Shown piece by piece: positions 1-64,000 of a stretch of DNA of 64,000 nucleotides. Under the pieces are notes generated by a model, which saw only the letters and a list, made by a program, of their open reading frames with translations, ran no database searches and was not told where the DNA came from. The DNA is from Odoribacter splanchnicus DSM 20712 (GTDB taxonomy: Bacteria > Bacteroidota > Bacteroidia > Bacteroidales > Marinifilaceae): the NCBI RefSeq assembly GCF_000190535.1, contig NC_015160.1, positions 4,278,001-4,342,000 of the forward strand, in the 5' to 3' direction. Every line of letters starts with the position of its first letter. Position 1 is the first letter of the stretch. Both the position numbers and the translations under genes were made by a program.

Positions 1-249
1 ACTTTATCAGTTGGTTTGCGGATCGTTGCAAACGAGCATTTCCGGCCCGGTCTGGATGGGCAACAAAGAGCCAAACTGACCTTTACCGCTGTGAAGAGCA
101 AGCCGGAATGGTGGAAGGGAGAATTGGAGTCCTTGATATTGGGAGAGTATTCATCCAAAAAAATGGAGGAGTTTATCTTGTGCACAGGGGTGAATACCCT
201 GGAAGGGGGTCGAACTTTCTGTTGCCAGAGCGTATACCTTACAATTTAA
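1..249 (+). CDS. C-terminus of a DUF4843-like lipoprotein (partial)
   Basis: The reading frame is open from the first base and ends with TAA at 247-249, so only the last 82 residues are visible. The fragment contains ANEHFRPG followed by a KPEWW motif and a YSSKK motif. This resembles the end of DUF4843 proteins, which are small secreted lipoproteins found beside SusC/SusD pairs in Bacteroidales. The PKD-like lipoprotein gene starts 94 bases downstream on the same strand, the same gene order as in the minus-strand locus at 13106-15468. The function of the family is unknown. The assignment rests on motif resemblance and context; the N-terminus lies outside the window. Confidence 0.6.
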   Translation, partial: TLSVGLRIVANEHFRPGLDGQQRAKLTFTAVKSKPEWWKGELESLILGEYSSKKMEEFILCTGVNTLEGGRTFCCQSVYLTI

Positions 250-343
250 ACGGTATTGCATAGAACATAATATTATGTGGGACGATAATGTGACTCCGAT
301 GGTTGATAAAATCCCTTGTTATTAATTTATAATTCCGATACCT

Positions 344-1912
344 ATGAAAAATAAAATATATTTATTGTATTGGCTGCTGGCTTTTCTGTCTGTAGGGTGT
401 TACGACGACAAAGGCAATAACGATTATCGTTTTGTAAATACGATCGAGGTGGAACCTTTCGGGCAGGATTCCTATCCCTGGGCAGCTCTGGGAGATACGG
501 TCCGGTATAAACCGGTTCTGCATTTTGCAAGCGGGAACGGGGACGAACTCGATTTGGCATATGAGTGGACATTTGCCGGTAAAACGATCGGAGACGAACT
601 TAACCTGGAATGGATTGTAGATACTGTAGCTACGGGACAGGTGATCCTGAGGGTAACCGACCGGGCAAACGGATTGGTATACAGCAATCAGAAATCGCTC
701 CGGATAGATTCTCCCTATAAAAGTAAAGGCTGGATGATTTTGTCTGAGAAGAACGGTCAGTCTTCTCTGGGGTTTGTCCGGGAAATGATTACTGCTTACG
801 AGATGGATGATTTAGGGATATATTGTGTTTTTGATAATCAGACTTTCCCGGATGTCTACGAAGAAACGAACGGGGAAGTATTGGGTAGTGGTCCGGTCCG
901 GATAACCGAGCATTTTTCCCGGACTGCTCCGGGATCGTTGCTGATTTTACAACAGGGAGCTCCGGGCTGTATCGATATCGACGGGAATACTTTATTGCGC
1001 GATATTTATCTGTCGGAGACTTTTATGGACGGAGTATTCCCGGAACAGTTCGAACCGGTGAATGCAACCTGGATGCATTGGCTGGATGTCATTGAAAATA
1101 AAGATGGACGGTTGTATACCCGGTTGAAGTATTCCGATGCCTTGTTTAATTCGGGTTATTTTATTACCGAGCCTGTTCTGGTCGGTGAAGAAGAGGTGCG
1201 TGGACATTTGTTGGATTGTGATTGGCAGGCGGTAGGGTATACCGTGGTACACGACCGTGGAACGGCTGCAAATCCCCGTAACCGTCTGGCAGCTGTTTTT
1301 GATTTCCGTGATTTTTGGGGGGTGAACTACGCCGGATATGCAGCTGTTTTTCCGGAAGCCGACAAGGGATGGCCTGACGGTTTTGTTCCTCTGAACGATT
1401 TGGGGGATCATGAGTTGATCTATTTCAGAGGATGGGGGGATTGGAGTGGTGGATATTATTATATGATACTTAAAACTCCCGGAGGAAAATACTTACAACA
1501 GACCTTTACTTTAAAACGTTCGACAGCAGAATTGTACTATGAGGAGGGTAGCCTTGCTGTTCAGGAATTACCGTCCGGATTCGTGTATGAGGATTGTTTA
1601 CCCTATGTTTTGTCGACGGATAAGTACCTGTTATTGATGAAAGGAAACGACATGTACTATTACAATTATGCTTCTCCGGGAGACGGTGTGTCGTTTTATT
1701 GGCATTTCGATGCTCCGGTAAAACATATGACTGCATCGGTTCAGGGACATCCTCAGCTGGGATGTGCTTTGGCGAACGGGCAGTTTGTTATTCTGAATGT
1801 GAAGCTCATAAAGAACAGACCGGAAGAGAAGCGCTTGTATTGGCAGACTCCTGCTGAGGTCGATTTGGGAAATCCGGTATCCTTGATTTATAAAACTTCC
1901 GGTCAGTTATAG
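344..1912 (+). CDS. PKD-like family surface lipoprotein
   Basis: A 522-residue protein with a typical lipoprotein signal: a short positive start (MKNK), a hydrophobic stretch and a cysteine at about residue 19 followed by YDDKG, an acidic start seen in many outer-membrane-exposed Bacteroidota lipoproteins. It has the same layout as the 523-residue protein at 13106-14674: CYDD start, an N-terminal beta-sandwich PKD-like region, a short GWMLL/GWMIL motif near residue 125 and a long C-terminal region. It probably closes the Sus-type operon whose DUF4843 gene ends at 249. The role is likely binding or handling of the ligand imported by the cognate SusC/SusD pair, which lies outside the window. 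The substrate cannot be read from the sequence. Confidence 0.75.
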   Translation: MKNKIYLLYWLLAFLSVGCYDDKGNNDYRFVNTIEVEPFGQDSYPWAALGDTVRYKPVLHFASGNGDELDLAYEWTFAGKTIGDELNLEWIVDTVATGQVILRVTDRANGLVYSNQKSLRIDSPYKSKGWMILSEKNGQSSLGFVREMITAYEMDDLGIYCVFDNQTFPDVYEETNGEVLGSGPVRITEHFSRTAPGSLLILQQGAPGCIDIDGNTLLRDIYLSETFMDGVFPEQFEPVNATWMHWLDVIENKDGRLYTRLKYSDALFNSGYFITEPVLVGEEEVRGHLLDCDWQAVGYTVVHDRGTAANPRNRLAAVFDFRDFWGVNYAGYAAVFPEADKGWPDGFVPLNDLGDHELIYFRGWGDWSGGYYYMILKTPGGKYLQQTFTLKRSTAELYYEEGSLAVQELPSGFVYEDCLPYVLSTDKYLLLMKGNDMYYYNYASPGDGVSFYWHFDAPVKHMTASVQGHPQLGCALANGQFVILNVKLIKNRPEEKRLYWQTPAEVDLGNPVSLIYKTSGQL

Positions 1913-1926
1913 TCCGGATCTGCATA

Positions 1927-1964
1927 AGACGGTTCACAGATGTCCTGGCATCTGTGAACCGTCT
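1927..1964. terminator. Strong hairpin between convergent genes
   Basis: A perfect 16-bp stem (1927-1942 with 1949-1964) encloses a 6-base loop. It lies 14 bases after the PKD-like gene and 54 bases beyond the stop of the convergent sigma factor gene. It probably terminates transcription from the left; there is no long T-run on either side, so efficiency is uncertain. Confidence 0.7.
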
Positions 1965-2018
1965 GTATATCGTTTGGGGAGGCTGATAAAGGGAGGAAAC
2001 GGTGTCGTTTTGTGTAAA

Positions 2019-2567
2019 TCAGATATAAAAAGCGAGTATGTTGAAAATACGATGATGCAAGAGCTGCCTGAGTTTTTTCAGAGAACGGTATTTCAGAACT
2101 TTCACCGTATTCTCGGAGATGGATAATTCCCGGGCGATTTCTTCATTTTTCAAGCCTTGAAGACTGAGTTGTATGATGGCCGCACTTTGTGGAGCTAAAG
2201 TATTTATCGCATTGAAAAGCAGACGGTTGCTTTCTTCCTCGACGAGAATGTTGAAAAAATTGTTTTCCTCTTCTTCGGGCAGGAGATGAAAGTGTTGACT
2301 TGAACGTTTGCGATTCCGGATCAGATTTAAAGACTGATTCCGGATCATAGTATATACGAAACTTCGTAAACAGGTGATGTCCTGATAGTGCCTTCTGTTT
2401 TCCCACAGGCGGATCAATACTTCCTGCACAATATCTTCCGCCTCTTGTACATCGTTGACATAACGGTTGGCTAAAGCACAAAAAAAGAGATAATTTTCTT
2501 TTGTGAATTTTTCCAGAGCTTTTTCATCTCCTTGTTTTATCCGTGTAAATAAAAAGTCATTCCCCAT
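2019..2567 (-). CDS. ECF RNA polymerase sigma factor (sigma-70 family)
   Basis: A 182-residue ECF sigma factor with region 2 at about residues 10-75 (YVNDVQEAEDIVQEVLIRLWE) and region 4 at about residues 120-170 (LSLQGLKNEEIARELSISENTVK). In Bacteroidota such sigma factors are held by a FecR anti-sigma protein and released when a SusC-type receptor signals through its N-terminal extension. The gene is divergent from the fecR gene at 2695, with about 130 bases between them, so the intergenic region probably holds control sites for both. Length and motifs are normal for the family. The partner SusC at 3951 carries the STN signalling domain expected for this circuit. Confidence 0.9.
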   Translation of the reverse strand: MGNDFLFTRIKQGDEKALEKFTKENYLFFCALANRYVNDVQEAEDIVQEVLIRLWENRRHYQDITCLRSFVYTMIRNQSLNLIRNRKRSSQHFHLLPEEEENNFFNILVEEESNRLLFNAINTLAPQSAAIIQLSLQGLKNEEIARELSISENTVKVLKYRSLKKLRQLLHHRIFNILAFYI

Positions 2568-2694
2568 ACCCCTCAGGTAATTCTGCGCCTAAATTAATCT
2601 TTTGGAGAGGAAACAGAAAAATAAATGAAAAAAAAAATGTACAGGTGTAATCTTTTTCTTAAAAAATGGTGTCTTTCTGATAAAAGATGAAAAT

Positions 2695-3870
2695 ATGGAT
2701 ACGAGTAGATTGAATCATATTGCCGGATTGATTGCCAGAAAAGGATCGGGAGGGAAGCTGACCGGGACCGAACAACAGGAATTGGAGGAGTGGATACGAG
2801 CTTCCCGGATGAATAGAGAGAGTTACGATCGGATTATTTCGGGAAGGGGAGTGATACGTTTGATGGAATTGGAGAAACAGATCGATACCGACCGCTCTTT
2901 TAAGAAATTGACGGTCAGGTTGAAGTGGCGTTGCTGGAAGCGCCGTATACTGACGGCAGGTGTTGCTGCGATGGTCATGATCGGAATTATGTCGGCTTTT
3001 TGGTGGTGGGAACAGGAAGGGATAACTGTTCCGGAGTCGGCCGGGCAACCTGGAATAAAGCCGGGAGGAAACTGTGCTGTTTTAGTATTGGGTAATGGTT
3101 GTCGGGTGGATTTACAAAAGGATTGTGATACGTTACAGCTACCTGGAATTTCCTGGGACCACCGGAAGGGAACGATCGTATATGACGGTCGGGAGAATAA
3201 AACCGGCTGGCCGGAGAGGAATACCTTGATGGTTCCGTTACGGGGAGAATATCGCTTGGTTTTGGGCGATGGTACGAAGGTATGGTTGAATTCCGCTTCT
3301 AGCCTGAATTATCCGGTACAGTTTGCAGAAAAAGAACGGTGCGTAGAATTGGACGGGGAAGCTTACTTTGAAGTGACTCCTGATCCGGAGAGACCTTTTA
3401 TCGTAAAATCCGGAGACGTACAGACCCGGGTATTGGGAACGGCTTTCAATTTTTCTGCATACCGGGGAGAAAATGCATCGACGATTACTTTATTGACGGG
3501 AAAAGTGGCTGTTTCGGCTCCGGGACATGCTGAGCGTGTGTTATTGCCCGGACAACAGTTGAAATATGATGCAGAAAACCGGAAGACTGTAATAAAAGAG
3601 GTCGATGCCGAAGACTTCGTCGTCTGGAAAGACGGTTTATTCTTGTTCAATGATTGTGGACTGGAGGAAATCATTCCCCGCTTGAGTCGGTGGTATGGGG
3701 TTACCTTTCATTATGACAGGGAGAAATTCGGCGATCTGAAATTTTATATCAAAACCCGTCGTTATGAAGATATCGGGACAATATTGAATCTCTTGAAATT
3801 AACTGAAAATGTGACTTATTCGATAGAAGGCAACGAGGTGACTCTTTATCGGACAGGGGAAAATAAATAA
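2695..3870 (+). CDS. FecR-family anti-sigma factor
   Basis: A 391-residue protein with an N-terminal cytoplasmic part (residues 1-80, including an EEWIRAS motif typical of FecR N-termini), one transmembrane helix around residues 88-107 (ILTAGVAAMVMIGIMSAFWWW) and a periplasmic FecR domain. The FecR domain shows RGEYRLVLGDGTKVWLNS, EAYFEV and the VLGTAFNFSAY motif, followed by a C-terminal STN-like tail (DCGLEEIIPRLSRWYGV). It should hold the divergently encoded ECF sigma factor and respond to the SusC transducer encoded 80 bases downstream. Start chosen at the ATG that gives the full cytoplasmic domain. Confidence 0.9.
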   Translation: MDTSRLNHIAGLIARKGSGGKLTGTEQQELEEWIRASRMNRESYDRIISGRGVIRLMELEKQIDTDRSFKKLTVRLKWRCWKRRILTAGVAAMVMIGIMSAFWWWEQEGITVPESAGQPGIKPGGNCAVLVLGNGCRVDLQKDCDTLQLPGISWDHRKGTIVYDGRENKTGWPERNTLMVPLRGEYRLVLGDGTKVWLNSASSLNYPVQFAEKERCVELDGEAYFEVTPDPERPFIVKSGDVQTRVLGTAFNFSAYRGENASTITLLTGKVAVSAPGHAERVLLPGQQLKYDAENRKTVIKEVDAEDFVVWKDGLFLFNDCGLEEIIPRLSRWYGVTFHYDREKFGDLKFYIKTRRYEDIGTILNLLKLTENVTYSIEGNEVTLYRTGENK

Positions 3871-3896
3871 CAAGGAGTGAGGCAACACTCCTTGTT
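3869..3896 (+). terminator. Hairpin between fecR and susC
   Basis: An 11-bp perfect inverted repeat (3869-3879 with 3886-3896) overlaps the fecR stop codon. It has no following T-run. It may be a weak terminator or an mRNA-stabilising hairpin that separates low fecR expression from strong sigma-driven susC expression. Confidence 0.5.
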
Positions 3897-3950
3897 GGAT
3901 ACTAATAAGCAACCCTTTAGCGGGTATTTATTAACTCTAATTACAAAATT

Positions 3951-6900
3951 ATGAAAAAAAAGCAGATTTATTTTTCTTCCGGAGGAGGAAAATTGAGGAA
4001 AATGACGTTAATCATGAAAATGACGGTTATCTTTTTGTTGTGCGCTAATTTAGTGATGGCTACCGAATCTTTTGGACAGGAAAAGTATTCTTTTTCTTTG
4101 AATCGGGTGACACTGGAGGAAGCCTTGAATCAAATATTGCAGAATTCCGGATATTATATCGTTTATACGGTAAACGATATCCGTAAGATTGCCGATGTTT
4201 CTCTGAATATGGAACAAGTCACTATAGAGCAGGCTTTGGATCGGGTGTTGTCGCTGAATGGATTGAAGTACACGGTCAGTGAAAATGCAATCGTTATTGC
4301 TAAGGATGCTTCGGCGGTAAAAAATTTGCAGAGTGAACAGATGAAAGTGCAAGGTACGGTAAAGGATGAAAAGGGCTTGCCTTTGCCGGGGGCTTCTGTT
4401 TATTTGAAGGCAGAAAATACCTTGGGGGTAACTACCGATATCGGAGGACATTTTGAATTTAAAGTACCTGCCGGCTTGAAGGGGAAGGTGGTATTGGTGA
4501 TTTCTTTCATCGGGATGGAGACAGTGGAGCTTCCTTTAGACGGGCGTGAACATTATGAGATATCGATGAAACCGGAAATAACTTCTTTGGATGACGTACT
4601 GATCACCGGCTATCAGACGATTTCCCGGGAACGTGCGACGGGAGCGTTCGATATCGTCGACAAGCGGCAGTTGGAAAAACCGGCTTCCGATTTATCATCC
4701 CGGCTGATCGGAACTACAGCAGGCGTTCAGGCTACTCTGACAGAAGATGGAAAAGCCAGTCTGGAAATCCGGGGACGCTCGAGCTTGAATGCCAACGCTC
4801 AACCGCTGATTGTCGTGGACGGTTTCCCTGTGGAAGGAGGATTCGAAACGATTAATCCGAATGACGTGGAAAGCGTTTCTATACTAAAAGATGCTGCAGC
4901 TGCTTCAATTTGGGGAGCCAGATCCGGTAACGGCGTGATTGTGGTCACTACCCGCAAAGCGGCCAAAGGAGATAAACTGAATGTCGCCTTTAATACTTTT
5001 TTGCGCTTCCGGCAGAAAATAGATTTGGATTATGCCAATCCTACTGCCGCTTCTGCAGATCAGATCCGCTACGAAGAAATGATTTTCGGAAAATATGGGG
5101 TTGCTTTGAATGAAGGGATTTTCTCAGAAGATGATGTGGCCGGAAAATGCTATACCTTAGCACAAATCGCTTTGAATGAAGCCCGGCTGGGAAATATTTC
5201 CGAAGACACGAAAAGGCTCCGTTTACAGGAATTGCAGGAGACGGATTATAAGGATGACGTTTATAAACATTTGTTGAGAAATCCTTTTTTGCAGCAATAC
5301 AATTTATCCGTATCCGGAGGAGGAGAAAGAGTCGGTGTCATGACGTCGTTATTGTATGAAAAAGACAAAACCCATTATATTGGTACACAGGATGAAAAAT
5401 ATATGCTCAATATGCGGATGAACAGCGATATTTGCAAGTGGCTGAAATTAGATATTTCCGGAATGTTCCAATATGTGAAAAAGCAGAATAACGGAGCCGT
5501 CCTCCATGCATCCGATGAAAACGATATCGCGATAAGCGATCTTTCTCCTTATGAACACCTGACAAACCGGGACGGTTCTTATACACATATTGTCCGCGAC
5601 TATTACCTGCCGGCCATGGAGCGGTTGGTCGGTAATGGCTTTCCTTATTCCGACTGGTTTTATAATCCTTTACAGGAAATCAGAAGCCGTGACCGTTCGA
5701 CTAAGGACATCAAGGCCCGTTTCCAGGCTGCACTGACCCTGAAATTATGGGAAGGCTTGAATTTCTCCTCTTCGTTACAATATGAGATTTTTAATTCCAA
5801 AAGGCGGGATCTTTACAAAGAGGATTCCTGGGTAGTCAAAAATCCGGTGAATTATTATACCGAATATAACGATGCAACAGGAGTCGTCGGGAAATCGGCC
5901 TATCCGACAGGGCAGTTTCTGGACCAATACACTTCGGAAATGCAAGGGTATACTTTTAGGAATCAGGTAAATTTTAACCGGACTTTCAGGAGACATGATT
6001 TTAATGTTGTGTTAGGAACCGAATTGCGGCATCGCCGGACAACTTCCTATACCTCTCCCCGGGTATACGGCTACAATGACGAGACGCTGACTTCCAAACT
6101 TTTCCCTAACGGAACCGGTAAGCTGGCGATAAAAGACCTCTTCGGGAATACGATTACAGTCGATGATTATGCAAGTACCTTTACATTTAACACCGATCGT
6201 TTCTTTTCTCTATATGGCAATGCCGCTTATACTTTCGATAATAAATACACGATCAGTGGGAGTGTCCGGACAGATGCGTCGAATTTTATTACGGACGATC
6301 CTAAATATCGTTATGCTCCTTTTTGGTCTGTGGGAGGAATGTGGAATCTGGGACAGGAAAGTTTTATGAGCGATTATTTGTTTATCGATTGGCTGCGTCT
6401 GCGTTTGACCTATGGGTACAATGGAAATGTAGACACTTCTACCTCGTTTAAACCTTTGGTGAGTATCGGTTCGGTTGAGAATGTTTATAAACATGAGATT
6501 ACCGGTAGTATTGCGAGTTTTGGAAATCCCGAACTTCGCTGGGAAAAGGTCGGGAGTGTAGATATCGGAATCGATTATTCTTTCTGGGGAGGTAAACTGG
6601 CCGGAAAACTGGATTATTACCGGAAGTACAGTAAAGATCTGATCGCGACGATTTCTATTTCTTCGGCCAACGGGACAACCAGTCAAAAGTTGAATAATGC
6701 GGAAATGCTGAACAGTGGGATCGAACTGGAAGTAGGAAGCCAGCTCGATATTATAGGAAAAGATATCCAATGGTATGGTAATGTCAACTATGCTTATAAT
6801 TTGAACCGGATAGAAAGATTATTTGTTACCGATAATAGTGCAAAGACTTATTTGAGAGGTGACTTTAAAGAGGGAGAAAATGCCAGTACGATATATGCCT

Positions 6901-7532
6901 GGCATTATGCCGGGGTAAATAAGGACGGTATCCCTTGTGTGGAGGAAGGGAGTAGTCCTGACGGCTTGAGGCCGATGAACACCGTTTACGACAATACTTC
7001 GGATGCAACCGGCTGGCTCAGGCCACAGGGCGTAAAGGTGGCTCCCCATATTATGGGGCTGACTACCGGTTTTAAGGTTTATAATTTCGATCTTTCTTTG
7101 ATTGTTACCGGAAAATTCGGTCATAAATTCAAACGTTCTTCTTTCAATTATCCGACAATGGGAAAGACCGGAACTTCGAAAATCTGGGTACATAAAGATG
7201 TAAGTAAATTATTGGACGGGGATAAGGCTATGCCTCCCTTGCTGACGGATACCGAAGACTCCAATCAAATGTATTACGATAGTTATTATACGGATGCGAT
7301 GGACTATCTGTACCATAATGCCAATCATATTCGTTTCCAGGAATTGAATCTGACCTGGCATATCCCGGAGGTATGGTTACAGAAAATAGGTTTCCGGACC
7401 GCTGCCGTTTATGGACAGATCAATAATCTGGGTTTGATTACAGCGAATAAATATAAAAATGACCCGGAATTCCCGGAGGGTACGGTCAAACCGGAACGTT
7501 CTTTTATTGTTGGGGTAAAATTTAATTTTTAA
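3951..7532 (+). CDS. SusC/RagA-family TonB-dependent outer membrane transporter with STN signalling domain
   Basis: A 1193-residue outer-membrane receptor. In order: signal peptide (residues ~17-42), STN/secretin-TonB short N-terminal domain (residues ~45-120), carboxypeptidase-like beta-sandwich (VQGTVKDEKGLPLPGASVYLK at ~132), a TonB-box-like stretch (DDVLITGYQTI), plug domain (~225-345, with IVVDGFPVEGGFETINPNDVES and GARSGNGVIVVTT) and the beta-barrel ending in F (VGVKFNF). The STN domain marks it as a transducer for the FecR/ECF sigma pair just upstream. It is followed after 9 bases by the susD-like gene. The substrate is not identifiable; FecR-linked SusCD pairs may import glycans, peptides or metal complexes. 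Confidence 0.93.
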   Translation: MKKKQIYFSSGGGKLRKMTLIMKMTVIFLLCANLVMATESFGQEKYSFSLNRVTLEEALNQILQNSGYYIVYTVNDIRKIADVSLNMEQVTIEQALDRVLSLNGLKYTVSENAIVIAKDASAVKNLQSEQMKVQGTVKDEKGLPLPGASVYLKAENTLGVTTDIGGHFEFKVPAGLKGKVVLVISFIGMETVELPLDGREHYEISMKPEITSLDDVLITGYQTISRERATGAFDIVDKRQLEKPASDLSSRLIGTTAGVQATLTEDGKASLEIRGRSSLNANAQPLIVVDGFPVEGGFETINPNDVESVSILKDAAAASIWGARSGNGVIVVTTRKAAKGDKLNVAFNTFLRFRQKIDLDYANPTAASADQIRYEEMIFGKYGVALNEGIFSEDDVAGKCYTLAQIALNEARLGNISEDTKRLRLQELQETDYKDDVYKHLLRNPFLQQYNLSVSGGGERVGVMTSLLYEKDKTHYIGTQDEKYMLNMRMNSDICKWLKLDISGMFQYVKKQNNGAVLHASDENDIAISDLSPYEHLTNRDGSYTHIVRDYYLPAMERLVGNGFPYSDWFYNPLQEIRSRDRSTKDIKARFQAALTLKLWEGLNFSSSLQYEIFNSKRRDLYKEDSWVVKNPVNYYTEYNDATGVVGKSAYPTGQFLDQYTSEMQGYTFRNQVNFNRTFRRHDFNVVLGTELRHRRTTSYTSPRVYGYNDETLTSKLFPNGTGKLAIKDLFGNTITVDDYASTFTFNTDRFFSLYGNAAYTFDNKYTISGSVRTDASNFITDDPKYRYAPFWSVGGMWNLGQESFMSDYLFIDWLRLRLTYGYNGNVDTSTSFKPLVSIGSVENVYKHEITGSIASFGNPELRWEKVGSVDIGIDYSFWGGKLAGKLDYYRKYSKDLIATISISSANGTTSQKLNNAEMLNSGIELEVGSQLDIIGKDIQWYGNVNYAYNLNRIERLFVTDNSAKTYLRGDFKEGENASTIYAWHYAGVNKDGIPCVEEGSSPDGLRPMNTVYDNTSDATGWLRPQGVKVAPHIMGLTTGFKVYNFDLSLIVTGKFGHKFKRSSFNYPTMGKTGTSKIWVHKDVSKLLDGDKAMPPLLTDTEDSNQMYYDSYYTDAMDYLYHNANHIRFQELNLTWHIPEVWLQKIGFRTAAVYGQINNLGLITANKYKNDPEFPEGTVKPERSFIVGVKFNF

Positions 7533-7541
7533 AAAAAGGAT

Positions 7542-9041
7542 ATGGAAAGATATATAAAAATTGCAGGAGGAAAAATGAGAGTGATTTTATGCCTTCTGGT
7601 ATGGATGTTAGTCGGAGCTGCTTGTGACAGCTTTTTGGATATAGCTCCTTCGAAAAAGACAAATATCGAACTGTCGAAAGTGGAACATCTGGATGCTTTG
7701 TTGGCTGCAATCAATACGACAACCGGCAATACCAGCCTGGTGTTAAGTCCGGATATTACGGAAATTTCAACGGATTTGTACGATAAAACCAATAACGGAG
7801 CTCCGTTTTATCAACATGGTATCGCTTATTATCTGTGGATGAATCAGGAGGTGGCCGATTTATCGGGTTCCGGAACCTGGAGTAGTGCTTATAAAAATAT
7901 TTTTACGGCAAATACGGTATTGGAAAATTTGAGTCGGGTGACAGGAGATGAGGCCTTGAAGGCTGATTTGAAGGCCGAAGCTCATTTTATCCGTGCTTTT
8001 CAGAATTGGGAATTGCTGAATACTTATTGTCTTCCCTATAGCCCGGAAAATATGAAAGAACCGGGAATACCTCATAAGACATCCACCAGTTTCGAGCAGT
8101 CGTTGGTCCGGATGAATCTGGAGGAATCTTATCGTTTTGTCGAGGAAGATTTGAAAGAAGCACTCAAAATTACGGTCGATAATGTTAATCGGAGGTGGCG
8201 GGTAAGTATTCCTGCCGTTCATAGTTTTCTGGCCCGCTTTTATCTTTTCTGCCATGATTACGATCAGGCATTGAAATATGCAGATTTGGCTCTTCAGGCA
8301 GATGCCCGTCTGGTGGATTATAGTACGGAAATGTATTATGGTAATGAACAGAACTCCAGTCAGGGACCACTACAAGTACCTTATCTGTGGTGGGAAGCCA
8401 TTTACGATCCTTCTGTAAAATTAGAGTGGGCGGAGTTTTATTATCAGTATTTCCTTTCTGCTTCCTGTGCCTATTTCTGCCCTAGCCGGGAAATGTTGAA
8501 ATTGTATGATAAGGAAAATGATTTGCGGTATAAATATTTGATGTGTGAGAATTTTTCATGGAGGCATAATATCAAATATACTTATCCCGGATATGTTTAT
8601 TTCAGAACCAGTATACCTTATGGAACTACGGTACAGGAAATGATACTTACGAAAGCGGAATGCCTGGCTCGTCAGGGAAAGTTTCAGCAAGCCATGGAAA
8701 CGGTGAATATATTGCGGGCTAAAAGGATTGCACCCGGACCGGAGGTTAAGTTGTCGGCAGCGACAAAGGAAGAAGCTATTGCGAAAATTCTGGAAGAGAG
8801 AGTACGGGAGCTGACCTGGGGACTGAGGTGGTTCGATATCCGGCGGTTGAATTACAACGAAACGACTTTGGATGATGTGAACCTGAAACGTATATTCTAT
8901 TCACATGACGGTTTGATTGTAAATAAAGAATCCCAGCCGATAGAGTATCGGTTGGAATTAAAAGATCGTCGGTTTGCCGAACCTATAAACAGTAATGAGA
9001 TTTATCTGAGCCGGGGTCAAATTCAACAGAATACTTATTGA
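7542..9041 (+). CDS. RagB/SusD-family nutrient-binding outer membrane lipoprotein
   Basis: A 499-residue SusD-type lipoprotein with lipobox VGAAC around residue 28. It has the alpha-helical TPR-like body (AEAHFIRAFQNWELLNTY at ~153) and the C-terminal family signature (ILEERVRELTWGLRWFDIRRLN at ~425). It forms the lid of the adjacent SusC channel and captures the ligand at the cell surface. No DUF4843 or PKD-like gene follows; instead, six bases after the stop, the 36-bp repeat and insertion sequences begin. The locus may therefore have lost its downstream accessory genes. Confidence 0.92.
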   Translation: MERYIKIAGGKMRVILCLLVWMLVGAACDSFLDIAPSKKTNIELSKVEHLDALLAAINTTTGNTSLVLSPDITEISTDLYDKTNNGAPFYQHGIAYYLWMNQEVADLSGSGTWSSAYKNIFTANTVLENLSRVTGDEALKADLKAEAHFIRAFQNWELLNTYCLPYSPENMKEPGIPHKTSTSFEQSLVRMNLEESYRFVEEDLKEALKITVDNVNRRWRVSIPAVHSFLARFYLFCHDYDQALKYADLALQADARLVDYSTEMYYGNEQNSSQGPLQVPYLWWEAIYDPSVKLEWAEFYYQYFLSASCAYFCPSREMLKLYDKENDLRYKYLMCENFSWRHNIKYTYPGYVYFRTSIPYGTTVQEMILTKAECLARQGKFQQAMETVNILRAKRIAPGPEVKLSAATKEEAIAKILEERVRELTWGLRWFDIRRLNYNETTLDDVNLKRIFYSHDGLIVNKESQPIEYRLELKDRRFAEPINSNEIYLSRGQIQQNTY

Positions 9042-9046
9042 GGATT

Positions 9047-9082
9047 TTGATATTTAAGCTTGTAATAAATTCTTATTACTTA
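9047..9082. repeat. 36-bp direct repeat, copy 1
   Basis: Identical base for base to 26156-26191. It includes an internal 7-bp inverted repeat (GTAATAA with TTATTAC around a 4-base loop). The copy ends directly against the terminal repeat of the IS that follows. Together the two copies bracket the 17-kb block of IS elements and the second Sus locus. Confidence 0.9.
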
Positions 9083-10763
9083 GGAATATTCAGTAAATGT
9101 CCCTATAAAATACAATGGCATATGAAGATGCCCCAGTATAATCACTTCATATGTCATTTTTATTGTCATTTTTCTGTATTTTCCCATATACTCTTATAGG
9201 CAGGACATGACGTTCCGGAAGAAGTCTGACGACCTCTTCTGATTTTTCGTTAAAATCATATCATGCTGCTTTCAGCGCTCTGTTCCTGACCTTATCTATC
9301 ATCAGTATGGCATTTGCCGTATGTATTCCAAAGAAAATCCAAAGGATTTCCGTCTTCCTGTTCCGTGCCTTTATCCTTGAGAGTGAGTAATGTTGCTTTT
9401 GAGTGCCGAAGCTGCCTTCAAGCCTGGTGGCCCTTTCTTTGGAGAGTTCACTTCTGAGAACCTTTCTCAAGGATTCATCCCTGGCCGCCCTTCCCTTGCG
9501 TACAAAGGATGTTGATATTCCATATTTTGTACAGAACTTTCGGTTGGCATTATTGGCATATATGGAATCGGCAGCCACGCATCTTACCCTCACATTCATG
9601 AGCTTCTGCTGCATGCGGATGCAGTCCTTCAGGCGTATACCTTCGTTGAAAGCCTTGAACGAAAGATGTTCGATGAACGATATGCCGTCTATCTGTATGT
9701 TGTTGACCTTCGCACCGAACTCGACGGACTTTGTTTCCTTGCCTCTTACAATGGGACGTACATAATGACGGTCAATGCTGACGATGCGGTCCCTGACCTT
9801 CTTCCCTACAAACATTTCCTTTTCCTGTACAAGAACCTTTCTGATGATGGAAAGACGTTTCTGGTAATCCTGGGTATAGCGGAGTAAGGTTCCGTACTCT
9901 CGATGAATCTCATCCCTCTGTATGAGGAGCTTTTCAAGAAGCCTGATCATACGACGCTTGAGCATTTTTGTCCTCGAAGCCTTCCTTTTTCTTTTCTTGC
10001 AGTAGGACAGATAGGACTCCGCTACATTCCTGTATTTGTTGCGGGGACGTCTTATGCCAGGTTCCACACAATGCCTGCAGATATATCTATAGAGCCATTC
10101 AAGGCTTTCCCAAAGGAGTTTCATGTCAGTAGGATAACGCATATGGCTTTCATAGCATGTGGCATCGGCCATACAGACGTGAAGGCTGTCAAGATAGGGT
10201 TTCCAGTGTGAAGCCAGCACTTCCTGGAGGGAATCAATATCAAGACGGGACGCTATCTCATTGCGGATAGCACTGACTATCTTGTAGTTGGTTATGGGGA
10301 AGGACGGATTTATCATAATCCCGCAGAACATCTGGTAGTGTATGTTCCCGTTCAGATGTTCCACCAGCTGCCTGTCAGAGAATCCGGTGTATGCCTTCAG
10401 GACCATAAGGGCAATCTTTGCGCAGGGACTGAATATATTCCTGCGCCCCAGATGCTGGTCCGACAAGCCCACAGTCTTTGCTATATGCTCAAATGGAAAT
10501 ACCGAATGAAGCCTGCCAAGCTCACTCTCATGAAAACTTTTGCGGTATCTTTCCAGAATATCAAATTCTGTAAACCCCAAAGTAGGGTGAATTTCTGAAA
10601 TATTTTGTATCTTAGCCATATCTTAGTCAGGGTATTTCCCCCGTTTTGGCTGCCAAACCTTATTTGCGGGGGAATACCTAAAGATACAAAAAAGCCAACT
10701 AATTCGCAATATTTTATGTATGAATTAGTTGGCTAATTTTATAGTATTTACTGAATGTCCCTA
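9081..10763 (-). mobile_element. Insertion sequence with DUF772-type DDE transposase
   Basis: The ends are imperfect inverted repeats: left end TAGGAATATTCAGTAAAT at 9081-9098, and right end whose complement reads TAGGGACATTCAGTAAAT (10746-10763). Both continue inward to TATAAAAT. The single gene at 9261-10619 fills the element. It lies between the end of the first Sus locus and a fragment of an ECF sigma gene. The exact end bases and the target duplication are not certain. Confidence 0.75.
9261..10619 (-). CDS. IS5/IS1182-like transposase
   Basis: A 452-residue DDE transposase without interruptions. The N-terminus resembles DUF772 (FSPCAKIALMVLKAYTGFSD at ~63). Candidate catalytic residues are the Asp in MADATCYES, the Asp in AADSIYANN and the Glu in RLEGSFGTQKQHY. 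A basic stretch (KKRKRKASRTKMLKRR) lies mid-protein. Complete length and intact motifs suggest the IS may still be active. The family name is my best match from motifs; only a profile search would settle IS5 versus IS1182. Confidence 0.8.
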   Translation of the reverse strand: MAKIQNISEIHPTLGFTEFDILERYRKSFHESELGRLHSVFPFEHIAKTVGLSDQHLGRRNIFSPCAKIALMVLKAYTGFSDRQLVEHLNGNIHYQMFCGIMINPSFPITNYKIVSAIRNEIASRLDIDSLQEVLASHWKPYLDSLHVCMADATCYESHMRYPTDMKLLWESLEWLYRYICRHCVEPGIRRPRNKYRNVAESYLSYCKKRKRKASRTKMLKRRMIRLLEKLLIQRDEIHREYGTLLRYTQDYQKRLSIIRKVLVQEKEMFVGKKVRDRIVSIDRHYVRPIVRGKETKSVEFGAKVNNIQIDGISFIEHLSFKAFNEGIRLKDCIRMQQKLMNVRVRCVAADSIYANNANRKFCTKYGISTSFVRKGRAARDESLRKVLRSELSKERATRLEGSFGTQKQHYSLSRIKARNRKTEILWIFFGIHTANAILMIDKVRNRALKAA

Positions 10764-10911
10764 AAAAGAAAACGATCGATTTTTCCCAGATCGAACTGCC
10801 TGATAAGCAACTTTCTTTTCAAGAACAACTGATACAGGAAGAAACATATCGCTTGATCTCTAATGCAATTGCGGAATTACCTGTACAAAGTGGAAAAATT
10901 ATGCAGATATC
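10764..10911 (+). pseudogene. ECF sigma factor fragment
   Basis: Frame 10764 onward reads SQIELPDKQLSFQEQLIQEE and then TYRLISNAIAELPVQSGKIM. This is the region 2-4 linker and the start of region 4 of Bacteroidota ECF sigma factors (compare LVEEESNRLLFNAINTLAPQ in the gene at 2019-2567). The N-terminal half is missing to the left, where the IS begins. The C-terminal part is missing to the right, where the transposase fragment begins at about 10912. About 48 residues survive. Confidence 0.65.
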
Positions 10912-11313
10912 CGCGGGAGACAGATCGAGCGCGCCATCACAAAACTAAATCGAGGCGAAATTAACCGGCCCAAATCGCCCAACGACTGCCGGCGCTTTAT
11001 GAAGCCAACCTACTTCGATACCAAAGGCAACCCTATCGAAACCATCACATCAGCAATCCTCGATTATGAACAAATCGCCGAAGAAGCACGCTACGATGGC
11101 TTCAACGCCCTTGCAACAGGCCTCGGCGACGACCCCTGCCAGATAATCCGCGTCAACTCATACCGTTGGGAAATTGAAGACTGCTTCCGGGTTGAGAAAT
11201 CCGACCTCAACATGCGCCCCGTATACGTGCGCTCTCCAAAGCGCATCGCAGCTCACTTCTTTATATGCTTCCTCAGTCTGCTCATTAGGTCAGAGAGAAA
11301 AAAAATACAATAA
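10912..11313 (+). pseudogene. C-terminal fragment of an IS1634/IS4-like transposase
   Basis: About 133 residues remain, ending in RWEIEDCFRVEKSDLNMRPVYV and AAHFFICFLSLLI. This matches in style the C-terminal Glu-containing region of the intact IS1634-type transposase at 24522-26084 (IERVFRMSKTDLQIRPMY). The 5' two-thirds is gone, replaced by the sigma fragment. Its right terminal repeat survives at 11374-11396. Confidence 0.7.
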
Positions 11314-11373
11314 AAATGGCATATGAGAGGATAGTAGTAAATCATCTGCATATGCCATCTTACTTTTTTAAGA

Positions 11374-11396
11374 CATTTACTGAATATCCCTAACTA
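11374..11396. repeat. Right terminal repeat of the truncated IS
   Basis: The complement reads TAGGGATATTCAGTAAATGTC, very close to the left end of the element at 9081. The subterminal part (ATGGCATATG, about 30 bases inward) is also shared between 9112-9121 and the complement of 11351-11360, so both ISs use related ends. Confidence 0.65.
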
Positions 11397-11410
11397 CTAA
11401 TTCATCGCTT

Positions 11411-11964
11411 ATGCGCAACTTCATAGCGAATTTCGTTAGAATTCTCGGTATCTGCAAGGATTTCGCCGGAAATCGTGTTAATGAACTCGGAAATATACCT
11501 CGATGTGGTGTTGTTCCCAAATTTTCCGACCTTGAGGTTATAGCTCTTGGCATTACGGCCGAAGCGTTCGGCTTCGATAGCGAAAATCTTTTGTTTCATC
11601 GCCTGCATAATGAATGCAAGGCAGATTTGCCAAACTTGATCAGCCGAAGGCAGTTCAATGCCCGGCACAAGTTGCCGGCCCGGCTTGCAGAAGAAATCCG
11701 CAAAAATGTGGCAGTTGCCATTGACGGATCCGAGGATGTCTTTTGCATCGACTCCAAACCGGTCAAAGTTTGTCAAAACGCAAGAACCAAGCGCTGCACC
11801 ATGGGACGGGATAATCGTGAGGCTGCGCCCGACTGGGGCTATTGCGCATCCCAAGGTATACACTACTATGGATATAAGCTCCATGCTGTCTGCGGAATAC
11901 ATGGTGTTATACATTCTTACGATATGACAGCGGCCAGTATTCACGATCTTCATTATCTCAAAAA
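11411..11964 (+). pseudogene. IS982-family transposase, 3' truncated
   Basis: About 185 residues of an IS982-type transposase are readable, with DSKPVKVCQNARTKRCTMGR and YGYKLHAVCGIHGVIHSYDM carrying expected catalytic-region motifs. Homology stops at HDLHYLK, and the following frame is unrelated. The break is only a few bases from the stop codon of the convergent TlpA-like gene. The 3' part of the IS has therefore been deleted together with whatever followed that gene. Confidence 0.75.
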
Positions 11965-11966
11965 TT

Positions 11967-13079
11967 TCAATTCAACCGTTTTGCCAAAAATTCATCCAAC
12001 ATCTCCCCGGTCAAACCGTCGGCGATGACACGATTGTTTTTATCCAACACCAAAACACGAGGGATTGCCGTGATATTATAAGCCCTGGCAACTTCACCTG
12101 CCGTGTTCTTATAATCGCATGCCTGAATCCATGTCAGCCCATCAGTTTCAACTGCTTTTTTCCAATCCCCCTCACGAGCATCCATTGAAATTCCGATAAT
12201 AACCAATCCTTTGTCTTTAAACTTCTCGTATGTTTTCACCATATTCGGATTCTCTTTTCTACAAGGAGCACACCAAGACGCCCAAAAATCAAGAATCTTT
12301 ACCGGAGCTTTCACATCATATAGAGTGACGGTTGAACCATCCAGTGTCGGCAAAGTGAAATCAGGAGCCTGTCTTCCAACCTTTACTACCCCCAATTTAT
12401 CATATCGGGCTTGTATCAGACGACCTTCCGGTGTGTTTTTCATTGCATCACTCAGCAGCTCAAATTTCACTTTCAAACGGTCGAAGTTCAAGTAATTATA
12501 ACGATAATATACGATAGCCAAACCTAAAATATTATCCTTATTCGCTTCAATAAACTTGTTCTCCTCCTTATCATAGGCAATAGTCATACGATCCAACATC
12601 GCTCTTTCGTGCATTTTACCGGCAATGTCATGATTTTTTTCTGCCTCAAAATAACAGGCAAGAATAGAATCCCTATCACTGAAAACCTCTATTTCAACAT
12701 CATCCAACGCATTTTTCCCAGCTTGCAGACGTCCGCCCTGAATATCGTAATTCCGGACATCCGCCAAATCTTTCGCTCTTATATTAAGCGTAAAAAGAGT
12801 ATCTTCAAGCAACAACGGGATTCTCCCATTGACACCTTTGATTGTAAGAAAAGCCAATTTCGGTCCGTTAATAACACCCTCCATTTCAAAATCGCCGTTC
12901 ACAGAACGCACTTCGTGTATGGTGTCCACTTTCCCCGTTTCATTAACCATTGTCATAAGCAAATCCGACTCATATTTATCAACATGCCCTTTTATGACAT
13001 ACTTCTTGACTTCTGATGAACAGCTACTCAATACAAAGCATCCCAATGACAACGATAATAATAACAATAATTTTTTCAT
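11967..13079 (-). CDS. TlpA-like thioredoxin-fold lipoprotein with DUF4369-type N-terminus
   Basis: A 370-residue lipoprotein (lipobox LSSC at ~19-20). Residues ~25-120 form a DUF4369-like beta domain. Residues ~230-370 form a TlpA/AhpC-TSA thioredoxin fold with active site WCAPC (~269) and the cis-Pro loop ITAIPRVLVLD. It should act as a thiol-disulfide reductase in the periplasm. It is the last gene of the minus-strand Sus locus, 26 bases after the PKD-like gene. TlpA-like proteins of this type are common at the end of FecR-controlled SusCD loci; their physiological substrates are mostly unknown. Confidence 0.88.
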   Translation of the reverse strand: MKKLLLLLSLSLGCFVLSSCSSEVKKYVIKGHVDKYESDLLMTMVNETGKVDTIHEVRSVNGDFEMEGVINGPKLAFLTIKGVNGRIPLLLEDTLFTLNIRAKDLADVRNYDIQGGRLQAGKNALDDVEIEVFSDRDSILACYFEAEKNHDIAGKMHERAMLDRMTIAYDKEENKFIEANKDNILGLAIVYYRYNYLNFDRLKVKFELLSDAMKNTPEGRLIQARYDKLGVVKVGRQAPDFTLPTLDGSTVTLYDVKAPVKILDFWASWCAPCRKENPNMVKTYEKFKDKGLVIIGISMDAREGDWKKAVETDGLTWIQACDYKNTAGEVARAYNITAIPRVLVLDKNNRVIADGLTGEMLDEFLAKRLN

Positions 13080-13105
13080 AATTCTACAATTTAAATTTTA
13101 TATTA

Positions 13106-14674
13106 CTACTTGGATTCGTCATTTCTAAACCGATATGCAGCATCCACTATTTTTCCTAAATCCGTAAATTCCATTTTCAACTTCGGAGCAGATGTAACTT
13201 CCTGGAATTCGTACATTCTCAGTGCTCCCGAAACAGTTTCTTCCTTTGTCTTGTCATAACCGGCTATAATTAACCATTTTTCCCTTTCCCGCTCCCAATC
13301 CGCATATTGGATGTAAGGCACGAGCAAATTGAATTTCAATACTGAAATATGCTCATTGGGAAAAGAAAGTATCTTTTTCGCCTTTTCGTCGGGAGTGTTC
13401 ATGTTAAACTGATAGATATCCCCCTGCTCTGTCGCATAGAACAACAACCTGTAAAACGGATGGAACGCAAATTTGGTTATCTTGTCGGAATTTGCCAGAT
13501 TCAGACGCATGTAATGGCTGCGTTCAACTTTACAGTCACCATTCAATACCATCCCATATACATAGTATTCATCCCGCCCCGGTTCCTTTAGCACGGCAAA
13601 AACATATCCTTCGTTATTCCCTTCCATGTGCACCATATCTCTGCCTGTCTCGGCTTTATAATCCATATCCCCTCCAATAAAAAACAGTTCGGTCAAATAC
13701 TCTTCCTTACTTTCCAGCATTACAAAACGACGGTTCGTTTCATCATACAGAATGGCAGCAGTTGTTGTCGGCCATTCCCAGAAGCCCTTATAACCAACAA
13801 AAGGAGACACTTTAAAATATTCTGACGTTTTCTTCAGTTTGTTTCTCGGAAAATCAAAAATACTTCCAAGAGAAATATATCTGGCATCTCTAAAATAAAG
13901 ATCGCCATCCGCTGTAATAAGCATCTCACGAGCAGGGTCGGTACACCTAGACAATCCGCCACCAGCAATCTTAACCTTCTCCGGATTGTCTCCGAACTGA
14001 TAAATTAAATCAGATTCTTCACTCGGTTGGAGCTTTTCCTTGTCCAAATCGAACGTTCCGGCTTCGCACCATAACAAACGGCTGCTCTTAGCTCTGTTAT
14101 AATTATATATCAACTTATAAGGTTTGCCGAATTCAAAGTCACACTCCGACCAAATACCACGAGACACTATATTTTCGGTAGCTGAGATATGAGATACCAT
14201 ATCCAAGCTGGCCTTACTGTTTTCCTCACAAAGCAACATCCAGCCATCAGTCACCGCTGTACGCAGACGTACAAAAAAATCTTTTTTGTACGATACATTG
14301 GTCAGCGTGTCAGTCACCCAGAAAAAGCCCAGATAATCGCCAGCCTGTTCTCTCAAAGGATACGCCAGGTTCTTCTCATTGCCGATGATATACTTCTTCA
14401 ACTGCTCCTCGCTCGGAATAGAATCATTGTTGTAAGAAGCTTTAATCGGCATCAAACGCCACTCAAATTTCAAATGATCTTCCGTGCCCCCCAAAGCTAA
14501 GGTCAACTTAGGATTTATTCTCAATGTATCGACATAAGTAAACTTGTTATACCAGTCATTATCAATGATTCCCCCTATCGTAACATCATTCAACTCTTTA
14601 TAAGAGTAACTCCCTTCATCATCATAGCAGGCAATCAATACTATCGTCAAGAAAAATAAATACCATTTTTTCAT
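13106..14674 (-). CDS. PKD-like family surface lipoprotein
   Basis: A 522-residue lipoprotein starting MKKWYLFFLTIVLIACYDDE. The cysteine after LIA is the lipid anchor. An in-frame TTG four codons upstream is less likely because the ATG gives the normal signal peptide. The organisation parallels the protein at 344-1912: YDDEGSY start, PKD-like N-terminal region with DTLTNVSYKKDFFVRLRT, the GWMLLCEEN motif at ~150 and a beta-rich C-terminal region. It lies between the DUF4843 and TlpA-like genes and probably works with SusC/SusD at the surface. Confidence 0.78.
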   Translation of the reverse strand: MKKWYLFFLTIVLIACYDDEGSYSYKELNDVTIGGIIDNDWYNKFTYVDTLRINPKLTLALGGTEDHLKFEWRLMPIKASYNNDSIPSEEQLKKYIIGNEKNLAYPLREQAGDYLGFFWVTDTLTNVSYKKDFFVRLRTAVTDGWMLLCEENSKASLDMVSHISATENIVSRGIWSECDFEFGKPYKLIYNYNRAKSSRLLWCEAGTFDLDKEKLQPSEESDLIYQFGDNPEKVKIAGGGLSRCTDPAREMLITADGDLYFRDARYISLGSIFDFPRNKLKKTSEYFKVSPFVGYKGFWEWPTTTAAILYDETNRRFVMLESKEEYLTELFFIGGDMDYKAETGRDMVHMEGNNEGYVFAVLKEPGRDEYYVYGMVLNGDCKVERSHYMRLNLANSDKITKFAFHPFYRLLFYATEQGDIYQFNMNTPDEKAKKILSFPNEHISVLKFNLLVPYIQYADWEREREKWLIIAGYDKTKEETVSGALRMYEFQEVTSAPKLKMEFTDLGKIVDAAYRFRNDESK

Positions 14675-14706
14675 AACATGTTCCAATTTTATATTCTACC
14701 AAATAA

Positions 14707-15468
14707 TCACTGTGCCTCCGGTCCCATTGTCATCGGTTCCAGATTTTCATCAAGATACGGTTCCTCTTGCTCGTCGAGCCAACGCTGTACCTTCTTCGCA
14801 TAGTATTTCAATTTAAAATCAGGAATAACATTGCTGCTTATAAATTCCTTACGGGAAACATCACACAAAGTGCAAATCAAATCGGCTTTCTTAAAACTCC
14901 ATACTCCGAAGAAATCATTTTCATCTCTCCACCACCAAGGCTTTGGAAAATCTTCGTTCGATATAATTGTCATACTATGACCGATGAAATAAGGATTTCC
15001 ATCACTATCCTTACGCCAATTAAACTCAGAATCAAACTCTTCGCTTTCCTCTATTACTACGGTCAGTATTCTGTTATATTTTCTCAAAGCCTCAGTCCTC
15101 AACATCGTAATTTGCAAGGAGGTTTTCTCGCAATTAGCCGGTAAAATCACTTCCTTGGTTATAGCCCGAAAGTCCACACCTTCAACTGCCCGTACAGAAT
15201 CGGTCTTGCATAATTCAGTGCGAACCTGTATTTTACGGTCGTAATCTTTCACCTCACCAAAAAGATAAATCGGCAATTCTAATACCCGCTCCTGAATATC
15301 ACTATCCACAGTTCCCCATGAATAGGTCATGGTATCGCGTTGAATTGAAAAATAAATAGAACTTCCACCTACATACCCATCAACCTCTGTAAGCTGACAT
15401 GCCTGCAATATGGAGCTTATAATACCTATAATTAAAATCAAATGTTTCATAAACCATCTTTTTTTCAT
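14707..15468 (-). CDS. DUF4843-family lipoprotein
   Basis: A 253-residue lipoprotein with a signal peptide and lipobox ending LQAC (~24), followed by a Ser/Tyr-rich start (SSIYFSIQRDTMTYSWG) and LPIYLFGEVKDYDRKI, typical of DUF4843. KPWWW at ~178 corresponds to the KPEWW motif of the partial gene at 1-249. It sits 11 bases after the susD-like gene and 32 bases before the PKD-like gene. Its function is not known; conserved linkage suggests an accessory surface protein of the uptake complex. Confidence 0.78.
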   Translation of the reverse strand: MKKRWFMKHLILIIGIISSILQACQLTEVDGYVGGSSIYFSIQRDTMTYSWGTVDSDIQERVLELPIYLFGEVKDYDRKIQVRTELCKTDSVRAVEGVDFRAITKEVILPANCEKTSLQITMLRTEALRKYNRILTVVIEESEEFDSEFNWRKDSDGNPYFIGHSMTIISNEDFPKPWWWRDENDFFGVWSFKKADLICTLCDVSRKEFISSNVIPDFKLKYYAKKVQRWLDEQEEPYLDENLEPMTMGPEAQ

Positions 15469-15479
15469 AAATCAACAAT

Positions 15480-16904
15480 TCAATTGTATTTAGATTCTTC
15501 TTCCGGAATCAGAAGTTGATAATCCGACAGTGTCATTTGCTTCATTACATTGTAAGTGGCGTCATCCGCTCTGTGAATTGACGGATATTTCAAGCGCTTG
15601 TAATAAAAGAATAATTGTCCTTCTCCCCAAAACTCTCGAATATATTCCTTCTCAAGGGTGGAGGCTAGGTATCTTTCGTTTGTCACATTCCGAACACCCC
15701 GATGTGTCAACACTTGATTTAACCACACCAGTCCATCGCTCGCATTCGGCTCACATTCGGCTGCAATATAAAACGCTTCGGACATTCGCAACAAAGGGAT
15801 AATTGTCCCAGCAATAGTATCCTGTGTTGCTTTGAACTTTTCAAACATATTATAGCTTGCTCCATTTATAATTTGCCTGTTTCTAAAGTAAGCCTCATAT
15901 CTATAGTCATCTCTATTGTTTTCAAATATTTTGTCAATCTGACCTCCCAACGGAGCCAACATCACCAACGGCGACAGATTCTCTCCACCAAATAATGAGA
16001 TATGTAAATTAGACAGTTTGAAATTCTGCAACCCCCAAAGAATCTCCGGATAAAAGACTCTGTCAGGGTCTGAACGCCCAGATGATACCGCTTCGCGGGT
16101 TACCCAGGGGAACCACTGTTCTTGAGCATCTATAACTTTACGAGCAGCCACCAATGCAGCCTCTTTATTGCCACGGTACAGCTCAGCACGAGCCAACAAC
16201 AATTGGACTCCATATTTGTTCAGTCTATATTTTCTGTAAGATACAAATGCATTGTCATGAACCATATCCGTTCCTTCTTGCAGCACCGGATCGTCCTGCA
16301 GTAAAGAGTCGGCTCGATGCAAATCCTCGATAACGCAATTCATGAATTCGTCCGGTTTGCAAGACGGACGTTTGTCCAAAGAAAATTCCTTATAATAGGG
16401 CAAATTTACCGTCATGACATCCAAATCATATACAGGACCGAACAACCGGAAAATATCGAAATGCAAAAAAGCTCTCAAAGCATAACACTCACCCTTCAAT
16501 AAATTGTAATACTCATCTGTCAATACATTTCTGTGGGATTCACAATTTTTCAAGAGAAGATTAATATTAGCAATCAAACTATATGCATCCTTCCATATAC
16601 TTGCAAAACGAGCCTTACAACCTTGCTCGGTATATTTGTGGAGCATCAAATCATAATTAAACGCATTTGACTTATTCACACTATAGCGCTGAGCCATTAT
16701 CTCAATCATTTCACAAGACAAATACTGGCCATAAAGAGAATTAGTATTTAGCTCTATGTAAATACCGTTCAATGCATTTTCAAAACCTTTGACAGATTCG
16801 AACACCACATCTTCAGCGACTCTGTCGTAAGGCTGGACATCCAACCAGGAATTACAGCTATTCAATCCCAGTAATATCGTGAACAATAAAAATAAATTCT
16901 TCAT
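15480..16904 (-). CDS. RagB/SusD-family nutrient-binding outer membrane lipoprotein
   Basis: A 474-residue SusD-type protein with lipobox LNSC (~17), followed by NSWLDVQPYDRVAEDVVFES, the classic SusD N-terminus. It also has the helix AEC/GECYALRAFLHFDIFRLFGP at ~128 and a C-terminal region LEKEYIREFWGEGQLFFYYKRL that corresponds to the ERxxEfxgEg signature. It partners the SusC protein encoded 28 bases upstream. The binding substrate is not deducible. Confidence 0.92.
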   Translation of the reverse strand: MKNLFLLFTILLGLNSCNSWLDVQPYDRVAEDVVFESVKGFENALNGIYIELNTNSLYGQYLSCEMIEIMAQRYSVNKSNAFNYDLMLHKYTEQGCKARFASIWKDAYSLIANINLLLKNCESHRNVLTDEYYNLLKGECYALRAFLHFDIFRLFGPVYDLDVMTVNLPYYKEFSLDKRPSCKPDEFMNCVIEDLHRADSLLQDDPVLQEGTDMVHDNAFVSYRKYRLNKYGVQLLLARAELYRGNKEAALVAARKVIDAQEQWFPWVTREAVSSGRSDPDRVFYPEILWGLQNFKLSNLHISLFGGENLSPLVMLAPLGGQIDKIFENNRDDYRYEAYFRNRQIINGASYNMFEKFKATQDTIAGTIIPLLRMSEAFYIAAECEPNASDGLVWLNQVLTHRGVRNVTNERYLASTLEKEYIREFWGEGQLFFYYKRLKYPSIHRADDATYNVMKQMTLSDYQLLIPEEESKYN

Positions 16905-16932
16905 ACTTCTATCTTTTATTAATTGTCAATCC

Positions 16933-19900
16933 TTATAGTATCGCACCCAAAGAGAATGAGATGCTTCTTGCAAACGGATAATACAATCCCCTCTCATCTT
17001 CTAACGTTGAAAAACGAGCAATAGAATTCATATACATATTGATATTCAGAGAAGAAATTCTAAGTGCCTTCTTCAACCACTTGCTATCGAATTGATATCC
17101 CAGACGAACTGATTCAATTGAAAGATAATTTTCCTTCATGACAAAACGCGAAGACATCGGAGTTGACTCTGTCAAAGAAATACTCTTGAATTTAGCCTTA
17201 TCGCCCGGTTTTTTCCAACGATTATACAATGCCCGCCGGTCTTGGTTTGTTGTAATACTTCTTGAAGATATGTTCTCAACCTTGTTAAACAGAGTAGAAT
17301 TGAATACATCAGCGCCGAAGCTATAACGCAATTGCAGGCTCGCAGACCATCCTTTATAATAGAACGTGTTGCCCCATACACCCTCCAAAGTAGGGCGAGA
17401 GTCACCCACTTCAACCTCGTCTTTATAATCAAAGGTATAGGTCAAAGTTCCGTCCTTTTTTACAAATATTTCCTGACCTGTTGCCGGATCTATACCCCTG
17501 GACCTTACAGCCCACAGCGCAGTCGGGCTCCCGCCATCGTAATATCTTGTGAGATTTTTGGAAATATTTTCTTGATTATACGCATTGAGGCTACGCCCTA
17601 TATTCTTATAAAATGCTGTCCCATATCTGAAATTCACACTCATGGTATAATTGATACTCTCTTGTGGCTTGTATAAGATTGCATAGCGGATAGTTCCATT
17701 GACTCCTTTGTCAACTTGCACTCCTATATTAGTCCTACGTTTTTCTACTCCCATAGAAACGGGAATCCCGATATCTGCAATCAACGGATCAGTGCGCTTA
17801 TGATAGAAATCAACTGTTACATGAAAACGATTGGAAAACATACTTAAGTTAATACCTATATTTTTGTCTAAAGTTCTCTGCCAAGCCAAGTTCGGATCAC
17901 CAAATTTCGAAACAAGAACTCCTGTACCAAAATTATTCAACATCCAGTTGTTGAAATAATAGGTTGTAATTGCCGAATAAGAACTGAAATTCTGGTTTCC
18001 GGGATTACCGACAGATCCTCTTAACTTCAAAACATTTATAAACGATGCCTTATCTTTCATAAACTTTTCTCTATGAACATTCCAAGCCAAACCAACAGAC
18101 CACGTTGTAGAAAAACGTTTGTTTGCTCCGAATACAGAAGTCCCGTCCGAACGAAGGTTGACATCCAGCAAATAGCGTCCATCATAAACATAACCTCCAT
18201 TCAAGTAGAAATTGGCATTGCGATTTTTATTCTCCGCATAGCCTGGCTTCCCTCCTTCCGGATAGCTATTGGCAAAACTGGGTCTTGTAAAATTGCCTTC
18301 AGGGAATCCTTGAGCAGAAAAACTTTTCGTTTTCATATCATTTTCACGGATATTGGCACCGACAGCAACATTTATCATGTGCTTACCTCCCAATAATTGA
18401 CCATAAGTCACGGTGAAATCTGCACTCCATGTCAATGAATTACTTGTTGAACTAAAATAACTTCCCTTGCGTAAAGGCTCAACTTTGGCGAATTGTGTAT
18501 TATTCGGTGATGTAAATGTTTCCGTTTCGGTAATACTTTTGGTTATTCCCACTCTTCCCCGAATATTCAATGCATCAATCGGACGCGCCTCTATACTAAG
18601 ATTATTTCTTACACTGAAAGAGTTTCCCTTATTATAACTGTTTTGAGCATCATTATAACTTGGATTTGCCACCTGAACCTGTCGATAAACAACGCCTGCT
18701 ATATTTTCTGCCTGCCAATCTTCTAGCCAACGGTCTGTACTTCCTGATTTCTTCTCATAATAAGGATTCGCTTTGGCATATTCCGAAAAAGAAACGATAG
18801 GATTATCACTCCTATTCCAATCCACCGACACTTTATTCATAAAGTTGAATCCCTTTTTACGGTAGATTAAATCCAGAGACAGTCCCATAATATCACGTAT
18901 AGAGCTTTTCATCACACCTTGAACACCGGAATAGTTAGCGCCCAATCCATAACGCATCTGATTATCGCCTCCTTCCATATAAATGTTATGCCTATGAGTC
19001 AAGCCCAAACGCAAAGGCTCGGACAACCAATAAGAATCCACCCCTCTCTTTACATCACGCAACAAACGGTTGTAACGTCCTGTCAACTGTTCCTGTTCAA
19101 TAGCAGATACACTTGTAAAGGTTCCGGACAATCGCTCGAATTCAAGTTTTTCTTCGGCATTCATCAGATTATAATCAGTCAAATCGGCAAATGAGATGTC
19201 CACATTGCCATTATAACTCAAACGCAATTGACCACGAGCAGGAGATTTTGTTTCGACAACTACAACTCCATTGGCTGCCTTTGAACCATATATTGCCGTT
19301 GAAGCCGCATCCTTCAAAATTGTTACGGATGCAACTCTATCTATATTCAAGTCCATAATAACCTGCAATGTCGTCTCAAATCCATCCAGAATGAATAGAG
19401 GCTGATTGGGGTCCTGACCATATTCCTCCTTTAATCCCACAATACTACTTTTCCCCCGAATCTCAATATCCGGCAAACGGTTGGGGTCCGAACCATATTC
19501 TTTACTTTCCAAAACATGAAAAGCAGGGTCCAGCGTTTTCAAGCTCTGCAAAATATTCTGATTACCAATCATTTTTAAATCTTCTGCCGTATAAGTCTGC
19601 GAAGAACCAGTAAAACTCTCTTTATTACGGGTGTAGATACCGGTCACGACAACATCATCCAATGCTATCGTTTCTTCTTGCAACACAATATTGATGACAT
19701 TTTTCCCCGCATAAGCTTTCTCCACCGTCTTCATACCAACAAAAGAAAACGTTAAAGAAAATTTTTCAGGAGCATTGGGAACTACTAATTTATAGTTTCC
19801 GTTAGCATCCGTTAAAGTTCCAAAACCCAATCCTTTAATGACAACTGTCACCCCTGACAACGGCTCCCCTTTCTCATCTGTAACCTTACCTATAATCTCC

Positions 19901-20292
19901 ACTCTTGCCTTCTTTTCTTCTACAGATTTTTCTTGGGGAACAATAATAATGATACCTCTTTCCTGACGGTAGGTCAGATTTGTTTTCCCCAATATCTCAT
20001 CCAATACAACACTCAAATCCTTCTCTAAGAATTTACCGGAAGCCCTACCAGTTTTTTTCAACTCATTGTGATTGAAAAAGAATTTGTAACCAGTCTGTTT
20101 TCTTAACTCTTGGATAACATCCACCATTTCCATTCCATTTACATCCAATGTCACTTTCTTTTGAGAATAAGCGACAGCAGAAATCTGAAACAACAACATA
20201 CAACTGAATACACACATCCATCTCATCACTAACATACTCCTTTTAGAGTATTTAATTACACCCAAACAATTTTTGTTTCGATTTTTTTTCAT
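16933..20292 (-). CDS. SusC/RagA-family TonB-dependent outer membrane transporter with STN signalling domain
   Basis: A 1119-residue receptor. Signal peptide around residues 20-44; STN domain around residues 48-117 (VDVIQELRKQTGYKFFFNHNE); carboxypeptidase-like domain (EIIGKVTDEKGEPLSGVTVV at ~135); TonB box-like DDVVVTGIYTRNKESFTGS; plug with LFILDGFETTLQVIMDLNID and GSKAANGVVVVET; barrel ending FSLGAIL. It is the transducer for the FecR protein encoded 64 bases upstream. SusD follows immediately. Confidence 0.93.
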   Translation of the reverse strand: MKKNRNKNCLGVIKYSKRSMLVMRWMCVFSCMLLFQISAVAYSQKKVTLDVNGMEMVDVIQELRKQTGYKFFFNHNELKKTGRASGKFLEKDLSVVLDEILGKTNLTYRQERGIIIIVPQEKSVEEKKARVEIIGKVTDEKGEPLSGVTVVIKGLGFGTLTDANGNYKLVVPNAPEKFSLTFSFVGMKTVEKAYAGKNVINIVLQEETIALDDVVVTGIYTRNKESFTGSSQTYTAEDLKMIGNQNILQSLKTLDPAFHVLESKEYGSDPNRLPDIEIRGKSSIVGLKEEYGQDPNQPLFILDGFETTLQVIMDLNIDRVASVTILKDAASTAIYGSKAANGVVVVETKSPARGQLRLSYNGNVDISFADLTDYNLMNAEEKLEFERLSGTFTSVSAIEQEQLTGRYNRLLRDVKRGVDSYWLSEPLRLGLTHRHNIYMEGGDNQMRYGLGANYSGVQGVMKSSIRDIMGLSLDLIYRKKGFNFMNKVSVDWNRSDNPIVSFSEYAKANPYYEKKSGSTDRWLEDWQAENIAGVVYRQVQVANPSYNDAQNSYNKGNSFSVRNNLSIEARPIDALNIRGRVGITKSITETETFTSPNNTQFAKVEPLRKGSYFSSTSNSLTWSADFTVTYGQLLGGKHMINVAVGANIRENDMKTKSFSAQGFPEGNFTRPSFANSYPEGGKPGYAENKNRNANFYLNGGYVYDGRYLLDVNLRSDGTSVFGANKRFSTTWSVGLAWNVHREKFMKDKASFINVLKLRGSVGNPGNQNFSSYSAITTYYFNNWMLNNFGTGVLVSKFGDPNLAWQRTLDKNIGINLSMFSNRFHVTVDFYHKRTDPLIADIGIPVSMGVEKRRTNIGVQVDKGVNGTIRYAILYKPQESINYTMSVNFRYGTAFYKNIGRSLNAYNQENISKNLTRYYDGGSPTALWAVRSRGIDPATGQEIFVKKDGTLTYTFDYKDEVEVGDSRPTLEGVWGNTFYYKGWSASLQLRYSFGADVFNSTLFNKVENISSRSITTNQDRRALYNRWKKPGDKAKFKSISLTESTPMSSRFVMKENYLSIESVRLGYQFDSKWLKKALRISSLNINMYMNSIARFSTLEDERGLYYPFARSISFSLGAIL

Positions 20293-20356
20293 ACGCCTGC
20301 TTAGTTTTGATGTTTAGATTCATATTATTAGGGTCATTATAGTAAAAATAATCATA

Positions 20357-21499
20357 CTATTTCATTTGTACGATTATGGCTCTATCTCTAATTGTGAACA
20401 TCACATTAGTGGTCATTGATATTATATCCAAGGCCACTTCACAATCATCATACTTTTCCAGATCGCCGGTAAAAACAAGTTCCTTTGCTTCAGGATTTTT
20501 ATAAAAAAACTCCACATCATACCAACGCGACAACTGTTTCGTTATATCTTCCAGCCGTTCCCCTTCTATAAACCACTTCCCTTCAGCCCAACCTACATAA
20601 ACTTTAGTATTTACTTTCTCTACATGCGACTCTCCGCTTTTCATATTGTATGTCACTTGCTCTCCTGGTGACAATTCCACATGTTGCGACATCCCCTTCC
20701 CCTTAAAGACAACCCGACCCTCGACCAATGTTGTCTGTACAACATCCTCCTCCGGATAAACATTAATATCAAATAGTGTTCCTAACACTTGTACATTTCC
20801 TTTTGCTGTTTCCACAATGAAAGGATGCTCCTTATCTTTTACCACATCAAACAAAGCCTCGCCTTCCAAACGGACACGACGCTCCTCTCCCATAAATCTA
20901 TGAGGGAATGTCAATTTAGAATCTGAATTTATTTTTATTCTTGTACCATCTGCTAAAGCCAAACTATACTCTCCTCCTCGCGGAACAATAATCGTATTAT
21001 ATTCCATTTGGGTTTCTTCATCCATTTTTTCTGCCATCGAATGCTGCTCTACGACTTGTTCAAAAACAGTAGAATCTGTTAATGAGACCTGACTACCCGA
21101 ATGAAAAATCAACAAAGCCTTTACTGTTCCGGGTGTTATCATTTGATTTTGAACAACTGTTGAAGGCTTCTCTGATTTACCTACCAACAATAATAAAGCC
21201 ACTCCAACACCCAATAACATTACAACACCGGCTACATACTGCAAATATCTTTTCCATATGTTATTCCGTGATTTTTTTGTATAAACTAAAAAATCATCCC
21301 AAGCTTTCTTCATATTAATTTGGTGTATTTCTTTTTCACCAGAATAATAATTATCGAAATAATATTTGGCTTTCTCATAATATTCTTGATTCCGGGCATC
21401 TTCATGCAACCACTCCTCAACTTGCTCATCATCGACACCGGTAGACTTACCTAAAAGACTTTGCATAATTACCCTCCAATTTATAAACTTCTTGTCCAT
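20357..21499 (-). CDS. FecR-family anti-sigma factor
   Basis: The start is placed at ATG 21499 (MDKKFINWRVI), 25 codons inside the longest frame, because this gives the normal FecR cytoplasmic N-terminus (residues 1-90, with VEEWLHEDARNQEYYEKAK). A transmembrane helix follows (VAGVVMLLGVGVALLLLV), then a FecR domain (RGGEYSLALADGTRIKINS, EALFDV, VLGTLFDINVY) and a C-terminal STN-like region (RLEDITKQLSRWYDVEFFY). The protein is about 380 residues. Its sigma factor gene lies at 22988-23557, but an IS4-type element now separates the two, so they can no longer be co-transcribed normally. Confidence 0.9.
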   Translation of the reverse strand: MDKKFINWRVIMQSLLGKSTGVDDEQVEEWLHEDARNQEYYEKAKYYFDNYYSGEKEIHQINMKKAWDDFLVYTKKSRNNIWKRYLQYVAGVVMLLGVGVALLLLVGKSEKPSTVVQNQMITPGTVKALLIFHSGSQVSLTDSTVFEQVVEQHSMAEKMDEETQMEYNTIIVPRGGEYSLALADGTRIKINSDSKLTFPHRFMGEERRVRLEGEALFDVVKDKEHPFIVETAKGNVQVLGTLFDINVYPEEDVVQTTLVEGRVVFKGKGMSQHVELSPGEQVTYNMKSGESHVEKVNTKVYVGWAEGKWFIEGERLEDITKQLSRWYDVEFFYKNPEAKELVFTGDLEKYDDCEVALDIISMTTNVMFTIRDRAIIVQMK

Positions 21500-21571
21500 G
21501 GTTTTTGTGGTTATTTTTTTTATAAAGACACAAAAGCAAAAAAAACGGAGTACATAAGGAAAGAAAATTTT

Positions 21572-22904
21572 CAATATTGTCCTAAACGTTTTTGAGAAAA
21601 ATAAAAAAGGAAGTAGTTTACTAAGGAAAAATGACTACCTTAGTAGTGAGCGACAACTCAACTACTTCCTATGACACAAATAACACTTTTTGCGCAGGTA
21701 ATTGCGCTTTTACCCAAAGAAATCATCAGAAAAATTATTCGCGATGCCGGTACCGACAAGCATTGCAAGGGCTATAACACCTGGATCCAGCTGGTGAGCA
21801 TGATTTTCTGTCAGTTCTCCAACTGCGACTCCGTCCGTGATATTTCCAACGGATTAAAATCCGCCACAGGAAATCTTAACCATCCCGGCATAAGCCGCGC
21901 ACCATCCAAATCGACAGTCGCTTATCAGAATGCACACCGAGACAGTTCGGTCTTCTAGGAGCTATTCTATATGTTGTTCCGTTATTTCGGACAGCAGGCG
22001 GCTTGGGAGCGCAAAGGCTTCCGGTTCAAGATGCCCATCAAATTACTGGATTCCACTCTGGTCTCGCTGACCATATCGGTTTACGATTGGGCGCACTATA
22101 CCACGTCAAAGGGTGCCGTAAAGATGCACACATTGCTTGATTACGACTGCTTACTTCCTGAATTTATGAATATTACAGGTGGTAAGCGAACAGACAACAA
22201 GGCGGCATTTGACATTGAAATCAAACCGCACAGCATTGTGGTGGCTGACCGCGGATATTGCGATTATGGACTTTTAAACCATTGGGACAGCAACAATGTA
22301 TTCTATGTGGTTCGCCATAAGGACGATATCCAACACAGAACCATTAAAGAGTTGCCATTGCCCGAGAAACACGCCCAAAACGTCTTGTTGGATGAAATCA
22401 TAGAGTTTGAACTGCCTACGGCCAAGGATAAATGCCCCAAAAGGCTAAGGCGTATAGCGGTATGGGATGAAGAACACGGCTTTGTAATTGAGCTTCTTAG
22501 CAATAACGTCACGCTTGCAGCCTCTACGATAGCAAAACTGTATAAGGCAAGATGGAATATCGAGATTTTCTTCCACAACCTCAAACAACTATTGCGCATC
22601 AAGAGCTTTATCGGCATCTCGCGCAACGCCGTAGAGACTCAGATATGGACAGCAATGATCACAATGCTGCTATTTATGTGGCTAAAACATATCGCACGCT
22701 ACAAATGGGCACTTGCCAACCTCGCCTTTCTCGCTACGACTGAATACATTCCCCAAATAGACCTCTACAAGTGGTTGAACGGGCCCTTTACACCGCCTCC
22801 CGAAGAAGAAAATCCGGCATGAGGGGGGGATTGCTCATTAATTATGCAGAGTCGTATGACTCCGCAAGTTGCCTCATACGCAAAATTTATTTAGGACAAT
22901 ATTG
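21572..22904 (+). mobile_element. IS4-type insertion sequence with 9-bp target duplication
   Basis: The terminal inverted repeats are CAATATTGTCCTAAA at 21572-21586 and its exact complement at 22890-22904. GAAAATTTT is repeated directly on both outer sides (21563-21571 and 22905-22913). These define a 1333-bp element precisely. It sits between fecR and its ECF sigma gene. Confidence 0.92.
21671..22822 (+). pseudogene. IS4-family transposase with an in-frame TAG
   Basis: The first 95 codons (MTQITLFAQVIALLPKEI, a DUF4372-like N-terminus) are followed by TAG at 21956-21958. The same frame then continues for another 287 codons through all DDE motifs: LDSTLVSLTISVYDW, VVADRGYCDYGLL and the YKARWNIEIFFHNLKQLL Glu region. 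One base substitution explains the stop (probably CAG or AAG to TAG). The IS is very likely inactive unless the stop is suppressed. Confidence 0.85.
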
Positions 22905-22987
22905 GAAAATTTTTGATATTTTTTTCTCTGCAACACAAATAACTCACCCTCCATTACGGTAATCAAATACACACAAACATAAAACTA

Positions 22988-23557
22988 CTAATATCCTCCA
23001 TTTTGAAGCCAGCTAATAAACAATAATATAGGTATTAACTGTTCTCTTAAAATTCTATAAGCCCGTTGTACTTGTGTTTTAACTGTAGTTTCAGCCAACC
23101 CTAATTGGTTCGCTATTTCTTTATTTTTTTTACCTTCAACTATCTTCAACAATATAATTTCTCTACACTTATCAGGCAAAGTATTCAAAGCATTCTGCAA
23201 CCGCATTTCAACAGTTTCATTTATCTCGATATCTTTTATCCCAGCAAACAATTGTGCTTCCAGTAATTTATCATTACAACTATCCACTATTTTGCGGTCA
23301 CGCAATGCATTCAGACAACGGTTTCGTAAAGAGGTAAATAAATAAGCTTTCAAAGAAGTTTTTATCAACAAAGAATCCGCATGGTCCCAAATATAAAAGA
23401 ATAAATCTTGGACTAAATCTTTTGCTTCTTCCTCATCGTACACATAACTTTCTGCAAACAAAACCATTTTAGAGAAATACGATTCATAAAGATAATGAAA
23501 TGCGTTGTAGTCTCGTTTATACAATGATTTTAATACAAATAGTTCCTTGTCTTCCAT
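22988..23557 (-). CDS. ECF RNA polymerase sigma factor (sigma-70 family)
   Basis: Start chosen at ATG 23557 (MEDKELFVLKSLYKRDYNAF), giving 189 residues; the upstream extension is not sigma-like. Region 2 is at ~10-80 (YVYDEEEAKDLVQDLFFYIWD) and region 4 at ~115-170 (LPDKCREIILLKIVEGKKNK, ending NQLGLAETTVKTQVQRAY). It should direct the SusC/SusD locus at 11967-21499. An IS4-type element now separates it from fecR on its 3' side, and a second IS4 copy begins 68 bases upstream of its start, so its native promoter may be damaged. Confidence 0.9.
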   Translation of the reverse strand: MEDKELFVLKSLYKRDYNAFHYLYESYFSKMVLFAESYVYDEEEAKDLVQDLFFYIWDHADSLLIKTSLKAYLFTSLRNRCLNALRDRKIVDSCNDKLLEAQLFAGIKDIEINETVEMRLQNALNTLPDKCREIILLKIVEGKKNKEIANQLGLAETTVKTQVQRAYRILREQLIPILLFISWLQNGGY

Positions 23558-23624
23558 AAAGTATGCTTTCAAAGAGATTACAAAAATAAGAAATATCTTA
23601 AGAAATACAATTTGCGCCAAGCAT

Positions 23625-24419
23625 CAATATTGTCCTAAATAATTTTTTTGCAGGAGATAACTTGCTGATTCATACGACTCTGCAAAATCAATGCGTAACC
23701 AAACCCCTCAAACCGGATTTTCATCCTGGGGAGGGGGTGTAAAGGGCTCGTTCAGCCACTTGTATAGGTCTATTTTGGTAAATGTGTTGAGCCAAAGCGA
23801 GAAAGGCGAGGTTGGCCAGCGCCCATTTATAGCGCGCTATGTGCTTGAGCCAGGAAAAAAGCAGCATTGTGATCATCGCAGTCCAGATTTGAATCTCCAC
23901 CGCGTTGCGTGAGGTGCCGATAAAGCTCTTGATGCGTAGAAGTTGTTTGAGATTGCGGAAGAAAATCTCGATATTCTATCGCGCCTTATACAGTTTTGCT
24001 ATCGTAGAGGCTGCAAGTGTAAAATTATTGGTAAGAAGCTCAATAACAAATCCATGCTCATCGTTCCACACTGCTATACGCTTCAGCCTTTTGGGGAATT
24101 TCTCTTTGGCCGCAGGTAGCCCGAACTCGATGCTTTCATCCATCAGGACGTTTTGGGTATGCTGCTTGGGTAAGGGCAGTTCCTCAATAGTCCTGTACCG
24201 AATATTGTCCTTATGGCGGCCAACATAGAATACATTGTTGCTGTCCCAATGATTTAGGAGGCCGTAGTCGCAATATCCGCGGTCGGCCACCACGATGCTG
24301 TGCGGCTTTATCTCAATGTCAAAAGTGGCTTTGTTGTCAGATCTCTTCCCGTCTGTAATATTTACGAACTCAGGCAACAGACAATCGTAATCAAGCAATG
24401 TATGCATCTTTACGGCACC
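23625..24419 (-). mobile_element. Truncated second IS4-type copy
   Basis: One end carries the same terminal repeat CAATATTGTCCTAAA (23625-23639). The other end is missing because the IS1634-type element begins at 24420. The missing part does not reappear to the right of that element, so a deletion or recombination accompanied the second event. Confidence 0.8.
23708..24419 (-). pseudogene. IS4-family transposase remnant
   Basis: This is the C-terminal two-thirds of the transposase, close in sequence to 21671-22822 (DYDCLLPEFVNIT, VVADRGYCDYGLLNHWDSNN). The Trp of the YKARW motif is changed to TAG. There is also a one-base length difference near 23780-23800 that shifts the frame before the C-terminal WLNEPFTPPP. 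The N-terminus is cut by the neighbouring IS. Not functional. Confidence 0.85.
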
Positions 24420-26092
24420 TGTTTTCGTCACTTTTTTAGGGTGAAAAAGCTATGGTTTGATTATCAGCGATTAAGCTCATTGAGATTTGGTGATTTGGGT
24501 AACACAGTGTAATTTTGTGCCATGTTTATCAACCGATCCAAAAACAAATCAGGCACAACGAGCGTCCGAGTTCTTCAAAAACGAGGTCGTAACAACGTTT
24601 TGGTAAAGAGTTTTGGCAGTTCACGCGACATGTCGGAGATTGAGCGGATGGTTGAACAGGCACAAGAGTTTATCCGGCGTCAGACTGGGACGTATTACAA
24701 TCTCTTTAATCAGCCGCCAGAACAAAATCTGGAGGATTTTATAGGCAAGCTTTCCAATAGCCAAATATCTGTGGACGGGCCGGAGGTTGTCTTTGGCAGA
24801 TTGTTTGACCATGTAGGCTATGATGCAATAGGAGGTCTGTTCCGTCCATTGGTTCTCAGCCGTCTCGTTGCCCCGGGAAGCAAGTTGAAAACAGTTGATT
24901 ATCTGTGGAGATATAATGGAGTGTCGTATGATGTGAACAAGATTTACCGTTATCTTGACAAGTTGTGTGGAAGAAAGGGCAATGCCGATGACATCAAATC
25001 TAAAATCGAGCAGATTACTTTTGCGCATGGCGCCAGGGCAATGGGAGGATGTATTGATGTGGTATTCTATGACATTACCACGCTCTATTTCGAGGTGGCT
25101 GGTGAAGATGATCTCAGGCGCACAGGATACTTAAAAGACGGCAAATTTGATTGTCCGCAGATTCTTCTCGGACTGTTGGTGACAAGGGAGGGGTTGCCGA
25201 TAAGCTATGAGATATTCCAGGGAGATCTGTCGGAAAAGAAAACGTTTATACCTTTGCTGAAACGAGCTCAGCAGAAGTTCGGATTCCCCAGCCCGATTGT
25301 GGTGGCCGACGCGGGCCTGCTGTCGCGCAAAAATATTGATGCTCTTGTCGCTGCCGGCTATGAGTATATACTTGGAGCAAGGCTTAAAAACGAGAATGCC
25401 AATGTCAAGAAGAAAGTCTTGGCGCTCAATCTCTCAGACGGTCAGGTTGCATCAATCGAGACAGACGACGGACTACGTATTGTTGTGTCATTTACAGAAA
25501 AGCGCCAGAAGAAAGATGCTTTCAACCGCACCAGAGGGCTTTTGCGACTCCAGGCAAAGGTAGCCTCCGGCAAGATCACTAAGAAGCACATAAATAATCG
25601 AGGCTACAACAAATATCTGCGAATTGAAGGAGAGGCGAATATAAGCATCGATCTTGAAACTTTTGAGAAAGACGCGGCATGGGATGGTTTGAAAGGCTAT
25701 GTAACCAATGCCACGCTCCCGGATGAAGAAGTCCTTGCCAACTACCATAACTTATGGTTTATCGAACGGGTATTCCGCATGAGCAAAACCGACCTGCAGA
25801 TACGACCCATGTATCATCGTCTGAGGAATCGTATCGAGGGACATATCTGCATCTGCTTTTGCGTTTATGTCCTACAACTTGAGATGGAACGTCTGCTAAA
25901 GGCCGCAAACTCGACAATCACATTGGAGAAAGCCCGAGAGCTTGTAAAGACGATGTATGCTCTGACATACACTAAGTCCGGACATATCAAGCCCTCAAAG
26001 ACAATGCTGCGCATGGATCCTCTGCAACAGGAGCTATATCAGCTGGTCGACGAATGGGTAAAGTCTGATTTGGGTAACGCATGACGAAAACA
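24420..26092 (+). mobile_element. IS1634-type insertion sequence
   Basis: The inverted terminal repeat TGTTTTCGTCA lies at 24420-24430, and its complement at 26082-26092 overlaps the transposase stop codon. A repeated GATTTGGGTAAC occurs near both ends (24490 and 26067 regions). No target-site duplication is visible: the left flank is the cut IS4 copy and the right flank is unrelated. Confidence 0.75.
24522..26084 (+). CDS. IS1634-family transposase
   Basis: A 520-residue uninterrupted DDE transposase. Visible motifs are DVVFYDITTLYFEV (first Asp), PIVVADAGLLSRKN (second Asp) and NYHNLWFIERVFRMSKTDLQ (Glu region), with the YHRLRNRIEGHICICF helix typical of IS1634/IS4 C-termini. Length is normal. 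It is probably the most recent and still competent IS on this side of the block. Confidence 0.85.
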   Translation: MFINRSKNKSGTTSVRVLQKRGRNNVLVKSFGSSRDMSEIERMVEQAQEFIRRQTGTYYNLFNQPPEQNLEDFIGKLSNSQISVDGPEVVFGRLFDHVGYDAIGGLFRPLVLSRLVAPGSKLKTVDYLWRYNGVSYDVNKIYRYLDKLCGRKGNADDIKSKIEQITFAHGARAMGGCIDVVFYDITTLYFEVAGEDDLRRTGYLKDGKFDCPQILLGLLVTREGLPISYEIFQGDLSEKKTFIPLLKRAQQKFGFPSPIVVADAGLLSRKNIDALVAAGYEYILGARLKNENANVKKKVLALNLSDGQVASIETDDGLRIVVSFTEKRQKKDAFNRTRGLLRLQAKVASGKITKKHINNRGYNKYLRIEGEANISIDLETFEKDAAWDGLKGYVTNATLPDEEVLANYHNLWFIERVFRMSKTDLQIRPMYHRLRNRIEGHICICFCVYVLQLEMERLLKAANSTITLEKARELVKTMYALTYTKSGHIKPSKTMLRMDPLQQELYQLVDEWVKSDLGNA

Positions 26093-26128
26093 GGAAAAAG
26101 GGAGAATAAACAAGCGGCATAACAAAAA

Positions 26129-26157
26129 AAGAAGGTGGCCTTTTCAGACACCTTCTT
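26129..26157 (-). terminator. Intrinsic terminator, probably the original ppdK terminator
   Basis: On the minus strand a 9-bp stem (AAGAAGGTG with CACCTTCTT) around an 11-base loop is followed directly by a run of T. It lies 28 bases beyond the stop codon of the short gene tail at 26185-26220 that resembles the ppdK 3' end. This fits a gene end displaced by the mobile element. Confidence 0.75.
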
Positions 26158-26191
26158 GATATTTAAGCTTGTAATAAATTCTTATTACTTA
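26156..26191. repeat. 36-bp direct repeat, copy 2
   Basis: Identical to 9047-9082. This copy spans the stop codon of the putative ppdK tail and the spacer before its terminator, so it looks like the original location of the sequence. Confidence 0.9.
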
Positions 26192-26220
26192 CCTGCATGC
26201 ATAATAGCAGCCTGAGCCTC
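26185..26220 (-). pseudogene. Displaced 3' end of ppdK at the left junction
   Basis: The minus strand encodes EAQAAIMHAGK then TAA, followed by a good intrinsic terminator. The ppdK gene at 60939-63662 now ends AAAQAAIEE. The two ends share AQAAI in the same codon frame with only synonymous third-base differences. The simplest reading is that ppdK originally ended AQAAIMHAGK and the element inserted at this point. Confidence 0.6.
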
Positions 26221-26440
26221 ATTAATATAAATCTAATACTCAGATACTTAAAAGCTCATTGTAAGCTATTTGTAAGCGAATATTGATTTAATATTGTTTT
26301 AACCTTTCTCTAAAGGCACTAATATGACAACATTCTTAATTTTCAGACCCCTACATATTAATATAGGGTTTCATTACACTACTTTTAGATGCTAAACTAA
26401 CCTGCTCTTTATACATGTTAGTTATAATTGTATCCTTCCG

Positions 26441-26896
26441 TTATTGCCCCCTTTCTTTTAATAGTCTTATGATTTCGTCTTTATCATTCAAGTTGGAATC
26501 AAGACGGTTTATCTGCGTATTCAAATTATCAATCTGTTCTTTTAATAGCTTGATAATTTCTTTTTGAGATTCAACGACAGCCTGCTCTTTGGAAAGCTGT
26601 GTCGCAAGTTCATTATCACCAATAGTATTATGTGCATTACTGTTCAATGTGACAGCCGCAAGGTATGCGGATATTTGATGTGACATCGAGCAGAACAGCG
26701 CAAAGAAATTATAATCCAAGGCTTGGCTCACTTTGGCAAGTTTGCTGGTTTCCATTGTTTCCCGTTCAAGGATGCGATTGATATGTTGCTGGGGCACACC
26801 AATCCTGCGACCGAGTTCGGACTTACTAAGCCCAAGCTCATTGCGGCGTTTGTCAATCGCTTGCCCAATATGCACCAATTTTATGTCTATATCCAT
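26441..26896 (-). CDS. XRE-family transcriptional regulator with coiled-coil tail
   Basis: 151 residues. Residues 8-62 form a Cro/C1-type helix-turn-helix (LGLSKSELGRRIGVPQQHIN). Residues ~95-150 are a predicted coiled coil with heptad hydrophobics (IIKLLKEQIDNLNTQINRLD). It is divergent from the small genes at 27042 onward, as expected for a mobile-element repressor controlling the early genes. The target operator is not identified. Confidence 0.8.
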   Translation of the reverse strand: MDIDIKLVHIGQAIDKRRNELGLSKSELGRRIGVPQQHINRILERETMETSKLAKVSQALDYNFFALFCSMSHQISAYLAAVTLNSNAHNTIGDNELATQLSKEQAVVESQKEIIKLLKEQIDNLNTQINRLDSNLNDKDEIIRLLKERGQ

Positions 26897-26969
26897 AATA
26901 GAATCATCAATTATTAAAGATTAAATAGAAACTATCAAATAAATATTTGGCTATATAAACCTTTTTGTG

Positions 26970-26977
26970 TTACTTTG
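26970..26977 (+). promoter_or_regulatory. Bacteroidota-type -7 box upstream of the element's early genes
   Basis: TTACTTTG, one mismatch from TAnnTTTG, lies 65 bases upstream of the ATG at 27042 and on the far side of the divergent XRE gene start. A comparable sequence (GTTACTTTGTCGC) occurs at 57974 upstream of the decayed HTH gene. Confidence 0.4.
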
Positions 26978-27041
26978 CGAGCGTTAAAACTCACCTTGCT
27001 GAGTGCAAAGTTAAACATTAAATGTTAAACATCCAAAGATT

Positions 27042-27233
27042 ATGGTAGAAAACTTGGAAAAAATCCGTCCTGCCCTCACCGCCCTCGAAGTTGGCGATGC
27101 CGTCGTGTTCCCTATCTCACGTCTGAAAAGCGTCCGTACCCAAGCCTCTGAACTGGGTGCTATCTTCAATCGCAGATTCAAAACGAAAACCAACCGCGAG
27201 AACCAGACAATTACCGTTTCACGGATCTCTTAA
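27042..27233 (+). CDS. Small conserved mobile-element protein
   Basis: 63 residues: a helical acidic start, then VVFPISRLKSVRTQASELGA and a basic end (NRRFKTKTNRE) before ITVSRIS. I recognise the style of small proteins found in Bacteroides mobilizable elements, but no function is known to me. It follows the probable promoter at 26970 and precedes another small gene by 18 bases, in the same direction. The positive C-terminus would suit nucleic-acid binding; that is inference only. Confidence 0.6.
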   Translation: MVENLEKIRPALTALEVGDAVVFPISRLKSVRTQASELGAIFNRRFKTKTNRENQTITVSRIS

Positions 27234-27251
27234 AATCCAAAGTTATGTAGT

Positions 27252-27536
27252 ATGGCATCATTTCAGTTTATGGATCACCTTATATCCTATGACACATTCA
27301 TTAACGACCTTTCAGCCCGAATTGTCAGGTTGTTGAAATCAGACAACAATGATCCTGAGTTCATAAGCCAGCGCAAGGCTTATGAACTATTCGGGCGTAG
27401 AAATGTGGAGCGTTGGAAACAACAAGGGAAAGTGGTATCTTACAAACGTCCGGGGAAAGTTGAATACAGGACTGCCGACCTTCGACTTCTTCAACGTACC
27501 ACCCAGGATTATTTCAATAATTCCATTAAAAAGTAA
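27252..27536 (+). CDS. Small HTH-like mobile-element protein
   Basis: 94 residues. Residues ~45-80 (ISQRKAYELFGRRNVERWKQ and then GKVVSYKRPGKVEYR) have the layout of a MerR/excisionase-type winged helix: a helix-turn-helix followed by a short beta wing. The gene is the second in a run of small plus-strand genes leading to the primase-helicase. It may be a recombination directionality factor or regulator. The exact family is not certain. Confidence 0.55.
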   Translation: MASFQFMDHLISYDTFINDLSARIVRLLKSDNNDPEFISQRKAYELFGRRNVERWKQQGKVVSYKRPGKVEYRTADLRLLQRTTQDYFNNSIKK

Positions 27537-27709
27537 AGAAAGAGTATAATGCGCCAAAGAAATAAACATTATTATGGCTACATTTTGAGCGATAATCATT
27601 TCAATAGGCAGTCATAGCAAAATTCTTCCATTGGGTCGCAAATAGTATTACAATCGGAATATGTTCGGTTTATAGACAAACCGGAATATTCATAATAAAA
27701 TGTCTTTAA

Positions 27710-27913
27710 ATGAAAGAATTAAGACCGACATGTAACCCAAACGGCATTTATTCCGTCAAACAGACCTGTGCCGAATTGGGTATCAGCAACAAGACGCTGT
27801 ACAAATACAAAGAGTGTGGTTATATCAGACCGATTAACCCCACTAATGTTTGCCGCCCTAAATACACCGGACAATCAATCATTGATTGCTGGGACATTGT
27901 GAGTAAGTTATGA
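27710..27913 (+). CDS. Excisionase-like helix-turn-helix protein
   Basis: 67 residues with a MerR-like HTH: YSVKQTCAELGISNKTLYKYKE, then a wing (GYIRPINPTNVCRPKYTGQS). Such proteins act as excisionases or regulators in Bacteroidales mobile elements. The stop overlaps the start of the primase-helicase gene by 4 bases (ATGA), indicating translational coupling. A 173-base gap to the gene before shows no obvious feature. Confidence 0.7.
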   Translation: MKELRPTCNPNGIYSVKQTCAELGISNKTLYKYKECGYIRPINPTNVCRPKYTGQSIIDCWDIVSKL

Positions 27914-30900
27914 TTAGCGAGTCCACTATAAATAAAGTCAGGAATCTTCCCATCGAAAATGTCCTCAAACCATACGTTGAACTTTCAAAAAAGGGTTTGA
28001 CGTTAATGGGCTTGTGCCCTTTCCATTCGGAACGGACAGCCTCATTTTCCGTGACTGCCCATAAGAATCTTTTCCACTGTTTCAGTTGTAACCGTGGCGG
28101 TGATGCCATTACCTTTATCATGGAAAAGGAGAACCTTTCTTTTGGGGAGGCTATAAAGTTCATAGCAAAGAACCACAATATCCTCATAGAGTACATAGAT
28201 GAAGAACAAACGGATGAACAGAGAGCCGAGACCAGACACAAGGAGTCTTTGTTCGTTATCTTGGATTGCGTCCAGAAATACTTCTTGGAGAATCTGAGAA
28301 CAAACATGGGGAATGAAAGCCGGATGGCTCGTGATTACGCTTATGGCAGATGGACGGAAGAGTTCTGCTCCACAGCAGGAATAGGCTATGCTCCTAAAGA
28401 CGGGCATGACTTCATTGATTATTGCCGTAATAAATCTCTCAATGAAAAAGCCTTGTTTGAATTGGGACTGTTCAAACGTGGCGAAGATGGTAGTGTGTAT
28501 GCGATGTTTCGTCACCGTATCATGATTCCGATACGGAATAAATGGGGACGCATCATCGCTTACACCGCACGGTACATCGGTGAAAACAAGAATACCCCCA
28601 AATACATCAATTCGGCAACCAGTATTCTTTATTCCAAAGGGGAAACACTGTTCGGCATCGACCACGCCTATCGTCAACGTGACACGGATTATTATATTAT
28701 CGTAGAAGGTGCGCCGGATGTGCTTCGAATGCAACAGGTTGGTTTTGACAATACAGTTGCCACCCTCGGTACATCATGGAGTGAAAGCCAGTTCGACCAA
28801 CTGAAGCCATACACCTCCTCCTTATGTTTTATTCCTGATTCGGATGTAGCGGAAGGTAAAACCTTCGGGCCTGGATTTGAAGCGGTCATGACCAATGGGG
28901 CCGCCGCCATACGAAAAGGCTTCTATGTAACCGTTCGGGAATTGCCGTTCGCCCAACACCCTGCTTCGGGCGAAAAAATATTGAAGAACGATGCGGACAG
29001 CTATATCCGTTGTAGGGAAGATTACACATCGCTCAAAGAAAAGCATTTCATCGTATGGCTTGCCCAGAAACGTTTCTTGGTAGCCGATTCGCTGATGGAA
29101 GAACGGAAGTATGTGGCAGAGATAGCCGACCTGCTCCGCTACATCAAAGACCAGTTGGTGTTTGACCAATGTATCGGGCAACTGGCGAAACTTCACGGCA
29201 AGGTAAAACTTTGGCGTGATGCCGTGGTGCAAGCCCGTGGAGAGGCGAAGAAGAAGAGTGAGAAAGCATCCTCCATGAATGACTTGCAACGTGAAGCGGA
29301 ACTGTTGCGCCAATTCGGGTTGTTCATCCGGGAGAACTGCTACTACTCCACCGGAGAAGAGGAGGAAGATCCGGCCAGAATATCCAACTTCATCATGGAT
29401 CCGCTATTCCACATCGAAGATGAAAGCAACGGTACTCGTATTTTTCGTATGCGGAATATGTACAACGTGTGCCGTGTCGTTGAACTGAAGGAGTCCGAAC
29501 TATGTTCATTGAGCAACTTCCAGCAGAAAGTAGGCTCGTTGGGCAATTATGTATGGCTTGCCAAGATTGACAAGCTCAACCGTGTCAAAGAATACCTCTA
29601 TTCAAAAACAGACACGGCGGAACGCATCCGGAAATTGGGTTGGAACGCAAATGAGGATTTCTTTGCTTTCGGTAACGGCATCTTGACTGATGGCACGTTC
29701 AAGCCAGTCGATGAATTGGGAATTGTACGGGGTATCAATGGAAAAGCCTTCTACATCCCGGCAACCTCCAAAATTTACCTCCACAATCAAGAAGTATTCC
29801 AGTTTGAACGATTAATGATTCATGAGAACAGAAACGGAGTAAGACTTTTTGATTTTGTATCAAGGCTGACGGATGTATTTGGAGAGAATGCAAGAATCGC
29901 TTTTTGCTACTTGTTATCGACTCTTTTCCGGGACATTGTCTTTCGTCGTACCCGTCATTTCCCCATACTCAACCTGTTCGGTGAAAAAGGAACGGGTAAA
30001 ACCACGTTGGCGACATCGCTCCAGTCGTTCTTTTTGCACGGTATCGACCCACCCAATTTGGGTGTAACATCGGTACCGGCCATGAACGACCGGGTATCTC
30101 AGGCTGTCAATACATTGGTGGTATTGGACGAATACAAGAACGACCTCGACATTCGTAAGATAGCCTACCTCAAAGGACTTTGGGGAGGTGGCGGACAGAC
30201 AAAGAAGAACATCAATACGGATGGCATGGCTGCACAAACCATTGTCACCACAGGTGTAGCCCTTTGCGGACAGGACAAGCCCACCCAAGACATGGCACTC
30301 TACACCCGTGTCCTCTTCTTGGCTTTCTCAAAGACTTCGTTCAGCCAACAGGAGAAGCGTCAGTATGAGGATTTGGTTTCTACCTGCAATCTCGGTTTGA
30401 CGCATCTGACCATTGAGATATTAAGCCATCGCGGGCTATTTGAGAAAAATTTCCCGGAAATCTACTCCATCACCAAACGTGAGTTGGCGACCAAACTGGA
30501 AAATGAAGCCATCCATGACCGTATTTTCGGCAACTGGGTCATCCCTTTGGCCACCTTTCGCACCTTGGAAACCGCCATCAATGTGCCGTTCGGTTATGCC
30601 GAACTGTTTGATACGGCCATCCGTGGAGTACGCAATCAAAATGAACTGGCACAAGAGAGTTCCGAAGTGGCAGACTTTTGGAATATGCTTCAGGGATTCC
30701 AGACATCAGGGAAATGCATCGAACAGGCACATTACCGTATCCGGTATTTGAAAGCATTTCGTCCCCTGTCAGCCAGAGAAGATATAGAGTTTCAAGAGGC
30801 ACGTCCTATCCTCTATCTGAATACGGCAGCAGTGGCTTCATTGTTCAACAGCCGGAACATGAATACCACCGCCAATCGTTCCAACTGGTCTACCATCATA

Positions 30901-31137
30901 TCCTATCTGAAATCGCACTCCTCTTTCCTGGGCTTGAAACAAGACCGTTTCACCATCCTGCTACCGAGCGGATTGCCGGACTATTCGTTTGAGCTGATTA
31001 ATGGTGAACAAGTAAAGAAAGTGAAAGTCAACCGTCCCAAAGCCCTGTGTTTTGATTACCTACAACTGAAAGACTCTTTTGGATTGGATTTGGAAACGGA
31101 AGTAGTGACTGATACCCAAGATTCAGAAGATATGTAA
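27910..31137 (+). CDS. CHC2-type primase / P-loop helicase-like replication protein
   Basis: A 1075-residue multidomain protein. Residues ~35-65: zinc-binding CHC2 domain (CPFHSERTASFSV and FHCFSCNRGG). Residues ~95-245: DnaG-like catalytic N-part (RMARDYAYGRWTEEFCSTAG, FRHRIMIPIRNKWGRIIAYT). Residues ~260-345: TOPRIM (IIVEGAPDVLRMQQVGFDN, with CFIPDSDVAEGK). Residues ~690-800: P-loop ATPase (LFGEKGTGKTTLATSL Walker A; TLVVLDEYKNDLD Walker B). It would prime and unwind the element's DNA during replication or transfer. The size and fused domains suit mobile-element replication proteins. Start chosen by the 4-base overlap with the upstream gene. Confidence 0.88.
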   Translation: MISESTINKVRNLPIENVLKPYVELSKKGLTLMGLCPFHSERTASFSVTAHKNLFHCFSCNRGGDAITFIMEKENLSFGEAIKFIAKNHNILIEYIDEEQTDEQRAETRHKESLFVILDCVQKYFLENLRTNMGNESRMARDYAYGRWTEEFCSTAGIGYAPKDGHDFIDYCRNKSLNEKALFELGLFKRGEDGSVYAMFRHRIMIPIRNKWGRIIAYTARYIGENKNTPKYINSATSILYSKGETLFGIDHAYRQRDTDYYIIVEGAPDVLRMQQVGFDNTVATLGTSWSESQFDQLKPYTSSLCFIPDSDVAEGKTFGPGFEAVMTNGAAAIRKGFYVTVRELPFAQHPASGEKILKNDADSYIRCREDYTSLKEKHFIVWLAQKRFLVADSLMEERKYVAEIADLLRYIKDQLVFDQCIGQLAKLHGKVKLWRDAVVQARGEAKKKSEKASSMNDLQREAELLRQFGLFIRENCYYSTGEEEEDPARISNFIMDPLFHIEDESNGTRIFRMRNMYNVCRVVELKESELCSLSNFQQKVGSLGNYVWLAKIDKLNRVKEYLYSKTDTAERIRKLGWNANEDFFAFGNGILTDGTFKPVDELGIVRGINGKAFYIPATSKIYLHNQEVFQFERLMIHENRNGVRLFDFVSRLTDVFGENARIAFCYLLSTLFRDIVFRRTRHFPILNLFGEKGTGKTTLATSLQSFFLHGIDPPNLGVTSVPAMNDRVSQAVNTLVVLDEYKNDLDIRKIAYLKGLWGGGGQTKKNINTDGMAAQTIVTTGVALCGQDKPTQDMALYTRVLFLAFSKTSFSQQEKRQYEDLVSTCNLGLTHLTIEILSHRGLFEKNFPEIYSITKRELATKLENEAIHDRIFGNWVIPLATFRTLETAINVPFGYAELFDTAIRGVRNQNELAQESSEVADFWNMLQGFQTSGKCIEQAHYRIRYLKAFRPLSAREDIEFQEARPILYLNTAAVASLFNSRNMNTTANRSNWSTIISYLKSHSSFLGLKQDRFTILLPSGLPDYSFELINGEQVKKVKVNRPKALCFDYLQLKDSFGLDLETEVVTDTQDSEDM

Positions 31138-31259
31138 AGGTCGGACAAGTGAACGGCGGGCGGATTTTACGGAATACCCCAATCTGCGATTTGCGGAAGG
31201 CTGCTGTAAAATTCGCAAAACGTTAGCATTTGCGGCTCTTGGCAATTGACCGAACGCTG

Positions 31260-31267
31260 TACCTTTG
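31260..31267 (+). promoter_or_regulatory. Promoter-like box without a gene behind it
   Basis: TACCTTTG matches TAnnTTTG exactly, with TTGG about 20 bases upstream. No coding frame begins in the next 190 bases before the riboswitch promoter. The stretch 31140-31300 may be the promoter region of a mobilization gene that has been lost. Confidence 0.4.
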
Positions 31268-31452
31268 CATAAAAATCACCCGACAGGAATTGCCGACATA
31301 AGGGGAGAAGACGAATTAAAAAATAAATGATTGGGCAATGGCATATCGTTATTCGCAACTAAAAAATGGTAGAAAGAGTACATTTTTATATTCATAAAAG
31401 CTGTTATCAGAAAGAAAATGGAGAAAAAAGAAATTATATAAAAAATAACTCT

Positions 31453-31460
31453 TAACTTTG
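31453..31460 (+). promoter_or_regulatory. Promoter of cobalamin operon 1
   Basis: TAACTTTG, an exact TAnnTTTG match, lies just before the riboswitch; transcription would start at about 31467. It would drive the riboswitch and the operon from 31804 to about 43040. Confidence 0.7.
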
Positions 31461-31467
31461 CACCAGT

Positions 31468-31632
31468 CAAGTTTCCTATCGAAGTGTCGATTGGAATTAA
31501 AAGGGAATCCCGGTGAAAATCCGGAGCTGTACTCGCAGCTGTAAGTCCTAATTAAAGTTTATCGCACTCTTTGCCACTGGTGAAAGCTGGGAAGGCGCGA
31601 TAAGCGGGATGAGCCAGAAGACCTGCTTGATG
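31468..31632 (+). ncRNA. Cobalamin (AdoCbl-type) riboswitch of operon 1
   Basis: The conserved blocks occur in order: GGGAATCCCGGTGAAAATCC (31503 region), GAGCTGTACTCGCAGCTGTAA, GCCACTG (31573), GGGAAGGC (31589), and GATGAGCCAGAAGACCTGC at the 3' end (31608-31626). The stretch after it contains a possible hairpin (CATTCGTT with AACGAATG, about 31733-31767) that could act as the expression platform. It precedes a B12 uptake operon, as expected, and should repress it when cobalamin is abundant. Confidence 0.93.
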
Positions 31633-31803
31633 AGATATGATTTAGTGACCACGGGATAATTGGCATTAGATCAAAATGAACAGAGGCTCATCCAAAGACC
31701 ACCTGTATTCTTTTTGATAACCGGTTTCTCATTCGTTGCAAATCTATCGCAAGGAAAACGAATGTGTAATTAAACTTTTTGTTTAACTTTTAATACTGGA
31801 GTT

Positions 31804-32766
31804 ATGAAAAAGAATTTTAGGTTTATGGCAATGGCCGTTGTAGCAATGGCCGCTACAGTATTCACAGGATGTTCGTCCGATGATGACTTTTTGATGGAAT
31901 CAATGGATTCCGTAACCACGCAAACCCGTTCCGTTACGTGGACATCTTATGAAATTGATTTCACGGATGTTCCTGCGGCCTATACCGCATCGGACAAGTA
32001 CGGAGCCAACCTTTATTCCGGCAGCTCAAGCCAGATTACTACCGGTTACATTCAGCAATTAGGAACGACGGGTACGTATATCCAATTCCCGATCAACTAT
32101 CTCCCGCAGGAATGGGAATCCGGACAACCGTGGCGCTATGAGTTCCATAACGGAGGTTTGGCTGTTTCTAATTTCACCGATATTACCGATGGCTCTTATC
32201 TGAACCAATGCAGTGTATACAATAATGGGAAAGCTGGTTACGACAATGACAAATTCGTCGTGGCTTTCGGCTATAGCGACTGGTATAATGACCCGGATAC
32301 GACCTATGACAAATGTGCTAAAATTTATTTGACAGATGCCACAGGTTATAGGGTTACAACAGTAGGAAGTCCTGTAACCGGTACTGCAAAATCAGGATGT
32401 TTCAATAGCGTTCGGGTTTGTAATACGACCTACGGACATCTGGTGATGGAAAATGGAAACGCCTTCACTTCCGGCTCACTCAGTTCTCAGAACGGATGAT
32501 TCAAAGTCCGGTTTATCGGGTTTAATGCGAATAACGTGAAGACAGGTACGGTAGATTTCTACCTGGCCAATTTCGATTCTTCGCTAATAACCATATCTGG
32601 ACTTGACAATGAAATCCGAGAGGGATGGCAAGAAGTCGATTTAACCGGTCTGGGTAACAATGTCAGCACAGTGGTTATTAACTTTGTCGGTAGTGATACC
32701 GGGAATTACGGTTTGAACACTCCTGCATACTGCGCTTTGGATAATCTGTCTGTTTCACTGAACTAA
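31804..32766 (+). pseudogene. DUF4465-like surface lipoprotein with an in-frame TGA
   Basis: The first gene of operon 1. It starts MKKNFRFMAMAVVAMAATVF with lipobox TGC followed by SSDDDF. After 231 codons a TGA occurs at 32497-32499. The same frame then continues 88 more codons (FKVRFIGFNANNVK to ALDNLSVSLN) and matches the C-terminus of the intact paralog at 56308-57225, including SDTGNYGLNTPAYC against SDSGAYGLNTPAYI. A single TGG-to-TGA change would explain it. DUF4465 proteins are secreted beta-rich proteins often next to B12 uptake genes; their role is unproven. The truncated product would lack the conserved C-terminal motif. Confidence 0.8.
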
Positions 32767-32778
32767 TAGCAATCAGTT

Positions 32779-34560
32779 ATGAAAAAAGTTTTTCCGATTG
32801 TTTTCGCATTTGTCTTTTTGCTTTCGTGCAACAAAGACGATGAAATAACCCGGGAGGTTGGCAACCAACCACCCGTTATCGAACTCGATAGCGAAACGGG
32901 TATTTATATCACCAAGATAGGTAAGGAAGTTACAATAAACCCTAATTATTCGAATGTCGATTTTGCCGTTTATTCATGGAAATGTAATGGCAGGATCATC
33001 TCGGAAGAACCTTCTCTGGTTTATACTTTCGACCAGCCTGACTCTTATTACGTAATTATTCGCGTGGATACTCCCGATGGCAGTTCCGAAGAAGAAATTC
33101 GTATCGATGTCAGCGAACTGGCCCCACCGAAAATCTCGTTGGTATTGCCTTCCAGCGGTTTAAAGATCAGAGCAGGAAGGGAGTATAAATTATCTCCAGA
33201 TGTGCAAAATGCCGAGAATGCCACTTTTCTGTGGACAATTAACGGTGAAGAAGTAAGCACGGAAAAAGACATCGTTTTCACCCGGCAAGAAATGGGAGAT
33301 TACAAATGTCGGCTTTATGCAGAGAATGAAGACGGAAGCGATACGAAAGAGTTTGTTATAAGCGTTGTCGATCAGTTGCCTATAGAGGTGACATTCGTAG
33401 CCCCGTCCTTTTACACAGAACAATTGGTGAAATACGTGGAACTGGGTAAGACGCTGTACCTGCGTCCCTATGTCAATGCGGGAGCTGAATCCTACTCTTG
33501 TTCATGGAGTTTGAATAATGAGCCTATTGACGGGGCCAATTCTTTATTATACGCTTTTACACCGGAGGCGGAAGGCGATTATACCCTTACGGTCACTGTT
33601 TCGTGTGAAGATGCAGTACCGGCAGCACAACGTCTTACGCGTAATATCGCGGTGACGGGGTCGGATAAGGTGTCCGTAGACATTCCTGTAAAATGCCTGC
33701 CTGCCGGCACTGGCAAAAAACGCCCTTATGCTGCCGGAAATTCTTTAGTGTCTGACAAAGTATATGAATTTATCCCGGCTCCGGGACAATTCGTTAACGA
33801 GACTTCGAAGGCCGGGTATAGCGGGGAATCGACGCATGAAGCAGCCATTCTCTATGCAGAGAACAGGCTTGCAAAAAATCTCTATGTATCATTGGGCGCA
33901 TGGGGCGGATATATCGTTGTCGGTTTCGACCATAGCATTGAAAACAAGGGAGGATACGATTTCTCTATCATGGGCAACCAGTTCGACACCTCGAACGAAC
34001 CGGGCATTGTGTTCGTGATGCAGGATGTCAATGGCAACAGGGAACCCGATGACGAATGGTATGAACTGAAAGGTTCCGAATACGGTAAGGAGGAAACAAT
34101 CCAGTTTTATGCTGTCACCTATTACCGCCCTGCCGCAAAAGGGTTTGACACACAATGGACCGATAACCAGGGAAAAACTGGTTGTGTGGATTACTTGGGA
34201 ACCTACCATCCGCAGCCTTTTTATTATCCGGAGTGGATTGAGGAAGATTCGTACACGCTCTACGGTCCGCGGCTGGCATCGAGGACAGTATATGCCGGGC
34301 CGGGCAACTGGCAGAACCTGCCGTTCGATTGGGGCTATGTCGACAATGTGGGCAGCGATATGGTCGATAAGGACAATCCTTCCGCAAATGCTGTGAAAAA
34401 TTATTTCAGGATATCGGATGCCGTGAATCCCGATGGCAGTGCGGCCAACCTCTCCCATATCGATTTTATCAAGGTTCAGACGGGAGTGAACGCCAAAGCC
34501 GGATGGCTCGGGGAAAATTCAACGGAAGTGTTCGGTTTTACAGATGAAAACAATAAATAA
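32779..34560 (+). CDS. PKD/Ig-like cell-surface lipoprotein of B12 operon 1
   Basis: 593 residues with lipobox LLSCNKDDE (~17). Residues ~30-300 consist of about three PKD/Ig-like beta domains (IELDSETGIYITKIGKEVTI, EGDYTLTVTVSC). The C-terminal ~270 residues form a separate domain (GGYIVVGFDHSIENKGGYDF, DVNGNREPDDEWYELKGSEYG). It has exactly the same length as its paralog at 54462-56243, and identical motifs. Its place between the DUF4465-like and L-domain genes under a cobalamin riboswitch suggests a surface accessory protein for cobamide capture. Direct B12 binding is not shown by the sequence. Confidence 0.8.
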   Translation: MKKVFPIVFAFVFLLSCNKDDEITREVGNQPPVIELDSETGIYITKIGKEVTINPNYSNVDFAVYSWKCNGRIISEEPSLVYTFDQPDSYYVIIRVDTPDGSSEEEIRIDVSELAPPKISLVLPSSGLKIRAGREYKLSPDVQNAENATFLWTINGEEVSTEKDIVFTRQEMGDYKCRLYAENEDGSDTKEFVISVVDQLPIEVTFVAPSFYTEQLVKYVELGKTLYLRPYVNAGAESYSCSWSLNNEPIDGANSLLYAFTPEAEGDYTLTVTVSCEDAVPAAQRLTRNIAVTGSDKVSVDIPVKCLPAGTGKKRPYAAGNSLVSDKVYEFIPAPGQFVNETSKAGYSGESTHEAAILYAENRLAKNLYVSLGAWGGYIVVGFDHSIENKGGYDFSIMGNQFDTSNEPGIVFVMQDVNGNREPDDEWYELKGSEYGKEETIQFYAVTYYRPAAKGFDTQWTDNQGKTGCVDYLGTYHPQPFYYPEWIEEDSYTLYGPRLASRTVYAGPGNWQNLPFDWGYVDNVGSDMVDKDNPSANAVKNYFRISDAVNPDGSAANLSHIDFIKVQTGVNAKAGWLGENSTEVFGFTDENNK

Positions 34561-34561
34561 T

Positions 34562-36784
34562 ATGAACTATATATTCAGAATTGTCGCATTATCGCTTGCC
34601 CTCATTACATGTTGGGGATGTGACAAGGACGATGATTCCAGTCAGGAATTTGTGTCCACGGGAAAAGACAACTATATCGTATCTTTCGCCATAACGGTAG
34701 ATGGGATTTCTTACAATGCATCGATAACGGACGACCGGATTCTGGTAAAAGTTCCGTATGATATTTCCCTGAAAGGCGCTGCTGCATCTTACACGTTGAG
34801 TGAAAACGCTACGATTAACCCCGATCCGTCAGCCCTCACGGACTGGAATGAGGAGTGGCAGTTTATCGTGACTTCGGGAAACAAGAGAAACAAGGTCTAT
34901 CATTATAGTTACGAGTATGCCGAGATCTCCGAGAGTGGCAGCGTCGTGTTGGAAACCCAGGCCGATGTCGATAATTTCAAGAGCAGAAGGATTAACTGTA
35001 TTGCGGGAAATCTGGTTGTCGGCGCGGATAAGGGGGAGGATATAAACAATCTCGACGGGTTATGCAATTTGGAAAAAGTCACCAACTCCGTGATTATCAA
35101 AAAATCGTATAAAGGCAATGACCTGTCCGGCATGTCGTCCTTACGGGAGGTTGGTAACTTCAAATTGGGAACGCTGGACCAGCTTTCCACCAACGAAACG
35201 CTTGAGACCATCTCTTTACCGGCATTGGAAACAGTTACCGGTGATTTTATCATTCGTCAGGCTACAATAGCGAACATTGACCTGCCTGCATTGAAAGAGG
35301 TGGGGGAAACTTTCCATATCGCCTCGGAAGGCCTGCTCGCGTTTGCTGCCAACGAACTGACAAGCGTCGGGAGTAATCTTGCCTTGATTGGTACAACCGA
35401 TGAAAGCGGCACTTCGAATTCGCACTCCGAAGTATTTGTTTTCCCGGATTTACTGAGCGTCGGGGGAAACATGACTATCCGGAATTTCCCGGATCTGGCT
35501 TCGGTTGACTGTTCCGCTTTGCAAGCCGTGGAAGGGAATGTCATTTTCAGGGATTTGGCTTTAAGCGGGATACTGCTTCCTAAGATGACTGCATGCCGGG
35601 ACGTAGAGGTTTGCAATGTGCCGTTGTATACGTTTCAGGCTCCGGAGTTATTGCAATGCGGAGCTGTGACATTCGATAATTGCGCCAATCTTGGAGAGGT
35701 TGATATGTCCGCTGTAACGGTTATTGACGGGGATTTGACTCTCAATAATCTGGAGGTACTGAATAACGTCGAAGGCTTGTCCTCCCTGACGGAAGTCCAT
35801 GGAAATTTGACTATATCGGACGTTCCCTTGAAAGACATGGCGCCCTTGGCCAACCTTACTTCCGTAACCGGGATGACCGTCACCAATACGAATATCGAAA
35901 CTCTCGATATCCGGGGATGCACATTTGCCGGGGGTGCATTGGAAATAGAAAAGAACGGTAAGTTGTATTCGTTTTTGGCTGATGATGATTTCGACGGAAG
36001 TGTGAGGATAAACCCCAACGGAAGTTTGATACAAGTCCCGGAGTTTTCCATGACCGGATTCAAAAATATTGCTGGAGATTTTTCTATTGCCGGATATGTG
36101 TATGCAGAATCAGTGGAAATACCTGTCGAAATGGTGACAGGAGATTTTACATTTGACTGTGGTCATGCTAATAATTTTCCTATTAAATATGTCGATATAG
36201 CTTTGCGGGAATGCGGGGGAAGCTGTACGCTTGGCCGCTTCGGTTCTGCAGAAAGTTGTTCACTTCCGAATTTGGAGAAAGTGGGTAAACAAATGGATCT
36301 TCAAGGACGGGCCGAGTGTATGATCTCCATGCCCCAATTACGTTCAATTGGTGAAAATATCGGAGCAGACGAAAGTCTGCAATCGCTTATCTATGTTTAT
36401 AATGGAAATCAGGATGATGGTAAAACGCTCTGTTTCCCCAAGTTGGAGATTGTAAATACACCTTTGGAATTCAGGACATACTTGACAGCAAATTGCCTGT
36501 ATGAAAGTGTATCACTTCCTTGTTTGAGGAAAGTTAACGGACTTTTGCAATTTTGTACGCATGCCAACAATACCCGTTATCAGAACAATGCGTTAAAGTC
36601 AATATCTGTCCCTGTCATAGAATACGTGGAAGGCGTTTCTTTTTCATGGATGGCAGAATTATCGGAAGTCTCGACATTCCAAACATTATTCCGAACAGGT
36701 GTTATAAACGATGCTTCGAAGTGGAAGATTGTACGCTGTGCCAAACTTCCGACATATGACCAAATGATGAGCGACTCTCAGTAA
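34562..36784 (+). CDS. L-domain/LRR-like repeat lipoprotein of B12 operon 1
   Basis: About 740 residues. I place the start at ATG 34562 (MNYIFRIVALSLALITCWGC), since an earlier ATG at 34544 overlaps the upstream gene and only lengthens the signal peptide. After the lipid-anchored Cys there is a DUF5018-like beta domain (ISYNASITDDRILVKVPYDI). A long series of 20-25-residue repeats follows, with patterns such as LPALETVTGDFII and LKEVGETFHI, forming a beta-solenoid like receptor L-domains. The paralog at 52357-54447 is about 44 residues shorter. The repeated surface suggests ligand or partner binding. No catalytic motif is visible. Confidence 0.75.
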   Translation: MNYIFRIVALSLALITCWGCDKDDDSSQEFVSTGKDNYIVSFAITVDGISYNASITDDRILVKVPYDISLKGAAASYTLSENATINPDPSALTDWNEEWQFIVTSGNKRNKVYHYSYEYAEISESGSVVLETQADVDNFKSRRINCIAGNLVVGADKGEDINNLDGLCNLEKVTNSVIIKKSYKGNDLSGMSSLREVGNFKLGTLDQLSTNETLETISLPALETVTGDFIIRQATIANIDLPALKEVGETFHIASEGLLAFAANELTSVGSNLALIGTTDESGTSNSHSEVFVFPDLLSVGGNMTIRNFPDLASVDCSALQAVEGNVIFRDLALSGILLPKMTACRDVEVCNVPLYTFQAPELLQCGAVTFDNCANLGEVDMSAVTVIDGDLTLNNLEVLNNVEGLSSLTEVHGNLTISDVPLKDMAPLANLTSVTGMTVTNTNIETLDIRGCTFAGGALEIEKNGKLYSFLADDDFDGSVRINPNGSLIQVPEFSMTGFKNIAGDFSIAGYVYAESVEIPVEMVTGDFTFDCGHANNFPIKYVDIALRECGGSCTLGRFGSAESCSLPNLEKVGKQMDLQGRAECMISMPQLRSIGENIGADESLQSLIYVYNGNQDDGKTLCFPKLEIVNTPLEFRTYLTANCLYESVSLPCLRKVNGLLQFCTHANNTRYQNNALKSISVPVIEYVEGVSFSWMAELSEVSTFQTLFRTGVINDASKWKIVRCAKLPTYDQMMSDSQ

Positions 36785-36801
36785 GCATAACTTTTTACCA
36801 T

Positions 36802-37866
36802 ATGAAATACCTGATACGACATATCGTCTTGCTGTGCGGGCTGCTGCTGGCGGGCTGCATGAAGTGGGACTACGGCGATACCGTGGAGGATTTCAACGCC
36901 ACGGGAGCCGGACTGTTCATTACCAACGAGGGCAATTTCCAGTACGGCAATGCCTCGCTGAGCTACTACGACCCGGAGACCAAACAGGTGCAGAACGAAA
37001 TCTTCTTCCGAGCCAACGGCATGAAGCTCGGCGACGTGGCACAGTCAATGATCATCCACGACAACAAAGGCTGGGTCGTGGTGAACAACTCCCACGTTAT
37101 TTTTGCCATCGACCTGAACACCTTCAAGGAGGTGGGACGCATCGAGAATCTGACCTCGCCGCGCTATATCCATTTCCTGAGCGACGAGAAAGCCTACGTC
37201 ACCCAGCTGTGGGACAACCGCATCTTCATCATCAACCCGCGAACGTATGAAATCATCGGACATATTCAGGTGCCGGACATGACGATGGAAAGCGGCTCGA
37301 CGGAGCAGATGGTGCAGTACGGGAAATACGTCTATTGCAACTGCTGGAGTTACCAGAACCGCATCATCAAAATCGACACCGAGACCGACCAAGTTGTCGA
37401 TGAACTGAAAATCGGCATCCAACCCACATCGCTGGTCATGGACAAGTATAACAAGATGTGGACGATTACTGACGGCGGCTACGAGGGTAGCCCCTACGGT
37501 TACGAAGCCCCCTCGCTCTACCGCATCGACGCCGAGACTTTCACCGTGGAGAAGCAGTTCAAGTTCAAGTTGGGCGACTGGCCCTCGGAGGTGCAACTCA
37601 ACGGCGACGGAACGAAGCTCTACTGGCTCAACAAGGATGTGTGGCAGATGGACGTCACGGCAAACCGTATCCCTGTCCGCCCGTTCCTTGAGTATCAGAA
37701 CACGCTGTATTACGGACTGACGGTAAACCCTGCCAACGGAGAGGTGTACATCGCCGATGCCATCGACTATCAGCAGCAGGGCATGATTTACCGCTACTCG
37801 CCCGACGGCGAACTGATTGATGAATTTTATGTCGGGATTATCCCTGGTGCATTCTGTTGGAAATAA
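36802..37866 (+). CDS. btuG: BtuG, surface B12-binding beta-propeller lipoprotein
   Basis: 354 residues with lipobox LAGCMKWDYGD (~18). The body is a seven-bladed beta-propeller of the YncE type (GAGLFITNEGNFQYGNASLS, NKGWVVVNNSHVIFAIDLNT, KAYVTQLWDNRIFIINPRTY). BtuG proteins bind cobalamin very tightly at the Bacteroides surface and cap BtuB; this is established for B. thetaiotaomicron BtuG2. The gene directly precedes btuB, as in known loci. From here to btuD the DNA is markedly more GC-rich than the genes before it, suggesting a different recent origin. Confidence 0.9.
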   Translation: MKYLIRHIVLLCGLLLAGCMKWDYGDTVEDFNATGAGLFITNEGNFQYGNASLSYYDPETKQVQNEIFFRANGMKLGDVAQSMIIHDNKGWVVVNNSHVIFAIDLNTFKEVGRIENLTSPRYIHFLSDEKAYVTQLWDNRIFIINPRTYEIIGHIQVPDMTMESGSTEQMVQYGKYVYCNCWSYQNRIIKIDTETDQVVDELKIGIQPTSLVMDKYNKMWTITDGGYEGSPYGYEAPSLYRIDAETFTVEKQFKFKLGDWPSEVQLNGDGTKLYWLNKDVWQMDVTANRIPVRPFLEYQNTLYYGLTVNPANGEVYIADAIDYQQQGMIYRYSPDGELIDEFYVGIIPGAFCWK

Positions 37867-37879
37867 GGAAGGAGGCAAT

Positions 37880-39970
37880 ATGAAAAGACTATATCTGTTA
37901 TTCGCTTTGGTGGCATGTCTCCCCGCGGCGCTCTTTGCGCAGCAGACGGAAAGTAAAAAGCGGCCGGCCTGGCATCTTACCATACCGGAAGTCACGATCA
38001 TCGGACATCGGCCGATGAAAGAAATCGGCGTGCAGAAAACGAAGTTCGATTCGCTCGCACTGAAAGAGAACATCGCTCTCTCGATGGCCGACATCCTGAC
38101 CTTCAACTCGTCCGTATTCGTCAAGAGCTACGGCCGCGCCACGCTCTCGACGGTCGCCTTCCGCGGCACGTCGCCCTCGCACACGCAGGTGACGTGGAAC
38201 GGTATGCGCATCAACAACCCCATGCTCGGCATGACCGACTTCTCGACCATCCCGTCCTATTTCATCGACAACGCATCGCTGCTGCACGGCACTTCGTCGG
38301 TGAACGAGACGGGCGGCGGTCTGGGCGGTCTGGTCAAGCTCGGCACGGCTCCCGAAGTCGCCGAGGGATTCCATGCCCAATACGTGCAGGGCATCGGCTC
38401 GTTCAAGACCTTCGACGAGTTCGCCCGCTTCACCTACGGCAGCGAGCGGTGGCACGTCTCCACCCGTGCGGTCTACTCCTCCTCGCCCAACGACTACAAG
38501 TACACCAACCACGACAAGAAAATCAATATCTACGACGAGGAGAAGAACATCATCGGACAGTACCACCCTGTGGAGCGCAACCGCTCCGGTGCATTCAAGG
38601 ATTTGCATCTGCTTCAAGAGGTCTATTACAATACCCGCAAAGGCGATAAATTGGGCCTGAATGCGTGGTACATCAACTCCAACCGGGAACTCCCGATGCT
38701 GACCACCGATTACGGCGACGCCGCCGACTTCGAGAACCGCCAGCGGGAGCAGACGTTCCGAGGCATCCTTTCGTGGGACCACATCAAGAGCAACTGGAAA
38801 GTCGGCATGAAGGGCGGCTATATCCACACGTGGATGGCCTACGACTACAAGCGGGAGGTGGCACCCGGCAACTGGGCGTCGATGACCCGCTCCCGCAGCA
38901 AGGTGAATACCTTCTACGGGCAGGCGGAGGGCGAATACAGCCCGACGAAACGGTGGTTCCTGACCGCTAACGTGTCTGCGTACCAGCATCTGGTACGCAG
39001 CGAGGACAAGAACATCATCTTGCAGGACGGCAGCAAAGCCATCGTGGGCTATGACAAGGGGCGCGTGGAACTCTCCGGCTCCGTATCCGCCAAGTGGCAG
39101 CCGATAGACCGGTTAGGCATGTCGGTGGTGCTGCGCGAGGAGATGTACGGCGACCGGTGGTCGCCGCTTATCCCGGCGTTCTTCATGGACGGTCTCATTT
39201 CACCGAAAGGAAACATCATGCTGAAAGCCTCCGTGTCGCGCAACTACCGTTTCCCGACACTCAACGACCTCTATTTCCTGCCGGGCGGTAATCCCGATCT
39301 GAAAAACGAGCAGGGCTTTACCTACGATGCGGGCGTCAGCTTCGACGTGGGCAAACAGGGTGTCTATAAATTTGGAGGCGGCGTGAACTGGTTCGACTCC
39401 TACATCGACGACTGGATTATCTGGCTGCCGACGACCAAAGGTTTCTTCTCGCCGCGCAACGTGAAGAAGGTACACGCCTACGGTGTGGAGGTTAAGGCGA
39501 ACCTGGCCGTGCAGCCGGCGAAAGACTGGCTCATCGACCTGAACGGCACCTACTCGTGGACACCCTCCATCAATGAAGGCGAGAAGATGTCGCCCGCCGA
39601 CCAGTCGGTGGGTAAACAGCTGCCCTACGTGCCGGAGCATTCCGCCTCGCTGACCGGACGCCTGTCGTGGCGGTCGTGGGCGTTCCTTTATAAGTGGGCG
39701 TTCTACTCGGAGCGTTTCACCATGTCGAGCAACGACTACACGCTGACGGGACACCTGCCGCAGTATTTTATGAGCAACGTCTCGTTGGAGAAAAAACTGT
39801 TCTTCAAGCCGGTGGACGTACAGTTGAAATTTGCCGTCAATAATCTCTTCAACGAGGACTATCTGTCGGTACTCTCGCGCCCCATGCCCGGTATCAACTT
39901 CGAGTTCTTTATCGGCATCACTCCGAAATTCGGGAAAAACAAGAAAAAATCCGTAAATCCAAATCAATAA
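37880..39970 (+). CDS. btuB: BtuB, TonB-dependent cobalamin receptor
   Basis: Start at ATG 37880 (MKRLYLLFALVACLPAALFA), preceded by AAGGAAGGAGG; the longer frame overlaps btuG. 696 residues: a signal peptide ending AALFAQ, a TonB-box-like segment (PEVTIIGHRPMKEIGV), plug (LSTVAFRGTSPSHTQVTWNG, ETGGGLGGLV) and a 22-strand barrel region ending with FEFFIGITPKF plus a short basic tail. It imports cobamides delivered by BtuG, using TonB energy. The C-terminal tail of lysines after the barrel is short in both copies. High GC content causes long antisense frames, which I regard as artefacts. Confidence 0.92.
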   Translation: MKRLYLLFALVACLPAALFAQQTESKKRPAWHLTIPEVTIIGHRPMKEIGVQKTKFDSLALKENIALSMADILTFNSSVFVKSYGRATLSTVAFRGTSPSHTQVTWNGMRINNPMLGMTDFSTIPSYFIDNASLLHGTSSVNETGGGLGGLVKLGTAPEVAEGFHAQYVQGIGSFKTFDEFARFTYGSERWHVSTRAVYSSSPNDYKYTNHDKKINIYDEEKNIIGQYHPVERNRSGAFKDLHLLQEVYYNTRKGDKLGLNAWYINSNRELPMLTTDYGDAADFENRQREQTFRGILSWDHIKSNWKVGMKGGYIHTWMAYDYKREVAPGNWASMTRSRSKVNTFYGQAEGEYSPTKRWFLTANVSAYQHLVRSEDKNIILQDGSKAIVGYDKGRVELSGSVSAKWQPIDRLGMSVVLREEMYGDRWSPLIPAFFMDGLISPKGNIMLKASVSRNYRFPTLNDLYFLPGGNPDLKNEQGFTYDAGVSFDVGKQGVYKFGGGVNWFDSYIDDWIIWLPTTKGFFSPRNVKKVHAYGVEVKANLAVQPAKDWLIDLNGTYSWTPSINEGEKMSPADQSVGKQLPYVPEHSASLTGRLSWRSWAFLYKWAFYSERFTMSSNDYTLTGHLPQYFMSNVSLEKKLFFKPVDVQLKFAVNNLFNEDYLSVLSRPMPGINFEFFIGITPKFGKNKKKSVNPNQ

Positions 39971-39980
39971 CGATAAGAAA

Positions 39981-41114
39981 GTGTGGAAAAATCTTAGCCT
40001 GCTGTTGCTGCTTGTACTGGTATTCACAGGCTGTCATAACAAAAGTTCCAGACTCGCCGATTTCGGCAGTTCGGTTTATACCCCCGAATACGCTTCGGGC
40101 TTTGACATAAAGGGAGCAGAAGGTAAGAAAAGCGTCCTGCTCACCGTCACAAACCCGTGGCAGGGGGCCGACAGCGTCACCACGAGCCTGTTCATCGCCC
40201 GTAACGGCGAACCCGCTCCCGAAGATTTCACCGGTCAGGTACTCGAAGGGGATGCCGGACGCATCGTCTGCATGTCCTCGACCCACGTCGCCATGCTCGA
40301 CGCAATCGGCGAAACGGGGCGCGTGGTCGGCGTGTCAGGCATCGACTACATCTCCAATCCCGATATTCAGGCACGCCGCGACAGCGTCGGCGACGTGGGC
40401 TACGAAGGGAACATCAACTACGAGCTGCTGCTCTCGCTCGACCCCGACCTCGTGCTGCTCTACGGCGTGAACGGGGCCAGTTCGATGGAGGGCAAACTCA
40501 AAGAGTTGGGTATCCCGTTCATGTACGTCGGCGACTATTTGGAAGAGTCGCCGTTGGGCAAAGCCGAATGGCTGGTGGCTCTGGCGGAGGTTGCAGGGAA
40601 ACGAGCAGAGGGAGAAACGGCCTTTGCCGAGATTCCGGTTCGGTATAACGCTTTGAAAAAACGTGTGACCGATGCAGCACTCGATGCCCCCTCGGTGATG
40701 CTCAACATCCCCTACGGCGATTCGTGGTTCATGCCCTCGACAAAGAGCTACGCCGTGCGGCTGATTGCCGATGCGGGAGGCGATTACATCTACAAGAAAA
40801 ACACGGGCAACGCTTCCGCGCCCATCGACCTCGAAGAGGCGTATCTGCTGGCCTCGCAAGCCGATATATGGATGCATGTGGGTATGGCGAACACGCTCGA
40901 CGAGCTGCGAGCCGCCTGCCCGAAGTTCACCGACACCCGGTGCTTCCGCAACGGCTACGTCTATAACAACAACGCCCGCACGAATGCCGCCGGAGGCAAC
41001 GACTACTACGAGTCGGCCGTGGTGAATCCCGACCTCGTGCTACGAGACCTCGTAAAGATATTCCACCCCGAACTGGTAGCAGAAGATTTCGTCTATTACA
41101 AGCAATTGAAATAA
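39981..41114 (+). CDS. btuF: BtuF-like periplasmic cobamide-binding lipoprotein
   Basis: 377 residues starting with GTG at 39981 (first residues WKNLSLLLLLVLVFTGC). The lipid-anchored Cys is at ~19. The mature protein is a class III ABC substrate-binding protein: GRIVCMSSTHVAMLDAIGE, GYEGNINYELLLSLDPDLVL and the long helix linker (LGKAEWLVALAEVAGKRAEG). It contains an extra N-terminal ~90 residues before the family fold, as does its paralog. It passes B12 to BtuCD, whose permease gene starts directly after the stop codon. Confidence 0.9.
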   Translation: MWKNLSLLLLLVLVFTGCHNKSSRLADFGSSVYTPEYASGFDIKGAEGKKSVLLTVTNPWQGADSVTTSLFIARNGEPAPEDFTGQVLEGDAGRIVCMSSTHVAMLDAIGETGRVVGVSGIDYISNPDIQARRDSVGDVGYEGNINYELLLSLDPDLVLLYGVNGASSMEGKLKELGIPFMYVGDYLEESPLGKAEWLVALAEVAGKRAEGETAFAEIPVRYNALKKRVTDAALDAPSVMLNIPYGDSWFMPSTKSYAVRLIADAGGDYIYKKNTGNASAPIDLEEAYLLASQADIWMHVGMANTLDELRAACPKFTDTRCFRNGYVYNNNARTNAAGGNDYYESAVVNPDLVLRDLVKIFHPELVAEDFVYYKQLK

Positions 41115-42095
41115 ATGCGCTCCCGTTCCGTCCTATTATTTACCGCACTGGCTGCCCTCACCCTCTTCCTGTTTCTGCTGGATTTGGCGGTGGGGGCTGT
41201 CGCCGTGCCGCTCGGCGATGTTTGGGCGGCCCTGACGGGCGGCGATTGTCCGCGAGCGACGGCGAAAATAATACTGAATATCCGACTGATTAAGGCGGTG
41301 GTCGCGTTGCTGGCCGGAGCCGCCCTGTCGGTCAGCGGTCTTCAGATGCAGACCCTCTTCCGCAATCCCCTTGCCGGGCCTTACGTGCTCGGCATCAGTT
41401 CGGGCGCGAGCCTCGGCGTGGCGCTCGTCGTACTTGCCGGCGTCGGCTCGTCGATAGGCATCGCTGGGGCGGCATGGCTCGGAGCGGCAATCGTGTTGGT
41501 TGTCATCGCTGCTGTCGGTCACCGCATCAAGGATATCATGGTGATTCTGATTCTCGGCATGATGTTCTCGTCGGGAATCGGTGCAGTTGTTCAGATATTG
41601 CAGTACGTCGCCAACGATGAATCCTTGAAAATGTTCGTCGTCTGGACGATGGGATCGCTCGGTGACGTGACCTTCAACCAGCTTGCGATACTCATCCCGT
41701 CGATTATTGCCGGATTGTTGTTGGCGGTGGTAACGATCAAACCGCTCAACCTGCTGCTGTTCGGCGAGGAGTATGCCGTGACGATGGGGCTGAACGTCCG
41801 CCGCTCACGCGGACTGCTGTTTCTATCCACGACGTTGCTGGCCGGCACGGTGACCGCCTTTTGCGGTCCGATAGGTTTCATCGGGCTGGCTATGCCCCAC
41901 GTCACGCGGATGCTGTTCCGCAACAGTGACCATCGGGTACTCGTGCCGGGAACCGTTCTTTCGGGTGCTTCCGTGTTGCTGCTTTGCGACCTCGTTTCCA
42001 AACTGTTCACCCTGCCGATCAATGCCATCACCGCACTGCTGGGAATCCCCATCGTGGTGTGGGTGGTCTTGCGCAACAAATCCATCACCGCATGA
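41115..42095 (+). CDS. btuC: BtuC, cobamide ABC transporter permease (FecCD family)
   Basis: 326 residues with about ten transmembrane helices. Family motifs: LRLIKAVVALLAGAALSVSG, LFRNPLAGPYVLGISSGASL, CGPIGFIGLAMPHVTRMLF and the end IPIVVWVVLRNK. It forms the inner-membrane channel of the BtuCDF importer. It begins immediately after the btuF stop and overlaps btuD by ATGA, showing a tightly coupled transport unit. Confidence 0.95.
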   Translation: MRSRSVLLFTALAALTLFLFLLDLAVGAVAVPLGDVWAALTGGDCPRATAKIILNIRLIKAVVALLAGAALSVSGLQMQTLFRNPLAGPYVLGISSGASLGVALVVLAGVGSSIGIAGAAWLGAAIVLVVIAAVGHRIKDIMVILILGMMFSSGIGAVVQILQYVANDESLKMFVVWTMGSLGDVTFNQLAILIPSIIAGLLLAVVTIKPLNLLLFGEEYAVTMGLNVRRSRGLLFLSTTLLAGTVTAFCGPIGFIGLAMPHVTRMLFRNSDHRVLVPGTVLSGASVLLLCDLVSKLFTLPINAITALLGIPIVVWVVLRNKSITA

Positions 42096-42850
42096 TAGAG
42101 TTACACGATTTTTCCATAGGCTACGGGGAGCGAACCTTGCTCAACGAGGTAGAAACCACAATCGAAAAGGGCAAACTGACAGCCCTTATCGGGCGCAACG
42201 GCACGGGCAAATCGACGCTGCTTCGGGCAATCGCCGGACTGAACCGCCGTTATGCCGGCCGAATCCTGCTCGACGGACGTCTCGCCGCCGATATGCGAGC
42301 CCCAGAGATGGCCCGGACGCTGGCATTCGTCACGACCGAGCGCACGCGCATTGCTAACCTCAAATGCGAGGACGTCGTAGCTATAGGCCGCGCACCCTAT
42401 ACCAACTGGATCGGCAGAATGCAGGAGGCCGACAAGGAGATTGTCATGCGGTCGCTCGCCTCGGTGGGCATGGAGGCTTATGCGGAGCGCACGATGGACA
42501 AGATGTCGGACGGCGAGTGCCAGCGCATCATGATCGCACGGGCGTTGGCGCAGGATACGTCGATTATTCTGCTCGACGAACCCACCTCGTTCCTCGATAT
42601 GCCCAACCGCTACGAATTGTGTACGCTGCTGGCACAGCTGGCGCACGACGAAGGGAAATGTATCCTCTTTTCTACCCACGAACTCGATATCGCCCTCTCG
42701 CTCGCCGATGCGATAGCCCTTATCGACCCGCCCCGACTGGTACGCTTGCCCACCGATGAGATGCGCCGGAGTGGCTGCATCGAACGGCTGTTCCGCAATA
42801 ATAGCGTATCATTCGACACTGCGACAGGATTCATTAAAGTGGGACAATGA
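42092..42850 (+). CDS. btuD: BtuD, cobamide ABC transporter ATPase
   Basis: 252 residues with start ATG 42092 overlapping the btuC stop; the longer upstream frame is not part of the protein. Walker A GRNGTGKST (~36), signature MSDGECQR (~138), Walker B SIILLDEPTSFLD and the H-loop STHEL. It powers cobamide import with BtuC and BtuF. It overlaps the following DUF2284 fragment by 4 bases, so that small gene was once part of the operon. Confidence 0.95.
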   Translation: MIELHDFSIGYGERTLLNEVETTIEKGKLTALIGRNGTGKSTLLRAIAGLNRRYAGRILLDGRLAADMRAPEMARTLAFVTTERTRIANLKCEDVVAIGRAPYTNWIGRMQEADKEIVMRSLASVGMEAYAERTMDKMSDGECQRIMIARALAQDTSIILLDEPTSFLDMPNRYELCTLLAQLAHDEGKCILFSTHELDIALSLADAIALIDPPRLVRLPTDEMRRSGCIERLFRNNSVSFDTATGFIKVGQ

Positions 42851-43038
42851 CTAAGGAATATATCATAGAGAATTTCACGGCAAGCATCGGCGTGGATGAA
42901 TACATTTCACGTTTCCGGGATGAGAAACGGTTCGTCGAATTTTGCAAACAATGCCCTAATTATGGTAACAGTTGGGGGTGTCCGCCGTTTGATTTCGATA
43001 CCGGAGAATTTTTGGTCATTATTGAAAATGCGCATTGA
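42847..43038 (+). pseudogene. Truncated DUF2284 metal-binding protein
   Basis: 63 codons (MTKEYIIENFTASIGVDEYI, with CKQCPNYGNSWGCPPFDFDT) match the N-terminal third of the 188-residue DUF2284 protein at 45681-46247. Near 43010 the frame departs from the paralog (FLRQYKYAHL against FLVIIENAH), and beyond 43040 no similarity remains. The gene is cut just where the RloAB segment begins. The cysteine-rich C-terminal part is lost, so it is probably non-functional. Confidence 0.75.
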
Positions 43039-43139
43039 ATTATTCAAAAAACGCTGTCGCTAACACTGGAAATTGGATAGCAGATACTAATAAACGAGAA
43101 ATATTCACGAAATATGATACCAAAACCGATTATATTCGC

Positions 43140-43147
43140 TACCTTTG
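43140..43147 (+). promoter_or_regulatory. Promoter of the RloAB-like pair
   Basis: TACCTTTG, an exact TAnnTTTG match, lies 24 bases before the chosen ATG of the ATPase gene. The pair therefore has its own start signal, independent of the riboswitch-controlled operon upstream. Confidence 0.6.
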
Positions 43148-43170
43148 TGCAAACGTTAAACCCGAATGCA

Positions 43171-44442
43171 ATGTTAGTAAACTTCACTTTCCAGAATTTT
43201 CGTTCATTCAGAGACGAAAAAACGCTCAGTATGGAAGCCGGTTCAATCAAGGAATTGAAAGAATCTGTTATCCAAAAGGAATCTTATCGCTTGCTGCCGA
43301 CTGCCGTGATGTACGGTGCCAATTCGAGCGGAAAGAGCAATGTGCTGCTGGCCTTGATGACCATGAGAAGCGTCTTGTTGGGCAGTGTCCGTCTGAACCC
43401 TACCGATGAATTATATTTTCAGCCTTTCAAGTTGGATTTGACCTCGGCCAATGCTCCGACTTCTTTTGAAATCCAATTCCTGCTGGACGATGTAAAATAT
43501 CGGTATGGATTTGATTATGACAAGACACATATTTGTAAGGAGTGGTTGTATGAGAAGTGTGCCGGACAACGTGAGTTCAACCTGTTTCTGCGTGTGGACA
43601 ATGAATTTGAAGTATCCAAGACCCGTTTCCCAGAAGGACTGGGTAAAGAGGGAGCCACCCCCTCCAATCGTCTGTTCGTTTCATTGGTGGCTCAATTAAA
43701 CGGTGCAAAATCCATGCGCATCTTGGACTGGTTCAATAATTGCAATTACCTTTCAGGAATGGACAGCCAAGGATATGAAGGTTTCACTCTCCAAATGTTC
43801 AGCAACCGTTTGGAGGGATGCAAGCAGGCTTTGGAATTTTTCCATCATGCCCAACTCGGTTTTAACGAGCTGTTGGTTACTGAAAAGTCATTCTCTGATG
43901 AGAGTCTTTCCGGTAAGATGCAAATTCCTGAAGCGTTGCGTTCCAAGTTGGTGGAAGAACTGAAGGGTAAAAAGATAATGGAAGCCAAGACTACCCATAA
44001 CATCTATGATGAACAAGGCAATGTAAGCGGAATCGGTACGTTTGACAAGGACGAGATGGAATCGGAAGGCACGAAAAAGGTTATCGAAATGTCCGGTCCC
44101 ATTTTTGACACGCTCAGATTAGGCAAAGTGCTGATTGTCGATGAACTGGATGCCAAATTACATCCCCTTCTCACCCGTAGCATCCTTCAACTGTTTATGA
44201 ACCCTGAGACTAACCCCCACGGTGCCCAGCTCATTTTTGCCACCCACGATACCAACCTGCTCAATCTTGCTTACCTGCGTCGTGATCAGATTTGGTTTAC
44301 CGAGAAAGACAAGACTGAATCGTCCGACCTTTATTCCTTGCTTGAGTTCAAGGACGAAAACGGTACGAAAATCCGAAATGACCGAAGTGTGCAAAAGGAT
44401 TATATCAACGGACGTTATGGAGCTATCCCTTTCCTGAATTAA
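43171..44442 (+). CDS. RloA-like AAA15/SMC-type ATPase (probable phage defence)
   Basis: 423 residues from ATG 43171 (MLVNFTFQNFRSFRDEKTLS, the usual start of AAA15 ATPases); the longer frame contains the promoter. Walker A is GANSSGKSN (~51), the signature-like region is around 300-330, Walker B is VLIVDELDAKLHP and FATHDTNLL carries the switch His. It is paired with a RloB protein 12 bases downstream. RloA/RloB were first noted beside restriction systems; similar ATPase plus TOPRIM-like nuclease pairs act against phage (for example PARIS and OLD-related systems). The defence role here is inference. Confidence 0.85.
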   Translation: MLVNFTFQNFRSFRDEKTLSMEAGSIKELKESVIQKESYRLLPTAVMYGANSSGKSNVLLALMTMRSVLLGSVRLNPTDELYFQPFKLDLTSANAPTSFEIQFLLDDVKYRYGFDYDKTHICKEWLYEKCAGQREFNLFLRVDNEFEVSKTRFPEGLGKEGATPSNRLFVSLVAQLNGAKSMRILDWFNNCNYLSGMDSQGYEGFTLQMFSNRLEGCKQALEFFHHAQLGFNELLVTEKSFSDESLSGKMQIPEALRSKLVEELKGKKIMEAKTTHNIYDEQGNVSGIGTFDKDEMESEGTKKVIEMSGPIFDTLRLGKVLIVDELDAKLHPLLTRSILQLFMNPETNPHGAQLIFATHDTNLLNLAYLRRDQIWFTEKDKTESSDLYSLLEFKDENGTKIRNDRSVQKDYINGRYGAIPFLN

Positions 44443-44454
44443 AATGACATTATC

Positions 44455-45147
44455 ATGGGATTATTACCGAAATATAAGATTGAAGAACTCAAACGTGAGA
44501 AACGGGAAGCCAAGGCAGCCAAGAAACGTAAGGAAAACACCCGTTCAAAAATTGTACGTTTCTTGATTGTCTGTGAAGGCTCACGTACCGAACCCAACTA
44601 TTTTCAGGCATTGGTCAGAGACCGGTATTCGGAAGTCCGGGATGAAAAAATAGTAGGTGAAGGCAAATCGACCTGTGCACTCGTAAAACGGACACTCCAA
44701 ATCAAGGATGAACTGGAGCGCAAGCGTCAATTGCCATTCGACCGTGTCTGGGTGGTTTTTGACAAGGATGATTTTACGGACTTCAATGAAGCCATCAAGT
44801 TGGCCGCATCCTATTCGTTTCAAAGCGCATGGACGAATGAAGCTTTTGAACTTTGGTATTTCCTACATTTCCAATATCTGGATGCAGGCATCAGCCGACA
44901 TGACTACATTGAAAAATTGCAAAGTGAAATACGGAAGCATCCCGGATATGAAAACTATGAATACAAGAAGAATGACGCATCTGTCTATAAGATGCTGACA
45001 ACTATCGGTAATGAAGATTTGGCCAAGCGGTATGCAGAACGGCTTCGCTCCTTCTTTGAAGGTGATGAAGACTATAAGGAACATAAGCCATGCACAACAG
45101 TTGATTTGCTTGTAATGGAATTGGAAAATCCGGAAAAGCTCCTGTAA
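44455..45147 (+). CDS. RloB-family protein (TOPRIM-like nuclease partner)
   Basis: 230 residues. A basic N-terminus (KYKIEELKREKREAKAAKKR) leads into the RloB core: VRFLIVCEGSRTEPNYFQAL (conserved Glu), DRVWVVFDKDDFTDFNEAIK (Asp-rich metal site) and AWTNEAFELWYFLHFQYLDA. This arrangement is TOPRIM-like and suggests metal-dependent nuclease activity, probably controlled by the ATPase encoded just upstream. Length is normal for the family. No transcription terminator is obvious immediately after the gene; instead a repeat-rich region follows. Confidence 0.88.
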   Translation: MGLLPKYKIEELKREKREAKAAKKRKENTRSKIVRFLIVCEGSRTEPNYFQALVRDRYSEVRDEKIVGEGKSTCALVKRTLQIKDELERKRQLPFDRVWVVFDKDDFTDFNEAIKLAASYSFQSAWTNEAFELWYFLHFQYLDAGISRHDYIEKLQSEIRKHPGYENYEYKKNDASVYKMLTTIGNEDLAKRYAERLRSFFEGDEDYKEHKPCTTVDLLVMELENPEKLL

Positions 45148-45680
45148 TATCAAGGTATATCATCTGATTTTCGTGTAAAAGTAACAATCCATTAATGGAG
45201 ACAATGAAGAAAAACAATAAGGTGTATACGGCTACCTGCCATTCTCCATTTGCAGAAGTGTAAAAATAACAATCCATTAATGGAGAATAGGGTATGGAAA
45301 GGGCAGATTTCCAGTACATACGTCTCCCTTATTCCTGAATTATGGGCGTAAGTCACATGATTCAGGAGAGACAGCCACCTTTTTATGGGGAGAGCAGCCG
45401 GCAAATGCCTGATGGAAATGACCCGAAAATCACAGGAGAATAGCCGTACAATGGGCTGATACACAATTCCTATTGGAGAATGTTGTCCCCATTAGGGGAC
45501 AGCAAGTTGTGTTTTCGTTTAACGAAAACAGGACGGTTTAACGGAGAATACACCGATAAACCGTTACTTATTTCAAGCTCCAGCGTCGCTTTTTACATAT
45601 CTAACTATAATTCATTTGAAATCACAAAACAGATTGAACCGAATGTGGTTAGTTTGTCTGTTTATTTCATGTCCGAATCA
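45148..45680. other. Non-coding region with direct repeats and palindromes
   Basis: 533 bases without a credible gene. A 29-base direct repeat with one mismatch occurs at 45173-45201 and 45258-45286, each copy containing the palindrome CCATTAATGG. Three hairpins follow: 45485-45500 (GTCCCC/GGGGAC), 45510-45530 (10-bp stem around one T) and 45534-45563 (CGGTTTA/TAAACCG). The string GGAGA recurs seven times from 45197 to 45547, mostly as GGAGAATA or GGAGAGNN. Possible roles are a transfer origin, a structured RNA or regulatory sites. It separates the RloB gene from the convergent end of B12 operon 2. Confidence 0.6.
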
Positions 45681-46247
45681 TTAGTATGCTATGTTGCAAA
45701 GTTCGTATTCATTATGAAAAAATCCGCTTACGAGAACAAGATATTCAGGTAATTTGCCATCCTTTCCCCAAAGAAGTTCGATGTTAAAAAGTTCAGAAAG
45801 CGTTTTGGCTATGTCAAATCCGAAGGCTTCGAGTGACGGACGCACTTTTTCCGGGTGTCGGCATGGTGTGCCGCAGTTACGCGTACACTCGTTATCTGAG
45901 CAGTGAAGACATTTACCTATATAGGCAAATGAACGCCCTCCATATTTCCGTTCCATATCCAATAATTCGCTCTCGATTCGTATCCGTTCCGGTAAAATGA
46001 GTTTTTGTGTATATTCAATCGGAATATCTTTGTCTTCAGGGATTATCTTCGTTGCCATAAGATGTGCATACTTGTATTGTCGGAGAAACGATTCCGTATC
46101 AAAATCAAATGGAGGACACCCCCAACTTTTACCGTAATTGGTACATTGTTTGCAAAGTTCAAGAAAATGTGGTTCGTCACGGAATTCGGCGATATATCCT
46201 TCAACAGTGATGTCTGAAGTAAAATTTTCTACAGTGTATATACTCAT
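45681..46247 (-). CDS. DUF2284 metal-binding protein of B12 operon 2
   Basis: 188 residues from ATG 46247, whose first bases overlap the btuD stop (ATGA). It is cysteine-rich: LCKQCTNYGKSWGCPPFDFD near residue 30, and YIGKCLHCSDNECTRNCGTP near 110 followed by CRHPEKVRPSLEAFGFD. This pattern marks DUF2284, a predicted metal-binding family, possibly binding iron-sulfur clusters. Its tight coupling to btuCD suggests a role in cobamide handling after import, for instance reduction or remodelling; this is inference. The copy in operon 1 is truncated. Confidence 0.82.
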   Translation of the reverse strand: MSIYTVENFTSDITVEGYIAEFRDEPHFLELCKQCTNYGKSWGCPPFDFDTESFLRQYKYAHLMATKIIPEDKDIPIEYTQKLILPERIRIESELLDMERKYGGRSFAYIGKCLHCSDNECTRNCGTPCRHPEKVRPSLEAFGFDIAKTLSELFNIELLWGKDGKLPEYLVLVSGFFHNEYELCNIAY

Positions 46248-47002
46248 TGTTTCAAAATCATTGTACCGCATAAGGAGTCGAAACGGATGTTTTCATTTTG
46301 GAAAAGTCTGTCAATGTATCCGCTTTTCTGCATTTCAGACGCGGTCAAGCAACTTAAATTCGGGGTATCTAACAATGCTATCGAATCGCACATGGACAAC
46401 GCGATGTCAAGTTCATGTGTCGAGAACATGATACATTTTTTCTCGTCGTGGACAAGCCTACGAAGCAACGCCACAAGTTCGTAGCGATTAGGCATGTCAA
46501 GAAAGGAAGTCGGTTCATCAAGGAGAATGATAGGAGTATCCTGTGCCAATGCACGAGCAATCATCACACGCTGGCATTCGCCATCCGACATTTTATCCAT
46601 CGTGCGGTTTGCATAAGCCTCCATTCCCACCGAAATGAGCGATTGCATGACTATCTCCTTATCTGTTTCTTGCATCCTACCTATCCAGTTGGTATAAGGA
46701 GCACGGCCTATGGCTACGACATCCTTGCACCGCAGGTTGGCGATGCGCGTGCGCTCGGTCGTGACGACAGCCAGCGTTTTTGCCATATCTTCGGTTTTCA
46801 TGCAGGCGATGTCGTGCCCGTCGAGAATGATTTTTCCGGAATAACACCGGTTCAGACCGGCTATGGCGCGGAGCAACGTCGATTTTCCTGTCCCGTTTCT
46901 TCCGATAAGGGCTGTCAGTTGACCTTTTTTTATCGTGGCATTTACCTCGTGGAGCAACGAGTTTTCTTTGTAACCTATGGAAAAATGCTGTAATTCTATC
47001 AT
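46244..47002 (-). CDS. btuD: BtuD, cobamide ABC transporter ATPase
   Basis: 252 residues from ATG 47002 (MIELQHFSIGYKENSLLHEV), overlapping the btuC stop. Walker A GRNGTGKST, signature MSDGECQR, Walker B PIILLDEPTSFLD and STHEL are all present. Very similar along the whole length to the protein at 42092-42850, so one function is duplicated on the element. Partner genes btuC and btuF precede it on the same strand. Confidence 0.95.
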   Translation of the reverse strand: MIELQHFSIGYKENSLLHEVNATIKKGQLTALIGRNGTGKSTLLRAIAGLNRCYSGKIILDGHDIACMKTEDMAKTLAVVTTERTRIANLRCKDVVAIGRAPYTNWIGRMQETDKEIVMQSLISVGMEAYANRTMDKMSDGECQRVMIARALAQDTPIILLDEPTSFLDMPNRYELVALLRRLVHDEKKCIMFSTHELDIALSMCDSIALLDTPNLSCLTASEMQKSGYIDRLFQNENIRFDSLCGTMILKQ

Positions 47003-47979
47003 GCGGTGATGGATTTGTTGCGTAAAACCACCCATACGACGATTGGGATTCCCAATAGAGCTGTAATGGCGTTGATCGGCAAGGTGAATATTTTAGAAAT
47101 GATGTCGCAAAGAAGCAATATCGATGCTCCCGAAAGAATTGTTCCGGGCAGAAGGACATGATGATCGCTATTTTGGAAAAGCATTCTTGTGACATGAGGC
47201 ATAGCGAGACCTATGAAACCTATCGGACCGCAAAAAGCGGTTATCGTTCCGGCGAGCAGCGTTGTCGAGAGAAACAACAGGCTGCGTGAACGCCGAATAT
47301 TCAGTCCCATTGTTACGGCATATTCCTCTCCGAACAGCAGGAGGTTAAGCGGTTTGATGGTCAGTACCGCCAACAGCAGTCCGGCAAACACCGATGGAAC
47401 AAGAATCAGAAGTTGTCCGGAGGTGACGTCACCCAAAGCCCCCATCGTCCAAATGACAAAGGCTTTCAGCGATTCCTCTTTGCTGAGGTACTGCAATATC
47501 TGCACGACAGCACCTACGCCCGATGAGAACATCATGCCCAGAATCAGGATTACCATGATGTCTTTTATTCGCTGTCCGACGGCAGTTATCACGAGCAACA
47601 CGACAGCCGCACCCACCCACGCTGCTCCGGCAATGCCTATTGATGAACCGATCCCGGCAAGTACCACAAGTGCCACACCGAGACTTGCACCGGAACTGAT
47701 GCCAAGGACATAGGGACCGGCAAGAGGATTACGGAAGAGGGTCTGCATCTGAAGACCGCTGACCGATAAGGCAGCCCCGGCCAACAGTGCCACTATAGCT
47801 TTTATGAGGCGTATGTTGAGTACGATTTTTTCCGTGGCACGGGAACAATTTCCCCCGGTCAGTGCTGCCCATACATCGCGGATCGGAATGTTGACAGCTC
47901 CCACGGCCAAGTCCAGTAAAAAAAGACCGACCGTGAGCGTAATCAATATGGAGAATAATATAGTCGAACGGGAACGCAT
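46999..47979 (-). CDS. btuC: BtuC, cobamide ABC transporter permease (FecCD family)
   Basis: 326 residues, the same length as the copy at 41115-42095, with matching motifs (LFRNPLAGPYVLGISSGASL, CGPIGFIGLAMPHVTRMLFQ). About ten transmembrane helices. The start abuts the btuF stop. Differences from the other copy are scattered (for example DVTSGQLLILVPSVFAGLLL against DVTFNQLAILIPSIIAGLLL), indicating true divergence rather than a recent duplication. Confidence 0.95.
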   Translation of the reverse strand: MRSRSTILFSILITLTVGLFLLDLAVGAVNIPIRDVWAALTGGNCSRATEKIVLNIRLIKAIVALLAGAALSVSGLQMQTLFRNPLAGPYVLGISSGASLGVALVVLAGIGSSIGIAGAAWVGAAVVLLVITAVGQRIKDIMVILILGMMFSSGVGAVVQILQYLSKEESLKAFVIWTMGALGDVTSGQLLILVPSVFAGLLLAVLTIKPLNLLLFGEEYAVTMGLNIRRSRSLLFLSTTLLAGTITAFCGPIGFIGLAMPHVTRMLFQNSDHHVLLPGTILSGASILLLCDIISKIFTLPINAITALLGIPIVVWVVLRNKSITA

Positions 47980-49119
47980 CTATTTCAGTTGCTTGTAATA
48001 CACACACTCTTCCTGCACCAGTTCAGGATGGAATATCTTCACGAGGTCGCGGAGCACGATGTCAGGATTCACGACGGCAGACTCGTAATAGTCGTTACCC
48101 CCGGCTGTGTTGGTACGGGCGTTGTTGTTATACACCTCTCCATTTTTGAAACATCGGGTATCGGTGAATTTCGGACATGATGCCTTCAAGTCGTCAAGGG
48201 AGTTCGCCATTCCCACGTTCAGCCACATGTCCGCATCCGACGCGAGCAGATATGCTTCTTCTAAGTCAATGGGGATAGAAGCGTTTCCCGTGTTCTTCTG
48301 GTAGATATAGCGGCCTCCCGCATCAGTAATCAAGCGGGCTGCATAACTTTGGGTTGAAGGCATGAACCACGAGTCGCCATAGGGAACATTAAGCATAACC
48401 GAAGGAGTGCCGAGGGTACTGTCGGCCACTTTCTTTTTCAAGGCGTTGTATCTGACCGGGATTGCGGCAAAGGCTTTTTCACCCTTCTCACGTTTTCCTG
48501 TGACTTCTGAAAGCACTACCATCCATTCGGCCTTGCCGAGAGGCGACTCTTCAAGATAATCGCCGACATACATGAACGGTATGTCGAGTTCTTCGAGTTT
48601 GCTTTCCATTGCGCTTGCGCCGTTCACCCCATAGAGCAGAACGAGGTCGGGATCGAGCGAGAGCAGCAACTCGTAGTTGATGTTCCCTTCATAGCCGACA
48701 TCGCCAATACTGTCGCGGCGGGCTTGGATGTCTGGGTTGGAAATGTAGTCGATTCCCGAAACGCCGGTTATACACCGGACTTCACCGATTGCGTCAAGCA
48801 TGGCGATATGAGTGGAAGACATCGCCACGATGCGTTTGGCGTCTCCTTTGAGTACCTGTCCTGCAAACCCTTCGGGAACCTCTTCACCGTTGCGGACGAT
48901 AAACAGCCATGTGGTTACACTGTCCGCTCCCTGCCAGGGATTCCTGACGGTTATCAGTACGCTTTCCTTCCCGCCCGCCCCTTTGATGTCGAAGCCGGAG
49001 GCATATTCGGGAGCATAAAGCAGCAGGTTGAAATCATTGATTTTTGAGCTTTTGTTGTGGCAGCCTGTAAATGCCAGAGAAAGCAACAAAATCAGGCTTA
49101 AATTCTTTAATGCGTTCAT
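47980..49119 (-). CDS. btuF: BtuF-like periplasmic cobamide-binding lipoprotein
   Basis: 379 residues: signal MNALKNLSLILLLSLAFTGC, then the same extended N-terminal region and class III binding-protein fold as 39981-41114 (GYEGNINYELLLSLDPDLVL, VPYGDSWFMPSTQSYAARLI). Residues expected around the ligand cleft are shared. It lies 11 bases after btuB and directly before btuC in operon 2. Confidence 0.9.
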   Translation of the reverse strand: MNALKNLSLILLLSLAFTGCHNKSSKINDFNLLLYAPEYASGFDIKGAGGKESVLITVRNPWQGADSVTTWLFIVRNGEEVPEGFAGQVLKGDAKRIVAMSSTHIAMLDAIGEVRCITGVSGIDYISNPDIQARRDSIGDVGYEGNINYELLLSLDPDLVLLYGVNGASAMESKLEELDIPFMYVGDYLEESPLGKAEWMVVLSEVTGKREKGEKAFAAIPVRYNALKKKVADSTLGTPSVMLNVPYGDSWFMPSTQSYAARLITDAGGRYIYQKNTGNASIPIDLEEAYLLASDADMWLNVGMANSLDDLKASCPKFTDTRCFKNGEVYNNNARTNTAGGNDYYESAVVNPDIVLRDLVKIFHPELVQEECVYYKQLK

Positions 49120-49130
49120 ATTGATGCAGA

Positions 49131-51209
49131 TTATCGTTTACTATTTTTGTTTTTTCCGAACTTGGGTGTTATGCCGATGAATATCTCGAAATTGATGCCC
49201 GGCATGGGACGGGACAATACGGAAAGGTATTCTTCATCGAACAGGTTGTTGATGCTGCCCTTTAGCGACAGATCGGCCCATCGGAAAGAGAGCTGTTTTT
49301 CCAGTGTCACGTTATTCATGAAGTAAGGGGGCAGATAGCCCGTCAGGGTATAGTCATTACTCGACATGGTATAACGCTGGCTGTAATAACACCATTTGTA
49401 AAGCAGGCTCCATGTCCGCCATGACAGACGTCCGGTCACCGTTGCGGAAAACTCCGGCACGTATGGCAACTGTTTGCCGACGGATTGGTCTGCCGGACTC
49501 ATCGGTTCGCTCTCGTTGATCGAGGGAGTCCACGAGAAAGTTCCGTTCATATCCAGTTTCCAGTCCTTTCCGAGCATTATATCAAGGTGGGCGTTGGTCT
49601 CTGCCCCGTAAGCATGTACCTTTTTGAGGTTTCTGGGGGAGAAGAATCCCTTGGTTGTGGGTAGCCAGATGATCCAGTCGTCGATGTGCGAATCGAACCA
49701 GTTGATACCACCGCTCAAAGCATATACATTTTCTTTCCCCACCGAGAACGACAACCCCACGTCGTATGTGAAGCCGTGCTCGCTTTTCAGGTCGGGATTA
49801 CCGCCCGGCAGAAAATAGAGGTCGTTCAGCGTGGGAAAACGGTAGTTCCGGGAGATGGATGCTTTCGCCACGATATTGCCTTTTTTCGACAGTACCCCGT
49901 CGATGAAGAAAGCCGGGATAACCGGGGCCCATTCCGTACCGAACATATCCTCGCGAAGGACAAGCGAGGCGGCAAAACGATCGACAGGCCGCCATTTCGC
50001 AGAAACGGAACCGGAAAACTCGACACGTCCCTTGTCATACCCGACAACAGCCTTGTTACCTTCCTGCGAGATGATATTTTTGTCCGCGCTTTCCACCAAA
50101 TGCTGGTGTACGGAAACACCGGCCGTGAACAGCCATTTCTCTGAAGGAGCATAATCCCCGTCCGCACTTCCGTAGAACGTGTTAATCTTACTGCGTGAGC
50201 GGGTCATCGAAGCCATTTCGCCGTTTCCCTTGTCCCGCTTGTAATCATAGGCCATCCATGTGTGTATATAGCCGCCTTTTACACCGACCTTCCATTTCTC
50301 CCGCACGCGATCCCACGAGAGGACGCCGCGAAACGTCTGCTCCCTTTGGCGGTTCTCGAAGTCCATGTCGTTCCCGTAATCCGTGCTGAGCATCGCCAGT
50401 TCCCGGTTGGAATTGATATACCAGGCGTTTAGCCCGAACTTGTCGCCTTCGCCCGTGTTATAATAAATTTCCTGCAAGACGTGCAGATCCTTATAAGCCC
50501 CGCTGCGGTTGCGTTCCGTCGGGTAATAGGAACCGATGATGTTCTTGTCCTCGTCATAGATGTTTTCCTTCTTGTCCCGGTTTCGGTATTTGTAGTCGTT
50601 GGGGGAAGAGGAATACACCACACGGGTGGAGGACTGCCAGTGTTTGTCACCGTAGGTCAGGCGGAGAAACTCGTCGAACGTGCTGAACGACCCCACTCCC
50701 TGCACGTACTGCAACCCGAACCCTTCATGGTTGGCCGGAGAAGTGGAGAGCCTGACCAGACCACCCAAGCCGCCGCCCGTTTCGTTTACCGATGACGTTC
50801 CGTGCAGCAGCGAGGCATCATCGATAAAGTAAGAAGGGATGGTGGAAAAATCCGTCATGCCCAGCATCGGGTTGTTAATGCGCATACCATTCCACGTCAC
50901 TTGGGTATGCGAGGGAGAGGTACCCCGGAAAGCCACGGTGGATAACGTGGCGCGTCCGTAGTTCTTGACAAAAACGGATGAGTTGAATGTCAGCACATCG
51001 GCCATAGACAAGGCGATGTTCTCTTTCATGGCGATGGAATCGAAACGGGTTCGTTGCACGCCTATATCCTTCATAGGTCGTTTGCCCACCACCGTAACCT
51101 CCGGAAGACGTAGTACCCTTTTGGTAATGCTGACGGAATTTTTCTGCTGGGCGGCAAGCAGAAAGGGCAGGCTTACCCCCACGAACAATAGAATAAGATG
51201 TCTTTTCAT
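49131..51209 (-). CDS. btuB: BtuB, TonB-dependent cobalamin receptor
   Basis: 692 residues from ATG 51209 (MKRHLILLFVGVSLPFLLAA), with a good ribosome-binding site (AAGGAGGA) in the 18-base gap after btuG. TonB-box-like PEVTVVGKRPMKDIGV, plug motifs LSTVAFRGTSPSHTQVTWNG and ETGGGLGGLV, barrel end FEIFIGITPKFGKNKNSKR. It is closely similar to the copy at 37880-39970. It would bring cobamides across the outer membrane together with the BtuG encoded just upstream. Confidence 0.92.
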   Translation of the reverse strand: MKRHLILLFVGVSLPFLLAAQQKNSVSITKRVLRLPEVTVVGKRPMKDIGVQRTRFDSIAMKENIALSMADVLTFNSSVFVKNYGRATLSTVAFRGTSPSHTQVTWNGMRINNPMLGMTDFSTIPSYFIDDASLLHGTSSVNETGGGLGGLVRLSTSPANHEGFGLQYVQGVGSFSTFDEFLRLTYGDKHWQSSTRVVYSSSPNDYKYRNRDKKENIYDEDKNIIGSYYPTERNRSGAYKDLHVLQEIYYNTGEGDKFGLNAWYINSNRELAMLSTDYGNDMDFENRQREQTFRGVLSWDRVREKWKVGVKGGYIHTWMAYDYKRDKGNGEMASMTRSRSKINTFYGSADGDYAPSEKWLFTAGVSVHQHLVESADKNIISQEGNKAVVGYDKGRVEFSGSVSAKWRPVDRFAASLVLREDMFGTEWAPVIPAFFIDGVLSKKGNIVAKASISRNYRFPTLNDLYFLPGGNPDLKSEHGFTYDVGLSFSVGKENVYALSGGINWFDSHIDDWIIWLPTTKGFFSPRNLKKVHAYGAETNAHLDIMLGKDWKLDMNGTFSWTPSINESEPMSPADQSVGKQLPYVPEFSATVTGRLSWRTWSLLYKWCYYSQRYTMSSNDYTLTGYLPPYFMNNVTLEKQLSFRWADLSLKGSINNLFDEEYLSVLSRPMPGINFEIFIGITPKFGKNKNSKR

Positions 51210-51227
51210 TTTTGTCCTCCTTCCTCG

Positions 51228-52301
51228 TTATTTCCAGCAGAAAGCTCCCGGAATGATTCCCACGTAAAATTCATCGATCAGCTTGCCTTGCGGCGAATAG
51301 CGATACACGATACCTTGTTGCTGGTAATCAATAGCGTCGGCCACATATACCTCCCCGTTGTTGGGATTGACCGTAAGGCCGTAGTATTTGGTGTCCCGAA
51401 ACTCCAGAAAAGGCCGGACGGGAACACGGTCGGCTTCCACCGGCATTCGCCAAATATCGTTGTTGATCCAGTAAAGTGTATCCCGTGTACCGTTGAGCTG
51501 GACTTCCGAAGGCCAGTCGCCCAGCTTAAACTTGAACTGTTTCTCTACGGTGAAAGTCTCGGCGTCTATACGATAGAGAGACGGTGCCTCGTAACCGTAT
51601 GGGCTGCCCTCGTAACCGCCATCCGTGATGGTCCACATCTTGTTGTATTTGTCCATGACCAGCGAAGTAGGTTGTATGCCGATGGTCAGTTCGTCCACGA
51701 CCTTGTCCGTCTCCGTGTCGATTTTCAGGATGCGGTTCTGGTACGACCAGCAGTTCACATAGACGTACTTGCCGTATTGTACCATTTGTTCGGTGGAACC
51801 CGATTCCATGTCCATGTCTGGACATTCGATATAGCCGGTAATCTCGTATGTCTTGGGGTTGATGATGAAGATACGGTAGTCCCATATCTGCGTCACATAG
51901 GCTTTCTCATCCGACAGAAAATGGATATACCGGGGTGAGGTGAAACCTGTGATACGGCCCACTTCCTTGAAAGTATTGATGTCGATGGCGAAAATCACAT
52001 GCGAGTTGTTCACCACGATCCAGCCTATACCGTCCCGGATAACCATAGACTGGGCCACATCGCCCAACTTGAACCCGTTGGCACGGTAAAACACTTCATT
52101 CTCCACTTCGCACGTGGCGGGATCGTAGTAGGAAAGCGTGGCATTGCTGTACTGGAAATTCCCCTCGTTGGTAATGAAAAGACCAGAGGCCGATACAGAG
52201 AAATCTTCCATCTCTCCGTAATCCCATTTCATGCAACTGCCGAAAACTGGCAGGCAGAAAAGAAAAAGGCAAATCCGTTGTATTGTTCTGCTCATTGTCA
52301 T
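51228..52301 (-). CDS. btuG: BtuG, surface B12-binding beta-propeller lipoprotein
   Basis: About 355 residues. I place the start at ATG 52301 or 52295 (MSRTIQRICLFLFCLPVFGS then the lipid-anchored Cys), since the longest frame begins inside a terminator hairpin. The mature sequence starts CMKWDYGEMEDFSVSASGLF and is nearly the same as the BtuG at 36802-37866 (YGKYVYVNCWSYQNRILKID, ITDGGYEGSPYGYEAPSLYR). It acts with BtuB at the surface. A strong terminator lies directly upstream, so expression may depend on readthrough or a nearby promoter. Confidence 0.9.
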   Translation of the reverse strand: MTMSRTIQRICLFLFCLPVFGSCMKWDYGEMEDFSVSASGLFITNEGNFQYSNATLSYYDPATCEVENEVFYRANGFKLGDVAQSMVIRDGIGWIVVNNSHVIFAIDINTFKEVGRITGFTSPRYIHFLSDEKAYVTQIWDYRIFIINPKTYEITGYIECPDMDMESGSTEQMVQYGKYVYVNCWSYQNRILKIDTETDKVVDELTIGIQPTSLVMDKYNKMWTITDGGYEGSPYGYEAPSLYRIDAETFTVEKQFKFKLGDWPSEVQLNGTRDTLYWINNDIWRMPVEADRVPVRPFLEFRDTKYYGLTVNPNNGEVYVADAIDYQQQGIVYRYSPQGKLIDEFYVGIIPGAFCWK

Positions 52302-52313
52302 TCGGATAAAAAA

Positions 52314-52339
52314 GAGTACCCGAATCATTACGGGTACTC
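52314..52339 (-). terminator. Intrinsic terminator upstream of btuG in operon 2
   Basis: On the minus strand a perfect 9-bp stem (GAGTACCCG with CGGGTACTC) around an 8-base loop is followed by a run of six T. It lies 17 bases after the stop of the L-domain gene and 13 or 19 bases before the btuG start, depending on which ATG is used. It should limit transcription into btuG-btuD. No equivalent is present in operon 1. Confidence 0.85.
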
Positions 52340-52356
52340 TGGTTAAGGTATAAGGT

Positions 52357-54447
52357 TTAATCCTGCTGCGTATATTGTTTGTCCTTCATATTTTGGAAGG
52401 TTGGGTTATACCCACATTTCGTCACGCTCCAACTTTCCCCCGTAATCATTCCGTTTTCTATAAACTTGCCGAAGAAAGTGTAGTCGGTAAATTTCGTCAA
52501 ACCGTCAAAAACAACCCCATGCAAGGTCTCCAACTTCTCCATGGAAAGTGTTTCCTGAGAAAGAGAAGTCGCACTTTTTATCTGTAGCGTACCATCTATA
52601 GTCTGTAATTTATCACAAGTAATGCCTGTTGCTTTATTAACGAACAACCCTTCACCTCCTACGTGAAGCAATTCCGGAATATCCAGCGATTTACTTTGTA
52701 AAGATATTGCTAACGAACCCCCTCCCTCTTTATAATATACAGGAGAAGCTGAACAACAAACTTTGGATAGTAAGGGCAAGTTACAACTGGTAAAATTTCC
52801 AGATAAATAGAACTGTCCTCCCACTTCTTTCAAGACTGGCATTGTGATTGAAGCAAACATGGGTATTTGGATATATCCATATCCATCTATGATTTCCAAG
52901 TCGGGAAATTTGGCATTGCTTCGCATTTGGCCTGTCACATTTAGATTTCCATATACATGTTGAATTGTCGATATGGTATAATCGATATTGTTGGTGGTTG
53001 GCTTACAAGTGAAGTCTTTGATATTCTTGAACGTGATTTCAGGGAACTTATTATTCGTGAGACTGGTGATGACAAAATTTACATTTGACAAATCTTCGGC
53101 TGTTTCAATTTTGGAGAGCTGCACCTTGTTTATAATTTCAATCTGGGGCGCTGTTTCTCCGAAGGTTTCAAATCGGGCGTTCGGCAACAGCAGTGTTCCG
53201 CTCACATCTTCAAGATAATCCAGCGTGATGCTTCCAAGTGTGGTGATCTTGCTCCAGTCGGGAAGTTGTTTGAGTGCCGTGAAATTCTTTATCTTTATCT
53301 GTCCCTTTATCGTTGTCAGTTTGTCCATTCCACCGAAAGCCTGAAGCACGTCATTTCGTTGGGGAACAAAACTACCGGTAGGAGGAGCTTCCATATTGGC
53401 TTCCATAATAATACTTCCGTTTACTGTTTCGATTTCCGGAAGGTTGATGGTTTCCAACATCACGGGGACGGTATGGAAATCAAGGCCACCGGTCTCTTTC
53501 AGCTTAAGGAAGCTCATGGAAGTCAGCTTGGCAAGATTGTTTACGGACAAGACCCCTCCGACACTTGTCAGTTCCGGTATTTCCAAAGACGCAATCGAAC
53601 CGGCTGCTGTGTTCTCTTCATTGAGTCCTTGAAGATTCAGATCCTGACCTACAGTAGTCAGAACCGGAAACTCAAAACTCTGTAACGACGACGCATTGAA
53701 CATCACGCTTCCTTCAATAGTTGCCAGTTTCTCGAATAGGACATACGTCACTTGGTCGTTATATACCGATATGTCTCCGGAGAGCGTTTCCAATGCTTTC
53801 ATGGAAATCATGTGAAGTTCCGTAGCTTTCGAGGCGACATCGGTCGAACCTACCTGTAAACCTCCGGCAGAAACGATATTATCCAACCCTGTCAAGTCTG
53901 CACCGTTGTAACTGTTACGAATGACAATGTTGCCAGTAACCTCTTTCAAAGATGCCAATGCAGATATGTCAGTGATTTTTTCTGCCTCTTCCGCATCAGA
54001 GCCGATAATCAGGTTCCCTTTGACAACGGTTGTTTTGGTTGCGGCAAAAGAAGCTACCTCCTCGGTGGTCTTCAACTCCACATCTCCGTCAGATTCTATC
54101 TCGCTTTTCACGACCTTATAGGTATATTCGCGGGCATCTCCGTTATAGGATGTCACCCGGAAGGTTCGTTCGTTATCCCAGTCCGTTACCGTTTCAAGAG
54201 CAGGTATGATTGTTGCAGAAGTTGTGTACTTGAATTCCACTTCGGCGTTGTTCAGCGATACCGTATAGGGAACGGTTATTGTTACTGTATTGTCCGTAAT
54301 GTCGGCCGTGTACGATTTCCCGTCCACGGTCATCACGACCGATGTGATGAAATTTTCATCTGCATCTTCAGGTATAATTTCATCGTTTTTGTCACACGCT
54401 CCCAAAAAGAACAAGGATAGGAGCATGGGAAGAAAATAAATTTTCAT
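52357..54447 (-). CDS. L-domain/LRR-like repeat lipoprotein of B12 operon 2
   Basis: 696 residues with lipobox FLGACDKNDE (~19). A DUF5018-like beta domain comes first (VVMTVDGKSYTADITDNTVT, TVTDWDNERTFRVTSYNGDA). A long beta-solenoid of about 22-residue repeats follows (LEIPELTSVGGVLSVNNLAK, LPEIETVNGSIIMEANME). It has the same layout as 34562-36784 but is more diverged than the transport genes, as expected for a surface-exposed part. Probably an accessory or partner-binding protein of the B12 capture system. Confidence 0.75.
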   Translation of the reverse strand: MKIYFLPMLLSLFFLGACDKNDEIIPEDADENFITSVVMTVDGKSYTADITDNTVTITVPYTVSLNNAEVEFKYTTSATIIPALETVTDWDNERTFRVTSYNGDAREYTYKVVKSEIESDGDVELKTTEEVASFAATKTTVVKGNLIIGSDAEEAEKITDISALASLKEVTGNIVIRNSYNGADLTGLDNIVSAGGLQVGSTDVASKATELHMISMKALETLSGDISVYNDQVTYVLFEKLATIEGSVMFNASSLQSFEFPVLTTVGQDLNLQGLNEENTAAGSIASLEIPELTSVGGVLSVNNLAKLTSMSFLKLKETGGLDFHTVPVMLETINLPEIETVNGSIIMEANMEAPPTGSFVPQRNDVLQAFGGMDKLTTIKGQIKIKNFTALKQLPDWSKITTLGSITLDYLEDVSGTLLLPNARFETFGETAPQIEIINKVQLSKIETAEDLSNVNFVITSLTNNKFPEITFKNIKDFTCKPTTNNIDYTISTIQHVYGNLNVTGQMRSNAKFPDLEIIDGYGYIQIPMFASITMPVLKEVGGQFYLSGNFTSCNLPLLSKVCCSASPVYYKEGGGSLAISLQSKSLDIPELLHVGGEGLFVNKATGITCDKLQTIDGTLQIKSATSLSQETLSMEKLETLHGVVFDGLTKFTDYTFFGKFIENGMITGESWSVTKCGYNPTFQNMKDKQYTQQD

Positions 54448-54461
54448 ACTTGTAATTTTTA

Positions 54462-56243
54462 TTATTTGGTTAGATCCTCAAAAGAAAATACCTCCGTAGA
54501 AACTTCGCCCAGCCAGCCGCTTTTGGCCAGAACACCGCATTGTATTTTGATAAAGTCAATATATTGCAGATTGGCTTCCGTTCCATCGGCATGGATGGCA
54601 TTGGAAATTTTGAAACCGTTCCTTTGTCCGCTTCCATCCACCGTACTGCCGCCTTCTATCTGGTCGTTTCCGAAATTATCCACGTACCCCCAGTCATAAC
54701 TCTGATTATCCCAATAACCGGTTTGAGAATCTTGGGTGTTGCGGGCGGCCAGACAAGTGCCTGTCAGGGTATAACTGTTTTCCGAAATCCAAGCCGGATA
54801 ATAATAGTCTTGTGTATGATAAGCGGACAGATAGTCTACCCAGCCGTTTCTACCGTCGGAACTGATCCATTGGACATCCATTTTTTTGCCTTCCGGACGG
54901 TAATAGGTCACTTCAAAATTCTGTATTGTTTCTTCCTTGCCTGCTTCAGATCCTTTCAGTTCGTACCACTCGTCATCCGGCAATCCGTTTCCGTTTATAT
55001 CTTGCATGACCCATACGATACCCGGTTCGGAACTGCCGTCAAAGGCGTTCCCCTGAACACAGAAATCATATTGGTTACCCGAATTGGGAATACTGTGGTC
55101 GAAGCCGACGATGATATAACCCCCGAAAGAACCTAAAGAGACGTGCAGTTTGTCTTTCAAACGCTGTGTTGCCCATGCGACAGCCGCTTCAGGGGATGTT
55201 TCGTTGCCGGTCATACCGCCTATCGTGCTCGTCTCGTTGATAAATTGGCCGGGAGCTGGGGTATATTCATAGACTTTATTCCAGAGCTTGGAACTTCCCG
55301 AAGCCCGGAAGCCGTCTTGTTCCTTTTTGTCCACACAAACGACTTTTACGGTGGCAGTGACAGCCGTTTTCCCTTTGTCGATATTCCTGCTTATTTTTTC
55401 CGTCGGTGTGTCTTCCGACACAGTACAGGAGACGGTGTATTCTCCGGGTGCGGACGGCGTGAACTTGAACATGCGTTCCACTTCTCCTTCCATGACCTGA
55501 CCGTCCACACTCCACTCAAAACGGGGATTGTCGAAATACTCCAACAACGGACGCAGGAAAACAGGACGGTCGGCAAAAGTGTACCTGTCCGTGGATGTTT
55601 GCAGGTAAGACGGGGTCGGGAATTTGACAACGTAGGGCATCGTTTCCACGACCTCTACGCTTACGTCTTTCGTTGTTGTCCCATCTATATTGGAAGCGTT
55701 GATTGTCACCGTATAAACACCGAGTTCTTTTTCATTGAAAGTATAAGTATTCTCGGTGGAAACGATTTTTCCTTCCCGTACCCATTCGATTTTGAACCCT
55801 TCGACATCCGAATGCTGAATATCGGGAGTAAATGTGTAATCGGTATTCCGGACGACTTTTAGCCCCTGCGAAGGTAGTGCCAGTGAGATGACCGGAGGGG
55901 TGAGTTCTTTCACTTCTACTTTCAGTTCCTCTTCGGCATAGCCTTCCGCATTGTCTACTCTTAGTTTGACATAAAAATCCCCGCATTCATTCCATGTACG
56001 TTGAAGAGACGGACCCGAAGAAACCAGCGTACCGTCTATCGTCCAAGCAAAAAGAGCATCTTCAACATTCTGGTATGTCGGGGCGATAGTCAATTCGTGA
56101 TCGACCTTGACCGTGTAAATACCGGTCTCGCTGTCAAGTTCTATTATAGGTTGTCCTCCTACTTCTTCGGTAATGACTTCATCCTTGTTGCAGGAGGTGA
56201 ACAGCATACAGGCAGAAATAATAAAATAGTGAAAACGATGCAT
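54462..56243 (-). CDS. PKD/Ig-like cell-surface lipoprotein of B12 operon 2
   Basis: 593 residues, the same length as the operon 1 copy. Lipobox LFTSCNKDEV (~18), then IELDSETGIYTVKVDHELTI and further PKD/Ig-like domains up to ~300. The C-terminal domain contains GGYIIVGFDHSIPNSGNQYD and DINGNGLPDDEWYELKGSEA. The EF-hand-like run DINGNGLPDDEW could bind calcium; this is also conserved in the other copy (DVNGNREPDDEW). It is the second gene of operon 2, after the DUF4465-like gene and a hairpin. Confidence 0.8.
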   Translation of the reverse strand: MHRFHYFIISACMLFTSCNKDEVITEEVGGQPIIELDSETGIYTVKVDHELTIAPTYQNVEDALFAWTIDGTLVSSGPSLQRTWNECGDFYVKLRVDNAEGYAEEELKVEVKELTPPVISLALPSQGLKVVRNTDYTFTPDIQHSDVEGFKIEWVREGKIVSTENTYTFNEKELGVYTVTINASNIDGTTTKDVSVEVVETMPYVVKFPTPSYLQTSTDRYTFADRPVFLRPLLEYFDNPRFEWSVDGQVMEGEVERMFKFTPSAPGEYTVSCTVSEDTPTEKISRNIDKGKTAVTATVKVVCVDKKEQDGFRASGSSKLWNKVYEYTPAPGQFINETSTIGGMTGNETSPEAAVAWATQRLKDKLHVSLGSFGGYIIVGFDHSIPNSGNQYDFCVQGNAFDGSSEPGIVWVMQDINGNGLPDDEWYELKGSEAGKEETIQNFEVTYYRPEGKKMDVQWISSDGRNGWVDYLSAYHTQDYYYPAWISENSYTLTGTCLAARNTQDSQTGYWDNQSYDWGYVDNFGNDQIEGGSTVDGSGQRNGFKISNAIHADGTEANLQYIDFIKIQCGVLAKSGWLGEVSTEVFSFEDLTK

Positions 56244-56268
56244 GATGTGTGGATTTTAGAAAAATAAC

Positions 56269-56298
56269 AGGGATACCCCCGACAGAAGGGATATCCTT
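56269..56298 (-). terminator. Hairpin between the DUF4465-like and PKD-type genes
   Basis: An inverted repeat (GGATACCCC 56271-56279 with GGGATATCC 56288-56296, one mismatch) is followed on the minus strand by TGTTATTTTT. It may act as a partial terminator that favours expression of the first gene. Confidence 0.55.
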
Positions 56299-56307
56299 GT
56301 ATTCTTT

Positions 56308-57225
56308 TTATTGTATGGTGATATCATCAATACAGATATAAGCCGGAGTATTCAAACCGTATGCTCCCGAATCCGAACCCTCGAAGTTGAATTTCACACT
56401 TTGCACCCCTTCGGCATTGATTTCCCAATAATCCCATGTCGTGATAGGATCAACCTGTTGTTGGCCGTTACGATAATCGGCTAAAAGACGTTTGTAAGTG
56501 CGGATCAGACCGCCATTCGCATCATAACATTCCAGATTCACTTGGAAATACCCTTTCATCTCTTTCAGAGGAGTCGCTACCCCCGTAGAACCGAACTGAT
56601 TACCATAAGTAATGACACCATAAGTGTATGAGGTGTTGCAGATCCACAGGCCGACCAATTTCCGGGGAACATTGAAATAAAATTCTGGTTTAGCCATCCA
56701 TGCCTGATTGTAAGCATCCACATATCCGTAAACGACACCGAAATTGGAACCGCTGTGCCCGGCTTCCTTATTCTGTCCTTCCGCTTCCACCGCAGTGTTA
56801 TAGACAGAACATTGGTTTAGATAAGAATACCACCAGTCTCCGGTATTTCCCGACTGATTGGAGCGGATGTTCCAGTTGGAAAGTGCGATGCCGCCGCTGG
56901 AATACTCTGTGCTTCCACCTACAGTATTAAACATTGAAAGGAAGAGATATTCTTCCGGAGTATTGTCGTAAATGGTGGTTACTTGAGGATACCCTTGGTA
57001 CGAATAAAGATTTTCTCCGGCCGAGGTAGGTCCTGCTAACATGCCGGGATCGAAATCATCGAAAGTGATAGTTAAAGTACCGTCCGGATTTGTCACAGCA
57101 CGGGTTTGCGAAGTTCCGGAATCAACCGGGTCCATCAAAAAGTCATCGTCCGAGCTACAGCCAGAGAACAAGGCGGTTGCGGTAAATAGACAGGCACCTG
57201 CCAGAAAGCGTAATTTTCTTTTCAT
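56308..57225 (-). CDS. DUF4465-like surface lipoprotein of B12 operon 2
   Basis: 305 residues, intact. Signal MKRKLRFLAGACLFTATALF with lipobox SGC followed by SSDDDFLMDPVD. The beta-rich body contains GGIALSNWNIRSNQSGNTGD and ends SDSGAYGLNTPAYICIDDIT, typical of DUF4465. The first gene after the riboswitch and its terminator. The operon 1 paralog has a stop codon at the position where this protein reads on, so this is the only complete copy. A role in B12 capture is inferred from context. Confidence 0.8.
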   Translation of the reverse strand: MKRKLRFLAGACLFTATALFSGCSSDDDFLMDPVDSGTSQTRAVTNPDGTLTITFDDFDPGMLAGPTSAGENLYSYQGYPQVTTIYDNTPEEYLFLSMFNTVGGSTEYSSGGIALSNWNIRSNQSGNTGDWWYSYLNQCSVYNTAVEAEGQNKEAGHSGSNFGVVYGYVDAYNQAWMAKPEFYFNVPRKLVGLWICNTSYTYGVITYGNQFGSTGVATPLKEMKGYFQVNLECYDANGGLIRTYKRLLADYRNGQQQVDPITTWDYWEINAEGVQSVKFNFEGSDSGAYGLNTPAYICIDDITIQ

Positions 57226-57265
57226 AGGTCACTCATTTTAATGTAAAACATATTATTAACAAACA

Positions 57266-57305
57266 CAAAAAATTCCCGTTCGTGCGGACTTACACGAACG
57301 GGAAT
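57266..57305 (-). terminator. Riboswitch-linked intrinsic terminator
   Basis: On the minus strand a 14-bp perfect stem (57272-57284 with 57293-57305, ATTCCCGTTCGTG and complement) around an 8-base loop is followed by six T. It lies about 95 bases downstream of the riboswitch core and 40 bases before the DUF4465-like start. This is a classic expression platform: cobalamin binding should favour termination here. Confidence 0.85.
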
Positions 57306-57396
57306 ATGTCTGTCTTCAAATATTGAATGGCCGATGAGCTATTCCTTATTTGATTACGACCCGTATATCCCGCAGGTGTAAATCTCATTCCGGTCA

Positions 57397-57558
57397 TGGC
57401 AGGTCTTCTGACTCGTCCCGGTCATCGTGCCTTCCCGGTATTACACCAGTGGCAAAAGTTCGATGTCCGTTTTTGTGGACTCACAGCAGCGGGTACTGTC
57501 CCGGATTTTCACCGGGTTCCCTTTTCATTCGGAAGGCGTAAACCTCCCGAAACCATTT
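57397..57558 (-). ncRNA. Cobalamin (AdoCbl-type) riboswitch of operon 2
   Basis: On the minus strand the conserved elements occur in order: CCGGTGAAAATCCGGGACAG (57520-57505 region), CCCGCTGCTGTGAGTCCAC, GCCACTGGTG (about 57455), GGGAAGGCACGATG (57440) and GAGTCAGAAGACCTGC (57400). It controls the operon running from 57225 to 45681 and should act through the terminator at 57266-57305. Confidence 0.93.
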
Positions 57559-57566
57559 CCCGACTG

Positions 57567-57574
57567 CAAAATTA
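57567..57574 (-). promoter_or_regulatory. Promoter of cobalamin operon 2
   Basis: TAATTTTG on the minus strand matches TAnnTTTG and stands just upstream of the riboswitch, with the same geometry as in operon 1. Confidence 0.7.
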
Positions 57575-57649
57575 TCTATATTACATATCAATTCCAAATA
57601 ATTCATAATATTTATAATAAAACACACAAAGCATGACAACCGTACTGTT

Positions 57650-57823
57650 TTAATTAGAGCATTCAAGTTTACGACAAACGAAGACGGTAATTATCATACA
57701 CAATATCCATAAACCAACAAAACAGCTTGCCATTTTCCATAACAATGCGTTCTGGAATAGATAACTGTTAGCTGCAATTATGCAAGCAAAAAAAGCAGAC
57801 AGAATAATGACTATTAATATCAT
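57650..57823 (-). CDS. Small two-helix membrane protein
   Basis: 57 codons from ATG 57823 to TAA 57650. The product starts MILIVIILSAFFACIIAANS and has a second hydrophobic segment (MASCFVGLWILCMIITVFVC), then a short basic end RKLECSN. Two transmembrane helices with a loop YLFQNALLWK fit a small membrane protein. It lies upstream of operon 2's promoter on the same strand. I do not recognise a family. No strong ribosome-binding site is visible, so expression is uncertain. Confidence 0.45.
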   Translation of the reverse strand: MILIVIILSAFFACIIAANSYLFQNALLWKMASCFVGLWILCMIITVFVCRKLECSN

Positions 57824-58030
57824 GCACCAGAAATTAATCCTATAAATTTATGGAAAACAAGTAAGGGAATGGAAGTTCCGTTGCCGCATGGATGCAGGTG
57901 AAGGACCTTCTCTTTTAACGTTGGATACGCCAATGCACGCCAACGGAAGACTCTGATATTATCTGTTTGGAAAGGATATAGGATGTGCGTTACTTTGTCG
58001 CATATTCAGAATCTTAAAAAGAATTTTAGT

Positions 58031-58178
58031 ATGGAACTGACAATTATTGAAACAAGCGCGTATTAGGAGTTGAGAAAGCTGGTCAGCACGCTGGTCGTAC
58101 AGATGGGCGACTTCCAGAAAAAGATTGCCCCGCCTGCGCCGGACAAGTGAATGGATGCGCAGGACGTATGTGATGGAC
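58031..58178 (+). pseudogene. Decayed HTH/excisionase-like gene
   Basis: The frame from ATG 58031 reads MELTIIETSAY, a stop, ELRKLVSTLVVQMGDFQKKI, a stop, then MDAQDVCDGL. This matches the style of Bacteroides mobile-element HTH proteins, which start M(E/D)xTIIxxxAYEELxK and later contain W(M/L)DxQDVCxxLGIS. The HTH itself is absent because the sequence runs into the inverted integrase remnant at about 58175. Confidence 0.6.
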
Positions 58179-59270
58179 TTATGCCCAAACACTTTCTGAA
58201 GAGTTTCCAGCAGCATCCCCTTGAGTATGGCCAGAACGGCAAATGCGTGGCGTCCGATGTGCGGGGTGACCTCGCCCCGGAGTTGCATTTCCTGCCTATG
58301 ATTCCAAGACTGAGCCGCATGGCATTGTATTCACCTACCGGAAAGACACATTCGGGGAGTCTTTCTTTTCATCCGTACCCCTATATTTTTCAATCAGTTC
58401 GATAGCAATGGGCAATAATTTTACGACATACGCCACTCCCGTTTTTATACGGTTGCCCATCAGCCATGTACCACCGTCGGAGTCGGTATGGATATTATCG
58501 TATGTTATGGCTTTCAAGTCCACATAGGAAAGACCGGTGAAGCACATGAACAGGAACATGTCGCGCATGGCACGCTGGCGTTTGTATCTCGGTTCTATAT
58601 GGATTATCCTTTGCAGTTCCTCTTCGGAAAGGAAAGAACGCCTCTTGTATTCGGGCATACACTCGAATGATGCGAACGGATGAACCCGTATCCAGCCTTT
58701 TTCCTGCGCGATATACATCAGCCACTTCAAGGTATTGACACGCCCGAAGACAGTGGAGTTTGCCAAAGCGCATGTACCGAGCATCCAGTTGTAGTAATCC
58801 TCGATGAATGATTTCTCAAGTTCTTCGATGACAATATCCTCTGCATTCTTCTTGCTTTTCATGAAAAGCAGGAGACTCTTGTAATCGGCAACCAGACCGC
58901 AGTAGGTGCTTTCGGCTTTCTCTATGCCGATTTTCTTTTTATACGGTTCCAGCTGTTCCCTGAAAAGGTTCATAAGGGTGTGGCATTCCTCTGAGAAGCC
59001 GACATAGCGGTTATAGACTTTCTTGGCTGTAACAAAACTGTCGTGGTCGCAGATGTACTGGTAGTGCCTGGTGATTTGCGCCTTGATATTGTCAAGCTCC
59101 TGATTGAGTGTACGGGCCTCCTCGGACTTGCCTTTGGCCCGGTTGGTTTTGACGTCCCACAAAGCGAGGGACACTTCTTTCTTACAACTGAAACCGGCTT
59201 GGGTTCCATTGATGGTGATACGGCCCATAATCGGTGTCTTTCCGTTTTTTACAGACTGTTTATTCTCAAA
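58176..59270 (-). pseudogene. Tyrosine recombinase (integrase), frameshifted and truncated
   Basis: An uninterrupted stretch (59228-58335) covers the SAM-like core domain (LNQELDNIKAQITRHYQYIC) and the first catalytic part (RDMFLFMCFTGLSYVDLKAI). The rest, with TPHIGRHAFAVLAILKGMLL and ETLQKVFGHKSI (the HxxR motif), is only readable after frame changes at about 58330 and 58290. The reading also extends upstream of the first ATG (KNGKTPIMGRITINGTQ). The catalytic Tyr is lost at the junction with the HTH remnant. It is not functional. Confidence 0.8.
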
Positions 59271-59657
59271 ACACTTAGCTATACATGGTCTGCGATAAGC
59301 TAAGAGAGATTCCCCTTACACAAAAGCATGGCATCTCCTTGTCGTATCTCGCCTTTATACTTTTATGTATAGTAGTCTACCGGATCGAATGAACAAGACC
59401 TATCCCATACATAAACCAATTTAGACTGCTATGTTATTTTTGAGGAAGAAGATGGAATGAGACCAGATACCCTCTTTAAGGCTGACTGTAAGTCGATTAA
59501 ATGTAGAAAAAGATTGCTTTTGTCACAAGTAAAGTGTATATTTGCATTGAAAGAATCGTTCTTTGACAGAGGCAAAAGAAAACAGAATATTGTAATTCGC
59601 TCGTTTCTAAATCGTTACCTGATATTAATTAAACAGAAATAACTGTTTAATTTTCAA
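59229..59657. other. Spacer between two integrase remnants
   Basis: No gene is seen beyond the integrase N-terminal remnant. It contains a promoter-like TATATTTG at 59537-59544 facing right with TTG 20 bases before it, a small inverted repeat (AAAGAA/TTCTTT near 59550-59565), and a hairpin at 59628-59651 (ATTAAACAG/CTGTTTAAT) just beyond the stop of the next integrase. Confidence 0.5.
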
Positions 59658-60719
59658 TTAGATAGAGATTGTATGATGTTTCGCGGTATAAAAACGATAG
59701 CAATCATCTTTTGTCATACCCATATCTTTGCATATCTTCCGAATACCGATATTTACATTGGCGTTGAAACTGTCCGAATTGCTGTATCTACTATGAAAGT
59801 TAAACAGGTATTCTTCATTTTCATCAGTAGAAAGATACTTGTCAAAGGTGGATTGGATAAAAGGCTCAACTCTCATTTCCATATATCCCTCGTCTCGGCG
59901 ACTGTTCCGAACCTTTGCTCTCTTATAGCTAATGATACCATTGCGGTAATTTGTCTTTTTAAGCTCATACAGGTCAACGGAATTCATTCCACCTAAACAA
60001 ATAGAAAGGAGTGCTACGTCTCTTCCCAGTTCCGGCAGGGATGAAATCATTTTGCTTACAGGGAGCGGTCGATTGAAGAACTCACGACAAGCCTCCGCAC
60101 TGATGGCCCGCTTTAAAGTTGTGTCTGCCTTGGGAATTTTAATCTTATGCCAAGGATTGAACTTGATACGCACTATGTCACGCTCCTCGTCGTTGTACTC
60201 CGTTATCGCACTGTTAAAGATTTGCCGGATGCAAGTAGGGTACATTTCTTTGGCTCTGTTGGTCAAAGCAAGAGACTCAATCCACTTTTTCAATACAGTG
60301 GATGACATATGCCCAAACATGATTTGGGTTGTTCCCAGATAGCGTTCAAGATGGCAGACGGCAAGTTTGTAGTTCTTTGCGGTACGGTCTCGCCCCTCTG
60401 ATTCAATCTTTCTGATGAAAAATTGAGCATATTCGCTAAAGCAGAGTTCTTCATCTGCCTTTAGCAAATAATCTACGACTTCGCTGACGCTCCAAAGAGA
60501 AGCATCAACTCTGTTCAGCCGGTCACTGTATTGCCTGATGATCATGGCACAGAATTCATTCACTACCGGGTCTGTAATTTCACCATTAGATACATGGTTC
60601 GCATCGACAATTTTATCTGTCTTGATGTAACCGGGCTTGCGGTTGTGTACGATTCGGATGTACACTGAGTAAAGACCGTCTGTTCTCGGCTTTCTCACCA
60701 TTGCTTTTAATGTTGTCAT
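59658..60719 (-). CDS. Tyrosine recombinase (integrase), C-terminally truncated
   Basis: 353 residues. Arm-binding/N-terminal domain ~1-95, SAM-like core ~98-195 (FSEYAQFFIRKIESEGRDRT) and catalytic domain from ~215. The region ALLSICLGGMNSVDLYELKK is the Bacteroidales variant of the first catalytic motif. The protein stops at RFYTAKHHTISI, exactly where relatives continue through HTWATIA, the second Arg and the nucleophilic Tyr. About 55 residues appear missing, so catalytic activity is unlikely. It is the recombinase next to the right junction and probably once integrated the element. Confidence 0.8.
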   Translation of the reverse strand: MTTLKAMVRKPRTDGLYSVYIRIVHNRKPGYIKTDKIVDANHVSNGEITDPVVNEFCAMIIRQYSDRLNRVDASLWSVSEVVDYLLKADEELCFSEYAQFFIRKIESEGRDRTAKNYKLAVCHLERYLGTTQIMFGHMSSTVLKKWIESLALTNRAKEMYPTCIRQIFNSAITEYNDEERDIVRIKFNPWHKIKIPKADTTLKRAISAEACREFFNRPLPVSKMISSLPELGRDVALLSICLGGMNSVDLYELKKTNYRNGIISYKRAKVRNSRRDEGYMEMRVEPFIQSTFDKYLSTDENEEYLFNFHSRYSNSDSFNANVNIGIRKICKDMGMTKDDCYRFYTAKHHTISI

Positions 60720-60765
60720 ACTTTTTGAATTTTAATTTTACTGCTGCAATAGGCTTTTTCCTTGG

Positions 60766-60816
60766 TGTAAGCAGGTGTAAGCAACGGGTAATTTGGTGTA
60801 AGCATAGTGTAAGCAA
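60766..60816. repeat. Four direct repeats GTGTAAGCA (probable integrase arm sites)
   Basis: GTGTAAGCA occurs at 60766-60774, 60776-60784, 60797-60805 and 60808-60816, just upstream of the integrase start and about 140 bases from the right junction. Two related TGTAAGC copies stand at 26260-26266 and 26271-26277 near the left junction. This is what arm-type binding sites of a tyrosine recombinase would look like. Confidence 0.65.
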
Positions 60817-60873
60817 ATACGTTCATTTGGCTCATTTTTTGCGGTCAAATGTACGAACCGCCCAAGCGCAAAT

Positions 60874-60912
60874 CAGGCTGTAATTACCGCTAAAGCAGTG
60901 AATTACAGCCTG
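60874..60912 (-). terminator. Present-day ppdK terminator hairpin
   Basis: A 12-bp perfect inverted repeat (CAGGCTGTAATT with AATTACAGCCTG) around a 15-base loop lies 27 bases after the ppdK stop, inside the mobile element side of the junction. There is no T-run, so its efficiency is uncertain. Confidence 0.6.
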
Positions 60913-60938
60913 ATATTAAGAATGTTTATATTAGAGTG

Positions 60939-63662
60939 TTATTCCTCTATTGCTGCCTGAGCCGCGGCTACGCGGGCGATGGGCACGCGGAACGGTGAAC
61001 AGCTGACATAGTTCATACCTACTGAGTCGCAGAAGATGACGGATGAAGGTTCTCCACCGTGTTCTCCACAGATACCTACTTTCAGGTCTGCATTAGTCTT
61101 ACGACCCAGTTTCACACCCATTTCAACCAGACGGCCTACACCTTCCTGATCCAATACAGCGAACGGATCGGTTTTCAGGATACCTTTCCTGATGTATTCC
61201 GGTAAGAATTTGCCGGCGTCGTCACGGGAGTAACCGAAGGTCATCTGAGTCAGGTCGTTGGTACCGAATGAGAAGAATTCGGCTACTTCGGCGATCTGAT
61301 CTGCGGTGATAGCGGCACGCGGGATTTCGATCATCGTACCTACTTTGTAATCTACTTTAACGCCTTTTTCTTCGAATACCATAGCTGCAACACGGTTGAT
61401 GATTTCAGCCTGCTGTTTCAGTTCTTTCACAGTACCTACCAAAGGAACCATAATTTCCGGACGAGGATCCAGACCACGCAGTTTCAGGTTACAAGCTGCT
61501 TCGATGATCGCACGGGCCTGCATTTCGGTGATTTCCGGATAGGTAACTCCCAAACGGCAGCCACGATGACCCAGCATCGGGTTGAATTCGTGCAGTGCAT
61601 CTACTTTTTCTTTGATACGTTCTACCGGAATTCCCAGTTTCTGAGCCATATATTGTTGTGAAGCCGGTTCGTTCGGAGTAAATTCGTGTAAAGGTGGGTC
61701 GAGCAGACGGATGGTAACCCCCAGTCCGTTCATGGCTTCGAGGATACCTTCGAAGTCTCCCCGCTGCATCGGCAGGATCTTGTTCAGTGCATCCCGGCGT
61801 CCTTCTACCGTGTCGGACAGGATCATTTCACGCATAGCGTCGATACGGTGTCCTTCGAAGAACATATGTTCTGTACGGCAAAGTCCGACACCTTTGGCTC
61901 CGAAGTCACGGGCTTTACGGGCATCTTTCGGGGTATCGGCATTAGTACGTACATACATACGGGTATATTTTTCAGCCAGGTTCATGATGGCTGTGAAGTC
62001 TTCGTCCAATGTTGCATCTTCTGTTTCTACTTTTCCTAAATAAACTTCACCGGTAGAACCGTTCAGGGAAATCCAGTCTCCTTCTTTGATGATTGTTCCG
62101 TTTACGGAGAAATTACGTTTGGCATAATCGACTACGATATCTCCTGCGCCGGATACACAACATTTACCCATACCACGGGCAACGACAGCTGCGTGAGAAG
62201 TCATACCACCGCGTGCGGTCAGGATTCCTTCGGATACGTTCATACCCCGCAGGTCTTCGGGAGAAGTTTCCTGGCGTACCAGAACCACTTTTTCACCTCT
62301 GTTTTTCCATTCTTCGGCTTCGTCGGCGAAGAATACGACACGCCCGCAGGCAGCACCCGGAGAAGCCGGCAGACCTTTGGTAATAACGTGAGCTTTTTTC
62401 AGAGCTTCTTTATTGAATACCGGATGGAGCAGCTCGTCCAATTTAGCCGGTTCCTGACGCAACAAAGCTGTTTTTTCATCGATCATACCTTGTTTCAGCA
62501 TATCGACAGCCATTTTCACCATAGCGGCTCCGGTACGTTTTCCGTTACGGGTCTGTAACATCCACAGCTTACCGTCCTGGATGGTGAATTCCATATCCTG
62601 CATATCGTGGAAGTGGTCTTCCAGTTTTTCCTGTACAGCGTTCAGGTCGGCATAAGCCTGAGGCATAGCTTCTTCCAGCGAAGGATATTTGGAAGCACGT
62701 TCTTCTTCGGAAATACCCTGCAGTTTAGCCCAACGGCGTGAACCCTCGATGGTGATTTCCTGCGGTGTACGGATACCGGCTACAACGTCTTCCCCCTGTG
62801 CATTGATCAGGTATTCTCCGTTGAAGATGTCTTCTCCGGTTGCAGCGTCACGGCTGAAAGCAACACCGGTAGCCGAATTGTTACCCATGTTACCGTAAAC
62901 CATAGACTGTACGTTAACAGCAGTACCCCATTCTTCCGGGATCTGGTTCAACTGACGGTACAGAACGGCACGTTCGGTCATCCATGAATCGAATACGGCA
63001 CAGATGGCTCCCCACAGCTGTTCCCACGGACAAGTCGGGAAATCTTTGCCGGTTTTGGTTTTGACTACTTTTTTGAAGTTTTCGACCAATACCTGCAAAT
63101 CTTCAACGGTAAATTCAGTATCTTGTTTGATATGTTTGGCTTCTTTCAGCTTGTCGATTTCAACTTCGAACGGATTGTGCTCGCCTTTTGCTGCTGCTAC
63201 ACCCATTACAACATCGCCGTACATCTGAATAAAACGACGGTAAGAGTCCCAGGCAAAACGGGCATTTCCTGATTTTTCTGCCAGTAATTTTACGGCATCG
63301 TCATTCAATCCCAGGTTCAGCACGGTGTCCATCATACCCGGCATAGAAACACGGGCACCGGAACGTACGGATACCATCAACGGGAAAGCCTCTCCTTTAG
63401 AACCGAATTTTGCATTCATGATTTTTTCCATGTGTGCAATACCGGCTTTAACGTCGTTTTCTATTAATTTTACAACAGCATCTTTACCTTTCTGGTTGTA
63501 AAGTGTACAAACTTCAGTGGTAATCGTGAAACCTGCAGGTACAGGCAGGCCGATCAGGTTCATCTCCGCCAGGTTGGCGCCTTTACCACCGAGCAGATTT
63601 TTCATGTCTGCCTTGCCTTCTGCTTTTCCGTCTCCGAATGTGTAAACGTACTTCGTACTCAT
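60939..63662 (-). CDS. ppdK: Pyruvate, phosphate dikinase
   Basis: 907 residues, normal for the family. It interconverts pyruvate + ATP + phosphate and phosphoenolpyruvate + AMP + pyrophosphate in the cytoplasm, important in Bacteroidales glycolysis/gluconeogenesis. The N-terminal ATP-grasp domain begins with LLGGKGANLAEM. The phosphohistidine motif is GGMTSHAAVVARGMGK (~460). The C-terminal TIM barrel contains CRTEHMFFE, MLGHRGCRLGVTYPEI and GICGEHGGEP, with the active Cys-His region intact. The last residues (AAAQAAIEE) appear to be supplied by the mobile element inserted at this gene end. Enzyme function should be preserved because the change lies after the conserved barrel. Confidence 0.97.
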   Translation of the reverse strand: MSTKYVYTFGDGKAEGKADMKNLLGGKGANLAEMNLIGLPVPAGFTITTEVCTLYNQKGKDAVVKLIENDVKAGIAHMEKIMNAKFGSKGEAFPLMVSVRSGARVSMPGMMDTVLNLGLNDDAVKLLAEKSGNARFAWDSYRRFIQMYGDVVMGVAAAKGEHNPFEVEIDKLKEAKHIKQDTEFTVEDLQVLVENFKKVVKTKTGKDFPTCPWEQLWGAICAVFDSWMTERAVLYRQLNQIPEEWGTAVNVQSMVYGNMGNNSATGVAFSRDAATGEDIFNGEYLINAQGEDVVAGIRTPQEITIEGSRRWAKLQGISEEERASKYPSLEEAMPQAYADLNAVQEKLEDHFHDMQDMEFTIQDGKLWMLQTRNGKRTGAAMVKMAVDMLKQGMIDEKTALLRQEPAKLDELLHPVFNKEALKKAHVITKGLPASPGAACGRVVFFADEAEEWKNRGEKVVLVRQETSPEDLRGMNVSEGILTARGGMTSHAAVVARGMGKCCVSGAGDIVVDYAKRNFSVNGTIIKEGDWISLNGSTGEVYLGKVETEDATLDEDFTAIMNLAEKYTRMYVRTNADTPKDARKARDFGAKGVGLCRTEHMFFEGHRIDAMREMILSDTVEGRRDALNKILPMQRGDFEGILEAMNGLGVTIRLLDPPLHEFTPNEPASQQYMAQKLGIPVERIKEKVDALHEFNPMLGHRGCRLGVTYPEITEMQARAIIEAACNLKLRGLDPRPEIMVPLVGTVKELKQQAEIINRVAAMVFEEKGVKVDYKVGTMIEIPRAAITADQIAEVAEFFSFGTNDLTQMTFGYSRDDAGKFLPEYIRKGILKTDPFAVLDQEGVGRLVEMGVKLGRKTNADLKVGICGEHGGEPSSVIFCDSVGMNYVSCSPFRVPIARVAAAQAAIEE

Positions 63663-63781
63663 ATTTCTGTTAGATTTGATTTATTTCCCTGAGAGGGAAG
63701 GTTTATTATTATGATATTGTTTTTATAAACTATTGATATACAATAAACTGAAAGCCACGCGAGCTTGCGTATTCAGAGTTG

Positions 63782-63789
63782 CAAATATA
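63782..63789 (-). promoter_or_regulatory. Promoter of ppdK
   Basis: The minus strand reads TATATTTG, an exact TAnnTTTG match, 120 bases upstream of the ppdK ATG. The implied 5' leader is about 110 bases; no riboswitch-like structure was recognised in it. Confidence 0.65.
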
Positions 63790-63878
63790 GAATATTTTTT
63801 GTTATTATAAAAATCGGCTTCTATTTTTATAATGATCTATTACTCAAACGTTTTCAATTTTGAATTCTTGGCTCTTTA

Positions 63879-64000
63879 TCATTCCCTCCGGATTGTCGTT
63901 TGCCGGTATACCGGTTCCCCGTTTTTCCCCAATCCTTCGACGGTGATGGTATAACTGCCGGCCATGTCGGAAGTGAAAAAAGAGAGGGAAGTCTGCCCGG
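63879..64000 (-). CDS. C-terminus of a secreted or surface protein (partial)
   Basis: The minus-strand frame is open from the right edge to TGA at 63879-63881. The 39 visible residues include GQTSLSFFTSDMAGSYTITV and end GEPVYRQTTIRRE. This resembles the last beta-sandwich domain of large Bacteroidota surface proteins (MG2/carboxypeptidase-like), but too little is visible to name it. It is upstream of ppdK on the same strand with about 90 bases to the ppdK promoter. Confidence 0.5.
   Translation of the reverse strand, partial: GQTSLSFFTSDMAGSYTITVEGLGKNGEPVYRQTTIRRE

Follow-up and report, generated by a model that had tools for sequence, protein, structure and literature searches.

A 34.8-kb DNA segment is confirmed by sequence comparison to lie in frame inside ppdK of Odoribacter splanchnicus DSM 20712, where the tail of the gene has been swapped. 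The window that we analyzed is the whole 64,000-nucleotide stretch of chromosome carrying the gene. We consider it highly probable that an integrative element of the PvCTn family entered the 3′ end of ppdK, replaced its tail, later decayed, and is now probably fixed. The features at the two junctions are as follows.

60939..63662, minus strand: ppdK (pyruvate phosphate dikinase), 907 aa, ending AAAQAAIEE, with the last codons supplied by the element
60948..60962, minus strand: right junction core GCTCAGGCAGCAATA, whose 20-base stretch equals the published attB motif at 19/20 positions
26203..26217, minus strand: left junction core GCTCAGGCTGCTATT, 17/20 against the same motif
26185..26217, minus strand: displaced native ppdK tail (AQAAIMHAGK and stop)
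24522..26084, plus strand: IS1634-family transposase, just outside the left junction and not part of the element

Read on the minus strand, the sequence at the right junction is ...GCCGCGGCTCAGGCAGCAATAGAGGAATAA, which encodes AAAQAAIEE and a stop, and that at the left junction is ...GAGGCTCAGGCTGCTATTATGCATGCAGGTAAGTAATAA, which encodes EAQAAIMHAGK and two stops. The coordinates and reading frames given for both junctions in an earlier note were re-read and stand as given. Between the 15-mers at 60948-60962 and 26203-26217 there are three differences, all at third codon positions, as also described there. The regenerated stop falls within three residues of the usual one (907 aa in the window, 910 aa in genus relatives L082 and L083; L and G handles denote our loci and genomes).

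The native end of the gene was sought in other genomes of the genus. In five of seven (L082, L083, L085, L089, and L090), ppdK ends AAIMHAGK or AAIMHAKK, the ending that the earlier note had predicted for relatives. The L087 gene ends AALIHSK, and that of L084 ends AAVEDTL followed by an element-type right end, so this site is itself apparently occupied. Because the genus-native ending AAIMHAGK is found at the left junction, the data support the in-frame insertion and tail swap that had been proposed. The accompanying prediction, that the native terminator would be found downstream in relatives, held only for L083, in the DNA leading up to the hairpin: past its ppdK stop, L083 matches the left-junction DNA of the window (TAATAAG.ATTTATTACAAGCTTAAATA). 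Gene order 3′ of ppdK was compared using the three longest open reading frames (ORFs) from each of six relatives; only those of L089 had counterparts in the window, at two distinct sites, both distant from ppdK.

Could AAIEE instead be the native end of ppdK in this strain, with the left tail a fragment that arose by chance or duplication? Among the ppdK loci surveyed, no endings are more common than AAIED and AAIEE (13 of the 79 read). The native-type tails in relatives speak against a chance origin of the left-junction tail, and the left-junction DNA runs on into L083-like downstream sequence. On these two observations we reject AAIEE as the native ending here, and we give this alternative almost no credence.

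Each junction also carries a hairpin.

26129..26157, minus strand: native U-run hairpin downstream of the displaced tail, -14.7 kcal/mol; the DNA from stop to hairpin matches L083
60874..60912, minus strand: element-borne hairpin 3′ of the new ppdK stop, -27.9 kcal/mol, z -6.5

In composition-only shuffles, 1/200 was as good as the left hairpin and 0/200 were as good as the stronger right hairpin, which lacks a U-run. A scan for consensus terminators called neither junction hairpin. The proposal that one terminator was exchanged for another is for that reason only partly borne out. A stem comparable to the right hairpin is found in 86/89 element right ends. These right ends combine a tail with a covarying hairpin, the compensatory changes being conditional because the stems were picked for pairing. 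Transcriptional readthrough at both junctions is described for a transferred PvCTn (Ortanez and Degnan 2024, PMC11005914), and a transcription-ending role of the right hairpin is putative.

According to PMC11005914, the gut-bacterial conjugative transposon PvCTn and its relatives insert at the same place in ppdK, a site used by 19 conjugative transposons and five further elements and described by a 20-bp attB motif. The earlier suggestion that ppdK was an undescribed attachment gene was therefore wrong, and novelty of the landing site is ruled out; the insertion is real, yet its site is already in print. The window element lies in the 3′ end of ppdK at GYSGCNCARGCKGCHRTHGA, the site of PvCTn-like elements. 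Five native genus sites match the published motif at 18/20 positions, the mismatches in all of them being the last two bases, whereas the occupied L084 site matches at 20/20. The host genus of the window does not appear in the main text of PMC11005914, although the window locus might be among the three decayed BVU3433 loci mentioned there.

Both ends of the element carry modules of this family. The relevant genes and repeats are listed here.

26260..26277, plus strand: left arm, two TGTAAGC 11 bases apart (26260, 26271); a similar left end is found in L020 and L270
26441..26896, minus strand: BVU3433-like HTH regulator, 151 aa, PF01381
27042..27233, plus strand: small ORF like BVU_RS21835, 68% identical over 57 residues to the 63-aa ORF of L270
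27252..27536, plus strand: small BVU3432-like protein, 94 aa, 65-82% in seven element left ends
27910..31137, plus strand: DnaG-type primase, 1075 aa
57959..58288, minus strand: C-terminal piece of a second integrase remnant (PF00589, E 6.5e-4, below the curated cut-off)
58335..59228, minus strand: N-terminal part of this second, different integrase remnant
59658..60719, minus strand: truncated tyrosine integrase, 353 aa, without the C-terminal part of the catalytic domain
60766..60814, plus strand: right arm, four TGTAAGC (60766, 60776, 60797, 60808) from a heptamer scan

The integrase is 76% identical to the ppdK-adjacent integrase of L228 and 69% to that of G1173 (locus L270). Intact members of the family are mostly ~497 aa, against 353 aa in the window. 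At the far end, the window holds homologs of BVU3433, BVU3432, and BVU_RS21835 and a primase, in the order seen in G1173. The G1173 left-end ORFs of 149, 105, and 63 aa have the published lengths of BVU3433, BVU3432, and BVU_RS21835, and L270 is probably the published PvCTn locus, partly on the strength of these equal lengths. The BVU3433-like protein is 53% identical to the 149-aa ORF of L270, 54% to that of L274, and 73-75% to those of five others (L271-L273, L275, and L278); the BVU3432-like protein is 65% identical to its L270 counterpart. Because the integrase is 69% identical to that of G1173 and regulator/primase homologs stand at the other end, the window element is, by sequence, a member of the PvCTn family at both ends. 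The primase is 67-81% identical to those of nine genomes in G171's family in which the integrase clade is present and only 32-35% to those of three genus relatives. What had been called an excisionase/primase module is present as a regulator/primase module, its "excisionase" being better read as the BVU3432-like protein, for which no Pfam match of its own was found at E 1e-3.

As published, PvCTn shares with the window element the place in ppdK, imperfect direct repeats, a stop within three residues of the usual one, a related integrase, a nearby primase, and the BVU3433/BVU3432/BVU_RS21835-like regulatory region at the far end. The window element differs in its truncated integrase, in having no recognized conjugation genes, and in its size (34.8 kb versus ~75 kb).

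The recombinase remnants and arm-like repeats noticed earlier were both found. TGTAAGC occurs 12 times in the window, where 5.35 would be expected on average by chance; 6 of these occurrences lie at the two element ends, all on the plus strand. The element right end shares 91% identity with the L233 right end across 163 bp. These ends bear on a different history, in which two or more ppdK-site elements stood in tandem and collapsed, leaving left and right ends from different elements. Tandem cores and arrays are found in several relatives, a second, unrelated integrase remnant lies inside the element (57959-59228), and the present length is well below that of PvCTn. In addition, left and right arm motifs differ, as judged by eye, in 3/7 comparison genomes (G992, G1062, and G960), which suggests tandem arrays there. 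However, the window's left and right arms share the heptamer, and its left end resembles by eye those of G1173 and G903, whose right arms carry TGTAAGC. Collapse of a tandem is a serious but less likely history than insertion of one PvCTn-family element.

Between its ends, the element carries the following cargo.

31804..42850, plus strand: B12-type uptake locus 1 (DUF4465, PKD protein, Receptor-L, DUF5074/BtuG-like, TonB receptor, Btu/Fec-type ABC transporter)
43114..45147, plus strand: AbiLi/AbiLii-like pair (AAA_21 and RloB)
46244..57225, minus strand: B12-type uptake locus 2, an inverted paralogue of locus 1

A BtuB-like TonB receptor, DUF5074, a BtuFCD-like ABC transporter, and DUF4465 are domain types present in both copies. 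NCBIfam BtuB/C/F models matched copy 1 below their cut-offs, and B12 is the predicted substrate of both loci. BoCTn and other conjugative transposons bearing B12 transporters (Frye et al. 2021, as cited in PMC11005914) are likewise mobile elements with a B12-type uptake locus, but the window has two inverted paralogous loci. The cargo is in keeping with what has been published on B12 transporters carried by mobile elements in gut Bacteroidota.

No relaxase or type IV secretion system (T4SS) Pfam match was found among the 27 element proteins scanned. With a truncated integrase and no recognized conjugation gene, the element is probably immobile. Its ends, arms, and cores look intact, as would suit mobilization in trans by an integrase and a transfer system encoded elsewhere in the cell. 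Such rescue is improbable, given that a search with the full-length G1173 integrase recovers only the truncated copy (residues 1-353) from the host genome (E ≤ 1e-10) and that the scanned ORFs yielded no recognized transfer protein.

The integrase clade lies 3′ of ppdK on the same strand at 61/74 places in G032's family and at 23 of the 30 fetched loci of G171's family. This clade is found behind ppdK in many Muribaculaceae. The clade is concentrated, not universal, because among the matches listed in an order-wide search of 393 genomes, only one other genome (G032) exceeded 50% identity. In G312's family, the 101 genomes searched yielded five places in four genomes, all at ≤44% identity and none beside ppdK. 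For comparison of right ends, L177 and L189 were first excluded (their contigs equal L007 and L006), leaving 107 loci including the window; 18 were dropped when the integrase start or a short-tailed core was not found. The 89 used represent 86 distinct sequences (identical pairs L016/L155, L132/L133, and L248/L255). Cores were picked with a stop within 13 codons, so short tails in this set are selected and not a result. Arm repeats covary with the integrase N-domain (88/89 arms, 47 non-redundant integrases), with ancestry controlled by catalytic-domain conditioning alone. The tail of L156 reads HAVGVK.

Core-flanked mini-units of 115-140 bp recur beside ppdK elements. Each consists of a ppdK core, a short tail and stop, usually two arm-like sites, and the next core. 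They were measured in fetched stretches at 60-260-base spacings, and three more (L271-L273) were read separately; their size is 125-129 bp in 9/14 places seen, with divergent sequences. Mini-units flank the element on its ppdK side in L231 and L238 and on the far side in L271 and L273. They could be minimal att cassettes that are non-autonomous and depend on ppdK integrases for movement, the ppdK 3′ end being a growing array in which each unit re-supplies the gene ending, a speculative idea that we doubt more than we favor.

In the history that we propose, which begins in an ancestor of the strain, a PvCTn-family element would have integrated into the 3′ end of ppdK by tyrosine-recombinase exchange in the GGCTCAGGC core, within which we infer the exact crossover point. 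The crossover would have joined host ppdK to the element right end, which supplies the last codons (AAIEE), stop, and hairpin, so the frame encoding the enzyme would stay open. The native codons (AAIMHAGK), stop, and terminator would have ended up beyond the other end of the element. The integrase gene would afterwards have lost its C-terminal part, and conjugation genes would have been lost or replaced by the two B12-type uptake loci and the AbiL-like pair, an order of losses that we infer; the island would now probably be fixed as a consequence. In E. coli, phage 21 and e14 in icd supply a replacement 3′ end of a metabolic gene, with a different gene, integrase, and element type.

These data extend a described ppdK integration system to another genus, whose native sites depart from the published attB motif. 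Further, they show that the element itself can convert the C terminus of an enzyme of central metabolism from the form of one lineage into that of another. In the larger collection of loci, dozens of integrases share one target gene, the arm repeats change with the arm-binding domain of the integrase, and tail and hairpin form a portable cassette; the collection constitutes a natural data set for what the integrase arm domain recognizes.

The genome from which the window derives is complete (4,392,288 bp), and the element inserted in the 3′ end of ppdK lies between two copies of a 15-bp core:

26203-60962: the 34.8-kb element, its right end on the ppdK side
26203-26217, minus strand: left core
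60948-60962, minus strand: right core

At the right junction, ppdK now ends AAAQAAIEE, as read from the window sequence, while at the left junction EAQAAIMHAGK is encoded with two stops, and a hairpin comes next. Between the two 15-mers there are three mismatches, all at third codon positions. The account of both junctions in an earlier note matches the sequence as re-read, and the AAIMHAGK-type ending that it had named as a check in close relatives was found: ppdK ends AAIMHAGK or AAIMHAKK in five of seven other genomes of the genus (loci L082, L083, L085, L089, and L090). The remaining two end AALIHSK (L087) and AAVEDTL (L084). L084 seems already to carry a different element of this kind at the site, since the DNA 3′ of its ppdK is 85% identical to the window right end over 103 bp, where the contig stops. 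DNA past the left-junction stop is common to the window and L083, and ppdK is 910 aa long in L082 and L083 versus 907 aa in the window. Together, the genus endings, the shared DNA, and the length difference show that the left junction is the displaced native ppdK end and the right junction is supplied by the element. Among 80 loci chosen by ppdK alone, 79 endings could be read; 3 to 6 residues follow the conserved AAAQA in 72, 7 in two, and 10 to 30 in five. With tails of such lengths in use, exchanging one for another probably does the enzyme no harm. An IS1634-family transposase gene (24522-26084) ends about 45 bp past the native ppdK hairpin.

Of 107 loci tried, 89 right ends (86 distinct sequences) were used. 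The commonest ppdK endings were AAIED (37), AAVEE (13), and AAIEE (12). Past the new stop, 85/89 right ends passed a hairpin stem score met by 4/267 shuffled stretches. In 86/89, the stem is of the AGG type and pairs at 9 or more of 11 positions; these stems take 35 different forms, and compensatory changes among them are many. The window right hairpin folds at −27.9 kcal/mol and is without a U-run. Two loci, L013 and L069, carry an element-type tail and hairpin on ppdK with no integrase match in the downstream DNA compared; they are possible fossil right ends.

Between hairpin and integrase, right ends contain 3 to 6 copies of a short, arm-like repeat, and 74/88 reached a repeat score met by 0/88 shuffles. 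The arm motif varies from element to element. Across 47 loci, its similarity correlated with that of the integrase N-terminal domain (r = 0.50, and 0.45 as a partial correlation controlling for the catalytic domain), a correlation matched by 0/999 permutations. The value for the catalytic domain was 0.26, falling to a partial of −0.10 once the N-terminal domain was allowed for. In the window, TGTAAGC is common to left and right arms. By eye, left and right arms also match in genomes G1173 (which we take to be P. vulgatus ATCC 8482), G1129, G903, and G921; they do not match in G992, G1062, and G960, where tandem elements are the probable cause.

At 353 aa, the window integrase is truncated. Its clade comprises integrases of about 497 aa, and what it has lost is the stretch containing the RHTW motif plus the C-terminal extension. 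Searching the whole host genome with the full-length G1173 integrase (E ≤ 1e-10) gave a match to residues 1 to 353 only. The nearest integrases among those compared were those of L228 and L233 (both 76%), with G1173 at 69%. A second, different integrase in the element is likewise in broken pieces. The interior holds the regulator/primase module, an AbiLi/AbiLii-like pair, and two uptake loci that are paralogous and inverted relative to each other (73 to 85% identity in five of eight gene pairs, 26 to 47% in the other three); no relaxase or T4SS protein was recognized among 27 scanned element proteins. The most fitting interpretation of the element is thus a decayed relative of PvCTn, the conjugative transposon of Ortanez and Degnan (2024), that is probably no longer mobile. 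The uptake loci are B12 type and flank the AbiL-like pair (31804-57225), and the G+C content at 37 to 43 kb (0.53 to 0.59) is the highest of the window.

The left-end ORFs of the G1173 element (149, 105, and 63 aa) equal in length BVU3433, BVU3432, and BVU_RS21835 of the PvCTn regulatory region, as given in PMC11005914. Their window homologs are 53%, 65%, and 68% identical. G171's family counts here as Bacteroidaceae, since it includes G1173. Nine of its genomes with the integrase clade were searched, and all nine have a primase homolog (67 to 81%), with internal stops in two; three genus relatives searched alongside gave only 32 to 35% matches, in the first third only. Where both are on the same contig (G1173, G1129, G992, G1062, and, for one of its two integrases, G960), integrase and primase face each other as in the window. 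The window left end is 72% identical over 92 bp to that of L020, which is joined straight to a core and right end.

An integrase of 52 to 67% identity lies just 3′ of ppdK in 4/80 loci picked by ppdK (L004, L006, L007, and L016). With the G032 integrase as the query (E ≤ 1e-60), 66 of 397 genomes of G032's family, taken as Muribaculaceae, gave matches at 74 places. The ppdK 3′ end was upstream on the same strand at 61 of these, and the integrase began 193 to 326 bases past the ppdK stop at the 24 places where a locus with full integrase was fetched. The other 13 comprised two contig edges with part of the core still visible, ten places with a core-like site, tail, stop, and hairpin outside ppdK itself (several with the end of another element upstream), and a 34%-identical outlier with none of these features. 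In G171's family, 27/301 genomes matched at 31 places, and 23 of 30 fetched loci adjoin ppdK. The seven that do not are four at or near contig ends, one behind an N run, one whose core lies outside ppdK, and a 38% match elsewhere. G312's family gave matches in 4/101 genomes, at 44% identity or less, none adjoining ppdK. L006 and L012, titled Lachnoclostridium sp. and Staphylococcus sp., have ppdK genes 73 to 74% identical to that of the window, and L006 has the ppdK integrase; both assemblies are probably mislabelled.

Units of 115 to 140 bp that run from one core to the next form tandem arrangements with ppdK elements and can lie to either side of them:

Mini-units: L020, L139, L144, L152, L161, L170-L172, L231, L238, L275, and L271-L273

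Each runs from a tail with its stop, through arm-like sites (two as a rule), to the next core; 9/14 are 125 to 129 bp long despite differing sequence and arm motif. On G429:C1 (L205-L209), the right-end sequence behind the first core recurs (44 of the 45 bases shown) behind another core some 21.5 kb further on; these are tandem related elements at ppdK.

The earlier note observed the insertion correctly and argued it well; its main claim to novelty, that ppdK was an undescribed attachment gene, is contradicted by Ortanez and Degnan (2024; PMC11005914), apparently the one relevant paper in the literature searched. That paper reports 19 conjugative transposons and five other elements, from 10 genomes, in the ppdK 3′ end, with related integrases, the attB site GYSGCNCARGCKGCHRTHGA for PvCTn and its relatives, and a stop regenerated within three residues. 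PvCTn is about 75 kb, and its transfer was demonstrated. According to the paper, 3 of 22 BVU3433 homologs are in loci stripped of nearly all conjugation genes, and the window locus might be one of these three. Neither Odoribacter nor Muribaculaceae is mentioned in its main text. As far as the literature searched shows, the conserved tail-plus-hairpin cassette, the covariation of arms with the N-terminal domain, and the mini-units, none of them sought by name, are new, as is the extension of ppdK-site elements to the genus Odoribacter and to Muribaculaceae.
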